Source of the DNA: Loxodes magnus | Lineage: Eukaryota; Ciliophora; Karyorelictea; Loxodida; Loxodidae | Direction of reading: 5' to 3' | Assembly (NCBI GenBank): GCA_946699065.1 | Contig: CAMPDV010000272.1 | Coordinates: 248,001 to 312,000 of the forward strand | DNA length: 64,000 bases | Notes under the pieces: model-generated | What the model was told of the DNA's origin: nothing | Database searches by the model: none | The model's input: the letters and a program-made list of their open reading frames with translations, nothing else | Shown: in pieces, positions 1 through 64,000 of the stretch | Layout of the letters: each line of letters begins with the position of its first letter | How positions within the stretch are numbered: position 1 is the stretch's first letter | Position numbers and translations under genes: made by a program

Positions 1-841
1 AGTGCGATCGCTATAACTCCTGACTCGTGTCCTTTCAAGGTCCTCGTACAACTACCAGTATTGAAATCCCATACACGAATCGTTCGATCGCCACTACCAG
101 ATACGATCCATTTCGTGTCATTGCTTAGTGCGATCGCTACGAATCAATTCTCGTGTCCTTTCAAGGTCCTCGTACAACTACCAGTATTGAAATCCCATAC
201 ACGAATCGTTCGATCGCCACTACCAGATACGATCCATTTCGTGTCATTGCTTAGTGCGATCGCTACGACTCTATTCTCGTGTCCTTTCAAAGTCCTCGTA
301 CCACTACCCGTATTGAAATCCCATACACGAATCGTTCCATCGTCACTACCAGATACGATCCATTTCGTGTCATTGCTTAGTGCGATCGCTACATATCAAT
401 TCTCGTGTCCTTTCAAGGTCCTCGTACCACTACCCGTATTGAAATCCCATACACGAATCGTTCGATCGCCACTACCAGATACGATCCATTTCGTGTCATT
501 GCTTAGTGCGATCGCTACGACTCAATTCTCGTGTCCTTTCAAGGTCCTCGTACAACTACCAGTATTGAAATCCCATACACGAATCGTTCGATCGCCACTA
601 CCAGATACGATCCATTTCGTGTCATTGCTTAGTGCGATCGCTACGACTCAATTCTCGTGTCCTTTCAAGGTCCTCGTACAACTACCAGTATTGAAATCCC
701 ATACACGAATCGTTCGATCGCCACTACCAGATACGATCCATTTCGTGTCATTGCTTAGTGCGATCGCTACAACTCAATTCTCGTGTCCTTTCAAGGTCCT
801 TGTACAACTACCCGTATTGAAATCCCATACACGAATCGTTC

Positions 842-1340
842 CATCGTAACTACCAGATACGATCCATTTCGTGTCATTGCTTAGTGCGATCGCTACAACT
901 CAATTCTCGTGTCCTTTCAAGGTCCTCGTACAACTACCCGTATTGAAATCCCATACACGAATCGTTCCATCGTCACGTCCAGATACGATCCATTTCGTGT
1001 CATTGCTTAGTGCGATCGCTACAACTCATAACTCGTGTACTTTCAAGGTCCTCGTACAACTACCAGTATTGAAATCCCATACACGAATCGTTCGATCGCC
1101 ACTATTAGATACGATCCATTTCGTGTCATTGCTTAGTGCGATCGCTACGACTCTATTCTCGTGTCCTTTCAAGGTCCTTGTACAACTACCCGTATTGAAA
1201 TCCCATACACGAATCGTTCGATCGCCACTACCAGATACGATCCATTTCGTGTCATTGCTTAGTGCGATCGCTACAACTCATAACTCGTGTACTTTCAAGG
1301 TACTCGTAAAACTACCAGTATTGAAATCCCATACACGAAT
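842..1340 (-). repeat. Four-unit duplicated block, left copy
   Basis: It shares with about 3866-4364 the same order of variants, including two rare ones: a turn reading SGRDDG (near 975 and 3999) and a turn reading SNSGD (near 1105 and 4129). The displacement is 3,024 bp, exactly 24 units. The copies part in the fourth unit, where the turn is GDG on the left and GDR on the right. Confidence 0.75.
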
Positions 1341-1907
1341 CGTTCCATCGCCACTACCAGATACGATCCATTTCGTGTCATTGCTTAGTGCGATCGCTAC
1401 AACTCAATTCTCGTGTCCTTTCAAGGTCCTCGTACAACTACCCGTATTGAAATCCCATACACGAATCGTTCCATCGCCACTACCAGATACGATCCATTTC
1501 GTGTCATTGCTTAGTGCGATCGCTACAACTCAATTCTCGTGTACTTTCAAGGTCCTCGTACAACTACCAGTATTGAAATCCCATACACGAATCGTTCCAT
1601 CGTCACTACCAGATACGATCCATTTCGTGTCATTGCTTAGTGCGATCGCTACGACTCTATTCTCGTGTCCTTTCAAGGTCCTCGTACCACTACCCGTATT
1701 GAAATCCCATACACGAATCGTTCCATCGTCACTACCAGATACGATCCATTTCGTGTCATTGCTTAGTGCGATCGCTACAACTCATAACTCGTGTACTTTC
1801 AAGGTACTCGTAAAACTACCAGTATTGAAATCCCATACACGAATCGTTCCATCGCCACTACCAGATACGATCCATTTCGTGTCATTGCTTAGTGCGATCG
1901 CTCCAAC

Positions 1908-2306
1908 TCAATTCTCGTGTCCTTTCAAGGTCCTCGTACAACTACCCGTATTGAAATCCCATACACGAATCGTTCGATCGCCACTACCAGATACGATCCA
2001 TTTCGTGTCATTGCTTAGTGCGATCGCTATAACTCCTGACTCGTTTCCTTTCAAGGTCCTCGTACAACTACCCGTATTGAAATCCCATACACGAATCGTT
2101 CGATCGCCACTACCAGATACGATCCATTTCGTGTCATTGCTTAGTGCGATCGCTATAACTCCTGACTCGTGTCCTTTCAAGGTCCTCGTACAACTACCAG
2201 TATTGAAATCCCATACACGAATCGTTCCATCGTCACTACCAGATACGATCCATTTCGTGTCATTGCTTAGTGCGATCGCTATAACTCCTGACTCGTGTCC
2301 TTTCAA
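1908..2306 (-). CDS. Stop-free WD40 stretch, four units
   Basis: The frame is open from 2411 to the TGA at 1908-1910; the listed start is the first TTG. Three consecutive heads are of the S-G-V type (GGA at the variable codon), one with GNES instead of GHES (His to Asn). Turns are DDG, GDR and GDR. This cluster of GGA units is the densest in the left flank and is why the run stays open. No ATG is present. Confidence 0.35.
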   Translation of the reverse strand: MKGHESGVIAIALSNDTKWIVSGSDDGTIRVWDFNTGSCTRTLKGHESGVIAIALSNDTKWIVSGSGDRTIRVWDFNTGSCTRTLKGNESGVIAIALSNDTKWIVSGSGDRTIRVWDFNTGSCTRTLKGHEN

Positions 2307-2411
2307 GGTACTCGTAAAACTACCAGTATTGAAATCCCATACACGAATCGTTCGATCGCCACTACCAGATACGATCCATTTCGTGTCATTGCTTAGTGCG
2401 ATCGCTCCAAC

Positions 2412-2684
2412 TCAATCCTCGTGTCCTATCAAGGTCCTCGTACAACTACCCGTATTGAAATCCCATACACGAATCGTTCGATCGTCACTACCAGATACGA
2501 TCCATTTCGTGTCATTGCTTAGTGCGATCGCTATAACTCCTGACTCGTGTCCTTTCAAGGTCCTCGTACAACTACCAGTATTGAAATCCCATACACGAAT
2601 CGTTCCATCGTCACTACCAGATACGATCCATTTCGTGTCATTGCTTAGTGCGATCGCTACGACTCTATTCTCGTGTCCTTTCAA
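2412..2684 (-). CDS. Stop-free WD40 stretch, three units
   Basis: The frame is open from 2789 to the TGA at 2412-2414, directly adjoining the four-unit run at its left. Heads are GHENRVVA and GHESGVIA. The last junction reads LIGHED (Lys to Ile, Asn to Asp), a rare variant. The listed start is a TTG inside the Leu-Lys junction of a unit. Confidence 0.3.
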   Translation of the reverse strand: MKGHENRVVAIALSNDTKWIVSGSDDGTIRVWDFNTGSCTRTLKGHESGVIAIALSNDTKWIVSGSDDRTIRVWDFNTGSCTRTLIGHED

Positions 2685-3865
2685 GGTCCTCGTACAACTA
2701 CCCTTATTGAAATCCCATACACGAATCGTTCGATCGCCACTACCAGATACGATCCATTTCGTGTCATTGCTTAGTGCGATCGCTCCAACTCAATCCTCGT
2801 GTCCTTTCAAGGTCCTCGTACAACTACCAGTATTGAAATCCCATACACGAATCGTTCGATCGCCACTACCAGATACGATCCATTTCGTGTCATTGCTTAG
2901 TGCGATCGCTACGACTCTATTCTCGTGTCCTTTCAAGGTCCTCGTACAACTACCAGTATTGAAATCCCATACACGAATCGTTCGATCGCCACTACCAGAT
3001 ACGATCCATTTCGTGTCATTGCTTAGTGCGATCGCTACAACTCAATTCTCGTGTCCTTTCAAGGTCCTCGTACAACTACCAGTATTGAAATCCCATACAC
3101 GAATCGTTCCATCGTCACTACCAGATACGATCCATTTCGTGTCATTGCTTAGTGCGATCGCTACGAATCAATTCTCGTGTCCTTTCAAGGTCCTCGTACA
3201 ACTACCCTTATTGAAATCCCATACACGAATCGTTCCATCGTCACTACCAGATACGATCCATTTCGTGTCATTGCTTAGTGCGATCGCTATAACTCCTGAC
3301 TCGTGTCCTTTCAAGGTCCTCGTACAACTACCAGTATTGAAATCCCATACACGAATCGTTCCATCGTCACTACCAGATACGATCCATTTCGTGTCATTGC
3401 TTAGTGCGATCGCTACAACTCATAACTCGTGTACTTTCAAGGTCCTTGTACAACTACCCGTATTGAAATCCCATACACGAATCGTTCCATCGTCACTACC
3501 AGATACGATCCATTTCGTGTCATTGCTTAGTGCGATCGCTACGACTCTATTCTCGTGTCCTTTCAAGGTCCTCGTACAACTACCAGTATTGAAATCCCAT
3601 ACCCGAATCGTTCCATCGTAACTACCAGATACGATCCATTTCGTGTCATTGCTTAGTGCGATCGCTACAACTCAATTCTCGTGTCCTTTCAAGGTCCTCG
3701 TACAACTACCCGTATTGAAATCCCATACACGAATCGTTCGATCGCCACTACCAGATACGATCCATTTCGTGTCATTGCTTTGTGCGATCGCTCCAACTAC
3801 AAACTCGTGTCCTTTCAAGGTCCTTGTACAACTACCAGTATTGAAATCCCATACACGAATCGTTC

Positions 3866-4364
3866 CATCGTAACTACCAGATACGATCCATTTCGTGTCA
3901 TTGCTTAGTGCGATCGCTACAACTCAATTCTCGTGTCCTTTCAAGGTCCTCGTACAACTACCCGTATTGAAATCCCATACACGAATCGTTCCATCGTCAC
4001 GTCCAGATACGATCCATTTCGTGTCATTGCTTAGTGCGATCGCTACAACTCATAACTCGTGTACTTTCAAGGTCCTCGTACAACTACCAGTATTGAAATC
4101 CCATACACGAATCGTTCGATCGCCACTATTAGATACGATCCATTTCGTGTCATTGCTTAGTGCGATCGCTACGACTCTATTCTCGTGTCCTTTCAAGGTC
4201 CTTGTACAACTACCCGTATTGAAATCCCATACACGAATCGTTCGATCGCCACTACCAGATACGATCCATTTCGTGTCATTGCTTAGTGCGATCGCTACAA
4301 CTCATAACTCGTGTACTTTCAAGGTACTCGTAAAACTACCAGTATTGAAATCCCATACACGAAT
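3866..4364 (-). repeat. Four-unit duplicated block, right copy
   Basis: Right copy of the block at 842-1340, displaced by 24 units. It lies just beside the start of the 28-unit block at 4147, so the two duplications overlap by about two units. Confidence 0.75.
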
Positions 4365-7300
4365 CGTTCGATCGCCACTACCAGATACGATCCATTTCGT
4401 GTCATTGCTTAGTGCGATCGCTACGACTCTATTCTCGTGTCCTTTCAAGGTCCTCGTACAACTACCAGTATTGAAATCCCATACACGAATCGTTCCATCG
4501 TAACTACCAGATACGATCCATTTCGTGTCATTGCTTAGTGCGATCGCTACAACTCATAACTCGTGTCCTTTCAACGTCCTTGTACAACTACCAGTATTGA
4601 AATCCCATACACGAATCGTTCCATCGCCACTACCAGATACGATCCATTTCGTGTCATTGCTTAGTGCGATCGCTACAACTACAAACTCCTTTCCTTTCAA
4701 GGTCCTCGTACAACTACCAGTATTGAAATCCCATACCCGAATCGTTCCATCGTAACTACCAGATACGATCCATTTCGTGTCATTGCTTAGTGCGATCGCT
4801 ATAACTCAATTCTCGTGTCCTTTCAAGGTCCTCGTACAACTACCCGTATTGAAATCCCATACCCGAATCGTTCCATCGTAACTACCAGATACGATCCATT
4901 TCGTGTCATTGCTTAGTGCGATCGCTACGACTACAAACTCGTGTCCTTTCAAGGTCCTCTTACAACTACCCGTATTGAAATCCCATACCCGAATCGTTCC
5001 ATCGTAACTACCAGATACGATCCATTTCGTGTCATTGCTTAGTGCGATCGCTACGACTCAATTCTCCTTTCCTTTCAAGGTCCTCGTACAACTACCCGTA
5101 TTGAAATCCCATACCCGAATCGTTCCATCGTAACTACCAGACACGATCCATTTCGTGTCATTGCTTAGTGCGATCGCTACAACTCAATTCTCGTGTCCTT
5201 TCAAGGTCCTCGTACAACTACCCGTATTGAAATCCGATACACGAATCGTTCCATCGTCACTACCAGATACGATCCATTTCGTGTCATTGCTTAGTGCGAT
5301 CGCTACGACTCAATTCTCCTTTCCTTTCAAGGTCCTCGTACAACTACCCGTATTGAAATCCCATACACGAATCGTTCCATCGTAACTACCAGATACGATC
5401 CATTTCGTGTCATTGCTTAGTGCGATCGCTACAACTACAAACTCCTTTCCTTTCAAGGTCCTCGTACAACTACCAGTATTGAAATCCCATACACGAATCG
5501 TTCGATCGCCACTACCAGATACGATCCATTTCGTGTCATTGCTTAGTGCGATCGCTACGACTCAATTCTCGTGTCCTTTCAAGGTCCTCGTACAACTACC
5601 AGTATTGAAATCCCATACCCGAATCGTTCCATCGTAACTACCAGATACGATCCATTTCGTGTCATTGCTTAGTGCGATCGCTACGACTCAATTCTCGTGT
5701 CCTTTCAAGGTCCTTGTACAAATACCCGTATTGAAATCCCATACACGAATCGTTCGATCGCCACTACCAGATACGATCCATTTCGTGTCATTGCTTAGTG
5801 CGATCGCTACAACTCATAACTCGTGTACTTTCAAGGTACTCGTAAAACTACCAGTATTGAAATCCCATACACGAATCGTTCGATCGCCACTACCAGATAC
5901 GATCCATTTCGTGTCATTGCTTAGTGCGATCGCTACGACTCTATTCTCGTGTCCTTTCAAGGTCCTCGTACAACTACCAGTATTGAAATCCCATACACGA
6001 ATCGTTCGATCGCCACTACCAGATACGATCCATTTCGTGTCATTGCTTAGTGCGATCGCTACAACTCAATTCTCGTGTCCTTTCAAGGTCCTTGTACAAC
6101 TACCAGTATTGAAATCCCATACCCGAATCGTTCCATCGTAACTACCAGATACGATCCATTTCGTGTCATTGCTTAGTGCGATCGCTACGACTCAATTCTC
6201 CTTTCCTTTCAAGGTCCTTGTACAACTACCAGTATTGAAATCCCATACACGAATCGTTCCATCGTAACTACCAGATACGATCCATTTCGTGTCATTGCTT
6301 AGTGCGATCGCTACGACTCAATTCTCGTGTCCTTTCAAGGTCCTTGTACAACTACCAGTATTGAAATCCCATACACGAATCGTTCCATCGCCACTACCAG
6401 ATACGATCCATTTCGTGTCATTGCTTAGTGCGATCGCTACAACTACAAACTCCTTTCCTTTCAAGGTCCTCGTACAACTACCAGTATTGAAATCCCATAC
6501 CCGAATCGTTCCATCGTAACTACCAGATACGATCCATTTCGTGTCATTGCTTAGTGCGATCGCTACAACTCAATTCTCGTGTCCTTTCAAGGTCCTCTTA
6601 CAACTACCCGTATTGAAATCCCATACCCGAATCGTTCCATCGTAACTACCAGATACGATCCATTTCGTGTCATTGCTTAGTGCGATCGCTACAACTCAAT
6701 TCTCGTGTCCTTTCAAGGTCCTCGTACAACTACCCGTATTGAAATCCGATACACGAATCGTTCGATCGCCACTACCAGATACGATCCATTTCGTGTCATT
6801 GCTTAGTGCGATCGCTACAACTCAATTCTCGTGTCCTTTCAAGGTCCTCGTACAACTACCAGTATTGAAATCCCATACCCGAATCGTTCCATCGTAACTA
6901 CCAGATACGATCCATTTCGTGTCATTGCTTAGTGCGATCGCTACGACTCAATTCTCCTTTCCTTTCAAGGTCCTCGTACAACTACCCGTATTGAAATCCC
7001 ATACACGAATCGTTCCATCGTAACTACCAGATACGATCCATTTCGTGTCATTGCTTAGTGCGATCGCTACGACTCAATTCTCGTGTCCTTTCAAGGTCCT
7101 TGTACAACTACCCGTATTGAAATCCCATACACGAATCGTTCGATCGCCACTACCAGATACGATCCATTTCGTGTCATTGCTTAGTGCGATCGCTACAACT
7201 ACAAACTCCTTTCCTTTCAAGGTCCTCGTACAACTACCCGTATTGAAATCCCATACACGAATCGTTCGATCGCCACTACCAGATACGATCCATTTCGTGT

Positions 7301-7674
7301 CATTGCTTAGTGCGATCGCTACGACTCAATTCTCGTGTCCTTTCAAGGTCCTCGTACAACTACCAGTATTGAAATCCCATACCCGAATCGTTCCATCGTA
7401 ACTACCAGATACGATCCATTTCGTGTCATTGCTTAGTGCGATCGCTACGACTCTATTCTCGTGTCCTTTCAAGGTCCTCGTACAACTACCAGTATTGAAA
7501 TCCCATACCCGAATCGTTCCATCGTAACTACCAGATACGATCCATTTCGTGTCATTGCTTAGTGCGATCGCTACGACTCAATTCTCCTTTCCTTTCAAGG
7601 TCCTCGTACAACTACCCGTATTGAAATCCCATACACGAATCGTTCCATCGTCACTACCAGATACGATCCATTTC
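4147..7674 (-). repeat. 28-unit duplicated block, left copy
   Basis: The order of unit variants here repeats at 9565-13092 with a constant displacement of 5,418 bp (43 units). Shared landmarks include the rare CAACGTCC variant near 4573 and 9991, the GTGTAC (Gly to Val) units, and the WD-to-SD units near 5234 and 10653. The left limit is the unit before 4147 (different head) and the right limit is the unit at 7675. Confidence 0.8.
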
Positions 7675-9282
7675 GTGTCATTGCTTAGTGCGATCGCTAC
7701 AACTCATAACTCGTGTACTTTCAAGGTACTCGTAAAACTACCAGTATTGAAATCCCATACACGAATCGTTCGATCGCCACTACCAGATACGATCCATTTC
7801 GTGTCATTGCTTAGTGCGATCGCTACGACTCTATTCTCGTGTCCTTTCAAGGTCCTCGTACAACTACCAGTATTGAAATCCCATACACGAATCGTTCCAT
7901 CGTAACTACCAGATACGATCCATTTCGTGTCATTGCTTAGTGCGATCGCTACAACTCATAACTCGTGTCCTTTCAACGTCCTTGTACAACTACCAGTATT
8001 GAAATCCCATACACGAATCGTTCCATCGCCACTACCAGATACGATCCATTTCGTGTCATTGCTTAGTGCGATCGCTACAACTACAAACTCCTTTCCTTTC
8101 AAGGTCCTCGTACAACTACCAGTATTGAAATCCCATACCCGAATCGTTCCATCGTAACTACCAGATACGATCCATTTCGTGTCATTGCTTAGTGCGATCG
8201 CTATAACTCAATTCTCGTGTCCTTTCAAGGTCCTCGTACAACTACCCGTATTGAAATCCCATACCCGAATCGTTCCATCGTAACTACCAGATACGATCCA
8301 TTTCGTGTCATTGCTTAGTGCGATCGCTACGACTACAAACTCGTGTCCTTTCAAGGTCCTCTTACAACTACCCGTATTGAAATCCCATACCCGAATCGTT
8401 CCATCGTAACTACCAGATACGATCCATTTCGTGTCATTGCTTAGTGCGATCGCTACGACTCAATTCTCCTTTCCTTTCAAGGTCCTCGTACAACTACCCG
8501 TATTGAAATCCCATACCCGAATCGTTCCATCGTAACTACCAGACACGATCCATTTCGTGTCATTGCTTAGTGCGATCGCTACAACTCAATTCTCGTGTCC
8601 TTTCAAGGTCCTCGTACAACTACCCGTATTGAAATCCGATACACGAATCGTTCCATCGTCACTACCAGATACGATCCATTTCGTGTCATTGCTTAGTGCG
8701 ATCGCTACGACTCAATTCTCCTTTCCTTTCAAGGTCCTCGTACAACTACCCGTATTGAAATCCCATACACGAATCGTTCCATCGTAACTACCAGATACGA
8801 TCCATTTCGTGTCATTGCTTAGTGCGATCGCTACAACTACAAACTCCTTTCCTTTCAAGGTCCTCGTACAACTACCAGTATTGAAATCCCATACACGAAT
8901 CGTTCGATCGCCACTACCAGATACGATCCATTTCGTGTCATTGCTTAGTGCGATCGCTACGACTCAATTCTCGTGTCCTTTCAAGGTCCTCGTACAACTA
9001 CCAGTATTGAAATCCCATACCCGAATCGTTCCATCGTAACTACCAGATACGATCCATTTCGTGTCATTGCTTAGTGCGATCGCTACGACTCAATTCTCGT
9101 GTCCTTTCAAGGTCCTTGTACAAATACCCGTATTGAAATCCCATACACGAATCGTTCGATCGCCACTACCAGATACGATCCATTTCGTGTCATTGCTTAG
9201 TGCGATCGCTACAACTCATAACTCGTGTACTTTCAAGGTACTCGTAAAACTACCAGTATTGAAATCCCATACACGAATCGTT
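7675..9282 (-). repeat. About 13-unit block, third copy of the 4273-5880 series
   Basis: It repeats 4273-5880 with a displacement of 3,402 bp (27 units), so this series is present three times (about 4273, 7675 and 9691). It contains the CAACGTCC marker near 7975. The copy parts from the left one within the unit at 9187, where the turn is DDG instead of GDR. Confidence 0.75.
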
Positions 9283-9341
9283 CCATCGTCACTACCAGAT
9301 ACGATCCATTTCGTGTCATTGCTTAGTGCGATCGCTACGAC

Positions 9342-9614
9342 TCAATTCTCCTTTCCTTTCAAGGTCCTCGTACAACTACCCGTATTGAAATCCCATACAC
9401 GAATCGTTCCATCGTAACTACCAGATACGATCCATTTCGTGTCATTGCTTAGTGCGATCGCTACAACTACAAACTCCTTTCCTTTCAAGGTCCTCGTACA
9501 ACTACCAGTATTGAAATCCCATACACGAATCGTTCGATCGCCACTACCAGATACGATCCATTTCGTGTCATTGCTTAGTGCGATCGCTACGACTCTATTC
9601 TCGTGTCCTTTCAA
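9342..9614 (-). CDS. Stop-free WD40 stretch, three units
   Basis: The frame is open from 9719 to the TGA at 9342-9344. Heads are GHENRVVA then GKEFVVVA, and the run ends at GKEN followed by TGA. The GKE head (His to Lys) loses the conserved GH histidine. No ATG; TTG is the only start-like codon. Confidence 0.3.
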   Translation of the reverse strand: MKGHENRVVAIALSNDTKWIVSGSGDRTIRVWDFNTGSCTRTLKGKEFVVVAIALSNDTKWIVSGSYDGTIRVWDFNTGSCTRTLKGKEN

Positions 9615-12600
9615 GGTCCTTGTACAACTACCCGTATTGAAATCCCATACACGAATCGTTCGATCGCCACTACCAGATACGATCCATTTCGTGTCATTGC
9701 TTAGTGCGATCGCTACAACTCATAACTCGTGTACTTTCAAGGTACTCGTAAAACTACCAGTATTGAAATCCCATACACGAATCGTTCGATCGCCACTACC
9801 AGATACGATCCATTTCGTGTCATTGCTTAGTGCGATCGCTACGACTCTATTCTCGTGTCCTTTCAAGGTCCTCGTACAACTACCAGTATTGAAATCCCAT
9901 ACACGAATCGTTCCATCGTAACTACCAGATACGATCCATTTCGTGTCATTGCTTAGTGCGATCGCTACAACTCATAACTCGTGTCCTTTCAACGTCCTTG
10001 TACAACTACCAGTATTGAAATCCCATACACGAATCGTTCCATCGCCACTACCAGATACGATCCATTTCGTGTCATTGCTTAGTGCGATCGCTACAACTAC
10101 AAACTCCTTTCCTTTCAAGGTCCTCGTACAACTACCAGTATTGAAATCCCATACCCGAATCGTTCCATCGTAACTACCAGATACGATCCATTTCGTGTCA
10201 TTGCTTAGTGCGATCGCTATAACTCAATTCTCGTGTCCTTTCAAGGTCCTCGTACAACTACCCGTATTGAAATCCCATACCCGAATCGTTCCATCGTAAC
10301 TACCAGATACGATCCATTTCGTGTCATTGCTTAGTGCGATCGCTACGACTACAAACTCGTGTCCTTTCAAGGTCCTCTTACAACTACCCGTATTGAAATC
10401 CCATACCCGAATCGTTCCATCGTAACTACCAGATACGATCCATTTCGTGTCATTGCTTAGTGCGATCGCTACGACTCAATTCTCCTTTCCTTTCAAGGTC
10501 CTCGTACAACTACCCGTATTGAAATCCCATACCCGAATCGTTCCATCGTAACTACCAGACACGATCCATTTCGTGTCATTGCTTAGTGCGATCGCTACAA
10601 CTCAATTCTCGTGTCCTTTCAAGGTCCTCGTACAACTACCCGTATTGAAATCCGATACACGAATCGTTCCATCGTCACTACCAGATACGATCCATTTCGT
10701 GTCATTGCTTAGTGCGATCGCTACGACTCAATTCTCCTTTCCTTTCAAGGTCCTCGTACAACTACCCGTATTGAAATCCCATACACGAATCGTTCCATCG
10801 TAACTACCAGATACGATCCATTTCGTGTCATTGCTTAGTGCGATCGCTACAACTACAAACTCCTTTCCTTTCAAGGTCCTCGTACAACTACCAGTATTGA
10901 AATCCCATACACGAATCGTTCGATCGCCACTACCAGATACGATCCATTTCGTGTCATTGCTTAGTGCGATCGCTACGACTCAATTCTCGTGTCCTTTCAA
11001 GGTCCTCGTACAACTACCAGTATTGAAATCCCATACCCGAATCGTTCCATCGTAACTACCAGATACGATCCATTTCGTGTCATTGCTTAGTGCGATCGCT
11101 ACGACTCAATTCTCGTGTCCTTTCAAGGTCCTTGTACAAATACCCGTATTGAAATCCCATACACGAATCGTTCGATCGCCACTACCAGATACGATCCATT
11201 TCGTGTCATTGCTTAGTGCGATCGCTACAACTCATAACTCGTGTACTTTCAAGGTACTCGTAAAACTACCAGTATTGAAATCCCATACACGAATCGTTCG
11301 ATCGCCACTACCAGATACGATCCATTTCGTGTCATTGCTTAGTGCGATCGCTACGACTCTATTCTCGTGTCCTTTCAAGGTCCTCGTACAACTACCAGTA
11401 TTGAAATCCCATACACGAATCGTTCGATCGCCACTACCAGATACGATCCATTTCGTGTCATTGCTTAGTGCGATCGCTACAACTCAATTCTCGTGTCCTT
11501 TCAAGGTCCTTGTACAACTACCAGTATTGAAATCCCATACCCGAATCGTTCCATCGTAACTACCAGATACGATCCATTTCGTGTCATTGCTTAGTGCGAT
11601 CGCTACGACTCAATTCTCCTTTCCTTTCAAGGTCCTTGTACAACTACCAGTATTGAAATCCCATACACGAATCGTTCCATCGTAACTACCAGATACGATC
11701 CATTTCGTGTCATTGCTTAGTGCGATCGCTACGACTCAATTCTCGTGTCCTTTCAAGGTCCTTGTACAACTACCAGTATTGAAATCCCATACACGAATCG
11801 TTCCATCGCCACTACCAGATACGATCCATTTCGTGTCATTGCTTAGTGCGATCGCTACAACTACAAACTCCTTTCCTTTCAAGGTCCTCGTACAACTACC
11901 AGTATTGAAATCCCATACCCGAATCGTTCCATCGTAACTACCAGATACGATCCATTTCGTGTCATTGCTTAGTGCGATCGCTACAACTCAATTCTCGTGT
12001 CCTTTCAAGGTCCTCTTACAACTACCCGTATTGAAATCCCATACCCGAATCGTTCCATCGTAACTACCAGATACGATCCATTTCGTGTCATTGCTTAGTG
12101 CGATCGCTACAACTCAATTCTCGTGTCCTTTCAAGGTCCTCGTACAACTACCCGTATTGAAATCCGATACACGAATCGTTCGATCGCCACTACCAGATAC
12201 GATCCATTTCGTGTCATTGCTTAGTGCGATCGCTACAACTCAATTCTCGTGTCCTTTCAAGGTCCTCGTACAACTACCAGTATTGAAATCCCATACCCGA
12301 ATCGTTCCATCGTAACTACCAGATACGATCCATTTCGTGTCATTGCTTAGTGCGATCGCTACGACTCAATTCTCCTTTCCTTTCAAGGTCCTCGTACAAC
12401 TACCCGTATTGAAATCCCATACACGAATCGTTCCATCGTAACTACCAGATACGATCCATTTCGTGTCATTGCTTAGTGCGATCGCTACGACTCAATTCTC
12501 GTGTCCTTTCAAGGTCCTTGTACAACTACCCGTATTGAAATCCCATACACGAATCGTTCGATCGCCACTACCAGATACGATCCATTTCGTGTCATTGCTT

Positions 12601-13092
12601 AGTGCGATCGCTACAACTACAAACTCCTTTCCTTTCAAGGTCCTCGTACAACTACCCGTATTGAAATCCCATACACGAATCGTTCGATCGCCACTACCAG
12701 ATACGATCCATTTCGTGTCATTGCTTAGTGCGATCGCTACGACTCAATTCTCGTGTCCTTTCAAGGTCCTCGTACAACTACCAGTATTGAAATCCCATAC
12801 CCGAATCGTTCCATCGTAACTACCAGATACGATCCATTTCGTGTCATTGCTTAGTGCGATCGCTACGACTCTATTCTCGTGTCCTTTCAAGGTCCTCGTA
12901 CAACTACCAGTATTGAAATCCCATACCCGAATCGTTCCATCGTAACTACCAGATACGATCCATTTCGTGTCATTGCTTAGTGCGATCGCTACGACTCAAT
13001 TCTCCTTTCCTTTCAAGGTCCTCGTACAACTACCCGTATTGAAATCCCATACACGAATCGTTCCATCGTCACTACCAGATACGATCCATTTC
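9565..13092 (-). repeat. 28-unit duplicated block, right copy
   Basis: Right copy of 4147-7674. At 13093 the next unit has a GKEN head, where the left copy has GTGTAC/HEL. Confidence 0.8.
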
Positions 13093-14958
13093 GTGTCATT
13101 GCTTAGTGCGATCGCTACGACTCAATTCTCCTTTCCTTTCAAGGTCCTCGTACAACTACCCGTATTGAAATCCCATACACGAATCGTTCCATCGTAACTA
13201 CCAGATACGATCCATTTCGTGTCATTGCTTAGTGCGATCGCTACAACTACAAACTCCTTTCCTTTCAAGGTCCTCGTACAACTACCAGTATTGAAATCCC
13301 ATACACGAATCGTTCGATCGCCACTACCAGATACGATCCATTTCGTGTCATTGCTTAGTGCGATCGCTACGACTCAATTCTCGTGTCCTTTCAAGGTCCT
13401 CGTACAACTACCAGTATTGAAATCCCATACCCGAATCGTTCCATCGTAACTACCAGATACGATCCATTTCGTGTCATTGCTTAGTGCGATCGCTACGACT
13501 CAATTCTCGTGTCCTTTCAAGGTCCTTGTACAAATACCCGTATTGAAATCCCATACACGAATCGTTCGATCGCCACTACCAGATACGATCCATTTCGTGT
13601 CATTGCTTAGTGCGATCGCTACAACTACAAACTCCTTTCCTTTCAAGGTCCTCGTACAACTACCCGTATTGAAATCCCATACACGAATCGTTCGATCGCC
13701 ACTACCAGATACGATCCATTTCGTGTCATTGCTTAGTGCGATCGCTACGACTCAATTCTCGTGTCCTTTCAAGGTCCTCGTACAACTACCAGTATTGAAA
13801 TCCCATACCCGAATCGTTCCATCGTAACTACCAGATACGATCCATTTCGTGTCATTGCTTAGTGCGATCGCTACGACTCAATTCTCCTTTCCTTTCAAGG
13901 TCCTTGTACAACTACCAGTATTGAAATCCCATACACGAATCGTTCCATCGTAACTACCAGATACGATCCATTTCGTGTCATTGCTTAGTGCGATCGCTAC
14001 GACTCAATTCTCGTGTCCTTTCAAGGTCCTTGTACAACTACCAGTATTGAAATCCCATACACGAATCGTTCCATCGCCACTACCAGATACGATCCATTTC
14101 GTGTCATTGCTTAGTGCGATCGCTACAACTACAAACTCCTTTCCTTTCAAGGTCCTCGTACAACTACCAGTATTGAAATCCCATACCCGAATCGTTCCAT
14201 CGTAACTACCAGATACGATCCATTTCGTGTCATTGCTTAGTGCGATCGCTATAACTCAATTCTCGTGTCCTTTCAAGGTCCTCGTACAACTACCCGTATT
14301 GAAATCCCATACCCGAATCGTTCCATCGTAACTACCAGATACGATCCATTTCGTGTCATTGCTTAGTGCGATCGCTACGACTACAAACTCGTGTCCTTTC
14401 AAGGTCCTCTTACAACTACCCGTATTGAAATCCCATACCCGAATCGTTCCATCGTAACTACCAGATACGATCCATTTCGTGTCATTGCTTAGTGCGATCG
14501 CTACGACTCAATTCTCCTTTCCTTTCAAGGTCCTCGTACAACTACCCGTATTGAAATCCCATACCCGAATCGTTCCATCGTAACTACCAGACACGATCCA
14601 TTTCGTGTCATTGCTTAGTGCGATCGCTACAACTCAATTCTCGTGTCCTTTCAAGGTCCTCGTACAACTACCCGTATTGAAATCCGATACACGAATCGTT
14701 CCATCGTCACTACCAGATACGATCCATTTCGTGTCATTGCTTAGTGCGATCGCTACGACTCAATTCTCCTTTCCTTTCAAGGTCCTCGTACAACTACCCG
14801 TATTGAAATCCCATACACGAATCGTTCCATCGTAACTACCAGATACGATCCATTTCGTGTCATTGCTTAGTGCGATCGCTACAACTACAAACTCCTTTCC
14901 TTTCAAGGTCCTCGTACAACTACCAGTATTGAAATCCCATACACGAATCGTTCGATCG
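12589..14958 (-). repeat. About 19-unit block shared with 49068-51436, left copy
   Basis: The variant order matches 49068-51436 at a constant displacement of 36,479 bp. The displacement is not a multiple of 126 because irregular zones lie between. It includes the ATT (Ser to Ile) unit near 13530 and the WD-to-SD unit near 14680. It is followed by only about 1.4 units before the scrambled zone at 15136. Confidence 0.75.
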
Positions 14959-15191
14959 CCACTACCAGATACGATCCATTTCGTGTCATTGCTTAGTGCG
15001 ATCGCTATAACTCCTGACTCGTGTCCTTTCAAGGTCCTCGTACAACTACCAGTATTGAAATCCCATACACGAATCGTTCCATCGTAACTACCAGATACGA
15101 TCCATTTCGTGTCATTGCTTAGTGCGATCGCTACGATCAATTCTCGTGTCCTTTCAAGGTCCTTGTACAAATACCCGTATTGAAATCCCAT
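14760..15191 (-). CDS. Chimeric frame entering WD40 phase through a one-base deletion
   Basis: This open frame has an ATG at 15191, but the first 18 residues are the array read out of frame. It slips into the WD40 frame at the one-base deletion near 15136, where the usual ACTCAATT is ATCAATT; the slip removes the TGA normally found there. Four WD40 heads follow (IVAIALS, GHESGV, GKEFVV, then GKEN and TGA at 14760). It looks like a by-product of the lesion at the edge of the scrambled zone, not a selected gene start. Confidence 0.25.
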   Translation of the reverse strand: MGFQYGYLYKDLERTRELIVAIALSNDTKWIVSGSYDGTIRVWDFNTGSCTRTLKGHESGVIAIALSNDTKWIVSGSGDRTIRVWDFNTGSCTRTLKGKEFVVVAIALSNDTKWIVSGSYDGTIRVWDFNTGSCTRTLKGKEN

Positions 15192-16027
15192 ACACGAATC
15201 GTTCGATCGCCACTACCAGATACGATCCATTTCGTGTCATTGCTTAGTGCGATCGCTACAACTCAATTCTCGTGTCCTTTCAAGGTCCTCTTACAACTAC
15301 CCGTATTGAAATCCCATACCCGAATCGTTCCATCGTAACTACCAGATATCCATTTCGTGTCATTGCTTAGTGCGATCGCTACAACTCAATTCTCGTGTCC
15401 TTTCAAGTATTGAAATCCCATACCCGAATCGTTCCATCGTAACTACCAGATACGATCCATTTTGTCAATTCTCCTTTCCTTTCAACTTGTACAACTACCA
15501 GTATTGAAATCCCATACACGAATCGTTCCATCGTAACTACCAGATACCCGATCGCTACGACTCAATTCTCGTGTCCTTTCAAGGTCCTTGTACAACTACC
15601 AGTATTGAAATCCCATACACGAATCGTTCCAATCATTGCTTAGTGCGATCGCTACAACTCAATTCTCGTGTCCTTTCAACGAAATCCCATACACGAATCG
15701 TTCGAACTACCAGATACGATCCATTTCGTGTCATTGCTTAGTGCGATCGCTACAACTCAATTCTCGTGTCCTTTCAAGGTCCGTACAATCGAAATCCCAT
15801 ACACGAATCGTTCGATCGCCACTACTACCAGATACGATCCATTTCGTGTCATTGAATCTTAGCTTAGTGCTACAACTCAATTCTCGATCGCTACGATCCA
15901 TTTCGTGTCATTGCTTAGTGCGACTCAATTCTCGTGTCCTTTCAAACTACCAGTATTGAAATCCCATACCCTCGTAACTACCAGATACGATCCATTTTTC
16001 AAGGTCCTCGCCACTACCAGATACAAC
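15136..16027. other. Scrambled zone of truncated and fused units
   Basis: About 0.9 kb in which pieces of the 126-bp unit are joined with many internal deletions and a few insertions. It begins with a one-base loss near 15136. Later events include a three-base loss at 15347, a 19-base loss near 15407, and larger losses near 15465, 15547, 15632 and 15680. A rearranged stretch lies at 15854-15900. No foreign sequence is present; every piece is array sequence. The WD40 frame is lost. It could be an assembly consensus error at a repeat junction or a real mutated breakpoint. Confidence 0.8.
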
Positions 16028-16365
16028 TACCAGTATTGAAATCCCATACACGAATCGTTCGATCGCCACTACCAGATACGATCCATTTCGTGTCATTGCT
16101 TAGTGCGATCGCTACAACTCAATTCTCGTGTCCTTTCAAGGTCCTCGTACAACTACCAGTATTGAAATCCCATACCCGAATCGTTCCATCGTAACTACCA
16201 GATACGATCCATTTCGTGTCATTGCTTAGTGCGATCGCTACAACTCAATTCTCGTGTCCTTTCAAGGTCCTCGTACAACTACCAGTATTGAAATCCCATA
16301 CACGAATCGTTCGATCGCCACTACCAGATACGATCCATTTCGTGTCATTGCTTAGTGCGATCGCT

Positions 16366-16380
16366 ACAACTCAAACTCCT
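16366..16380. other. One-base deletion, frameshift
   Basis: The usual ACAACTACAAACTCC reads ACAACTCAAACTCC here. This is a single-base loss that shifts the minus-strand WD40 frame within a GKEF-type head. Confidence 0.75.
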
Positions 16381-16498
16381 TTCCTTTCAAGGTCCTCGTA
16401 CAACTACCCGTATTGAAATCCCATACACGAATCGTTCGATCGCCACTACCAGATACGATCCATTTCGTGTCATTGCTTAGTGCGATCGCTACGACTCA

Positions 16499-16532
16499 AT
16501 TCGTAACTCGTGATCCTTTCATTGCTTAGGTC
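16499..16532. other. Irregular unit with net 12-base gain
   Basis: Extra bases, including a misplaced copy of the CATTGCTTAG piece that normally lies elsewhere in the unit, interrupt the junction between two units. The net gain of 12 keeps the frame outside the lesion. Confidence 0.75.
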
Positions 16533-16604
16533 CTCGTACAACTACCAGTATTGAAATCCCATACCCGAATCGTTCCATCGTAACTACCAGATACGATCCA
16601 TTTC

Positions 16605-18070
16605 GTGTCATTGCTTAGTGCGATCGCTACGACTCAATTCTCCTTTCCTTTCAAGGTCCTTGTACAACTACCAGTATTGAAATCCCATACACGAATCGTT
16701 CCATCGTAACTACCAGATACGATCCATTTCGTGTCATTGCTTAGTGCGATCGCTACGACTCAATTCTCGTGTCCTTTCAAGGTCCTTGTACAACTACCAG
16801 TATTGAAATCCCATACACGAATCGTTCCATCGCCACTACCAGATACGATCCATTTCGTGTCATTGCTTAGTGCGATCGCTACAACTACAAACTCCTTTCC
16901 TTTCAAGGTCCTCGTACAACTACCAGTATTGAAATCCCATACCCGAATCGTTCCATCGTAACTACCAGATACGATCCATTTCGTGTCATTGCTTAGTGCG
17001 ATCGCTATAACTCAATTCTCGTGTCCTTTCAAGGTCCTCGTACAACTACCCGTATTGAAATCCCATACACGAATCGTTCCATCGTAACTACCAGATACGA
17101 TCCATTTCGTGTCATTGCTTAGTGCGATCGCTACGACTCAATTCTCGTGTCCTTTCAAGGTCCTCTTACAACTACCCGTATTGAAATCCCATACCCGAAT
17201 CGTTCCATCGTAACTACCAGATACGATCCATTTCGTGTCATTGCTTAGTGCGATCGCTACGACTCAATTCTCCTTTCCTTTCAAGGTCCTCGTACAACTA
17301 CCCGTATTGAAATCCCATACCCGAATCGTTCCATCGTAACTACCAGACACGATCCATTTCGTGTCATTGCTTAGTGCGATCGCTACAACTCAATTCTCGT
17401 GTCCTTTCAAGGTCCTCGTACAACTACCCGTATTGAAATCCGATACACGAATCGTTCCATCGTCACTACCAGATACGATCCATTTCGTGTCATTGCTTAG
17501 TGCGATCGCTACGACTCAATTCTCCTTTCCTTTCAAGGTCCTCGTACAACTACCAGTATTGAAATCCCATACACGAATCGTTCGATCGCCACTACCAGAT
17601 ACGATCCATTTCGTGTCATTGCTTAGTGCGATCGCTATAACTCCTGACTCGTTTCCTTTCAAGGTCCTCGTACAACTACCCGTATTGAAATCCCATACAC
17701 GAATCGTTCCATCGTAACTACCAGATACGATCCATTTCGTGTCATTGCTTAGTGCGATCGCTACGACTCAATTCTCGTGTCCTTTCAAGGTCCTCGTACA
17801 ACTACCAGTATTGAAATCCCATACCCGAATCGTTCCATCGTAACTACCAGATACGATCCATTTCGTGTCATTGCTTAGTGCGATCGCTACGACTCAATTC
17901 TCGTGTCCTTTCAAGGTCCTTGTACAAATACCCGTATTGAAATCCCATACACGAATCGTTCGATCGCCACTACCAGATACGATCCATTTCGTGTCATTGC
18001 TTAGTGCGATCGCTACGACTCAATTCTCCTTTCCTTTCAAGGTCCTCGTACAACTACCCGTATTGAAATC
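16605..18070 (-). repeat. About 12-unit block shared with 31674-33139, left copy
   Basis: It matches 31674-33139 at a displacement of 15,069 bp. The copies are similar but not identical: near 17070 the left has CGT where the right has CGG, and near 17135 the heads differ. Both copies lie immediately to the right of a scrambled zone. Confidence 0.65.
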
Positions 18071-18437
18071 CCATACACGAATCGTTCCATCGCCACTACC
18101 AGATACGATCCATTTCGTGTCATTGCTTAGTGCGATCGCTACAACTCAATTCTCGTGTCCTTTCAAGGTCCTCGTACAACTACCCGTATTGAAATCCGAT
18201 ACACGAATCGTTCCATCGTCACTACCAGATACGATCCATTTCGTGTCATTGCTTAGTGCGATCGCTACGACTCAATTCTCCTTTCCTTTCAAGGTCCTCG
18301 TACAACTACCCGTATTGAAATCCCATACACGAATCGTTCCATCGTAACTACCAGATACGATCCATTTCGTGTCATTGCTTAGTGCGATCGCTACAACTAC
18401 AAACTCCTTTCCTTTCAAGGTCCTCGTACAACTACCA

Positions 18438-18510
18438 GATACGATCCATCGTGAAGTGCGATCCCACTATTCTCGTGTCCTTTCAACGAATCGTTCCGAA
18501 TCGCCACTAC
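18438..18510. other. Scrambled junction
   Basis: Parts of two units are fused (the unit runs from ACCAGATACGATCC into GTGAAGTGCGATCCC and then CGAATCGTTCCGAATCG). All pieces derive from the array. Confidence 0.75.
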
Positions 18511-18690
18511 CAGATACGATCCATTTCGTGTCATTGCTTAGTGCGATCGCTACGACTCAATTCTCGTGTCCTTTCAAGGTCCTCGTACAACTACCAGTAT
18601 TGAAATCCCATACCCGAATCGTTCCATCGTAACTACCAGATACGATCCATTTCGTGTCATTGCTTAGTGCGATCGCTACGACTCAATTCT

Positions 18691-18720
18691 CGTAACTGTC
18701 CTTTCAAGGTCCTACGTACA
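18691..18720. other. Two small insertions (net +5), frameshift
   Basis: Four bases (AACT) are added in the TCTCGTGTCC motif and one base in CCTTGTAC. Together they shift the WD40 frame. They lie directly left of the 12.5-kb duplicated block. Confidence 0.75.
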
Positions 18721-21700
18721 AATACCCGTATTGAAATCCCATACCCGAATCGTTCCATCGTAACTACCAGATACGATCCATTTCGTGTCATTGCTTAGTG
18801 CGATCGCTACAACTCAATTCTCGTGTCCTTTCAAGGTCCTCGTACAACTACCCGTATTGAAATCCGATACACGAATCGTTCCATCGTCACTACCAGATAC
18901 GATCCATTTCGTGTCATTGCTTAGTGCGATCGCTACGACTCAATTCTCCTTTCCTTTCAAGGTCCTCGTACAACTACCAGTATTGAAATCCCATACACGA
19001 ATCGTTCGATCGCCACTACCAGATACGATCCATTTCGTGTCATTGCTTAGTGCGATCGCTATAACTCCTGACTCGTTTCCTTTCAAGGTCCTCGTACAAC
19101 TACCCGTATTGAAATCCCATACACGAATCGTTCCATCGTAACTACCAGATACGATCCATTTCGTGTCATTGCTTAGTGCGATCGCTACGACTCAATTCTC
19201 GTGTCCTTTCAAGGTCCTCGTACAACTACCAGTATTGAAATCCCATACCCGAATCGTTCCATCGTAACTACCAGATACGATCCATTTCGTGTCATTGCTT
19301 AGTGCGATCGCTACGACTCAATTCTCGTGTCCTTTCAAGGTCCTTGTACAAATACCCGTATTGAAATCCCATACACGAATCGTTCGATCGCCACTACCAG
19401 ATACGATCCATTTCGTGTCATTGCTTAGTGCGATCGCTACGACTCAATTCTCCTTTCCTTTCAAGGTCCTCGTACAACTACCCGTATTGAAATCCCATAC
19501 CCGAATCGTTCCATCGTAACTACCAGACACGATCCATTTCGTGTCATTGCTTAGTGCGATCGCTACAACTCAATTCTCGTGTCCTTTCAAGGTCCTCGTA
19601 CAACTACCCGTATTGAAATCCGATACACGAATCGTTCCATCGTCACTACCAGATACGATCCATTTCGTGTCATTGCTTAGTGCGATCGCTACGACTCAAT
19701 TCTCCTTTCCTTTCAAGGTCCTCGTACAACTACCCGTATTGAAATCCCATACACGAATCGTTCCATCGTAACTACCAGATACGATCCATTTCGTGTCATT
19801 GCTTAGTGCGATCGCTACAACTACAAACTCCTTTCCTTTCAAGGTCCTCGTACAACTACCAGTATTGAAATCCCATACACGAATCGTTCGATCGCCACTA
19901 CCAGATACGATCCATTTCGTGTCATTGCTTAGTGCGATCGCTACGACTCAATTCTCGTGTCCTTTCAAGGTCCTCGTACAACTACCAGTATTGAAATCCC
20001 ATACCCGAATCGTTCCATCGTAACTACCAGATACGATCCATTTCGTGTCATTGCTTAGTGCGATCGCTACGACTCAATTCTCGTGTCCTTTCAAGGTCCT
20101 TGTACAAATACCCGTATTGAAATCCCATACACGAATCGTTCGATCGCCACTACCAGATACGATCCATTTCGTGTCATTGCTTAGTGCGATCGCTACAACT
20201 CAATTCTCGTGTCCTTTCAAGGTCCTCGTACAACTACCAGTATTGAAATCCCATACACGAATCGTTCGATCGCCACTACCAGATACGATCCATTTCGTGT
20301 CATTGCTTAGTGCGATCGCTACAACTCAATTCTCGTGTCCTTTCAAGGTCCTTGTACAACTACCAGTATTGAAATCCCATACCCGAATCGTTCCATCGTA
20401 ACTACCAGATACGATCCATTTCGTGTCATTGCTTAGTGCGATCGCTACGACTCAATTCTCCTTTCCTTTCAAGGTCCTTGTACAACTACCAGTATTGAAA
20501 TCCCATACACGAATCGTTCCATCGTAACTACCAGATACGATCCATTTCGTGTCATTGCTTAGTGCGATCGCTACGACTCAATTCTCGTGTCCTTTCAAGG
20601 TCCTTGTACAACTACCAGTATTGAAATCCCATACACGAATCGTTCCATCGCCACTACCAGATACGATCCATTTCGTGTCATTGCTTAGTGCGATCGCTAC
20701 AACTACAAACTCCTTTCCTTTCAAGGTCCTCGTACAACTACCAGTATTGAAATCCCATACCCGAATCGTTCCATCGTAACTACCAGATACGATCCATTTC
20801 GTGTCATTGCTTAGTGCGATCGCTACAACTCAATTCTCGTGTCCTTTCAAGGTCCTCTTACAACTACCCGTATTGAAATCCCATACCCGAATCGTTCCAT
20901 CGTAACTACCAGATACGATCCATTTCGTGTCATTGCTTAGTGCGATCGCTACAACTCAATTCTCGTGTCCTTTCAAGGTCCTCGTACAACTACCCGTATT
21001 GAAATCCGATACACGAATCGTTCGATCGCCACTACCAGATACGATCCATTTCGTGTCATTGCTTAGTGCGATCGCTACAACTCAATTCTCGTGTCCTTTC
21101 AAGGTCCTCGTACAACTACCAGTATTGAAATCCCATACCCGAATCGTTCCATCGTAACTACCAGATACGATCCATTTCGTGTCATTGCTTAGTGCGATCG
21201 CTACGACTCAATTCTCGTGTCCTTTCAAGGTCCTTGTACAAATACCCGTATTGAAATCCCATACACGAATCGTTCGATCGCCACTACCAGATACGATCCA
21301 TTTCGTGTCATTGCTTAGTGCGATCGCTACAACTACAAACTCCTTTCCTTTCAAGGTCCTCGTACAACTACCAGTATTGAAATCCCATACCCGAATCGTT
21401 CCATCGTAACTACCAGATACGATCCATTTCGTGTCATTGCTTAGTGCGATCGCTATAACTCAATTCTCGTGTCCTTTCAAGGTCCTCGTACAACTACCCG
21501 TATTGAAATCCCATACCCGAATCGTTCCATCGTAACTACCAGATACGATCCATTTCGTGTCATTGCTTAGTGCGATCGCTACGACTACAAACTCGTGTCC
21601 TTTCAAGGTCCTCTTACAACTACCCGTATTGAAATCCCATACCCGAATCGTTCCATCGTAACTACCAGATACGATCCATTTCGTGTCATTGCTTAGTGCG

Positions 21701-24700
21701 ATCGCTACGACTCAATTCTCCTTTCCTTTCAAGGTCCTCGTACAACTACCCGTATTGAAATCCCATACCCGAATCGTTCCATCGTAACTACCAGACACGA
21801 TCCATTTCGTGTCATTGCTTAGTGCGATCGCTACAACTCAATTCTCGTGTCCTTTCAAGGTCCTCGTACAACTACCCGTATTGAAATCCGATACACGAAT
21901 CGTTCGATCGCCACTACCAGATACGATCCATTTCGTGTCATTGCTTAGTGCGATCGCTATAACTCAATTCTCGTGTCCTTTCAAGGTCCTCGTACAACTA
22001 CCCGTATTGAAATCCCATACCCGAATCGTTCCATCGTAACTACCAGATACGATCCATTTCGTGTCATTGCTTAGTGCGATCGCTACAACTACAAACTCCT
22101 TTCCTTTCAAGGTCCTCGTACAACTACCAGTATTGAAATCCCATACACGAATCGTTCGATCGCCACTACCAGATACGATCCATTTCGTGTCATTGCTTAG
22201 TGCGATCGCTACAACTCAATTCTCGTGTCCTTTCAAGGTCCTCGTACAACTACCCGTATTGAAATCCCATACCCGAATCGTTCCATCGTAACTACCAGAT
22301 ACGATCCATTTCGTGTCATTGCTTAGTGCGATCGCTACGACTCAATTCTCGTGTCCTTTCAAGGTCCTTGTACAAATACCCGTATTGAAATCCCATACAC
22401 GAATCGTTCGATCGCCACTACCAGATACGATCCATTTCGTGTCATTGCTTAGTGCGATCGCTACAACTACAAACTCCTTTCCTTTCAAGGTCCTCGTACA
22501 ACTACCCGTATTGAAATCCCATACACGAATCGTTCGATCGCCACTACCAGATACGATCCATTTCGTGTCATTGCTTAGTGCGATCGCTACGACTCAATTC
22601 TCGTGTCCTTTCAAGGTCCTCGTACAACTACCAGTATTGAAATCCCATACCCGAATCGTTCCATCGTAACTACCAGATACGATCCATTTCGTGTCATTGC
22701 TTAGTGCGATCGCTACGACTCAATTCTCCTTTCCTTTCAAGGTCCTTGTACAACTACCAGTATTGAAATCCCATACACGAATCGTTCCATCGTAACTACC
22801 AGATACGATCCATTTCGTGTCATTGCTTAGTGCGATCGCTACGACTCAATTCTCGTGTCCTTTCAAGGTCCTTGTACAACTACCAGTATTGAAATCCCAT
22901 ACACGAATCGTTCCATCGCCACTACCAGATACGATCCATTTCGTGTCATTGCTTAGTGCGATCGCTACAACTACAAACTCCTTTCCTTTCAAGGTCCTCG
23001 TACAACTACCAGTATTGAAATCCCATACCCGAATCGTTCCATCGTAACTACCAGATACGATCCATTTCGTGTCATTGCTTAGTGCGATCGCTATAACTCA
23101 ATTCTCGTGTCCTTTCAAGGTCCTCGTACAACTACCCGTATTGAAATCCCATACCCGAATCGTTCCATCGTAACTACCAGATACGATCCATTTCGTGTCA
23201 TTGCTTAGTGCGATCGCTATAACTCCTGACTCGTTTCCTTTCAAGGTCCTCTTACAACTACCAGTATTGAAATCCCATACCCGAATCGTTCCATCGTAAC
23301 TACCAGATACGATCCATTTCGTGTCATTGCTTAGTGCGATCGCTACAACTCAATTCTCGTGTCCTTTCAAGGTCCTCGTACAACTACCCGTATTGAAATC
23401 CCATACACGAATCGTTCCATCGTCACTACCAGATACGATCCATTTCGTGTCATTGCTTAGTGCGATCGCTACAACTCAATTCTCGTGTCCTTTCAAGGTC
23501 CTCGTACAACTACCCGTATTGAAATCCCATACACGAATCGTTCGATCGCCACTACCAGATACGATCCATTTCGTGTCATTGCTTAGTGCGATCGCTACAA
23601 CTCAATTCTCGTGTCCTTTCAAGGTCCTCGTACAACTACCAGTATTGAAATCCCATACACGAATCGTTCGATCGCCACTACCAGATACGATCCATTTCGT
23701 GTCATTGCTTAGTGCGATCGCTACAACTCAATTCTCGTGTCCTTTCAAGGTCCTCGTACAACTACCCGTATTGAAATCCCATACACGAATCGTTCCATCG
23801 TCACTACCAGATACGATCCATTTCGTGTCATTGCTTAGTGCGATCGCTACGACTCAATTCTCCTTTCCTTTCAAGGTCCTCGTACAACTACCCGTATTGA
23901 AATCCCATACACGAATCGTTCCATCGTAACTACCAGATACGATCCATTTCGTGTCATTGCTTAGTGCGATCGCTACAACTACAAACTCCTTTCCTTTCAA
24001 GGTCCTCGTACAACTACCAGTATTGAAATCCCATACACGAATCGTTCGATCGCCACTACCAGATACGATCCATTTCGTGTCATTGCTTAGTGCGATCGCT
24101 ACGACTCAATTCTCGTGTCCTTTCAAGGTCCTCGTACAACTACCAGTATTGAAATCCCATACCCGAATCGTTCCATCGTAACTACCAGATACGATCCATT
24201 TCGTGTCATTGCTTAGTGCGATCGCTACGACTCAATTCTCGTGTCCTTTCAAGGTCCTTGTACAAATACCCGTATTGAAATCCCATACACGAATCGTTCG
24301 ATCGCCACTACCAGATACGATCCATTTCGTGTCATTGCTTAGTGCGATCGCTACAACTACAAACTCCTTTCCTTTCAAGGTCCTCGTACAACTACCCGTA
24401 TTGAAATCCCATACACGAATCGTTCGATCGCCACTACCAGATACGATCCATTTCGTGTCATTGCTTAGTGCGATCGCTACGACTCAATTCTCGTGTCCTT
24501 TCAAGGTCCTCGTACAACTACCAGTATTGAAATCCCATACCCGAATCGTTCCATCGTAACTACCAGATACGATCCATTTCGTGTCATTGCTTAGTGCGAT
24601 CGCTACGACTCAATTCTCCTTTCCTTTCAAGGTCCTTGTACAACTACCAGTATTGAAATCCCATACACGAATCGTTCCATCGTAACTACCAGATACGATC

Positions 24701-27700
24701 CATTTCGTGTCATTGCTTAGTGCGATCGCTACGACTCAATTCTCGTGTCCTTTCAAGGTCCTCGTACAACTACCAGTATTGAAATCCCATACCCGAATCG
24801 TTCCATCGTAACTACCAGATACGATCCATTTCGTGTCATTGCTTAGTGCGATCGCTACGACTCAATTCTCCTTTCCTTTCAAGGTCCTTGTACAACTACC
24901 AGTATTGAAATCCCATACACGAATCGTTCCATCGTAACTACCAGATACGATCCATTTCGTGTCATTGCTTAGTGCGATCGCTACGACTCAATTCTCGTGT
25001 CCTTTCAAGGTCCTTGTACAACTACCAGTATTGAAATCCCATACACGAATCGTTCCATCGCCACTACCAGATACGATCCATTTCGTGTCATTGCTTAGTG
25101 CGATCGCTACAACTACAAACTCCTTTCCTTTCAAGGTCCTCGTACAACTACCAGTATTGAAATCCCATACCCGAATCGTTCCATCGTAACTACCAGATAC
25201 GATCCATTTCGTGTCATTGCTTAGTGCGATCGCTATAACTCAATTCTCGTGTCCTTTCAAGGTCCTCGTACAACTACCCGTATTGAAATCCCATACCCGA
25301 ATCGTTCCATCGTAACTACCAGATACGATCCATTTCGTGTCATTGCTTAGTGCGATCGCTACGACTACAAACTCGTGTCCTTTCAAGGTCCTCTTACAAC
25401 TACCCGTATTGAAATCCCATACCCGAATCGTTCCATCGTAACTACCAGATACGATCCATTTCGTGTCATTGCTTAGTGCGATCGCTACGACTCAATTCTC
25501 CTTTCCTTTCAAGGTCCTCGTACAACTACCCGTATTGAAATCCCATACACGAATCGTTCCATCGTAACTACCAGATACGATCCATTTCGTGTCATTGCTT
25601 AGTGCGATCGCTACGACTCAATTCTCGTGTCCTTTCAAGGTCCTCGTACAACTACCCGTATTGAAATCCCATACACGAATCGTTCGATCGCCACTACCAG
25701 ATACGATCCATTTCGTGTCATTGCTTAGTGCGATCGCTCCAACTCAATTCTCGTGTACTTTCAAGGTCCTCGTACAACTACCCGTATTGAAATCCCATAC
25801 ACGAATCGTTCGATCGCCACTACCAGATACGATCCATTTCGTGTCATTGCTTAGTGCGATCGCTATAACTCAATCCTCGTGTCCTTTCAAGGTCCTCGTA
25901 CAACTACCCGTATTGAAATCCCATACACGAATCGTTCGATCGCCACTACCAGATACGATCCATTTCGTGTCATTGCTTAGTGCGATCGCTATAACTCCTG
26001 ACTCGTTTCCTTTAAAGGTCCTCGTACAACTACCAGTATTGAAAACCCATACCCGAATCGTTCCATCGTAACTACCAGATACGATCCATTTCGTGTCATT
26101 GCTTAGTGCGATCGCTATAACTCAATTCTCGTGTCCTTTCAAGGTCCTCGTACAACTACCCGTATTGAAATCCCATACACGAATCGTTCGATCGCCACTA
26201 CCAGATACGATCCATTTCGTGTCATTGCTTAGTGCGATCGCTACAACTCTATTCTCGTGTCCTTTCAAGGTCCTCGTACAACTACCCGTATTGAAATCCC
26301 ATACCCGAATCGTTCCATCGTAACTACCAGATACGATCCATTTCGTGTCATTGCTTAGTGCGATCGCTATAACTCAATTCTCGTGTCCTTTCAAGGTCCT
26401 CGTACAACTACCAGTATTGAAATCCCATACACGAATCGTTCGATCGCCACTACCAGATACGATCCATTTCGTGTCATTGCTTAGTGCGATCGCTACGACT
26501 CAATTCTCGTGTCCTTTCAAGGTCCTCGTACAACTACCAGTATTGAAATCCCATACCCGAATCGTTCCATCGTAACTACCAGATACGATCCATTTCGTGT
26601 CATTGCTTAGTGCGATCGCTACGACTCAATTCTCCTTTCCTTTCAAGGTCCTTGTACAACTACCAGTATTGAAATCCCATACACGAATCGTTCCATCGTA
26701 ACTACCAGATACGATCCATTTCGTGTCATTGCTTAGTGCGATCGCTACGACTCAATTCTCGTGTCCTTTCAAGGTCCTCGTACAACTACCAGTATTGAAA
26801 TCCCATACCCGAATCGTTCCATCGTAACTACCAGATACGATCCATTTCGTGTCATTGCTTAGTGCGATCGCTACGACTCAATTCTCCTTTCCTTTCAAGG
26901 TCCTTGTACAACTACCAGTATTGAAATCCCATACACGAATCGTTCCATCGTAACTACCAGATACGATCCATTTCGTGTCATTGCTTAGTGCGATCGCTAC
27001 GACTCAATTCTCGTGTCCTTTCAAGGTCCTTGTACAACTACCAGTATTGAAATCCCATACACGAATCGTTCCATCGCCACTACCAGATACGATCCATTTC
27101 GTGTCATTGCTTAGTGCGATCGCTACAACTACAAACTCCTTTCCTTTCAAGGTCCTCGTACAACTACCAGTATTGAAATCCCATACCCGAATCGTTCCAT
27201 CGTAACTACCAGATACGATCCATTTCGTGTCATTGCTTAGTGCGATCGCTATAACTCAATTCTCGTGTCCTTTCAAGGTCCTCGTACAACTACCCGTATT
27301 GAAATCCCATACCCGAATCGTTCCATCGTAACTACCAGATACGATCCATTTCGTGTCATTGCTTAGTGCGATCGCTACGACTACAAACTCGTGTCCTTTC
27401 AAGGTCCTCTTACAACTACCTGTATTGAAATCCCATACCCGAATCGTTCCATCGTAACTACCAGATACGATCCATTTCGTGTCATTGCTTAGTGCGATCG
27501 CTACGACTCAATTCTCCTTTCCTTTCAAGGTCCTCGTACAACTACCCGTATTGAAATCCCATACCCGAATCGTTCCATCGTAACTACCAGATACGATCCA
27601 TTTCGTGTCATTGCTTAGTGCGATCGCTACGACTCAATTCTCCTTTCCTTTCAAGGTCCTCGTACAACTACCCGTATTGAAATCCCATACACGAATCGTT

Positions 27701-28389
27701 CGATCGCCACTACCAGATACGATCCATTTCGTGTCATTGCTTAGTGCGATCGCTACAACTCAATTCTCGTGTCCTTTCAAGGTCCTCGTACAACTACCCG
27801 TATTGAAATCCCATACACGAATCGTTCGATCGCCACTACCAGATACGATCCATTTCGTGTCATTGCTTAGTGCGATCGCTATAACTCCTGACTCGTTTCC
27901 TTTCAAGGTCCTCGTACAACTACCCGTATTGAAATCCCATACACGAATCGTTCCATCGCCACTACCAGATACGATCCATTTCGTGTCATTGCTTAGTGCG
28001 ATCGCTACGACTCAATTCTCCTTTCCTTTCAAGGTCCTCTTACAACTACCCGTATTGAAATCCCATACACGAATCGTTCGATCGCCACTACCAGATACGA
28101 TCCATTTCGTGTCATTGCTTAGTGCGATCGCTCCAACTCAATTCTCCTTTCCTTTCAAGGTCCTTGTACAACTACCCGTATTGAAATCCCATACACGAAT
28201 CGTTCCATCGTAACTACCAGATACGATCCATTTCGTGTCATTGCTTAGTGCGATCGCCATAACTCCTGACTCGTGTCCTTTCAAGGTCCTCGTACAACTA
28301 CCCGTATTGAAATCCCATACACGAATCGTTCGATCGCCACTACCAGATACGATCCATTTCGTGTCATTGCTTAGTGCGATCGCTACAAC

Positions 28390-28662
28390 TCATAACTCGT
28401 GTCCTTTCAAGGTCCTCGTACAACTACCCGTATTGAAATCCCATACACGAATCGTTCGATCGCCACTACCAGATACGATCCATTTCGTGTCATTGCTTAG
28501 TGCGATCGCTACGACTCTATTCTCGTGTCCTTTCAAGGTCCTTGTACAACTACCCGTATTGAAATCCCATACACGAATCGTTCCATCGCCACTACCAGAT
28601 ACGATCCATTTCGTGTCATTGCTTTGTGCGATCGCTCCAACTACAAACTCGTGTCCTTTCAA
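28390..28662 (-). CDS. Stop-free WD40 stretch, three units (37-unit repeat copy 1)
   Basis: The frame is open from 28767 to the TGA at 28390-28392. Heads are GHEFVVGA with the AQS variant and GHENRVVA; it ends at GHEL before TGA. The same run recurs at 42293-42565 and 46955-47227, at the same place in each copy of the 37-unit higher-order repeat. Confidence 0.3.
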   Translation of the reverse strand: MKGHEFVVGAIAQSNDTKWIVSGSGDGTIRVWDFNTGSCTRTLKGHENRVVAIALSNDTKWIVSGSGDRTIRVWDFNTGSCTRTLKGHEL

Positions 28663-29775
28663 GGTCCTCGTACAACTACCAGTATTGAAATCCCATACCC
28701 GAATCGTTCCATCGTAACTACCAGATACGATCCATTTCGTGTCATTGCTTAGTGCGATCGCTATAACTCAATTCTCGTGTCCTTTCAAGGTCCTCGTACA
28801 ACTACCAGTATTGAAATCCCATACACGAATCGTTCCATCGCCACTACCAGATACGATCCATTTCGTGTCATTGCTTAGTGCGATCGCTACAACTCAATTC
28901 TCGTGTCCTTTCAAGGTCCTCGTACAACTACCCGTATTGAAATCCCATACACGAATCGTTCGATCGCCACTACCAGATACGATCCATTTCGTGTCATTGC
29001 TTAGTGCGATCGCTACGACTCAATTCTCGTGTCCTTTCAAGGTCCTTGTACAACTACCCGTATTGAAATCCCATACACGAATCGTTCCATCGTAACTACC
29101 AGATACGATCCATTTCGTGTCATTGCTTAGTGCGATCGCTACGACTCTATTCTCGTGTCCTTTCAAGGTCCTCGTACAACTACCCGTATTGAAATCCCAT
29201 ACACGAATCGTTCGATCGCCACTACCAGATACGATCCATTTCGTGTCATTGCTTAGTGCGATCGCTACAACTCAATTCTCGTGTCCTTTCAAGGTCCTCG
29301 TACAACTACCCGTATTGAAATCCCATACACGAATCGTTCGATCGCCACTACCAGATACGATCCATTTCGTGTCATTGCTTAGTGCGATCGCTACAACTCA
29401 ATTCTCGTGTCCTTTCAAGGTCCTCGTACAACTACCCGTATTGAAATCCCATACACGAATCGTTCCATCGTCACTACCAGATACGATCCATTTCGTGTCA
29501 TTGCTTAGTGCGATCGCTACAACTCAATTCTCGTGTCCTTTCAAGGTCCTCGTACAACTACCCGTATTGAAATCCCATACACGAATCGTTCCATCGTCAC
29601 TACCAGATACGATCCATTTCGTGTCATTGCTTAGTGCGATCGCTCCAACTACAAACTCGTGTCCTTTCAAGGTCCTTGTACAACTACCAGTATTGAAATC
29701 CCATACACGAATCGTTCGATCGCCACTACCAGATACGATCCATTTCGTGTCATTGCTTAGTGCGATCGCTACGAC

Positions 29776-30048
29776 TCAATTCTCGTGTCCTTTCAAGGTC
29801 CTTGTACAACTACCAGTATTGAAATCCCATACACGAATCGTTCCATCGTAACTACCAGATACGATCCATTTCGTGTCATTGCTTAGTGCGATCGCTACGA
29901 CTCTATTCTCGTGTCCTTTCAAGGTCCTCGTACAACTACCAGTATTGAAATCCCATACCCGAATCGTTCCATCGTAACTACCAGATACGATCCATTTCGT
30001 GTCATTGCTTAGTGCGATCGCTACGACTCTATTCTCGTGTCCTTTCAA
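29776..30048 (-). CDS. Stop-free WD40 stretch, three units (37-unit repeat copy 1)
   Basis: The frame is open from 30153 to the TGA at 29776-29778. Both internal heads are GHENRVVA (AGA at the variable codon) and both turns are YDG. It recurs at 43679-43951 and 48341-48613 in the other copies of the higher-order repeat. Confidence 0.3.
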   Translation of the reverse strand: MKGHENRVVAIALSNDTKWIVSGSYDGTIRVWDFNTGSCTRTLKGHENRVVAIALSNDTKWIVSGSYDGTIRVWDFNTGSCTRTLKGHEN

Positions 30049-30250
30049 GGTCCTCGTACAACTACCAGTATTGAAATCCCATACCCGAATCGTTCCATCG
30101 TAACTACCAGATACGATCCATTTCGTGTCATTGCTTAGTGCGATCGCTATAACTCAATTCTCGTGTCCTTTCAAGGTCCTCGTACAACTACCAGTATTGA
30201 AATCCCATACACGAATCGTTCGATCGCCACTACCAGATACGATCCATTTC

Positions 30251-31265
30251 GTGTCATTGCTTAGTGCGATCGCTACGACTCAATTCTCGTGTCCTTTCAA
30301 GGTCCTCGTACAACTACCCGTATTGAAATCCCATACACGAATCGTTCGATCGCCACTACCAGATACGATCCATTTCGTGTCATTGCTTAGTGCGATCGCT
30401 CCAACTCAATTCTCGTGTACTTTCAAGGTCCTCGTACAACTACCCGTATTGAAATCCCATACACGAATCGTTCGATCGCCACTACCAGATACGATCCATT
30501 TCGTGTCATTGCTTAGTGCGATCGCTATAACTCAATCCTCGTGTCCTTTCAAGGTCCTCGTACAACTACCCGTATTGAAATCCCATACACGAATCGTTCG
30601 ATCGCCACTACCAGATACGATCCATTTCGTGTCATTGCTTAGTGCGATCGCTATAACTCCTGACTCGTTTCCTTTAAAGGTCCTCGTACAACTACCAGTA
30701 TTGAAAACCCATACCCGAATCGTTCCATCGTAACTACCAGATACGATCCATTTCGTGTCATTGCTTAGTGCGATCGCTATAACTCAATTCTCGTGTCCTT
30801 TCAAGGTCCTCGTACAACTACCCGTATTGAAATCCCATACACGAATCGTTCGATCGCCACTACCAGATACGATCCATTTCGTGTCATTGCTTAGTGCGAT
30901 CGCTACAACTCTATTCTCGTGTCCTTTCAAGGTCCTCGTACAACTACCCGTATTGAAATCCCATACCCGAATCGTTCCATCGTAACTACCAGATACGATC
31001 CATTTCGTGTCATTGCTTAGTGCGATCGCTATAACTCAATTCTCGTGTCCTTTCAAGGTCCTCGTACAACTACCAGTATTGAAATCCCATACACGAATCG
31101 TTCGATCGCCACTACCAGATACGATCCATTTCGTGTCATTGCTTAGTGCGATCGCTACGACTCAATTCTCGTGTCCTTTCAAGGTCCTCGTACAACTACC
31201 AGTATTGAAATCCCATACCCGAATCGTTCCATCGTAACTACCAGATACGATCCATTTCGTGTCAT
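30251..31265 (-). repeat. 37-unit higher-order repeat, truncated copy (about 8 units)
   Basis: The first eight units of the 4,662-bp series follow copy 1, including the TTTAAAGG / GAAAACCC unit near 30675-30710. The copy then breaks off in the scrambled zone at 31266. Confidence 0.8.
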
Positions 31266-31522
31266 CGTGCTTCAAGTCTTACAACTACCCGTATTGAAAT
31301 CCCATCGAATCGTTATCGACTACCAGATACGATCCATTTCGTGTCATTGCTTAGTGCGATCGCTACAACTCAAGTGTCCTTTCAAGGTCCTGTACAACTA
31401 CCAGTATTGAAATCCCATACACGAATCGTTCGATCACTACCAGATACGATCCATTTCGTGTCATTGCTTAGTGCGATCGCTACAACTACTTTCAGACTAC
31501 CCGTATTGATCCGAATTCGATC
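31266..31522. other. Scrambled zone
   Basis: About 0.26 kb of shortened units with several deletions (near 31266, 31305, 31375, 31391, 31435 and 31490-31520). It lies exactly where the left copy of the 12.5-kb duplication and the truncated 37-unit repeat end, and just before the block at 31674 that repeats 16605. Confidence 0.8.
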
Positions 31523-31673
31523 GCCACTACCAGATACGATCCATTTCGTGTCATTGCTTAGTGCGATCGCTACGACTCAATTCTCGTGTCCTTTCAAGGT
31601 CCTCGTACAACTACCAGTATTGAAATCCCATACCCGAATCGTTCCATCGTAACTACCAGATACGATCCATTTC

Positions 31674-33139
31674 GTGTCATTGCTTAGTGCGATCGCTACG
31701 ACTCAATTCTCCTTTCCTTTCAAGGTCCTTGTACAACTACCAGTATTGAAATCCCATACACGAATCGTTCCATCGTAACTACCAGATACGATCCATTTCG
31801 TGTCATTGCTTAGTGCGATCGCTACGACTCAATTCTCGTGTCCTTTCAAGGTCCTTGTACAACTACCAGTATTGAAATCCCATACACGAATCGTTCCATC
31901 GCCACTACCAGATACGATCCATTTCGTGTCATTGCTTAGTGCGATCGCTACAACTACAAACTCCTTTCCTTTCAAGGTCCTCGTACAACTACCAGTATTG
32001 AAATCCCATACCCGAATCGTTCCATCGTAACTACCAGATACGATCCATTTCGTGTCATTGCTTAGTGCGATCGCTATAACTCAATTCTCGTGTCCTTTCA
32101 AGGTCCTCGTACAACTACCCGTATTGAAATCCCATACCCGAATCGTTCCATCGTAACTACCAGATACGATCCATTTCGTGTCATTGCTTAGTGCGATCGC
32201 TACGACTACAAACTCGTGTCCTTTCAAGGTCCTCTTACAACTACCTGTATTGAAATCCCATACCCGAATCGTTCCATCGTAACTACCAGATACGATCCAT
32301 TTCGTGTCATTGCTTAGTGCGATCGCTACGACTCAATTCTCCTTTCCTTTCAAGGTCCTCGTACAACTACCCGTATTGAAATCCCATACCCGAATCGTTC
32401 CATCGTAACTACCAGACACGATCCATTTCGTGTCATTGCTTAGTGCGATCGCTACAACTCAATTCTCGTGTCCTTTCAAGGTCCTCGTACAACTACCCGT
32501 ATTGAAATCCGATACACGAATCGTTCCATCGTCACTACCAGATACGATCCATTTCGTGTCATTGCTTAGTGCGATCGCTACGACTCAATTCTCCTTTCCT
32601 TTCAAGGTCCTCGTACAACTACCAGTATTGAAATCCCATACACGAATCGTTCGATCGCCACTACCAGATACGATCCATTTCGTGTCATTGCTTAGTGCGA
32701 TCGCTATAACTCCTGACTCGTTTCCTTTCAAGGTCCTCGTACAACTACCCGTATTGAAATCCCATACACGAATCGTTCCATCGTAACTACCAGATACGAT
32801 CCATTTCGTGTCATTGCTTAGTGCGATCGCTACGACTCAATTCTCGTGTCCTTTCAAGGTCCTCGTACAACTACCAGTATTGAAATCCCATACCCGAATC
32901 GTTCCATCGTAACTACCAGATACGATCCATTTCGTGTCATTGCTTAGTGCGATCGCTACGACTCAATTCTCGTGTCCTTTCAAGGTCCTTGTACAAATAC
33001 CCGTATTGAAATCCCATACACGAATCGTTCGATCGCCACTACCAGATACGATCCATTTCGTGTCATTGCTTAGTGCGATCGCTACGACTCAATTCTCCTT
33101 TCCTTTCAAGGTCCTCGTACAACTACCCGTATTGAAATC
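31674..33139 (-). repeat. About 12-unit block shared with 16605-18070, right copy
   Basis: Right copy of 16605-18070. It overlaps the left part of the second copy of the 12.5-kb duplication, so the two relations together imply a further local duplication at 17361-18785. Confidence 0.65.
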
Positions 33140-36100
33140 CCATACCCGAATCGTTCCATCGTAACTACCAGACACGATCCATTTCGTGTCATTGCTTAGT
33201 GCGATCGCTACAACTCAATTCTCGTGTCCTTTCAAGGTCCTCGTACAACTACCCGTATTGAAATCCGATACACGAATCGTTCCATCGTCACTACCAGATA
33301 CGATCCATTTCGTGTCATTGCTTAGTGCGATCGCTACGACTCAATTCTCCTTTCCTTTCAAGGTCCTCGTACAACTACCCGTATTGAAATCCCATACACG
33401 AATCGTTCCATCGTAACTACCAGATACGATCCATTTCGTGTCATTGCTTAGTGCGATCGCTACAACTACAAACTCCTTTCCTTTCAAGGTCCTCGTACAA
33501 CTACCAGTATTGAAATCCCATACACGAATCGTTCGATCGCCACTACCAGATACGATCCATTTCGTGTCATTGCTTAGTGCGATCGCTACGACTCAATTCT
33601 CGTGTCCTTTCAAGGTCCTCGTACAACTACCAGTATTGAAATCCCATACCCGAATCGTTCCATCGTAACTACCAGATACGATCCATTTCGTGTCATTGCT
33701 TAGTGCGATCGCTACGACTCAATTCTCGTGTCCTTTCAAGGTCCTTGTACAAATACCCGTATTGAAATCCCATACACGAATCGTTCGATCGCCACTACCA
33801 GATACGATCCATTTCGTGTCATTGCTTAGTGCGATCGCTACAACTCAATTCTCGTGTCCTTTCAAGGTCCTCGTACAACTACCAGTATTGAAATCCCATA
33901 CACGAATCGTTCGATCGCCACTACCAGATACGATCCATTTCGTGTCATTGCTTAGTGCGATCGCTACAACTCAATTCTCGTGTCCTTTCAAGGTCCTTGT
34001 ACAACTACCAGTATTGAAATCCCATACCCGAATCGTTCCATCGTAACTACCAGATACGATCCATTTCGTGTCATTGCTTAGTGCGATCGCTACGACTCAA
34101 TTCTCCTTTCCTTTCAAGGTCCTTGTACAACTACCAGTATTGAAATCCCATACACGAATCGTTCCATCGTAACTACCAGATACGATCCATTTCGTGTCAT
34201 TGCTTAGTGCGATCGCTACGACTCAATTCTCGTGTCCTTTCAAGGTCCTTGTACAACTACCAGTATTGAAATCCCATACACGAATCGTTCCATCGCCACT
34301 ACCAGATACGATCCATTTCGTGTCATTGCTTAGTGCGATCGCTACAACTACAAACTCCTTTCCTTTCAAGGTCCTCGTACAACTACCAGTATTGAAATCC
34401 CATACCCGAATCGTTCCATCGTAACTACCAGATACGATCCATTTCGTGTCATTGCTTAGTGCGATCGCTACAACTCAATTCTCGTGTCCTTTCAAGGTCC
34501 TCTTACAACTACCCGTATTGAAATCCCATACCCGAATCGTTCCATCGTAACTACCAGATACGATCCATTTCGTGTCATTGCTTAGTGCGATCGCTACAAC
34601 TCAATTCTCGTGTCCTTTCAAGGTCCTCGTACAACTACCCGTATTGAAATCCGATACACGAATCGTTCGATCGCCACTACCAGATACGATCCATTTCGTG
34701 TCATTGCTTAGTGCGATCGCTACAACTCAATTCTCGTGTCCTTTCAAGGTCCTCGTACAACTACCAGTATTGAAATCCCATACCCGAATCGTTCCATCGT
34801 AACTACCAGATACGATCCATTTCGTGTCATTGCTTAGTGCGATCGCTACGACTCAATTCTCGTGTCCTTTCAAGGTCCTTGTACAAATACCCGTATTGAA
34901 ATCCCATACACGAATCGTTCGATCGCCACTACCAGATACGATCCATTTCGTGTCATTGCTTAGTGCGATCGCTACAACTACAAACTCCTTTCCTTTCAAG
35001 GTCCTCGTACAACTACCAGTATTGAAATCCCATACCCGAATCGTTCCATCGTAACTACCAGATACGATCCATTTCGTGTCATTGCTTAGTGCGATCGCTA
35101 TAACTCAATTCTCGTGTCCTTTCAAGGTCCTCGTACAACTACCCGTATTGAAATCCCATACCCGAATCGTTCCATCGTAACTACCAGATACGATCCATTT
35201 CGTGTCATTGCTTAGTGCGATCGCTACGACTACAAACTCGTGTCCTTTCAAGGTCCTCTTACAACTACCCGTATTGAAATCCCATACCCGAATCGTTCCA
35301 TCGTAACTACCAGATACGATCCATTTCGTGTCATTGCTTAGTGCGATCGCTACGACTCAATTCTCCTTTCCTTTCAAGGTCCTCGTACAACTACCCGTAT
35401 TGAAATCCCATACCCGAATCGTTCCATCGTAACTACCAGACACGATCCATTTCGTGTCATTGCTTAGTGCGATCGCTACAACTCAATTCTCGTGTCCTTT
35501 CAAGGTCCTCGTACAACTACCCGTATTGAAATCCGATACACGAATCGTTCGATCGCCACTACCAGATACGATCCATTTCGTGTCATTGCTTAGTGCGATC
35601 GCTATAACTCAATTCTCGTGTCCTTTCAAGGTCCTCGTACAACTACCCGTATTGAAATCCCATACCCGAATCGTTCCATCGTAACTACCAGATACGATCC
35701 ATTTCGTGTCATTGCTTAGTGCGATCGCTACAACTACAAACTCCTTTCCTTTCAAGGTCCTCGTACAACTACCAGTATTGAAATCCCATACACGAATCGT
35801 TCGATCGCCACTACCAGATACGATCCATTTCGTGTCATTGCTTAGTGCGATCGCTACAACTCAATTCTCGTGTCCTTTCAAGGTCCTCGTACAACTACCC
35901 GTATTGAAATCCCATACCCGAATCGTTCCATCGTAACTACCAGATACGATCCATTTCGTGTCATTGCTTAGTGCGATCGCTACGACTCAATTCTCGTGTC
36001 CTTTCAAGGTCCTTGTACAAATACCCGTATTGAAATCCCATACACGAATCGTTCGATCGCCACTACCAGATACGATCCATTTCGTGTCATTGCTTAGTGC

Positions 36101-38400
36101 GATCGCTACAACTACAAACTCCTTTCCTTTCAAGGTCCTCGTACAACTACCCGTATTGAAATCCCATACACGAATCGTTCGATCGCCACTACCAGATACG
36201 ATCCATTTCGTGTCATTGCTTAGTGCGATCGCTACGACTCAATTCTCGTGTCCTTTCAAGGTCCTCGTACAACTACCAGTATTGAAATCCCATACCCGAA
36301 TCGTTCCATCGTAACTACCAGATACGATCCATTTCGTGTCATTGCTTAGTGCGATCGCTACGACTCAATTCTCCTTTCCTTTCAAGGTCCTTGTACAACT
36401 ACCAGTATTGAAATCCCATACACGAATCGTTCCATCGTAACTACCAGATACGATCCATTTCGTGTCATTGCTTAGTGCGATCGCTACGACTCAATTCTCG
36501 TGTCCTTTCAAGGTCCTTGTACAACTACCAGTATTGAAATCCCATACACGAATCGTTCCATCGCCACTACCAGATACGATCCATTTCGTGTCATTGCTTA
36601 GTGCGATCGCTACAACTACAAACTCCTTTCCTTTCAAGGTCCTCGTACAACTACCAGTATTGAAATCCCATACCCGAATCGTTCCATCGTAACTACCAGA
36701 TACGATCCATTTCGTGTCATTGCTTAGTGCGATCGCTATAACTCAATTCTCGTGTCCTTTCAAGGTCCTCGTACAACTACCCGTATTGAAATCCCATACC
36801 CGAATCGTTCCATCGTAACTACCAGATACGATCCATTTCGTGTCATTGCTTAGTGCGATCGCTATAACTCCTGACTCGTTTCCTTTCAAGGTCCTCTTAC
36901 AACTACCAGTATTGAAATCCCATACCCGAATCGTTCCATCGTAACTACCAGATACGATCCATTTCGTGTCATTGCTTAGTGCGATCGCTACAACTCAATT
37001 CTCGTGTCCTTTCAAGGTCCTCGTACAACTACCCGTATTGAAATCCCATACACGAATCGTTCCATCGTCACTACCAGATACGATCCATTTCGTGTCATTG
37101 CTTAGTGCGATCGCTACAACTCAATTCTCGTGTCCTTTCAAGGTCCTCGTACAACTACCCGTATTGAAATCCCATACACGAATCGTTCGATCGCCACTAC
37201 CAGATACGATCCATTTCGTGTCATTGCTTAGTGCGATCGCTACAACTCAATTCTCGTGTCCTTTCAAGGTCCTCGTACAACTACCAGTATTGAAATCCCA
37301 TACACGAATCGTTCGATCGCCACTACCAGATACGATCCATTTCGTGTCATTGCTTAGTGCGATCGCTACAACTCAATTCTCGTGTCCTTTCAAGGTCCTC
37401 GTACAACTACCCGTATTGAAATCCCATACACGAATCGTTCCATCGTCACTACCAGATACGATCCATTTCGTGTCATTGCTTAGTGCGATCGCTACGACTC
37501 AATTCTCCTTTCCTTTCAAGGTCCTCGTACAACTACCCGTATTGAAATCCCATACACGAATCGTTCCATCGTAACTACCAGATACGATCCATTTCGTGTC
37601 ATTGCTTAGTGCGATCGCTACAACTACAAACTCCTTTCCTTTCAAGGTCCTCGTACAACTACCAGTATTGAAATCCCATACACGAATCGTTCGATCGCCA
37701 CTACCAGATACGATCCATTTCGTGTCATTGCTTAGTGCGATCGCTACGACTCAATTCTCGTGTCCTTTCAAGGTCCTCGTACAACTACCAGTATTGAAAT
37801 CCCATACCCGAATCGTTCCATCGTAACTACCAGATACGATCCATTTCGTGTCATTGCTTAGTGCGATCGCTACGACTCAATTCTCGTGTCCTTTCAAGGT
37901 CCTTGTACAAATACCCGTATTGAAATCCCATACACGAATCGTTCGATCGCCACTACCAGATACGATCCATTTCGTGTCATTGCTTAGTGCGATCGCTACA
38001 ACTACAAACTCCTTTCCTTTCAAGGTCCTCGTACAACTACCCGTATTGAAATCCCATACACGAATCGTTCGATCGCCACTACCAGATACGATCCATTTCG
38101 TGTCATTGCTTAGTGCGATCGCTACGACTCAATTCTCGTGTCCTTTCAAGGTCCTCGTACAACTACCAGTATTGAAATCCCATACCCGAATCGTTCCATC
38201 GTAACTACCAGATACGATCCATTTCGTGTCATTGCTTAGTGCGATCGCTACGACTCAATTCTCCTTTCCTTTCAAGGTCCTTGTACAACTACCAGTATTG
38301 AAATCCCATACACGAATCGTTCCATCGTAACTACCAGATACGATCCATTTCGTGTCATTGCTTAGTGCGATCGCTACGACTCAATTCTCGTGTCCTTTCA

Positions 38401-38447
38401 AGAATCGTCCTCGTACAACTACCAGTATTGAAATTCTCGTGTCCCAT
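38401..38447. other. Irregular unit with two compensating insertions (+12)
   Basis: A gain of five bases in the TCAAGGTCC motif and of seven in GAAATCCC add up to 12. Between them about ten residues are read out of frame, without a stop. The left copy of the duplicated block lacks both. Confidence 0.75.
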
Positions 38448-39189
38448 ACCCGAATCGTTCCATCGTAACTACCAGATACGATCCATTTCGTGTCATTGCT
38501 TAGTGCGATCGCTACGACTCAATTCTCCTTTCCTTTCAAGGTCCTTGTACAACTACCAGTATTGAAATCCCATACACGAATCGTTCCATCGTAACTACCA
38601 GATACGATCCATTTCGTGTCATTGCTTAGTGCGATCGCTACGACTCAATTCTCGTGTCCTTTCAAGGTCCTTGTACAACTACCAGTATTGAAATCCCATA
38701 CACGAATCGTTCCATCGCCACTACCAGATACGATCCATTTCGTGTCATTGCTTAGTGCGATCGCTACAACTACAAACTCCTTTCCTTTCAAGGTCCTCGT
38801 ACAACTACCAGTATTGAAATCCCATACCCGAATCGTTCCATCGTAACTACCAGATACGATCCATTTCGTGTCATTGCTTAGTGCGATCGCTATAACTCAA
38901 TTCTCGTGTCCTTTCAAGGTCCTCGTACAACTACCCGTATTGAAATCCCATACCCGAATCGTTCCATCGTAACTACCAGATACGATCCATTTCGTGTCAT
39001 TGCTTAGTGCGATCGCTACGACTACAAACTCGTGTCCTTTCAAGGTCCTCTTACAACTACCCGTATTGAAATCCCATACCCGAATCGTTCCATCGTAACT
39101 ACCAGATACGATCCATTTCGTGTCATTGCTTAGTGCGATCGCTACGACTCAATTCTCCTTTCCTTTCAAGGTCCTCGTACAACTACCCG

Positions 39190-39200
39190 TATTACATACA
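39190..39200. other. Six-base in-frame deletion removing the WD dipeptide
   Basis: The sequence reads CCCGTATTACATACACG instead of CCCGTATTGAAATCCCATACACG. On the minus strand the run TGG GAT TTC AAT becomes TGT AAT, so this unit loses its WD core but keeps the frame. Confidence 0.75.
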
Positions 39201-42200
39201 CGAATCGTTCCATCGTAACTACCAGATACGATCCATTTCGTGTCATTGCTTAGTGCGATCGCTACGACTACAAACTCGTGTCCTTTCAAGGTCCTCTTAC
39301 AACTACCCGTATTGAAATCCCATACCCGAATCGTTCCATCGTAACTACCAGATACGATCCATTTCGTGTCATTGCTTAGTGCGATCGCTACGACTCAATT
39401 CTCCTTTCCTTTCAAGGTCCTCGTACAACTACCCGTATTGAAATCCCATACACGAATCGTTCCATCGTAACTACCAGATACGATCCATTTCGTGTCATTG
39501 CTTAGTGCGATCGCTACGACTCAATTCTCGTGTCCTTTCAAGGTCCTCGTACAACTACCCGTATTGAAATCCCATACACGAATCGTTCGATCGCCACTAC
39601 CAGATACGATCCATTTCGTGTCATTGCTTAGTGCGATCGCTCCAACTCAATTCTCGTGTACTTTCAAGGTCCTCGTACAACTACCCGTATTGAAATCCCA
39701 TACACGAATCGTTCGATCGCCACTACCAGATACGATCCATTTCGTGTCATTGCTTAGTGCGATCGCTATAACTCAATCCTCGTGTCCTTTCAAGGTCCTC
39801 GTACAACTACCCGTATTGAAATCCCATACACGAATCGTTCGATCGCCACTACCAGATACGATCCATTTCGTGTCATTGCTTAGTGCGATCGCTATAACTC
39901 CTGACTCGTTTCCTTTAAAGGTCCTCGTACAACTACCAGTATTGAAAACCCATACCCGAATCGTTCCATCGTAACTACCAGATACGATCCATTTCGTGTC
40001 ATTGCTTAGTGCGATCGCTATAACTCAATTCTCGTGTCCTTTCAAGGTCCTCGTACAACTACCCGTATTGAAATCCCATACACGAATCGTTCGATCGCCA
40101 CTACCAGATACGATCCATTTCGTGTCATTGCTTAGTGCGATCGCTACAACTCTATTCTCGTGTCCTTTCAAGGTCCTCGTACAACTACCCGTATTGAAAT
40201 CCCATACCCGAATCGTTCCATCGTAACTACCAGATACGATCCATTTCGTGTCATTGCTTAGTGCGATCGCTATAACTCAATTCTCGTGTCCTTTCAAGGT
40301 CCTCGTACAACTACCAGTATTGAAATCCCATACACGAATCGTTCGATCGCCACTACCAGATACGATCCATTTCGTGTCATTGCTTAGTGCGATCGCTACG
40401 ACTCAATTCTCGTGTCCTTTCAAGGTCCTCGTACAACTACCAGTATTGAAATCCCATACCCGAATCGTTCCATCGTAACTACCAGATACGATCCATTTCG
40501 TGTCATTGCTTAGTGCGATCGCTACGACTCAATTCTCCTTTCCTTTCAAGGTCCTTGTACAACTACCAGTATTGAAATCCCATACACGAATCGTTCCATC
40601 GTAACTACCAGATACGATCCATTTCGTGTCATTGCTTAGTGCGATCGCTACGACTCAATTCTCGTGTCCTTTCAAGGTCCTCGTACAACTACCAGTATTG
40701 AAATCCCATACCCGAATCGTTCCATCGTAACTACCAGATACGATCCATTTCGTGTCATTGCTTAGTGCGATCGCTACGACTCAATTCTCCTTTCCTTTCA
40801 AGGTCCTTGTACAACTACCAGTATTGAAATCCCATACACGAATCGTTCCATCGTAACTACCAGATACGATCCATTTCGTGTCATTGCTTAGTGCGATCGC
40901 TACGACTCAATTCTCGTGTCCTTTCAAGGTCCTTGTACAACTACCAGTATTGAAATCCCATACACGAATCGTTCCATCGCCACTACCAGATACGATCCAT
41001 TTCGTGTCATTGCTTAGTGCGATCGCTACAACTACAAACTCCTTTCCTTTCAAGGTCCTCGTACAACTACCAGTATTGAAATCCCATACCCGAATCGTTC
41101 CATCGTAACTACCAGATACGATCCATTTCGTGTCATTGCTTAGTGCGATCGCTATAACTCAATTCTCGTGTCCTTTCAAGGTCCTCGTACAACTACCCGT
41201 ATTGAAATCCCATACCCGAATCGTTCCATCGTAACTACCAGATACGATCCATTTCGTGTCATTGCTTAGTGCGATCGCTACGACTACAAACTCGTGTCCT
41301 TTCAAGGTCCTCTTACAACTACCTGTATTGAAATCCCATACCCGAATCGTTCCATCGTAACTACCAGATACGATCCATTTCGTGTCATTGCTTAGTGCGA
41401 TCGCTACGACTCAATTCTCCTTTCCTTTCAAGGTCCTCGTACAACTACCCGTATTGAAATCCCATACCCGAATCGTTCCATCGTAACTACCAGATACGAT
41501 CCATTTCGTGTCATTGCTTAGTGCGATCGCTACGACTCAATTCTCCTTTCCTTTCAAGGTCCTCGTACAACTACCCGTATTGAAATCCCATACACGAATC
41601 GTTCGATCGCCACTACCAGATACGATCCATTTCGTGTCATTGCTTAGTGCGATCGCTACAACTCAATTCTCGTGTCCTTTCAAGGTCCTCGTACAACTAC
41701 CCGTATTGAAATCCCATACACGAATCGTTCGATCGCCACTACCAGATACGATCCATTTCGTGTCATTGCTTAGTGCGATCGCTATAACTCCTGACTCGTT
41801 TCCTTTCAAGGTCCTCGTACAACTACCCGTATTGAAATCCCATACACGAATCGTTCCATCGCCACTACCAGATACGATCCATTTCGTGTCATTGCTTAGT
41901 GCGATCGCTACGACTCAATTCTCCTTTCCTTTCAAGGTCCTCTTACAACTACCCGTATTGAAATCCCATACACGAATCGTTCGATCGCCACTACCAGATA
42001 CGATCCATTTCGTGTCATTGCTTAGTGCGATCGCTCCAACTCAATTCTCCTTTCCTTTCAAGGTCCTTGTACAACTACCCGTATTGAAATCCCATACACG
42101 AATCGTTCCATCGTAACTACCAGATACGATCCATTTCGTGTCATTGCTTAGTGCGATCGCCATAACTCCTGACTCGTGTCCTTTCAAGGTCCTCGTACAA

Positions 42201-42292
42201 CTACCCGTATTGAAATCCCATACACGAATCGTTCGATCGCCACTACCAGATACGATCCATTTCGTGTCATTGCTTAGTGCGATCGCTACAAC

Positions 42293-42565
42293 TCATAACT
42301 CGTGTCCTTTCAAGGTCCTCGTACAACTACCCGTATTGAAATCCCATACACGAATCGTTCGATCGCCACTACCAGATACGATCCATTTCGTGTCATTGCT
42401 TAGTGCGATCGCTACGACTCTATTCTCGTGTCCTTTCAAGGTCCTTGTACAACTACCCGTATTGAAATCCCATACACGAATCGTTCCATCGCCACTACCA
42501 GATACGATCCATTTCGTGTCATTGCTTTGTGCGATCGCTCCAACTACAAACTCGTGTCCTTTCAA
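42293..42565 (-). CDS. Stop-free WD40 stretch, three units (37-unit repeat copy 2)
   Basis: The predicted 90 residues are the same as the run at 28390-28662, including the AQS variant and the GHEL end. It marks the equivalent position in the second full copy of the higher-order repeat. Only a TTG start is available. Confidence 0.3.
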   Translation of the reverse strand: MKGHEFVVGAIAQSNDTKWIVSGSGDGTIRVWDFNTGSCTRTLKGHENRVVAIALSNDTKWIVSGSGDRTIRVWDFNTGSCTRTLKGHEL

Positions 42566-43678
42566 GGTCCTCGTACAACTACCAGTATTGAAATCCCATA
42601 CCCGAATCGTTCCATCGTAACTACCAGATACGATCCATTTCGTGTCATTGCTTAGTGCGATCGCTATAACTCAATTCTCGTGTCCTTTCAAGGTCCTCGT
42701 ACAACTACCAGTATTGAAATCCCATACACGAATCGTTCCATCGCCACTACCAGATACGATCCATTTCGTGTCATTGCTTAGTGCGATCGCTACAACTCAA
42801 TTCTCGTGTCCTTTCAAGGTCCTCGTACAACTACCCGTATTGAAATCCCATACACGAATCGTTCGATCGCCACTACCAGATACGATCCATTTCGTGTCAT
42901 TGCTTAGTGCGATCGCTACGACTCAATTCTCGTGTCCTTTCAAGGTCCTTGTACAACTACCCGTATTGAAATCCCATACACGAATCGTTCCATCGTAACT
43001 ACCAGATACGATCCATTTCGTGTCATTGCTTAGTGCGATCGCTACGACTCTATTCTCGTGTCCTTTCAAGGTCCTCGTACAACTACCCGTATTGAAATCC
43101 CATACACGAATCGTTCGATCGCCACTACCAGATACGATCCATTTCGTGTCATTGCTTAGTGCGATCGCTACAACTCAATTCTCGTGTCCTTTCAAGGTCC
43201 TCGTACAACTACCCGTATTGAAATCCCATACACGAATCGTTCGATCGCCACTACCAGATACGATCCATTTCGTGTCATTGCTTAGTGCGATCGCTACAAC
43301 TCAATTCTCGTGTCCTTTCAAGGTCCTCGTACAACTACCCGTATTGAAATCCCATACACGAATCGTTCCATCGTCACTACCAGATACGATCCATTTCGTG
43401 TCATTGCTTAGTGCGATCGCTACAACTCAATTCTCGTGTCCTTTCAAGGTCCTCGTACAACTACCCGTATTGAAATCCCATACACGAATCGTTCCATCGT
43501 CACTACCAGATACGATCCATTTCGTGTCATTGCTTAGTGCGATCGCTCCAACTACAAACTCGTGTCCTTTCAAGGTCCTTGTACAACTACCAGTATTGAA
43601 ATCCCATACACGAATCGTTCGATCGCCACTACCAGATACGATCCATTTCGTGTCATTGCTTAGTGCGATCGCTACGAC

Positions 43679-43951
43679 TCAATTCTCGTGTCCTTTCAAG
43701 GTCCTTGTACAACTACCAGTATTGAAATCCCATACACGAATCGTTCCATCGTAACTACCAGATACGATCCATTTCGTGTCATTGCTTAGTGCGATCGCTA
43801 CGACTCTATTCTCGTGTCCTTTCAAGGTCCTCGTACAACTACCAGTATTGAAATCCCATACCCGAATCGTTCCATCGTAACTACCAGATACGATCCATTT
43901 CGTGTCATTGCTTAGTGCGATCGCTACGACTCTATTCTCGTGTCCTTTCAA
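43679..43951 (-). CDS. Stop-free WD40 stretch, three units (37-unit repeat copy 2)
   Basis: The predicted residues match the run at 29776-30048: two GHENRVVA heads with YDG turns, ending at GHEN before TGA. Equivalent position in the second full copy of the higher-order repeat. Confidence 0.3.
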   Translation of the reverse strand: MKGHENRVVAIALSNDTKWIVSGSYDGTIRVWDFNTGSCTRTLKGHENRVVAIALSNDTKWIVSGSYDGTIRVWDFNTGSCTRTLKGHEN

Positions 43952-46900
43952 GGTCCTCGTACAACTACCAGTATTGAAATCCCATACCCGAATCGTTCCA
44001 TCGTAACTACCAGATACGATCCATTTCGTGTCATTGCTTAGTGCGATCGCTATAACTCAATTCTCGTGTCCTTTCAAGGTCCTCGTACAACTACCAGTAT
44101 TGAAATCCCATACACGAATCGTTCGATCGCCACTACCAGATACGATCCATTTCGTGTCATTGCTTAGTGCGATCGCTACGACTCAATTCTCGTGTCCTTT
44201 CAAGGTCCTCGTACAACTACCCGTATTGAAATCCCATACACGAATCGTTCGATCGCCACTACCAGATACGATCCATTTCGTGTCATTGCTTAGTGCGATC
44301 GCTCCAACTCAATTCTCGTGTACTTTCAAGGTCCTCGTACAACTACCCGTATTGAAATCCCATACACGAATCGTTCGATCGCCACTACCAGATACGATCC
44401 ATTTCGTGTCATTGCTTAGTGCGATCGCTATAACTCAATCCTCGTGTCCTTTCAAGGTCCTCGTACAACTACCCGTATTGAAATCCCATACACGAATCGT
44501 TCGATCGCCACTACCAGATACGATCCATTTCGTGTCATTGCTTAGTGCGATCGCTATAACTCCTGACTCGTTTCCTTTAAAGGTCCTCGTACAACTACCA
44601 GTATTGAAAACCCATACCCGAATCGTTCCATCGTAACTACCAGATACGATCCATTTCGTGTCATTGCTTAGTGCGATCGCTATAACTCAATTCTCGTGTC
44701 CTTTCAAGGTCCTCGTACAACTACCCGTATTGAAATCCCATACACGAATCGTTCGATCGCCACTACCAGATACGATCCATTTCGTGTCATTGCTTAGTGC
44801 GATCGCTACAACTCTATTCTCGTGTCCTTTCAAGGTCCTCGTACAACTACCCGTATTGAAATCCCATACCCGAATCGTTCCATCGTAACTACCAGATACG
44901 ATCCATTTCGTGTCATTGCTTAGTGCGATCGCTATAACTCAATTCTCGTGTCCTTTCAAGGTCCTCGTACAACTACCAGTATTGAAATCCCATACACGAA
45001 TCGTTCGATCGCCACTACCAGATACGATCCATTTCGTGTCATTGCTTAGTGCGATCGCTACGACTCAATTCTCGTGTCCTTTCAAGGTCCTCGTACAACT
45101 ACCAGTATTGAAATCCCATACCCGAATCGTTCCATCGTAACTACCAGATACGATCCATTTCGTGTCATTGCTTAGTGCGATCGCTACGACTCAATTCTCC
45201 TTTCCTTTCAAGGTCCTTGTACAACTACCAGTATTGAAATCCCATACACGAATCGTTCCATCGTAACTACCAGATACGATCCATTTCGTGTCATTGCTTA
45301 GTGCGATCGCTACGACTCAATTCTCGTGTCCTTTCAAGGTCCTCGTACAACTACCAGTATTGAAATCCCATACCCGAATCGTTCCATCGTAACTACCAGA
45401 TACGATCCATTTCGTGTCATTGCTTAGTGCGATCGCTACGACTCAATTCTCCTTTCCTTTCAAGGTCCTTGTACAACTACCAGTATTGAAATCCCATACA
45501 CGAATCGTTCCATCGTAACTACCAGATACGATCCATTTCGTGTCATTGCTTAGTGCGATCGCTACGACTCAATTCTCGTGTCCTTTCAAGGTCCTTGTAC
45601 AACTACCAGTATTGAAATCCCATACACGAATCGTTCCATCGCCACTACCAGATACGATCCATTTCGTGTCATTGCTTAGTGCGATCGCTACAACTACAAA
45701 CTCCTTTCCTTTCAAGGTCCTCGTACAACTACCAGTATTGAAATCCCATACCCGAATCGTTCCATCGTAACTACCAGATACGATCCATTTCGTGTCATTG
45801 CTTAGTGCGATCGCTATAACTCAATTCTCGTGTCCTTTCAAGGTCCTCGTACAACTACCCGTATTGAAATCCCATACCCGAATCGTTCCATCGTAACTAC
45901 CAGATACGATCCATTTCGTGTCATTGCTTAGTGCGATCGCTACGACTACAAACTCGTGTCCTTTCAAGGTCCTCTTACAACTACCTGTATTGAAATCCCA
46001 TACCCGAATCGTTCCATCGTAACTACCAGATACGATCCATTTCGTGTCATTGCTTAGTGCGATCGCTACGACTCAATTCTCCTTTCCTTTCAAGGTCCTC
46101 GTACAACTACCCGTATTGAAATCCCATACCCGAATCGTTCCATCGTAACTACCAGATACGATCCATTTCGTGTCATTGCTTAGTGCGATCGCTACGACTC
46201 AATTCTCCTTTCCTTTCAAGGTCCTCGTACAACTACCCGTATTGAAATCCCATACACGAATCGTTCGATCGCCACTACCAGATACGATCCATTTCGTGTC
46301 ATTGCTTAGTGCGATCGCTACAACTCAATTCTCGTGTCCTTTCAAGGTCCTCGTACAACTACCCGTATTGAAATCCCATACACGAATCGTTCGATCGCCA
46401 CTACCAGATACGATCCATTTCGTGTCATTGCTTAGTGCGATCGCTATAACTCCTGACTCGTTTCCTTTCAAGGTCCTCGTACAACTACCCGTATTGAAAT
46501 CCCATACACGAATCGTTCCATCGCCACTACCAGATACGATCCATTTCGTGTCATTGCTTAGTGCGATCGCTACGACTCAATTCTCCTTTCCTTTCAAGGT
46601 CCTCTTACAACTACCCGTATTGAAATCCCATACACGAATCGTTCGATCGCCACTACCAGATACGATCCATTTCGTGTCATTGCTTAGTGCGATCGCTCCA
46701 ACTCAATTCTCCTTTCCTTTCAAGGTCCTTGTACAACTACCCGTATTGAAATCCCATACACGAATCGTTCCATCGTAACTACCAGATACGATCCATTTCG
46801 TGTCATTGCTTAGTGCGATCGCCATAACTCCTGACTCGTGTCCTTTCAAGGTCCTCGTACAACTACCCGTATTGAAATCCCATACACGAATCGTTCGATC

Positions 46901-46954
46901 GCCACTACCAGATACGATCCATTTCGTGTCATTGCTTAGTGCGATCGCTACAAC

Positions 46955-47227
46955 TCATAACTCGTGTCCTTTCAAGGTCCTCGTACAACTACCCGTATTG
47001 AAATCCCATACACGAATCGTTCGATCGCCACTACCAGATACGATCCATTTCGTGTCATTGCTTAGTGCGATCGCTACGACTCTATTCTCGTGTCCTTTCA
47101 AGGTCCTTGTACAACTACCCGTATTGAAATCCCATACACGAATCGTTCCATCGCCACTACCAGATACGATCCATTTCGTGTCATTGCTTTGTGCGATCGC
47201 TCCAACTACAAACTCGTGTCCTTTCAA
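46955..47227 (-). CDS. Stop-free WD40 stretch, three units (37-unit repeat copy 3)
   Basis: Third occurrence of the GHEF-AQS / GHENRV run that ends at GHEL before TGA. It lies exactly 4,662 bp to the right of the occurrence at 42293, which supports a 37-unit periodicity. Confidence 0.3.
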   Translation of the reverse strand: MKGHEFVVGAIAQSNDTKWIVSGSGDGTIRVWDFNTGSCTRTLKGHENRVVAIALSNDTKWIVSGSGDRTIRVWDFNTGSCTRTLKGHEL

Positions 47228-48340
47228 GGTCCTCGTACAACTACCAGTATTGAAATCCCATACCCGAATCGTTCCATCGTAACTACCAGATACGATCCAT
47301 TTCGTGTCATTGCTTAGTGCGATCGCTATAACTCAATTCTCGTGTCCTTTCAAGGTCCTCGTACAACTACCAGTATTGAAATCCCATACACGAATCGTTC
47401 CATCGCCACTACCAGATACGATCCATTTCGTGTCATTGCTTAGTGCGATCGCTACAACTCAATTCTCGTGTCCTTTCAAGGTCCTCGTACAACTACCCGT
47501 ATTGAAATCCCATACACGAATCGTTCGATCGCCACTACCAGATACGATCCATTTCGTGTCATTGCTTAGTGCGATCGCTACGACTCAATTCTCGTGTCCT
47601 TTCAAGGTCCTTGTACAACTACCCGTATTGAAATCCCATACACGAATCGTTCCATCGTAACTACCAGATACGATCCATTTCGTGTCATTGCTTAGTGCGA
47701 TCGCTACGACTCTATTCTCGTGTCCTTTCAAGGTCCTCGTACAACTACCCGTATTGAAATCCCATACACGAATCGTTCGATCGCCACTACCAGATACGAT
47801 CCATTTCGTGTCATTGCTTAGTGCGATCGCTACAACTCAATTCTCGTGTCCTTTCAAGGTCCTCGTACAACTACCCGTATTGAAATCCCATACACGAATC
47901 GTTCGATCGCCACTACCAGATACGATCCATTTCGTGTCATTGCTTAGTGCGATCGCTACAACTCAATTCTCGTGTCCTTTCAAGGTCCTCGTACAACTAC
48001 CCGTATTGAAATCCCATACACGAATCGTTCCATCGTCACTACCAGATACGATCCATTTCGTGTCATTGCTTAGTGCGATCGCTACAACTCAATTCTCGTG
48101 TCCTTTCAAGGTCCTCGTACAACTACCCGTATTGAAATCCCATACACGAATCGTTCCATCGTCACTACCAGATACGATCCATTTCGTGTCATTGCTTAGT
48201 GCGATCGCTCCAACTACAAACTCGTGTCCTTTCAAGGTCCTTGTACAACTACCAGTATTGAAATCCCATACACGAATCGTTCGATCGCCACTACCAGATA
48301 CGATCCATTTCGTGTCATTGCTTAGTGCGATCGCTACGAC

Positions 48341-48613
48341 TCAATTCTCGTGTCCTTTCAAGGTCCTTGTACAACTACCAGTATTGAAATCCCATACACG
48401 AATCGTTCCATCGTAACTACCAGATACGATCCATTTCGTGTCATTGCTTAGTGCGATCGCTACGACTCTATTCTCGTGTCCTTTCAAGGTCCTCGTACAA
48501 CTACCAGTATTGAAATCCCATACCCGAATCGTTCCATCGTAACTACCAGATACGATCCATTTCGTGTCATTGCTTAGTGCGATCGCTACGACTCTATTCT
48601 CGTGTCCTTTCAA
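48341..48613 (-). CDS. Stop-free WD40 stretch, three units (37-unit repeat copy 3)
   Basis: Third occurrence of the two GHENRVVA heads with YDG turns, 4,662 bp to the right of the run at 43679. It lies near the right end of the third copy of the higher-order repeat. Confidence 0.3.
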   Translation of the reverse strand: MKGHENRVVAIALSNDTKWIVSGSYDGTIRVWDFNTGSCTRTLKGHENRVVAIALSNDTKWIVSGSYDGTIRVWDFNTGSCTRTLKGHEN

Positions 48614-48844
48614 GGTCCTCGTACAACTACCAGTATTGAAATCCCATACCCGAATCGTTCCATCGTAACTACCAGATACGATCCATTTCGTGTCATTGCT
48701 TAGTGCGATCGCTATAACTCAATTCTCGTGTCCTTTCAAGGTCCTCGTACAACTACCAGTATTGAAATCCCATACACGAATCGTTCGATCGCCACTACCA
48801 GATACGATCCATTTCGTGTCATTGCTTAGTGCGATCGCTACGAA

Positions 48845-49117
48845 TCAATTCTCGTGTCCTTTCAAGGTCCTCGTACAACTACCCGTATTGAAATCCCATA
48901 CACGAATCGTTCCATCGTCACTACCAGATACGATCCATTTCGTGTCATTGCTTAGTGCGATCGCTCCAACTACAAACTCGTGTCCTTTCAAGGTCCTCGT
49001 ACAACTACCAGTATTGAAATCCCATACACGAATCGTTCGATCGCCACTACCAGATACGATCCATTTCGTGTCATTGCTTAGTGCGATCGCTACAACTACA
49101 AACTCCTTTCCTTTCAA
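48845..49117 (-). CDS. Stop-free WD40 stretch, three units
   Basis: The frame is open from 49222 to the TGA at 48845-48847. Heads are GKEFVVVA and GHEFVVGA, so all stop avoidance here comes from GTA at the variable codon. It sits where the 37-unit repeat ends (48815) and sequence shared with 12589-14958 begins (49068). Confidence 0.3.
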   Translation of the reverse strand: MKGKEFVVVAIALSNDTKWIVSGSGDRTIRVWDFNTGSCTRTLKGHEFVVGAIALSNDTKWIVSGSDDGTIRVWDFNTGSCTRTLKGHEN

Positions 49118-51436
49118 GGTCCTCGTACAACTACCCGTATTGAAATCCCATACACGAATCGTTCGATCGCCACTACCAGATACGATCCATTTCGTGTCAT
49201 TGCTTAGTGCGATCGCTACGACTCAATTCTCGTGTCCTTTCAAGGTCCTCGTACAACTACCAGTATTGAAATCCCATACCCGAATCGTTCCATCGTAACT
49301 ACCAGATACGATCCATTTCGTGTCATTGCTTAGTGCGATCGCTACGACTCTATTCTCGTGTCCTTTCAAGGTCCTCGTACAACTACCAGTATTGAAATCC
49401 CATACCCGAATCGTTCCATCGTAACTACCAGATACGATCCATTTCGTGTCATTGCTTAGTGCGATCGCTACGACTCAATTCTCCTTTCCTTTCAAGGTCC
49501 TCGTACAACTACCCGTATTGAAATCCCATACACGAATCGTTCCATCGTCACTACCAGATACGATCCATTTCGTGTCATTGCTTAGTGCGATCGCTACGAC
49601 TCAATTCTCCTTTCCTTTCAAGGTCCTCGTACAACTACCCGTATTGAAATCCCATACACGAATCGTTCCATCGTAACTACCAGATACGATCCATTTCGTG
49701 TCATTGCTTAGTGCGATCGCTACAACTACAAACTCCTTTCCTTTCAAGGTCCTCGTACAACTACCAGTATTGAAATCCCATACACGAATCGTTCGATCGC
49801 CACTACCAGATACGATCCATTTCGTGTCATTGCTTAGTGCGATCGCTACGACTCAATTCTCGTGTCCTTTCAAGGTCCTCGTACAACTACCAGTATTGAA
49901 ATCCCATACCCGAATCGTTCCATCGTAACTACCAGATACGATCCATTTCGTGTCATTGCTTAGTGCGATCGCTACGACTCAATTCTCGTGTCCTTTCAAG
50001 GTCCTTGTACAAATACCCGTATTGAAATCCCATACACGAATCGTTCGATCGCCACTACCAGATACGATCCATTTCGTGTCATTGCTTAGTGCGATCGCTA
50101 CAACTACAAACTCCTTTCCTTTCAAGGTCCTCGTACAACTACCCGTATTGAAATCCCATACACGAATCGTTCGATCGCCACTACCAGATACGATCCATTT
50201 CGTGTCATTGCTTAGTGCGATCGCTACGACTCAATTCTCGTGTCCTTTCAAGGTCCTCGTACAACTACCAGTATTGAAATCCCATACCCGAATCGTTCCA
50301 TCGTAACTACCAGATACGATCCATTTCGTGTCATTGCTTAGTGCGATCGCTACGACTCAATTCTCCTTTCCTTTCAAGGTCCTTGTACAACTACCAGTAT
50401 TGAAATCCCATACACGAATCGTTCCATCGTAACTACCAGATACGATCCATTTCGTGTCATTGCTTAGTGCGATCGCTACGACTCAATTCTCGTGTCCTTT
50501 CAAGGTCCTTGTACAACTACCAGTATTGAAATCCCATACACGAATCGTTCCATCGCCACTACCAGATACGATCCATTTCGTGTCATTGCTTAGTGCGATC
50601 GCTACAACTACAAACTCCTTTCCTTTCAAGGTCCTCGTACAACTACCAGTATTGAAATCCCATACCCGAATCGTTCCATCGTAACTACCAGATACGATCC
50701 ATTTCGTGTCATTGCTTAGTGCGATCGCTATAACTCAATTCTCGTGTCCTTTCAAGGTCCTCGTACAACTACCCGTATTGAAATCCCATACCCGAATCGT
50801 TCCATCGTAACTACCAGATACGATCCATTTCGTGTCATTGCTTAGTGCGATCGCTACGACTACAAACTCGTGTCCTTTCAAGGTCCTCTTACAACTACCC
50901 GTATTGAAATCCCATACCCGAATCGTTCCATCGTAACTACCAGATACGATCCATTTCGTGTCATTGCTTAGTGCGATCGCTACGACTCAATTCTCCTTTC
51001 CTTTCAAGGTCCTCGTACAACTACCCGTATTGAAATCCCATACCCGAATCGTTCCATCGTAACTACCAGACACGATCCATTTCGTGTCATTGCTTAGTGC
51101 GATCGCTACAACTCAATTCTCGTGTCCTTTCAAGGTCCTCGTACAACTACCCGTATTGAAATCCGATACACGAATCGTTCCATCGTCACTACCAGATACG
51201 ATCCATTTCGTGTCATTGCTTAGTGCGATCGCTACGACTCAATTCTCCTTTCCTTTCAAGGTCCTCGTACAACTACCCGTATTGAAATCCCATACACGAA
51301 TCGTTCCATCGTAACTACCAGATACGATCCATTTCGTGTCATTGCTTAGTGCGATCGCTACAACTACAAACTCCTTTCCTTTCAAGGTCCTCGTACAACT
51401 ACCAGTATTGAAATCCCATACACGAATCGTTCGATC
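49068..51436 (-). repeat. About 19-unit block shared with 12589-14958, right copy
   Basis: It carries the same series as 12589-14958, including the WD-to-SD unit near 51163. The match stops exactly at the irregular junction at 51437, where four bases of the GDR turn are missing. Confidence 0.75.
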
Positions 51437-51583
51437 GCACCAGATACGATCCATTTCGTGTCATTGCTTAGTGCGATCGCTCCAACTACAAACTCGTGTC
51501 CTTTCACTACCAGATACGATCCATTTCGTGTCATTGCTTAGTGCGATCGCTCCAACTACAAAGTAGGTCCTGTACAATACCAG
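51437..51583. other. Scrambled junction
   Basis: A four-base loss in the GDR turn near 51438 is followed by two shortened units (losses near 51506 and 51562-51577). It lies exactly at the right end of the block shared with 12589-14958. Confidence 0.8.
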
Positions 51584-51920
51584 TATTGAAATCCCATACC
51601 CGAATCGTTCCATCGTAACTACCAGATACGATCCATTTCGTGTCATTGCTTAGTGCGATCGCTATAACTCAATTCTCGTGTCCTTTCAAGGTCCTCGTAC
51701 AACTACCAGTATTGAAATCCCATACACGAATCGTTCCATCGCCACTACCAGATACGATCCATTTCGTGTCATTGCTTAGTGCGATCGCTACAACTCAATT
51801 CTCGTGTCCTTTCAAGGTCCTCGTACAACTACCCGTATTGAAATCCCATACACGAATCGTTCGATCGCCACTACCAGATACGATCCATTTCGTGTCATTG
51901 CTTAGTGCGATCGCTCCAAC

Positions 51921-52319
51921 TCAATTCTCGTGTCCTTTCAAGGTCCTTGTACAACTACCCGTATTGAAATCCCATACACGAATCGTTCCATCGTAACTAC
52001 CAGATACGATCCATTTCGTGTCATTGCTTAGTGCGATCGCTACGACTCTATTCTCGTGTCCTTTCAAGGTCCTCGTACAACTACCAGTATTGAAATCCCA
52101 TACCCGAATCGTTCCATCGTAACTACCAGATACGATCCATTTCGTGTCATTGCTTAGTGCGATCGCTACGACTCTATTCTCGTGTCCTTTCAAGGTCCTC
52201 TTACAACTACCCGTATTGAAATCCCATACCCGAATCGTTCGATCGCCACTACCAGATACGATCCATTTCGTGTCATTGCTTAGTGCGATCGCTCCAACTA
52301 CAAACTCGTGTCCTTTCAA
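51921..52319 (-). CDS. Stop-free WD40 stretch, four units
   Basis: The frame is open from 52424 to the TGA at 51921-51923. Heads are GHEFVVGA then two GHENRVVA; one unit reads SCKRT instead of SCTRT (Thr to Lys). That unit is also one of only two I noticed that combine the CGG Arg codon with a GDR turn (near 52230); the other lies about 1.5 kb to the right and is part of a local duplication. Confidence 0.3.
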   Translation of the reverse strand: MKGHEFVVGAIALSNDTKWIVSGSGDRTIRVWDFNTGSCKRTLKGHENRVVAIALSNDTKWIVSGSYDGTIRVWDFNTGSCTRTLKGHENRVVAIALSNDTKWIVSGSYDGTIRVWDFNTGSCTRTLKGHEN

Positions 52320-53558
52320 GGTCCTTGTACAACTACCAGTATTGAAATCCCATACACGAATCGTTCCATCGCCACTACCAGATACGATCCATTTCGTGTC
52401 ATTGCTTAGTGCGATCGCTACAACTCAATTCTCGTGTCCTTTCAAGGTCCTCGTACAACTACCCGTATTGAAATCCCATACACGAATCGTTCCATCGTCA
52501 CTACCAGATACGATCCATTTCGTGTCATTGCTTAGTGCGATCGCTATAACTCCTGACTCGTTTCCTTTCAAGGTCCTCTTACAACTACCAGTATTGAAAT
52601 CCCATACACGAATCGTTCGATCGCCACTACCAGATACGATCCATTTCGTGTCATTGCTTAGTGCGATCGCTACGACTCAATTCTCGTGTCCTTTCAAGGT
52701 CCTCGTACAACTACCCTTATTGAAATCCCATACACGAATCGTTCCATCGCCACTACCAGATACGATCCATTTCGTGTCATTGCTTAGTGCGATCGCCATA
52801 ACTCCTGACTCGTGTCCTTTCAAGGTCCTCGTACAACTACCCGTATTGAAATCCCATACACGAATCGTTCGATCGCCACTACCAGATACGATCCATTTCG
52901 TGTCATTGCTTAGTGCGATCGCTCCAACTCAATTCTCGTGTCCTTTAAAGGTCCTCGTACAACTACCAGTATTGAAATCCCATACACGAATCGTTCGATA
53001 GCCACTACCAGATACGATCCATTTCGTGTCATTGCTTAGTGCGATCGCCATAACTCCTGACTCGTGTCCTTTCAAGGTCCTCGTACAACTACCCGTATTG
53101 AAATCCCATACACGAATCGTTCGATCGCCACTACCAGATACGATCCATTTCGTGTCATTGCTTAGTGCGATCGCTCCAACTCAATTCTCGTGTCCTTTCA
53201 AAATCCTCGTACAACTACCAGTATTGAAATCCCATACACGAATCGTTCGATCGCCACTACCAGATACGATCCATTTCGTGTCATTGCTTAGTGCGATCGC
53301 TATAACTCAATTCTCGTGTCCTTTCAAGGTCCTTGTACAACTACCCGTATTGAAATCCCATACACGAATCGTTCGATCGCCACTACCAGATACGATCCAT
53401 TTCGTGTCATTGCTTAGTGCGATCGCTACAACTCTATTCTCGTGTCCTTTCAAGGTCCTCGTACAACTACCAGTATTGAAATCCCATACCCGAATCGTTC
53501 CATCGTAACTACCAGATACGATCCATTTCGTGTCATTGCTTAGTGCGATCGCTATAAC

Positions 53559-53957
53559 TCAATTCTCGTGTCCTTTCAAGGTCCTCGTACAACTACCAGT
53601 ATTGAAATCCCATACCCGAATCGTTCCATCGTAACTACCAGATACGATCCATTTCGTGTCATTGCTTAGTGCGATCGCTACGACTCTATTCTCGTGTCCT
53701 TTCAAGGTCCTCTTACAACTACCCGTATTGAAATCCCATACCCGAATCGTTCGATCGCCACTACCAGATACGATCCATTTCGTGTCATTGCTTAGTGCGA
53801 TCGCTCCAACTACAAACTCGTGTCCTTTCAAGGTCCTTGTACAACTACCAGTATTGAAATCCCATACACGAATCGTTCCATCGTAACTACCAGATACGAT
53901 CCATTTCGTGTCATTGCTTAGTGCGATCGCTACGACTACAAACTCGTGTCCTTTCAA
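53559..53957 (-). CDS. Stop-free WD40 stretch, four units
   Basis: The frame is open from 54062 to the TGA at 53559-53561. It shares the GDR / SCKRT / GHENRVVA / YDG series with 51921-52319, displaced by 1,512 bp (12 units), and adds a GHEFVVVA head. The pair shows a 12-unit local duplication. Confidence 0.3.
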   Translation of the reverse strand: MKGHEFVVVAIALSNDTKWIVSGSYDGTIRVWDFNTGSCTRTLKGHEFVVGAIALSNDTKWIVSGSGDRTIRVWDFNTGSCKRTLKGHENRVVAIALSNDTKWIVSGSYDGTIRVWDFNTGSCTRTLKGHEN

Positions 53958-56212
53958 GGTCCTCTTACAACTACCCGTATTGAAATCCCATACCCGAATC
54001 GTTCCATCGTAACTACCAGATACGATCCATTTCGTGTCATTGCTTAGTGCGATCGCTACGACTCAATTCTCCTTTCCTTTCAAGGTCCTCGTACAACTAC
54101 CCGTATTGAAATCCCATACCCGAATCGTTCCATCGTAACTACCAGATACGATCCATTTCGTGTCATTGCTTAGTGCGATCGCTACGACTCAATTCTCCTT
54201 TCCTTTCAAGGTCCTCGTACAACTACCCGTATTGAAATCCCATACACGAATCGTTCGATCGCCACTACCAGATACGATCCATTTCGTGTCATTGCTTAGT
54301 GCGATCGCTACAACTCAATTCTCGTGTCCTTTCAAGGTCCTCGTACAACTACCCGTATTGAAATCCCATACACGAATCGTTCGATCGCCACTACCAGATA
54401 CGATCCATTTCGTGTCATTGCTTAGTGCGATCGCTATAACTCCTGACTCGTTTCCTTTCAAGGTCCTCGTACAACTACCCGTATTGAAATCCCATACACG
54501 AATCGTTCCATCGCCACTACCAGATACGATCCATTTCGTGTCATTGCTTAGTGCGATCGCTACGACTCAATTCTCCTTTCCTTTCAAGGTCCTCTTACAA
54601 CTACCCGTATTGAAATCCCATACACGAATCGTTCGATCGCCACTACCAGATACGATCCATTTCGTGTCATTGCTTAGTGCGATCGCTCCAACTCAATTCT
54701 CCTTTCCTTTCAAGGTCCTTGTACAACTACCCGTATTGAAATCCCATACACGAATCGTTCCATCGTAACTACCAGATACGATCCATTTCGTGTCATTGCT
54801 TAGTGCGATCGCCATAACTCCTGACTCGTGTCCTTTCAAGGTCCTCGTACAACTACCCGTATTGAAATCCCATACACGAATCGTTCGATCGCCACTACCA
54901 GATACGATCCATTTCGTGTCATTGCTTAGTGCGATCGCTACAACTCATAACTCGTGTCCTTTCAAGGTCCTCGTACAACTACCCGTATTGAAATCCCATA
55001 CACGAATCGTTCGATCGCCACTACCAGATACGATCCATTTCGTGTCATTGCTTAGTGCGATCGCTACGACTCTATTCTCGTGTCCTTTCAAGGTCCTTGT
55101 ACAACTACCCGTATTGAAATCCCATACACGAATCGTTCCATCGCCACTACCAGATACGATCCATTTCGTGTCATTGCTTAGTGCGATCGCTACGACTCTA
55201 TTCTCGTGTCCTTTCAAGGTCCTCGTACAACTACCCGTATTGAAATCCCATACCCGAATCGTTCCATCGTAACTACCAGATACGATCCATTTCGTGTCAT
55301 TGCTTAGTGCGATCGCTATAACTCAATTCTCGTGTCCTTTCAAGGTCCTCGTACAACTACCAGTATTGAAATCCCATACACGAATCGTTCCATCGCCACT
55401 ACCAGATACGATCCATTTCGTGTCATTGCTTAGTGCGATCGCTACAACTCAATTCTCGTGTCCTTTCAAGGTCCTCGTACAACTACCCGTATTGAAATCC
55501 CATACACGAATCGTTCCATCGCCACTACCAGATACGATCCATTTCGTGTCATTGCTTAGTGCGATCGCTCCAACTCAATTCTCGTGTCCTTTCAAGGTCC
55601 TCGTACAACTACCCGTATTGAAATCCCATACACGAATCGTTCCATCGTAACTACCAGATACGATCCATTTCGTGTCATTGCTTAGTGCGATCGCTACGAC
55701 TCTATTCTCGTGTCCTTTCAAGGTCCTCGTACAACTACCCGTATTGAAATCCCATACACGAATCGTTCGATCGCCACTACCAGATACGATCCATTTCGTG
55801 TCATTGCTTAGTGCGATCGCTACAACTCAATTCTCGTGTCCTTTCAAGGTCCTCGTACAACTACCCGTATTGAAATCCCATACACGAATCGTTCGATCGC
55901 CACTACCAGATACGATCCATTTCGTGTCATTGCTTAGTGCGATCGCTACAACTCAATTCTCGTGTCCTTTCAAGGTCCTCGTACAACTACCCGTATTGAA
56001 ATCCCATACACGAATCGTTCCATCGTCACTACCAGATACGATCCATTTCGTGTCATTGCTTAGTGCGATCGCTACAACTCAATTCTCGTGTCCTTTCAAG
56101 GTCCTCGTACAACTACCCGTATTGAAATCCCATACACGAATCGTTCCATCGTCACTACCAGATACGATCCATTTCGTGTCATTGCTTAGTGCGATCGCTC
56201 CAACTACAAACT
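53908..56212 (-). repeat. About 18-unit block resembling 41256-43560
   Basis: Most units match part of the 37-unit repeat at a displacement of 12,652 bp. At least three units differ (near 55186, 55438 and 55564), so this is an older or partly converted copy. Confidence 0.65.
54945..55217 (-). CDS. Stop-free WD40 stretch, three units
   Basis: The frame is open from 55322 to the TGA at 54945-54947. It is the counterpart of the runs at 28390, 42293 and 46955, but its first head is GHENRVVA instead of GHEFVVGA and the AQS variant is absent, so this copy of the block has diverged or been converted. Confidence 0.3.
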   Translation of the reverse strand: MKGHENRVVAIALSNDTKWIVSGSGDGTIRVWDFNTGSCTRTLKGHENRVVAIALSNDTKWIVSGSGDRTIRVWDFNTGSCTRTLKGHEL

Positions 56213-56855
56213 CGTGTCCTTTCAAGGTCCTTGTACAACTACCAGTATTGAAATCCCATACACGAATCGTTCCATCGTCACTACCAGATACGATCCATTT
56301 CGTGTCATTGCTTTGTGCGATCGCTCCAACTACAAACTCGTGTCCTTTCAAGGTCCTTGTACAACTACCAGTATTGAAATCCCATACACGAATCGTTCCA
56401 TCGTCACTACCAGATACGATCCATTTCGTGTCATTGCTTAGTGCGATCGCTACGACTCTATTCTCGTGTCCTTTCAAGGTCCTTGTACAACTACCCGTAT
56501 TGAAATCCCATACACGAATCGTTCGATCGCCACTACCAGATACGATCCATTTCGTGTCATTGCTTAGTGCGATCGCTACGACTCTATTCTCGTGTCCTTT
56601 CAAGGTCCTCGTACAACTACCCGTATTGAAATCCCATACACGAATCGTTCCATCGTCACTACCAGATACGATCCATTTCGTGTCATTGCTTAGTGCGATC
56701 GCTCCAACTACAAACTCGTGTCCTTTCAAGGTCCTCGTACAACTACCAGTATTGAAATCCCATACACGAATCGTTCCATCGTCACTACCAGATACGATCC
56801 ATTTCGTGTCATTGCTTTGTGCGATCGCTCCAACTACAAACTCGTGTCCTTTCAA
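56079..56855 (-). CDS. Stop-free WD40 stretch, seven units between TGA codons
   Basis: The minus frame is open from just left of the TGA at 56961-56963 to the TGA at 56079, again 882 bp and seven units. The first available start-like codon is TTG at 56855; there is no ATG and no visible ribosome-binding site outside the repeat. Units alternate GHEFVVGA and GHENRVVA heads with mostly DDG turns, and two carry the AQS variant. A four-unit pattern (HEF-HEF followed by HEN-HEN) recurs every 504 bp here, which shows local duplication. It may be a fortuitous run lacking TGA rather than a functional propeller. Confidence 0.4.
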   Translation of the reverse strand: MKGHEFVVGAIAQSNDTKWIVSGSDDGTIRVWDFNTGSCTRTLKGHEFVVGAIALSNDTKWIVSGSDDGTIRVWDFNTGSCTRTLKGHENRVVAIALSNDTKWIVSGSGDRTIRVWDFNTGSCTRTLKGHENRVVAIALSNDTKWIVSGSDDGTIRVWDFNTGSCTRTLKGHEFVVGAIAQSNDTKWIVSGSDDGTIRVWDFNTGSCTRTLKGHEFVVGAIALSNDTKWIVSGSDDGTIRVWDFNTGSCTRTLKGHEN

Positions 56856-59800
56856 GGTCCTTGTACAACTACCAGTATTGAAATCCCATACACGAATCGT
56901 TCCATCGTAACTACCAGATACGATCCATTTCGTGTCATTGCTTAGTGCGATCGCTACAACTCAATTCTCGTGTCCTTTCAAGGTCCTCGTACAACTACCC
57001 GTATTGAAATCCCATACACGAATCGTTCCATCGTCACTACCAGATACGATCCATTTCGTGTCATTGCTTTGTGCGATCGCTCCAACTACAAACTCGTGTC
57101 CTTTCAAGGTCCTCGTACAACTACCAGTATTGAAATCCCATACACGAATCGTTCGATCGCCACTACCAGATACGATCCATTTCGTGTCATTGCTTAGTGC
57201 GATCGCTATAACTCAATTCTCGTGTCCTTTCAAGGTCCTCGTACAACTACCAGTATTGAAATTCCATACACGAATCGTTCGATCGCCACTACCAGATACG
57301 ATCCATTTCGTGTCATTGCTTAGTGCGATCGCTACGACTCAATTCTCCTTTCCTTTCAAGGTCCTTGTACAACTACCAGTATTGAAATCCCATACACGAA
57401 TCGTTCCATCGTAACTACCAGATACGATCCATTTCGTGTCATTGCTTAGTGCGATCGCTACAACTCAATTCTCGTGTCCTTTCAAGGTCCTCGTACAACT
57501 ACCCGTATTGAAATCCCATACACGAATCGTTCGATCGCCACTACCAGATACGATCCATTTCGTGTCATTGCTTAGTGCGATCGCTATAACTCCTGACTCG
57601 TTTCCTTTCAAGGTCCTCGTACAACTACCCGTATTGAAATCCCATACACGAATCGTTCCATCGTAACTACCAGATACGATCCATTTCGTGTCATTGCTTA
57701 GTGCGATCGCTACGACTCAATTCTCGTGTCCTTTCAAGGTCCTCTTACAACTACCCGTATTGAAATCCCATACCCGAATCGTTCCATCGTAACTACCAGA
57801 TACGATCCATTTCGTGTCATTGCTTAGTGCGATCGCTACGACTCAATTCTCCTTTCCTTTCAAGGTCCTCGTACAACTACCCGTATTGAAATCCCATACA
57901 CGAATCGTTCCATCGTAACTACCAGATACGATCCATTTCGTGTCATTGCTTAGTGCGATCGCTACAACTCAATTCTCGTGTCCTTTCAAGGTCCTCGTAC
58001 AACTACCCGTATTGAAATCCCATACACGAATCGTTCCATCGTCACTACCAGATACGATCCATTTCGTGTCATTGCTTAGTGCGATCGCTACAACTCAATT
58101 CTCGTGTCCTTTCAAGGTCCTCGTACAACTACCCGTATTGAAATCCCATACCCGAATCGTTCCATCGTAACTACCAGATACGATCCATTTCGTGTCATTG
58201 CTTAGTGCGATCGCTACAACTCAATTCTCGTGTCCTTTCAAGGTCCTCGTACAACTACCAGTATTGAAATCCCATACCCGAATCGTTCCATCGTAACTAC
58301 CAGATACGATCCATTTCGTGTCATTGCTTAGTGCGATCGCTACAACTCAATTCTCCTTTCCTTTCAAGGTCCTCTTACAACTACCCGTATTGAAATCCCA
58401 TACCCGAATCGTTCCATCGTAACTACCAGATACGATCCATTTCGTGTCATTGCTTAGTGCGATCGCTATAACTCCTGACTCGTTTCCTTTCAAGGTCCTC
58501 GTACAACTACCAGTATTGAAATCCCATACACGAATCGTTCCATCGTCACTACCAGATACGATCCATTTCGTGTCATTGCTTTGTGCGATCGCTCCAACTC
58601 AATTCTCGTGTCCTTTCAAGGTCCTCGTACAACTACCAGTATTGAAATCCCATACCCGAATCGTTCCATCGTAACTACCAGATACGATCCATTTCGTGTC
58701 ATTGCTTAGTGCGATCGCTATAACTCCTGACTCGTGTCCTTTCAAGGTCCTCGTACAACTACCCGTATTGAAATCCCATACACGAATCGTTCCATCGTCA
58801 CTACCAGATACGATCCATTTCGTGTCATTGCTTAGTGCGATCGCTACAACTCAATTCTCGTGTCCTTTCAAGGTCCTCGTACAACTACCCGTATTGAAAT
58901 CCCATACACGAATCGTTCGATCGCCACTACCAGATACGATCCATTTCGTGTCATTGCTTAGTGCGATCGCTACAACTCAATTCTCGTGTCCTTTCAAGGT
59001 CCTCGTACAACTACCCGTATTGAAATCCCATACACGAATCGTTCGATCGCCACTACCAGATACGATCCATTTCGTGTCATTGCTTAGTGCGATCGCTCCA
59101 ACTCAATCCTCGTGTCCTTTCAAGGTCCTCGTACAACTACCAGTATTGAAATCCCATACACGAATCGTTCGATCGCCACTACCAGATACGATCCATTTCG
59201 TGTCATTGCTTAGTGCGATCGCTACGACTCTATTCTCGTGTCCTTTCAAGGTCCTCGTACCACTACCCGTATTGAAATCCCATACACGAATCGTTCCATC
59301 GTAACTACCAGATACGATCCATTTCGTGTCATTGCTTAGTGCGATCGCTACGAATCAATTCTCGTGTCCTTTCAAGGTCCTCGTACAACTACCCGTATTG
59401 AAATCCCATACACGAATCGTTCCATCGTCACTACCAGATACGATCCATTTCGTGTCATTGCTTAGTGCGATCGCTACAACTCATAACTCGTGTACTTTCA
59501 AGGTCCTCGTACAACTACCAGTATTGAAATCCCATACACGAATCGTTCGATCGCCACTACCAGATACGATCCATTTCGTGTCATTGCTTAGTGCGATCGC
59601 TACGAATCAATTCTCGTGTCCTTTCAAGGTCCTCGTACAACTACCCTTATTGAAATCCCATACACGAATCGTTCGATCGTCACTACCAGATACGATCCAT
59701 TTCGTGTCATTGCTTAGTGCGATCGCTACAACTCAATTCTCGTGTCCTTTCAAGGTCCTCGTACAACTACCCGTATTGAAATCCCATACACGAATCGTTC

Positions 59801-59984
59801 CATCGTCACTACCAGATACGATCCATTTCGTGTCATTGCTTAGTGCGATCGCTACAACTCAATTCTCGTGTCCTTTCAAGGTCCTCGTACAACTACCCGT
59901 ATTGAAATCCCATACACGAATCGTTCCATCGTCACTACCAGATACGATCCATTTCGTGTCATTGCTTAGTGCGATCGCTACAAC

Positions 59985-60257
59985 TCAATTCTCGTGTCCT
60001 TTCAAGGTCCTTGTACAACTACCAGTATTGAAATCCCATACACGAATCGTTCGATCGCCACTACCAGATACGATCCATTTCGTGTCATTGCTTAGTGCGA
60101 TCGCTACGACTCTATTCTCGTGTCCTTTCAAGGTCCTTGTACAACTACCCGTATTGAAATCCCATACACGAATCGTTCCATCGCCACTACCAGATACGAT
60201 CCATTTCGTGTCATTGCTTTGTGCGATCGCTCCAACTACAAACTCGTGTCCTTTCAA
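59985..60257 (-). CDS. Stop-free WD40 stretch, three units
   Basis: The frame is open from 60362 to the TGA at 59985-59987. It resembles the run at 28390-28662 (GHEF with AQS, then GHENRVVA) but ends at GHEN rather than GHEL. This shows that part of the core pattern extends into the right flank. Confidence 0.3.
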   Translation of the reverse strand: MKGHEFVVGAIAQSNDTKWIVSGSGDGTIRVWDFNTGSCTRTLKGHENRVVAIALSNDTKWIVSGSGDRTIRVWDFNTGSCTRTLKGHEN

Positions 60258-60614
60258 GGTCCTCGTACAACTACCAGTATTGAAATCCCATACACGAATC
60301 GTTCCATCGTAACTACCAGATACGATCCATTTCGTGTCATTGCTTAGTGCGATCGCTACAACTCAATTCTCGTGTCCTTTCAAGGTCCTCGTACAACTAC
60401 CAGTATTGAAATCCCATACCCGAATCGTTCCATCGTAACTACCAGATACGATCCATTTCGTGTCATTGCTTAGTGCGATCGCTCCAACTCAATCCTCGTG
60501 TCCTTTCAAGGTCCTCGTACAACTACCAGTATTGAAATCCCATACACGAATCGTTCGATCGCCACTACCAGATACGATCCATTTCGTGTCATTGCTTAGT
60601 GCGATCGCTACGAC

Positions 60615-60887
60615 TCAATTCTCGTGTCCTTTCAAGGTCCTTGTACAACTACCAGTATTGAAATCCCATACACGAATCGTTCCATCGTCACTACCAGATA
60701 CGATCCATTTCGTGTCATTGCTTAGTGCGATCGCCATAACTCCTGACTCGTGTCCTTTCAAGGTCCTCGTACAACTACCCGTATTGAAATCCCATACACG
60801 AATCGTTCCATCGTCACTACCAGATACGATCCATTTCGTGTCATTGCTTAGTGCGATCGCTACGACTCTATTCTCGTGTCCTTTCAA
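60615..60887 (-). CDS. Stop-free WD40 stretch, three units, with an in-frame ATG
   Basis: The frame is open from 60992 to the TGA at 60615-60617. The second head reads GHESGVMA: the ATC-side change ATA to ATG at about 60731-60735 makes one of the few in-frame ATG codons of the array. It adjoins the seven-unit run starting at 60993. Confidence 0.3.
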   Translation of the reverse strand: MKGHENRVVAIALSNDTKWIVSGSDDGTIRVWDFNTGSCTRTLKGHESGVMAIALSNDTKWIVSGSDDGTIRVWDFNTGSCTRTLKGHEN

Positions 60888-60992
60888 GGTCCTCTTACAA
60901 CTACCAGTATTGAAATCCCATACACGAATCGTTCCATCGTAACTACCAGATACGATCCATTTCGTGTCATTGCTTAGTGCGATCGCTACGAC

Positions 60993-61769
60993 TCAATTCT
61001 CGTGTCCTTTCAAGGTCCTCGTACAACTACCAGTATTGAAATCCCATACACGAATCGTTCCATCGCCACTACCAGATACGATCCATTTCGTGTCATTGCT
61101 TAGTGCGATCGCTACGACTCTATTCTCGTGTCCTTTCAAGGTCCTTGTACAACTACCAGTATTGAAATCCCATACACGAATCGTTCCATCGTCACTACCA
61201 GATACGATCCATTTCGTGTCATTGCTTTGTGCGATCGCTCCAACTACAAACTCGTGTTCTTTCAAGGTCCTTGTACAACTACCAGTATTGAAATCCCATA
61301 CACGAATCGTTCCATCGTCACTACCAGATACGATCCATTTCGTGTCATTGCTTAGTGCGATCGCTACGACTCTATTCTCGTGTCCTTTCAAGGTCCTTGT
61401 ACAACTACCCGTATTGAAATCCCATACACGAATCGTTCCATCGTAACTACCAGATACGATCCATTTCGTGTCATTGCTTAGTGCGATCGCTATAACTCCT
61501 GACTCGTGTCCTTTCAAGGTCCTCGTACAACTACCCGTATTGAAATCCCATACACGAATCGTTCCATCGTCACTACCAGATACGATCCATTTCGTGTCAT
61601 TGCTTAGTGCGATCGCTCCAACTACAAACTCGTGTCCTTTCAAGGTCCTCGTACAACTACCAGTATTGAAATCCCATACACGAATCGTTCCATCGTCACT
61701 ACCAGATACGATCCATTTCGTGTCATTGCTTTGTGCGATCGCTCCAACTACAAACTCGTGTCCTTTCAA
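60993..61769 (-). CDS. Stop-free WD40 stretch, seven units between TGA codons
   Basis: With the standard code the minus frame is open from just left of the TGA at 61875-61877 to the TGA ending at 60993, exactly 882 bp or seven WD40 units, the number of blades in a classic beta-propeller. The coordinates given start at the first TTG (LKGHEF); there is no ATG, so independent initiation is doubtful. Units read GHEFVVGA, GHESGVIA, GHENRVVA and one EHEF (Gly to Glu). All retain GH, SGSxDxT and WD. It lies directly left of a three-unit stop-free run (60615-60992). Best viewed as a fragment of the array frame rather than a gene with its own promoter. Confidence 0.4.
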   Translation of the reverse strand: MKGHEFVVGAIAQSNDTKWIVSGSDDGTIRVWDFNTGSCTRTLKGHEFVVGAIALSNDTKWIVSGSDDGTIRVWDFNTGSCTRTLKGHESGVIAIALSNDTKWIVSGSYDGTIRVWDFNTGSCTRTLKGHENRVVAIALSNDTKWIVSGSDDGTIRVWDFNTGSCTRTLKEHEFVVGAIAQSNDTKWIVSGSDDGTIRVWDFNTGSCTRTLKGHENRVVAIALSNDTKWIVSGSGDGTIRVWDFNTGSCTRTLKGHEN

Positions 61770-63512
61770 GGTCCTTGTACAACTACCAGTATTGAAATCC
61801 CATACACGAATCGTTCGATCGCCACTACCAGATACGATCCATTTCGTGTCATTGCTTAGTGCGATCGCTACAACTCAATTCTCGTGTCCTTTCAAGGTCC
61901 TCGTACAACTACCCGTATTGAAATCCCATACACGAATCGTTCGATCGCCACTACCAGATACGATCCATTTCGTGTCATTGCTTAGTGCGATCGCTACGAC
62001 TCAATTCTCGTGTCCTTTCAAGGTCCTCGTACAACTACCCTTATTGAAATCCCATACACGAATCGTTCCATCGCCACTACCAGATACGATCCATTTCGTG
62101 TCATTGCTTAGTGCGATCGCTCCAACTCAATCCTCGTGTCCTTTCAAGGTCCTCGTACAACTACCAGTATTGAAATCCCATACACGAATCGTTCGATCGC
62201 CACTACCAGATACGATCCATTTCGTGTCATTGCTTAGTGCGATCGCTACGACTCTATTCTCGTGTCCTTTCAAGGTCCTCGTACCACTACCCGTATTGAA
62301 ATCCCATACACGAATCGTTCCATCGTCACTACCAGATACGATCCATTTCGTGTCATTGCTTAGTGCGATCGCTACGAATCAATTCTCGTGTCCTTTCAAG
62401 GTCCTCGTACAACTACCCGTATTGAAATCCCATACACGAATCGTTCCATCGTCACTACCAGATACGATCCATTTCGTGTCATTGCTTTGTGCGATCGCTA
62501 CAACTCAATTCTCGTGTCCTTTCAAGGTCCTCGTACAACTACCCGTATTGAAATCCCATACACGAATCGTTCCATCGTCACTACCAGATACGATCCATTT
62601 CGTGTCATTGCTTAGTGCGATCGCTACAACTCAATTCTCGTGTCCTTTCAAGGTCCTCGTACAACTACCCGTATTGAAATCCCATACACGAATCGTTCCA
62701 TCGTCACTACCAGATACGATCCATTTCGTGTCATTGCTTAGTGCGATCGCTCCAACTACAAACTCGTGTCCTTTCAAGGTCCTCGTACAACTACCAGTAT
62801 TGAAATCCCATACACGAATCGTTCGATCGCCACTACCAGATACGATCCATTTCGTGTCATTGCTTAGTGCGATCGCTACGACTCAATTCTCGTGTCCTTT
62901 CAAGGTCCTCGTACAACTACCCGTATTGAAATCCCATACACGAATCGTTCGATCGTAACTACCAGATACGATCCATTTCGTGTCATTGCTTAGTGCGATC
63001 GCTACGAATCAATTCTCGTGTCCTTTCAAGGTCCTCGTACAACTACCCGTATTGAAATCCCATACACGAATCGTTCCATCGTCACTACCAGATACGATCC
63101 ATTTCGTGTCATTGCTTAGTGCGATCGCTACAACTCAATTCTCGTGTCCTTTCAAGGTCCTCGTACAACTACCCGTATTGAAATCCCATACACGAATCGT
63201 TCCATCGTCACTACCAGATACGATCCATTTCGTGTCATTGCTTAGTGCGATCGCTACAACTCAATTCTCGTGTCCTTTCAAGGTCCTTGTACAACTACCA
63301 GTATTGAAATCCCATACACGAATCGTTCCATCGTCACTACCAGATACGATCCATTTCGTGTCATTGCTTAGTGCGATCGCTCCAACTACAAACTCGTGTC
63401 CTTTCAAGGTCCTCGTACAACTACCAGTATTGAAATCCCATACACGAATCGTTCCATCGTCACTACCAGATACGATCCATTTCGTGTCATTGCTTAGTGC
63501 GATCGCTACGAC

Positions 63513-63785
63513 TCAATTCTCGTGTCCTTTCAAGGTCCTCGTACAACTACCCGTATTGAAATCCCATACACGAATCGTTCGATCGCCACTACCAGATACG
63601 ATCCATTTCGTGTCATTGCTTAGTGCGATCGCTATAACTCCTGACTCGTGTCCTTTAAAGGTCCTCGTACAACTACCCTTATTGAAATCCCATACACGAA
63701 TCGTTCCATCGTCACTACCAGATACGATCCATTTCGTGTCATTGCTTTGTGCGATCGCTCCAACTACAAACTCGTGTCCTTTCAA
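63513..63785 (-). CDS. Stop-free WD40 stretch, three units
   Basis: The frame is open from 63890 to the TGA at 63513-63515. Heads are GHEFVVGA with AQS, then GHESGVIA; one junction reads NKGSCTRTFK (Thr to Lys and Leu to Phe). It is the stop-free run nearest the right edge. Confidence 0.3.
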   Translation of the reverse strand: MKGHEFVVGAIAQSNDTKWIVSGSDDGTIRVWDFNKGSCTRTFKGHESGVIAIALSNDTKWIVSGSGDRTIRVWDFNTGSCTRTLKGHEN

Positions 63786-64000
63786 GGTCCTCGTACAACT
63801 ACCAGTATTGAAATCCCATACACGAATCGTTCGATCGCCACTACCAGATACGATCCATTTCGTGTCATTGCTTAGTGCGATCGCTACAACTCAATTCTCG
63901 TGTCCTTTCAAGGTCCTCGTACAACTACCCGTATTGAAATCCCATACACGAATCGTTCCATCGTCACTACCAGATACGATCCATTTCGTGTCATTGCTTA

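Follow-up and report, generated by a model that had tools for sequence, protein, structure and literature searches.

A WD40 Array Filling the Window

The 64,000 nucleotides of Loxodes magnus contig C272 analysed here (the window) consist, end to end, of a single tandem array of a 126-bp (42-codon) WD40 unit read on the minus strand. TRF gives a period of 378, equal to three units, across the full window and a period of 126 in four long pieces, and 508 unit anchors were placed, with a spacing of exactly 126 bp in 488 of the 507 intervals. The window covers about one third of the C272 array, which extends over ~195 kb (anchors from C272:185753 to C272:380276), contains ~1,540 units as estimated by length, and has a GC content of 45%. 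The 19 irregular spacings in the window are grouped at five places, and 10 of them break the WD40 frame. The features are as follows.

1..64000, minus strand: continuous array of the 126-bp WD40 unit (TRF, anchor spacings, whole-array anchors)
15235..16606, minus strand: eight irregular spacings (138, 125, 91, 153, 118, 264, 230, 125 bp), five of them frame-breaking (anchor spacings)
18454..18786, minus strand: three irregular spacings (131, 75, 84 bp), the first frame-breaking (anchor spacings)
31342..31549, minus strand: three irregular spacings (90, 117, 82 bp), the last frame-breaking (anchor spacings)
38491..39241, minus strand: two irregular spacings (120 and 138 bp), both frame-keeping (anchor spacings)
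51459..51641, minus strand: three irregular spacings (112, 70, 122 bp), all frame-breaking (anchor spacings)
63033..63914, minus strand: seven consecutive WD40 units (Pfam WD40 in seven stretches; AlphaFold2 model)
63891..63893, minus strand: example TGA codon, codon 8 when the T of TLKG is codon 1, in the first of these seven units (counted from segment coordinates and translation)

Two seven-unit segments were scanned and both gave full WD40 Pfam matches, and the AlphaFold2 model of 63033..63914, with UGA read as Trp, reached a mean pLDDT of 72 and a pTM of 0.69 and matches WD40 propellers. The window units also match the WD40 domain (5yzv) of Thermomonospora PkwA both in sequence and in fold (TM 0.79–0.80); the entry is named as a serine/threonine kinase, a bacterial kinase-WD40 protein, and the link to the present units is one of general WD40 similarity only. 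There are 122 distinct sequences among the 488 units of exact length, and a block of 37 units recurs in the window with open frames 4,662 bp apart. All 488 carry GCGATCGC, which resembles the HIP1 palindrome of cyanobacteria; a cyanobacterial origin is ruled out by the 706-Mb assembly and the ciliate code. Open frames on the plus strand reach 916 aa, and we rejected them as genes because the WD40 reading lies on the minus strand and the plus strand of the window has no TGG in any frame.

A TGA Codon Read as Tryptophan

Codon 8, placed just before the V of GHExxV, is TGA in 335 of the 498 registered window units and TGG in none, as the sequence-only reading had reported from sampled units. The alternatives that it named, AGA, GGA and GTA, account for all other cases among the 488 exact-length units (TGA 330, GTA 79, AGA 47, GGA 32), and its list of runs ending in HEN, HED, HEL or KEN before the TGA agrees with a preceding residue of N in 307 units, L in 19 and D in 9, KEN units occurring as well. 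The contrast in TGA share between half in the flanks and four fifths in the core is milder than described (57–77% by 8-kb bins), and the "one fixed codon" is fixed in position while its residue varies between Trp, Gly, Val and Arg. TGG is indeed used normally at two other sites of the unit, KW (495 of 498 window units) and VW (473 of 498). Ten further in-frame stop codons (TGA 2, TAA 2, TAG 6) are present in window units.

In related kinase-WD40 genes the same codon is TGA in seven and TGG in none of 32 units, and a 29-base TGG version of the site has no exact match anywhere in the 706-Mb assembly. At the WD tryptophan, TGA and TGG replace one another: it is TGG in 698 of 716 C272-array units, TGA in 29 of 29 C17-array units, and a mixture in the 32 gene units (TGG 20, TGA 10, TGT 2). 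The TGA of the window is the Trp allele of a hypervariable codon 8, with Gly (GGA), Val (GTA) and Arg (AGA) as the other alleles.

The suggestion that UGA means Trp through a reassigned code is supported genome-wide, by this interchange and by conserved Trp positions checked in 30 kinase genes. These genes contain 21 TGA codons with a 72-fold enrichment of Trp (81-fold for the TGG control), 13 of 14 strong TGA columns are Trp, and the invariant kinase Trp column is TGG in 22 kinases, TGA in 7 and TAT in 1. In the same 30 kinases, no residue is enriched more than Gln at either TAA (6.3-fold) or TAG (7.5-fold), with 11.5-fold for the CAA control; strong columns at TAA have Glu as consensus in 11 cases and Gln in 7, and those at TAG have Glu in 6, Lys in 6 and Gln in 5, much as in the CAA control (Lys 8, Glu 7, Gln 7). 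L. magnus is a karyorelict ciliate with a published code (NCBI table 27), and the reading of UGA as Trp in this species is correct and already known; A-to-I editing need not be invoked. With the table 27 code of karyorelicts (Loxodes, Parduczia) the present genome shares UGA at Trp positions and UAA/UAG enriched at Gln positions, and only the setting, a hypervariable codon of a repeat, is new.

Kinase-WD40 Genes as the Probable Source of the Units

Intact kinase-WD40 genes, a large new family with linked WD40 arrays, have a WD40 exon that the array units match. The genes on C17 and C272 have a 20-bp intron, and in both of them two nearby TGA codons are followed by AT-rich DNA; their kinase exons, which we take to encode a TKL-type kinase, show a dN/dS of 0.16. 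We counted seven genes as subfamily A, namely those on C17 and C272 and five other best matches among those listed. The C432 gene was included though its units are the most diverged, an eighth gene on C104 was left out of unit counts because its units differ, and a partial fourth unit of the C60 gene was dropped from the total of 32. Subfamily-B loci were chosen, among 150 matches listed, for holding both an array and a kinase. Five of the seven genes read have seven WD40 units; the WD40 part of the C60 gene runs into a short repeat after three units, and this gene may be broken.

In C3931 and C3557, internal units differ by 0–2 of 126 bases from the nearest unit of their own gene, as do most of those in C432; the distance is 4–5 in C272, 7–11 in C17, 8–12 in C13 and 9–15 in C60. 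Across loci, a single base separates the first unit of the C17 gene from a C272-array unit, and likewise the first unit of the C272 gene from a C17-array unit. We infer that gene conversion or unequal exchange carries repeat units between genes and arrays, that the array would have been made by amplification of the WD40 exon of a kinase-WD40 gene, and that the genes would make a recognition propeller joined to a kinase.

Satellite or Gene?

The C272 array adjoins an 87/88-bp satellite at its 5′ end, where no kinase exon was found, and non-WD40 DNA at its 3′ end. For the region at 173.3–180.5 kb of C272, neither Pfam in six frames nor Rfam returned a match; the stretch downstream of the array, read as protein, had none in Pfam, and loci L061, L063 and L001 had none in Rfam. 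In the 716 of 742 C272 units that have exact spacing, we counted 13 synonymous and 41 nonsynonymous variants, where neutrality predicts 42.3 nonsynonymous ones; the test on rare variants is of limited power, with 20 variants at a count of 5 or less. Pairwise dN/dS of the array outside the hypervariable codons is 0.44, not 1, a value that can reflect variation inherited from genes. Because of its ~195-kb length, a 5′ satellite in place of a kinase exon, the frame breaks and variation like that expected without coding constraint, the C272 array is probably a satellite, that is, a long head-to-tail array without coding constraint, and most likely not a working gene. The published macronuclear (MAC) assembly of L. 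magnus contains 231 Mbp of tandem repeats, the present array presumably among them, and the published main text does not mention WD40, WD repeat, beta-propeller, kinase or satellite. A seemingly meaningless ciliate satellite would be built of receptor-like modules, which is new. We consider the best joint explanation to be a ~195-kb macronuclear satellite that originated from a kinase-WD40 exon, with UGA as Trp and a hypervariable codon 8, and give it a probability of about 0.8.

Three other explanations have to be weighed against it. The sequence-only reading had raised the view that a TGG-to-TGA nonsense change arose once in a dead array and spread by gene conversion, with UGA remaining a stop. 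Its picture of a dead array is largely right, given the missing 5′ kinase exon, the frame breaks and the neutral N/S ratio, and TGG is the Trp codon at the unit's two other Trp sites; however, the TGA need not be nonsense, being the Trp codon of that site in related genes (TGA 7, TGG 0 of 32 units). The family genes carry TGA at the same codon while the C17 and C272 kinase exons keep their low dN/dS, TGA stands at conserved Trp columns of the 30 kinases, which refutes the view unless those kinase genes are pseudogenes, and the TGG form of the site has no exact-context match in the genome, so that we give this view practically no chance.

The array could also be the C-terminal part of one or several giant expressed genes with hundreds to more than 1,000 WD40 repeats and UGA as Trp, as the exact spacing of 488 of 507 intervals, the WD40 frame kept over long runs and the full Pfam matches of both scanned segments would suggest. 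A GC content of 45% is likewise closer to the published 33.5% of L. magnus coding sequence than to the 18.6% of its 3′ UTRs, but the array-like units of the genes themselves have 44–48% GC, so that the array's value is inherited. With a 5′ junction to the 87/88-bp satellite and not to a kinase exon, 10 of 19 irregular spacings breaking the frame, and a neutral N/S ratio, such giant genes are very unlikely. It is less easy to dismiss a much shorter array whose repeat count was inflated largely by the assembly, since the L. magnus paper puts the differing sizes of its assemblies down to misassembled tandem repeats, and both the clustering of irregular spacings at five places and the recurring 37-unit block would fit. 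Nevertheless, the 122 distinct sequences among 488 units and the WD40 arrays on at least eight other contigs make this unlikely as the main cause, though array length and junctions may partly be assembly effects.

Hypervariable Codons Shared with Fungal HET-D/HET-E

The most variable codons are 26, 8, 7 and 10 in subfamily A (32 gene units) and 10, 26, 28 and 8 in subfamily B (21 gene units). Codons 8, 10, 26 and 28 rank 2, 4, 1 and 7 of 42 in A and 4, 1, 2 and 3 in B; the chance of such rank sums is ~1e-4 and ~9e-6, respectively, figures that overstate the significance because the units are related. We mapped these four codons by motif and spacing to codons 7, 9, 25 and 27 of the Podospora HET-D/HET-E WD40 repeats, which an excerpt of PMC1805685 reports to be under diversifying selection. 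Judged by variability rank, motif and spacing, the variable codons of the Loxodes genes sit where HET-D/HET-E diversify. Both systems have two pairs of hypervariable codons, spaced 18 apart and flanking a conserved residue, and signs of exchange between family members. The high internal conservation of the HET-D/HET-E units has a counterpart in several of the Loxodes genes, whose units are near-identical, but units of other Loxodes genes are more diverged. The systems differ in that the Loxodes partner domain is a protein kinase and not HET-NACHT, with no NACHT or HET domain found in the kinase-WD40 proteins among the best 25 of 52 and the best 25 of 51 Pfam families, and in that Loxodes is a ciliate with linked arrays of hundreds to more than 1,000 units. 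It is new that the putative source genes of a satellite share hypervariable codons with fungal allorecognition receptors despite a different partner domain.

Arrays as Module Reservoirs?

The arrays might be maintained as silent reservoirs of modules, from which WD40 units reach the kinase-WD40 genes by gene conversion, so that the recognition surface is diversified. For six of the nine arrays seen, a kinase-WD40 gene is 11–67 kb away, and these arrays share its strand and lie to its 5′ side; units 1–3 of the four in the C17 gene differ from array units by 1 base (C272), 2 bases (C17) and 2 bases (C272); and 42 residue combinations at codons 7, 8, 10, 26 and 28 are kept in 498 window units. 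However, the linkage holds for the subfamily and does not pair a gene with its immediate neighbour: the genes on C17 and C272 each lie at a distance of 3.7 from the array of the other but of 8.0 and 10.0, respectively, from their own, with the C17 array sampled by 29–32 units, and in subfamily B the own array is closest for none of five genes, in small samples of 7–14 units per array. Unit 4 of the C17 gene and unit 5 of the C272 gene are 12–17 bases from both arrays, the C119 array lies ~700 kb from its kinase, and the C6957 and C18 arrays have no kinase among the matches listed. We therefore hold a reservoir role to be a possibility, and a somewhat doubtful one.

On a similarly tentative footing, the comparison suggests that Loxodes kinase-WD40 recognition genes could diversify in the manner of fungal allorecognition receptors, new units being supplied from stocks of hundreds to more than 1,000 modules close by, and with reassigned stops (UGA as Trp, UAA as Gln) as ordinary alleles of hypervariable sites. 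If true, changes in Gly, Arg, Ser or Lys codons that are nonsense in the standard code would give Trp or Gln instead, a natural case of reassigned stop codons carrying diversity. Two questions become testable in this way: how recognition proteins might diversify in a single-celled predator, and whether satellite arrays can act as stores of protein modules.

Decoding of UGA

The sequence-only reading had proposed looking for a tRNA-Trp with anticodon UCA. No UCA version occurs among 76 matches, and a CCA form with a 4-bp anticodon stem, a stem length linked to the reading of UGA, was found instead. A sequence-pattern search gave 20 places (17 with the reversed control); 10 of the 20 were passed to ARAGORN, which detected no tRNA in them. 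The 20-mer of the tRNA-Trp(CCA) anticodon arm has 72 exact copies, all on C148, of which 66 form one run with a spacing of ~241 bp. In two C148 loci, eight of eight copies are whole, identical tRNAs (Rfam 58.9 bits) with a U.C top stem pair; two tRNA-Trp genes on C110 have 5-bp anticodon stems. A 4-bp-stem tRNA-Trp(CCA) is known from Blastocrithidia and Condylostoma; excerpts of PMC13092985 report it also for Blepharisma and Loxodes, and those of PMC12005148 describe a U.C top stem pair in Amoebophrya and Condylostoma. The CCA anticodon and U.C top pair are thus common to the known cases and to the present genome, which differs by its 66-copy run on one contig, no such array being mentioned in the excerpts of either source. 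UGA would then be decoded by an amplified 4-bp-stem tRNA-Trp(CCA) and not by a UCA tRNA. A search for eRF1 returned three matches, two of which are similar genes on C196 with an altered motif beside NIKS.

The WD40 array and its TGA codon

The window is a single tandem array with a unit of 126 bp, in which an anchor search found 508 unit copies, 488 of the 507 spacings being exactly 126 bp, and the 488 exact-length units comprise 122 distinct sequences. Translated from the minus strand with TGA as Trp, every unit reads as a WD40 repeat of 42 residues, numbered here from the T of TLKG. The sequence-only reading had placed a TGA at the codon before V of GHExxV, where TGG was absent, and this was confirmed, since codon 8 is TGA in 335 of 498 registered units and TGG in none. 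TGG is indeed used at two other positions, codon 20 (495 units) and codon 33 (473 units). The reported contrast in TGA share between core and flanks is present but milder than claimed (57–77% across 8-kb bins). No TGG occurs in any of the three plus-strand frames of the window (1-64000), and a palindrome, GCGATCGC, made by the codons for AIA, stands in all 488 exact-length units. Two plus-strand open frames (window positions 41508-42116 and 46170-46778) lie 4,662 bp or exactly 37 units apart; at this lag 11% of the window units are identical, and the recurrence suggests a block duplication within the array.

The window occupies C272:248001-312000. WD40 units were present in all 11 samples of 0.5 kb taken between 195 and 380 kb of this contig and in none of nine taken on either side, at 1-180 kb and at 390 kb or beyond. 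A second array was found on C17, another contig of the assembly.

C272:185,753-380,276, minus strand, WD40 array (outermost anchors, from samples, window and its neighbours)
C272:380.3-401.8 kb, 87/88-bp satellite directly adjoining the 5′ end of the array
C17:35.4 to ~67.2 kb, second WD40 array
C17 above 67.2 kb, the same satellite (84-89 bp) joining the 5′ side of the second array

At the C17 junction, array and satellite have a short word in common (GATCGGACTAA versus GATCGCACTAA). The 3′ end of the C272 array passes into AT-rich DNA that, judged by eye, resembles that beside the C17 array, and the 3′ junction sequence occurs genome-wide only at these two places (up to 3 mismatches).

UGA as a tryptophan codon

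The assembly holds 705,730,643 bp in 7,843 contigs; the published macronuclear assembly of the karyorelict ciliate L. magnus has, in passages of its description, 706 Mbp with 231 Mbp of tandem repeats, and its authors use table 27, with UGA as Trp or stop depending on position (PMC11441545). All but one of the listed kinase matches (136 scored genome-wide) contain in-frame TAA, TAG or TGA. We aligned 30 fetched kinases with all stop codons masked and, for each masked codon, tallied the residues that share its column. For the 21 TGA codons these are Trp columns (13 of 14 clear-consensus columns), with Trp 72-fold enriched over background compared with 81-fold for TGG itself, and an invariant Trp column, which we take to be that of DxWSxG, holds 22 TGG, 7 TGA and 1 TAT. 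The proposal that UGA is read as Trp is therefore right, and was already known. Gln is the most enriched residue at TAA (6.3-fold) and TAG (7.5-fold), against 11.5-fold at CAA. The Gln reading is weaker than the Trp reading, the strong-column consensus being more often Glu than Gln (11 Glu and 7 Gln at TAA; 6 Glu, 6 Lys and 5 Gln at TAG), although at CAA it is similar (8 Lys, 7 Glu, 7 Gln). For the Trp conserved in the WD pair, 698 of 716 C272-array units use TGG, whereas all 29 C17-array units use TGA; 32 gene units have 20 TGG, 10 TGA and 2 TGT.

A tRNA-Trp with anticodon UCA, which had been proposed as a check, was not found: a Trp anticodon-arm pattern written for UCA with two mismatches allowed gave 76 matches, all CCA (12 for the reversed control), and since the pattern was built from the arm of known genes, a very different UCA tRNA might escape it. 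Likewise, no such tRNA was detected in Condylostoma according to a passage of PMC4967479. On C110 lie two tRNA-Trp(CCA) genes whose anticodon stem has the normal 5 bp. A second form is present as 72 exact arm copies, all on C148 (C148:155459-209565), 66 of them in one run with a spacing of ~241 bp. The eight copies contained in two fetched loci are all complete genes of identical sequence; each has an unpaired U.C atop the anticodon stem, leaving a 4-bp stem, and a T-run follows the gene end wherever the 3′ flank was read. That tRNA-Trp(CCA) can read UGA by way of a 4-bp stem is established, and such a stem has been reported for Loxodes, thus a mechanism of this kind is known; the large tandem tRNA array, however, is without mention in the available parts of these accounts (PMC13092985; PMC12005148).

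Two close eRF1-like genes (C196:19713-20081 and C196:54613-54981) carry the motifs GRAQNIKS and FLCENTF, the usual forms being TASNIKS and YxCxxxF.

Kinase-WD40 genes beside the arrays

On the 3′ side of the C272 array, 12.5 kb away and on the same strand, lies a gene with a 951-bp kinase exon, a 20-bp intron (L. magnus introns average 19.3 bp in the passages of PMC11441545), five array-like and two diverged WD40 units, in which Pfam detects a kinase and 7 WD40 stretches. The same gene is found on C17 with six WD40 units, and the two kinase exons differ with a dN/dS of 0.16. Genome-wide, 125 matches to the kinase exon were scored, the C17 gene itself among them. Genes on C3931, C3557, C13 and C432 have seven WD40 units each, and in the C60 gene a short repeat takes over from the WD40 part behind the third unit. 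The best-scoring WD40 arrays of C1503, C9, C620 and C1832 likewise have a kinase-WD40 gene nearby on the same strand; the gene-array distance is 11-67 kb, an upper bound for these four, for which the best WD40 matches were listed. Among the matches listed, no such neighbour accompanies the arrays of C119 (where array and kinase are ~700 kb apart), C6957 and C18, so the layout holds for six of the nine arrays seen.

What is new here is the kinase-WD40 family, its hypervariable codons and the linked arrays. The terms WD40, WD-40, WD repeat, beta-propeller, kinase and satellite have no occurrence in the L. magnus main text (PMC11441545), and a literature search covering few subscription papers found none on Loxodes with WD40; among the papers listed on ciliate WD40 and kinases, or on WD40 and satellites, none dealt with this subject.

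Hypervariable codons of the WD40 unit

In subfamily A, which includes the C17 and C272 genes (32 units, seven genes), variability is highest at codons 26, 8, 7 and 10, followed by 36, 3 and 28. In subfamily B (21 units, five genes), with units quite unlike those of A in sequence (TFTGHADSVLSIAISPDQKWIVSASYDDTIKVWDFQTGSCLR type), codons 10, 26, 28 and 8 rank highest. Assuming exchangeable codons, the chance of such low rank sums is ~1e-4 (A) and 9e-6 (B). In the Podospora WD40 receptors HET-D/HET-E, codons 7, 9 and 25, 27 are described in parts of PMC1805685 as under diversifying selection and lie in the propeller d-a loop and b-c turn as two pairs that flank conserved residues, and a later long-read study gives the same pattern in the sections available (PMC12222747). 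Mapped by motif rather than structural alignment, the Loxodes pairs 8/10 and 26/28 match these in spacing and setting. Modelled with AlphaFold2 (pLDDT 72, pTM 0.69), a stretch of seven window units resembles WD40 propellers, including the bacterial kinase-WD40 protein PkwA (TM 0.79-0.80), with codons 26-28 predicted in an inter-strand turn and 8-10 in the strand after the linker from the preceding unit.

At codons 8, 10, 26 and 28 of the gene units, nearly all differences change the residue (pN 0.50, pS 0.02), while a dN/dS of 0.30 shows constraint on the remaining codons. Wherever one of the four encodes Trp in the gene units read, it does so by TGA (19/19 in A, 6/6 in B); at other positions Trp is mostly TGG (11 TGA and 63 TGG in subfamily A, 2 TGA and 40 TGG in subfamily B). 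Because the third base of codons 8, 10 and 28 is A in all 32 subfamily-A gene units, the codon-8 TGA is the Trp member of an NNA set (TGA, GGA, GTA, AGA and others). Codon-28 Gln in subfamily-B gene units is TAA in 9/9 cases. Six B arrays have TCA in 52 and TGA in 11 of 63 units at codon 8, thus the TGA majority is not general to WD40 arrays. In the array at C6957:7001-8000, codon 8 is Ser in all seven units read.

Gene or satellite

The competing view of a dead array or satellite gained support. No kinase exon was found at the 5′ junction of the array with the satellite, and 10 of the 19 irregular spacings in the window break the frame. Among 716 exact-spaced C272 units (of 742 anchors), 41 of 54 single-base variants change the residue and 13 are silent, where the same changes placed at random give a mean of 42.3 residue-changing ones (95% range 36-48); for rare variants it is 14 of 20, with 14.5 expected. 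The array's pairwise dN/dS of 0.44 outside the hypervariable codons counts against a non-gene reading, but this value may be a legacy of the genes. We regard the array as probably non-genic and the window as most likely satellite DNA that arose from a receptor-like exon.

The first three units of the C17 gene each have a near match in an array: the first (1 base away) and the third (2 bases away) in that of C272, the second (2 bases away) in that of C17; the fourth is at least 12 bases from both arrays. In mean distance, the C17 gene is nearer to the C272 array than to its own, and the C272 gene nearer to the C17 array, and in subfamily B the own array is closest for none of five genes. These unit distances fit movement of units between loci in either direction, and the nearness to other arrays argues against simple local copying. 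Arrays serving as a reservoir for the genes is a possible, unproven role.

Contig ends

In 26 of 27 kinase matches within the first 15 kb of contigs, the WD40 end points towards the contig end. The core word of an AT-rich ~80-bp satellite was present in 8 of 14 such contig starts read and in none of four control starts.

Starts of C9, C620 (variant form), C399, C31, C5, C17, C119 and C12, ~80-bp AT-rich satellite
End of C3931, ~80-bp AT-rich satellite
C272:1-160500 (sampled), ~80-bp AT-rich satellite
End of C3557, shortened form of the satellite (by eye)

One control start, C18:1-250, is a 126-bp WD40 array of a different sequence type with 94% identity at lag 126. C1078, C2078 and C5589 have identical first 170 bases and each carry a kinase match at position 8039, which suggests redundant contigs or shared chromosome ends.
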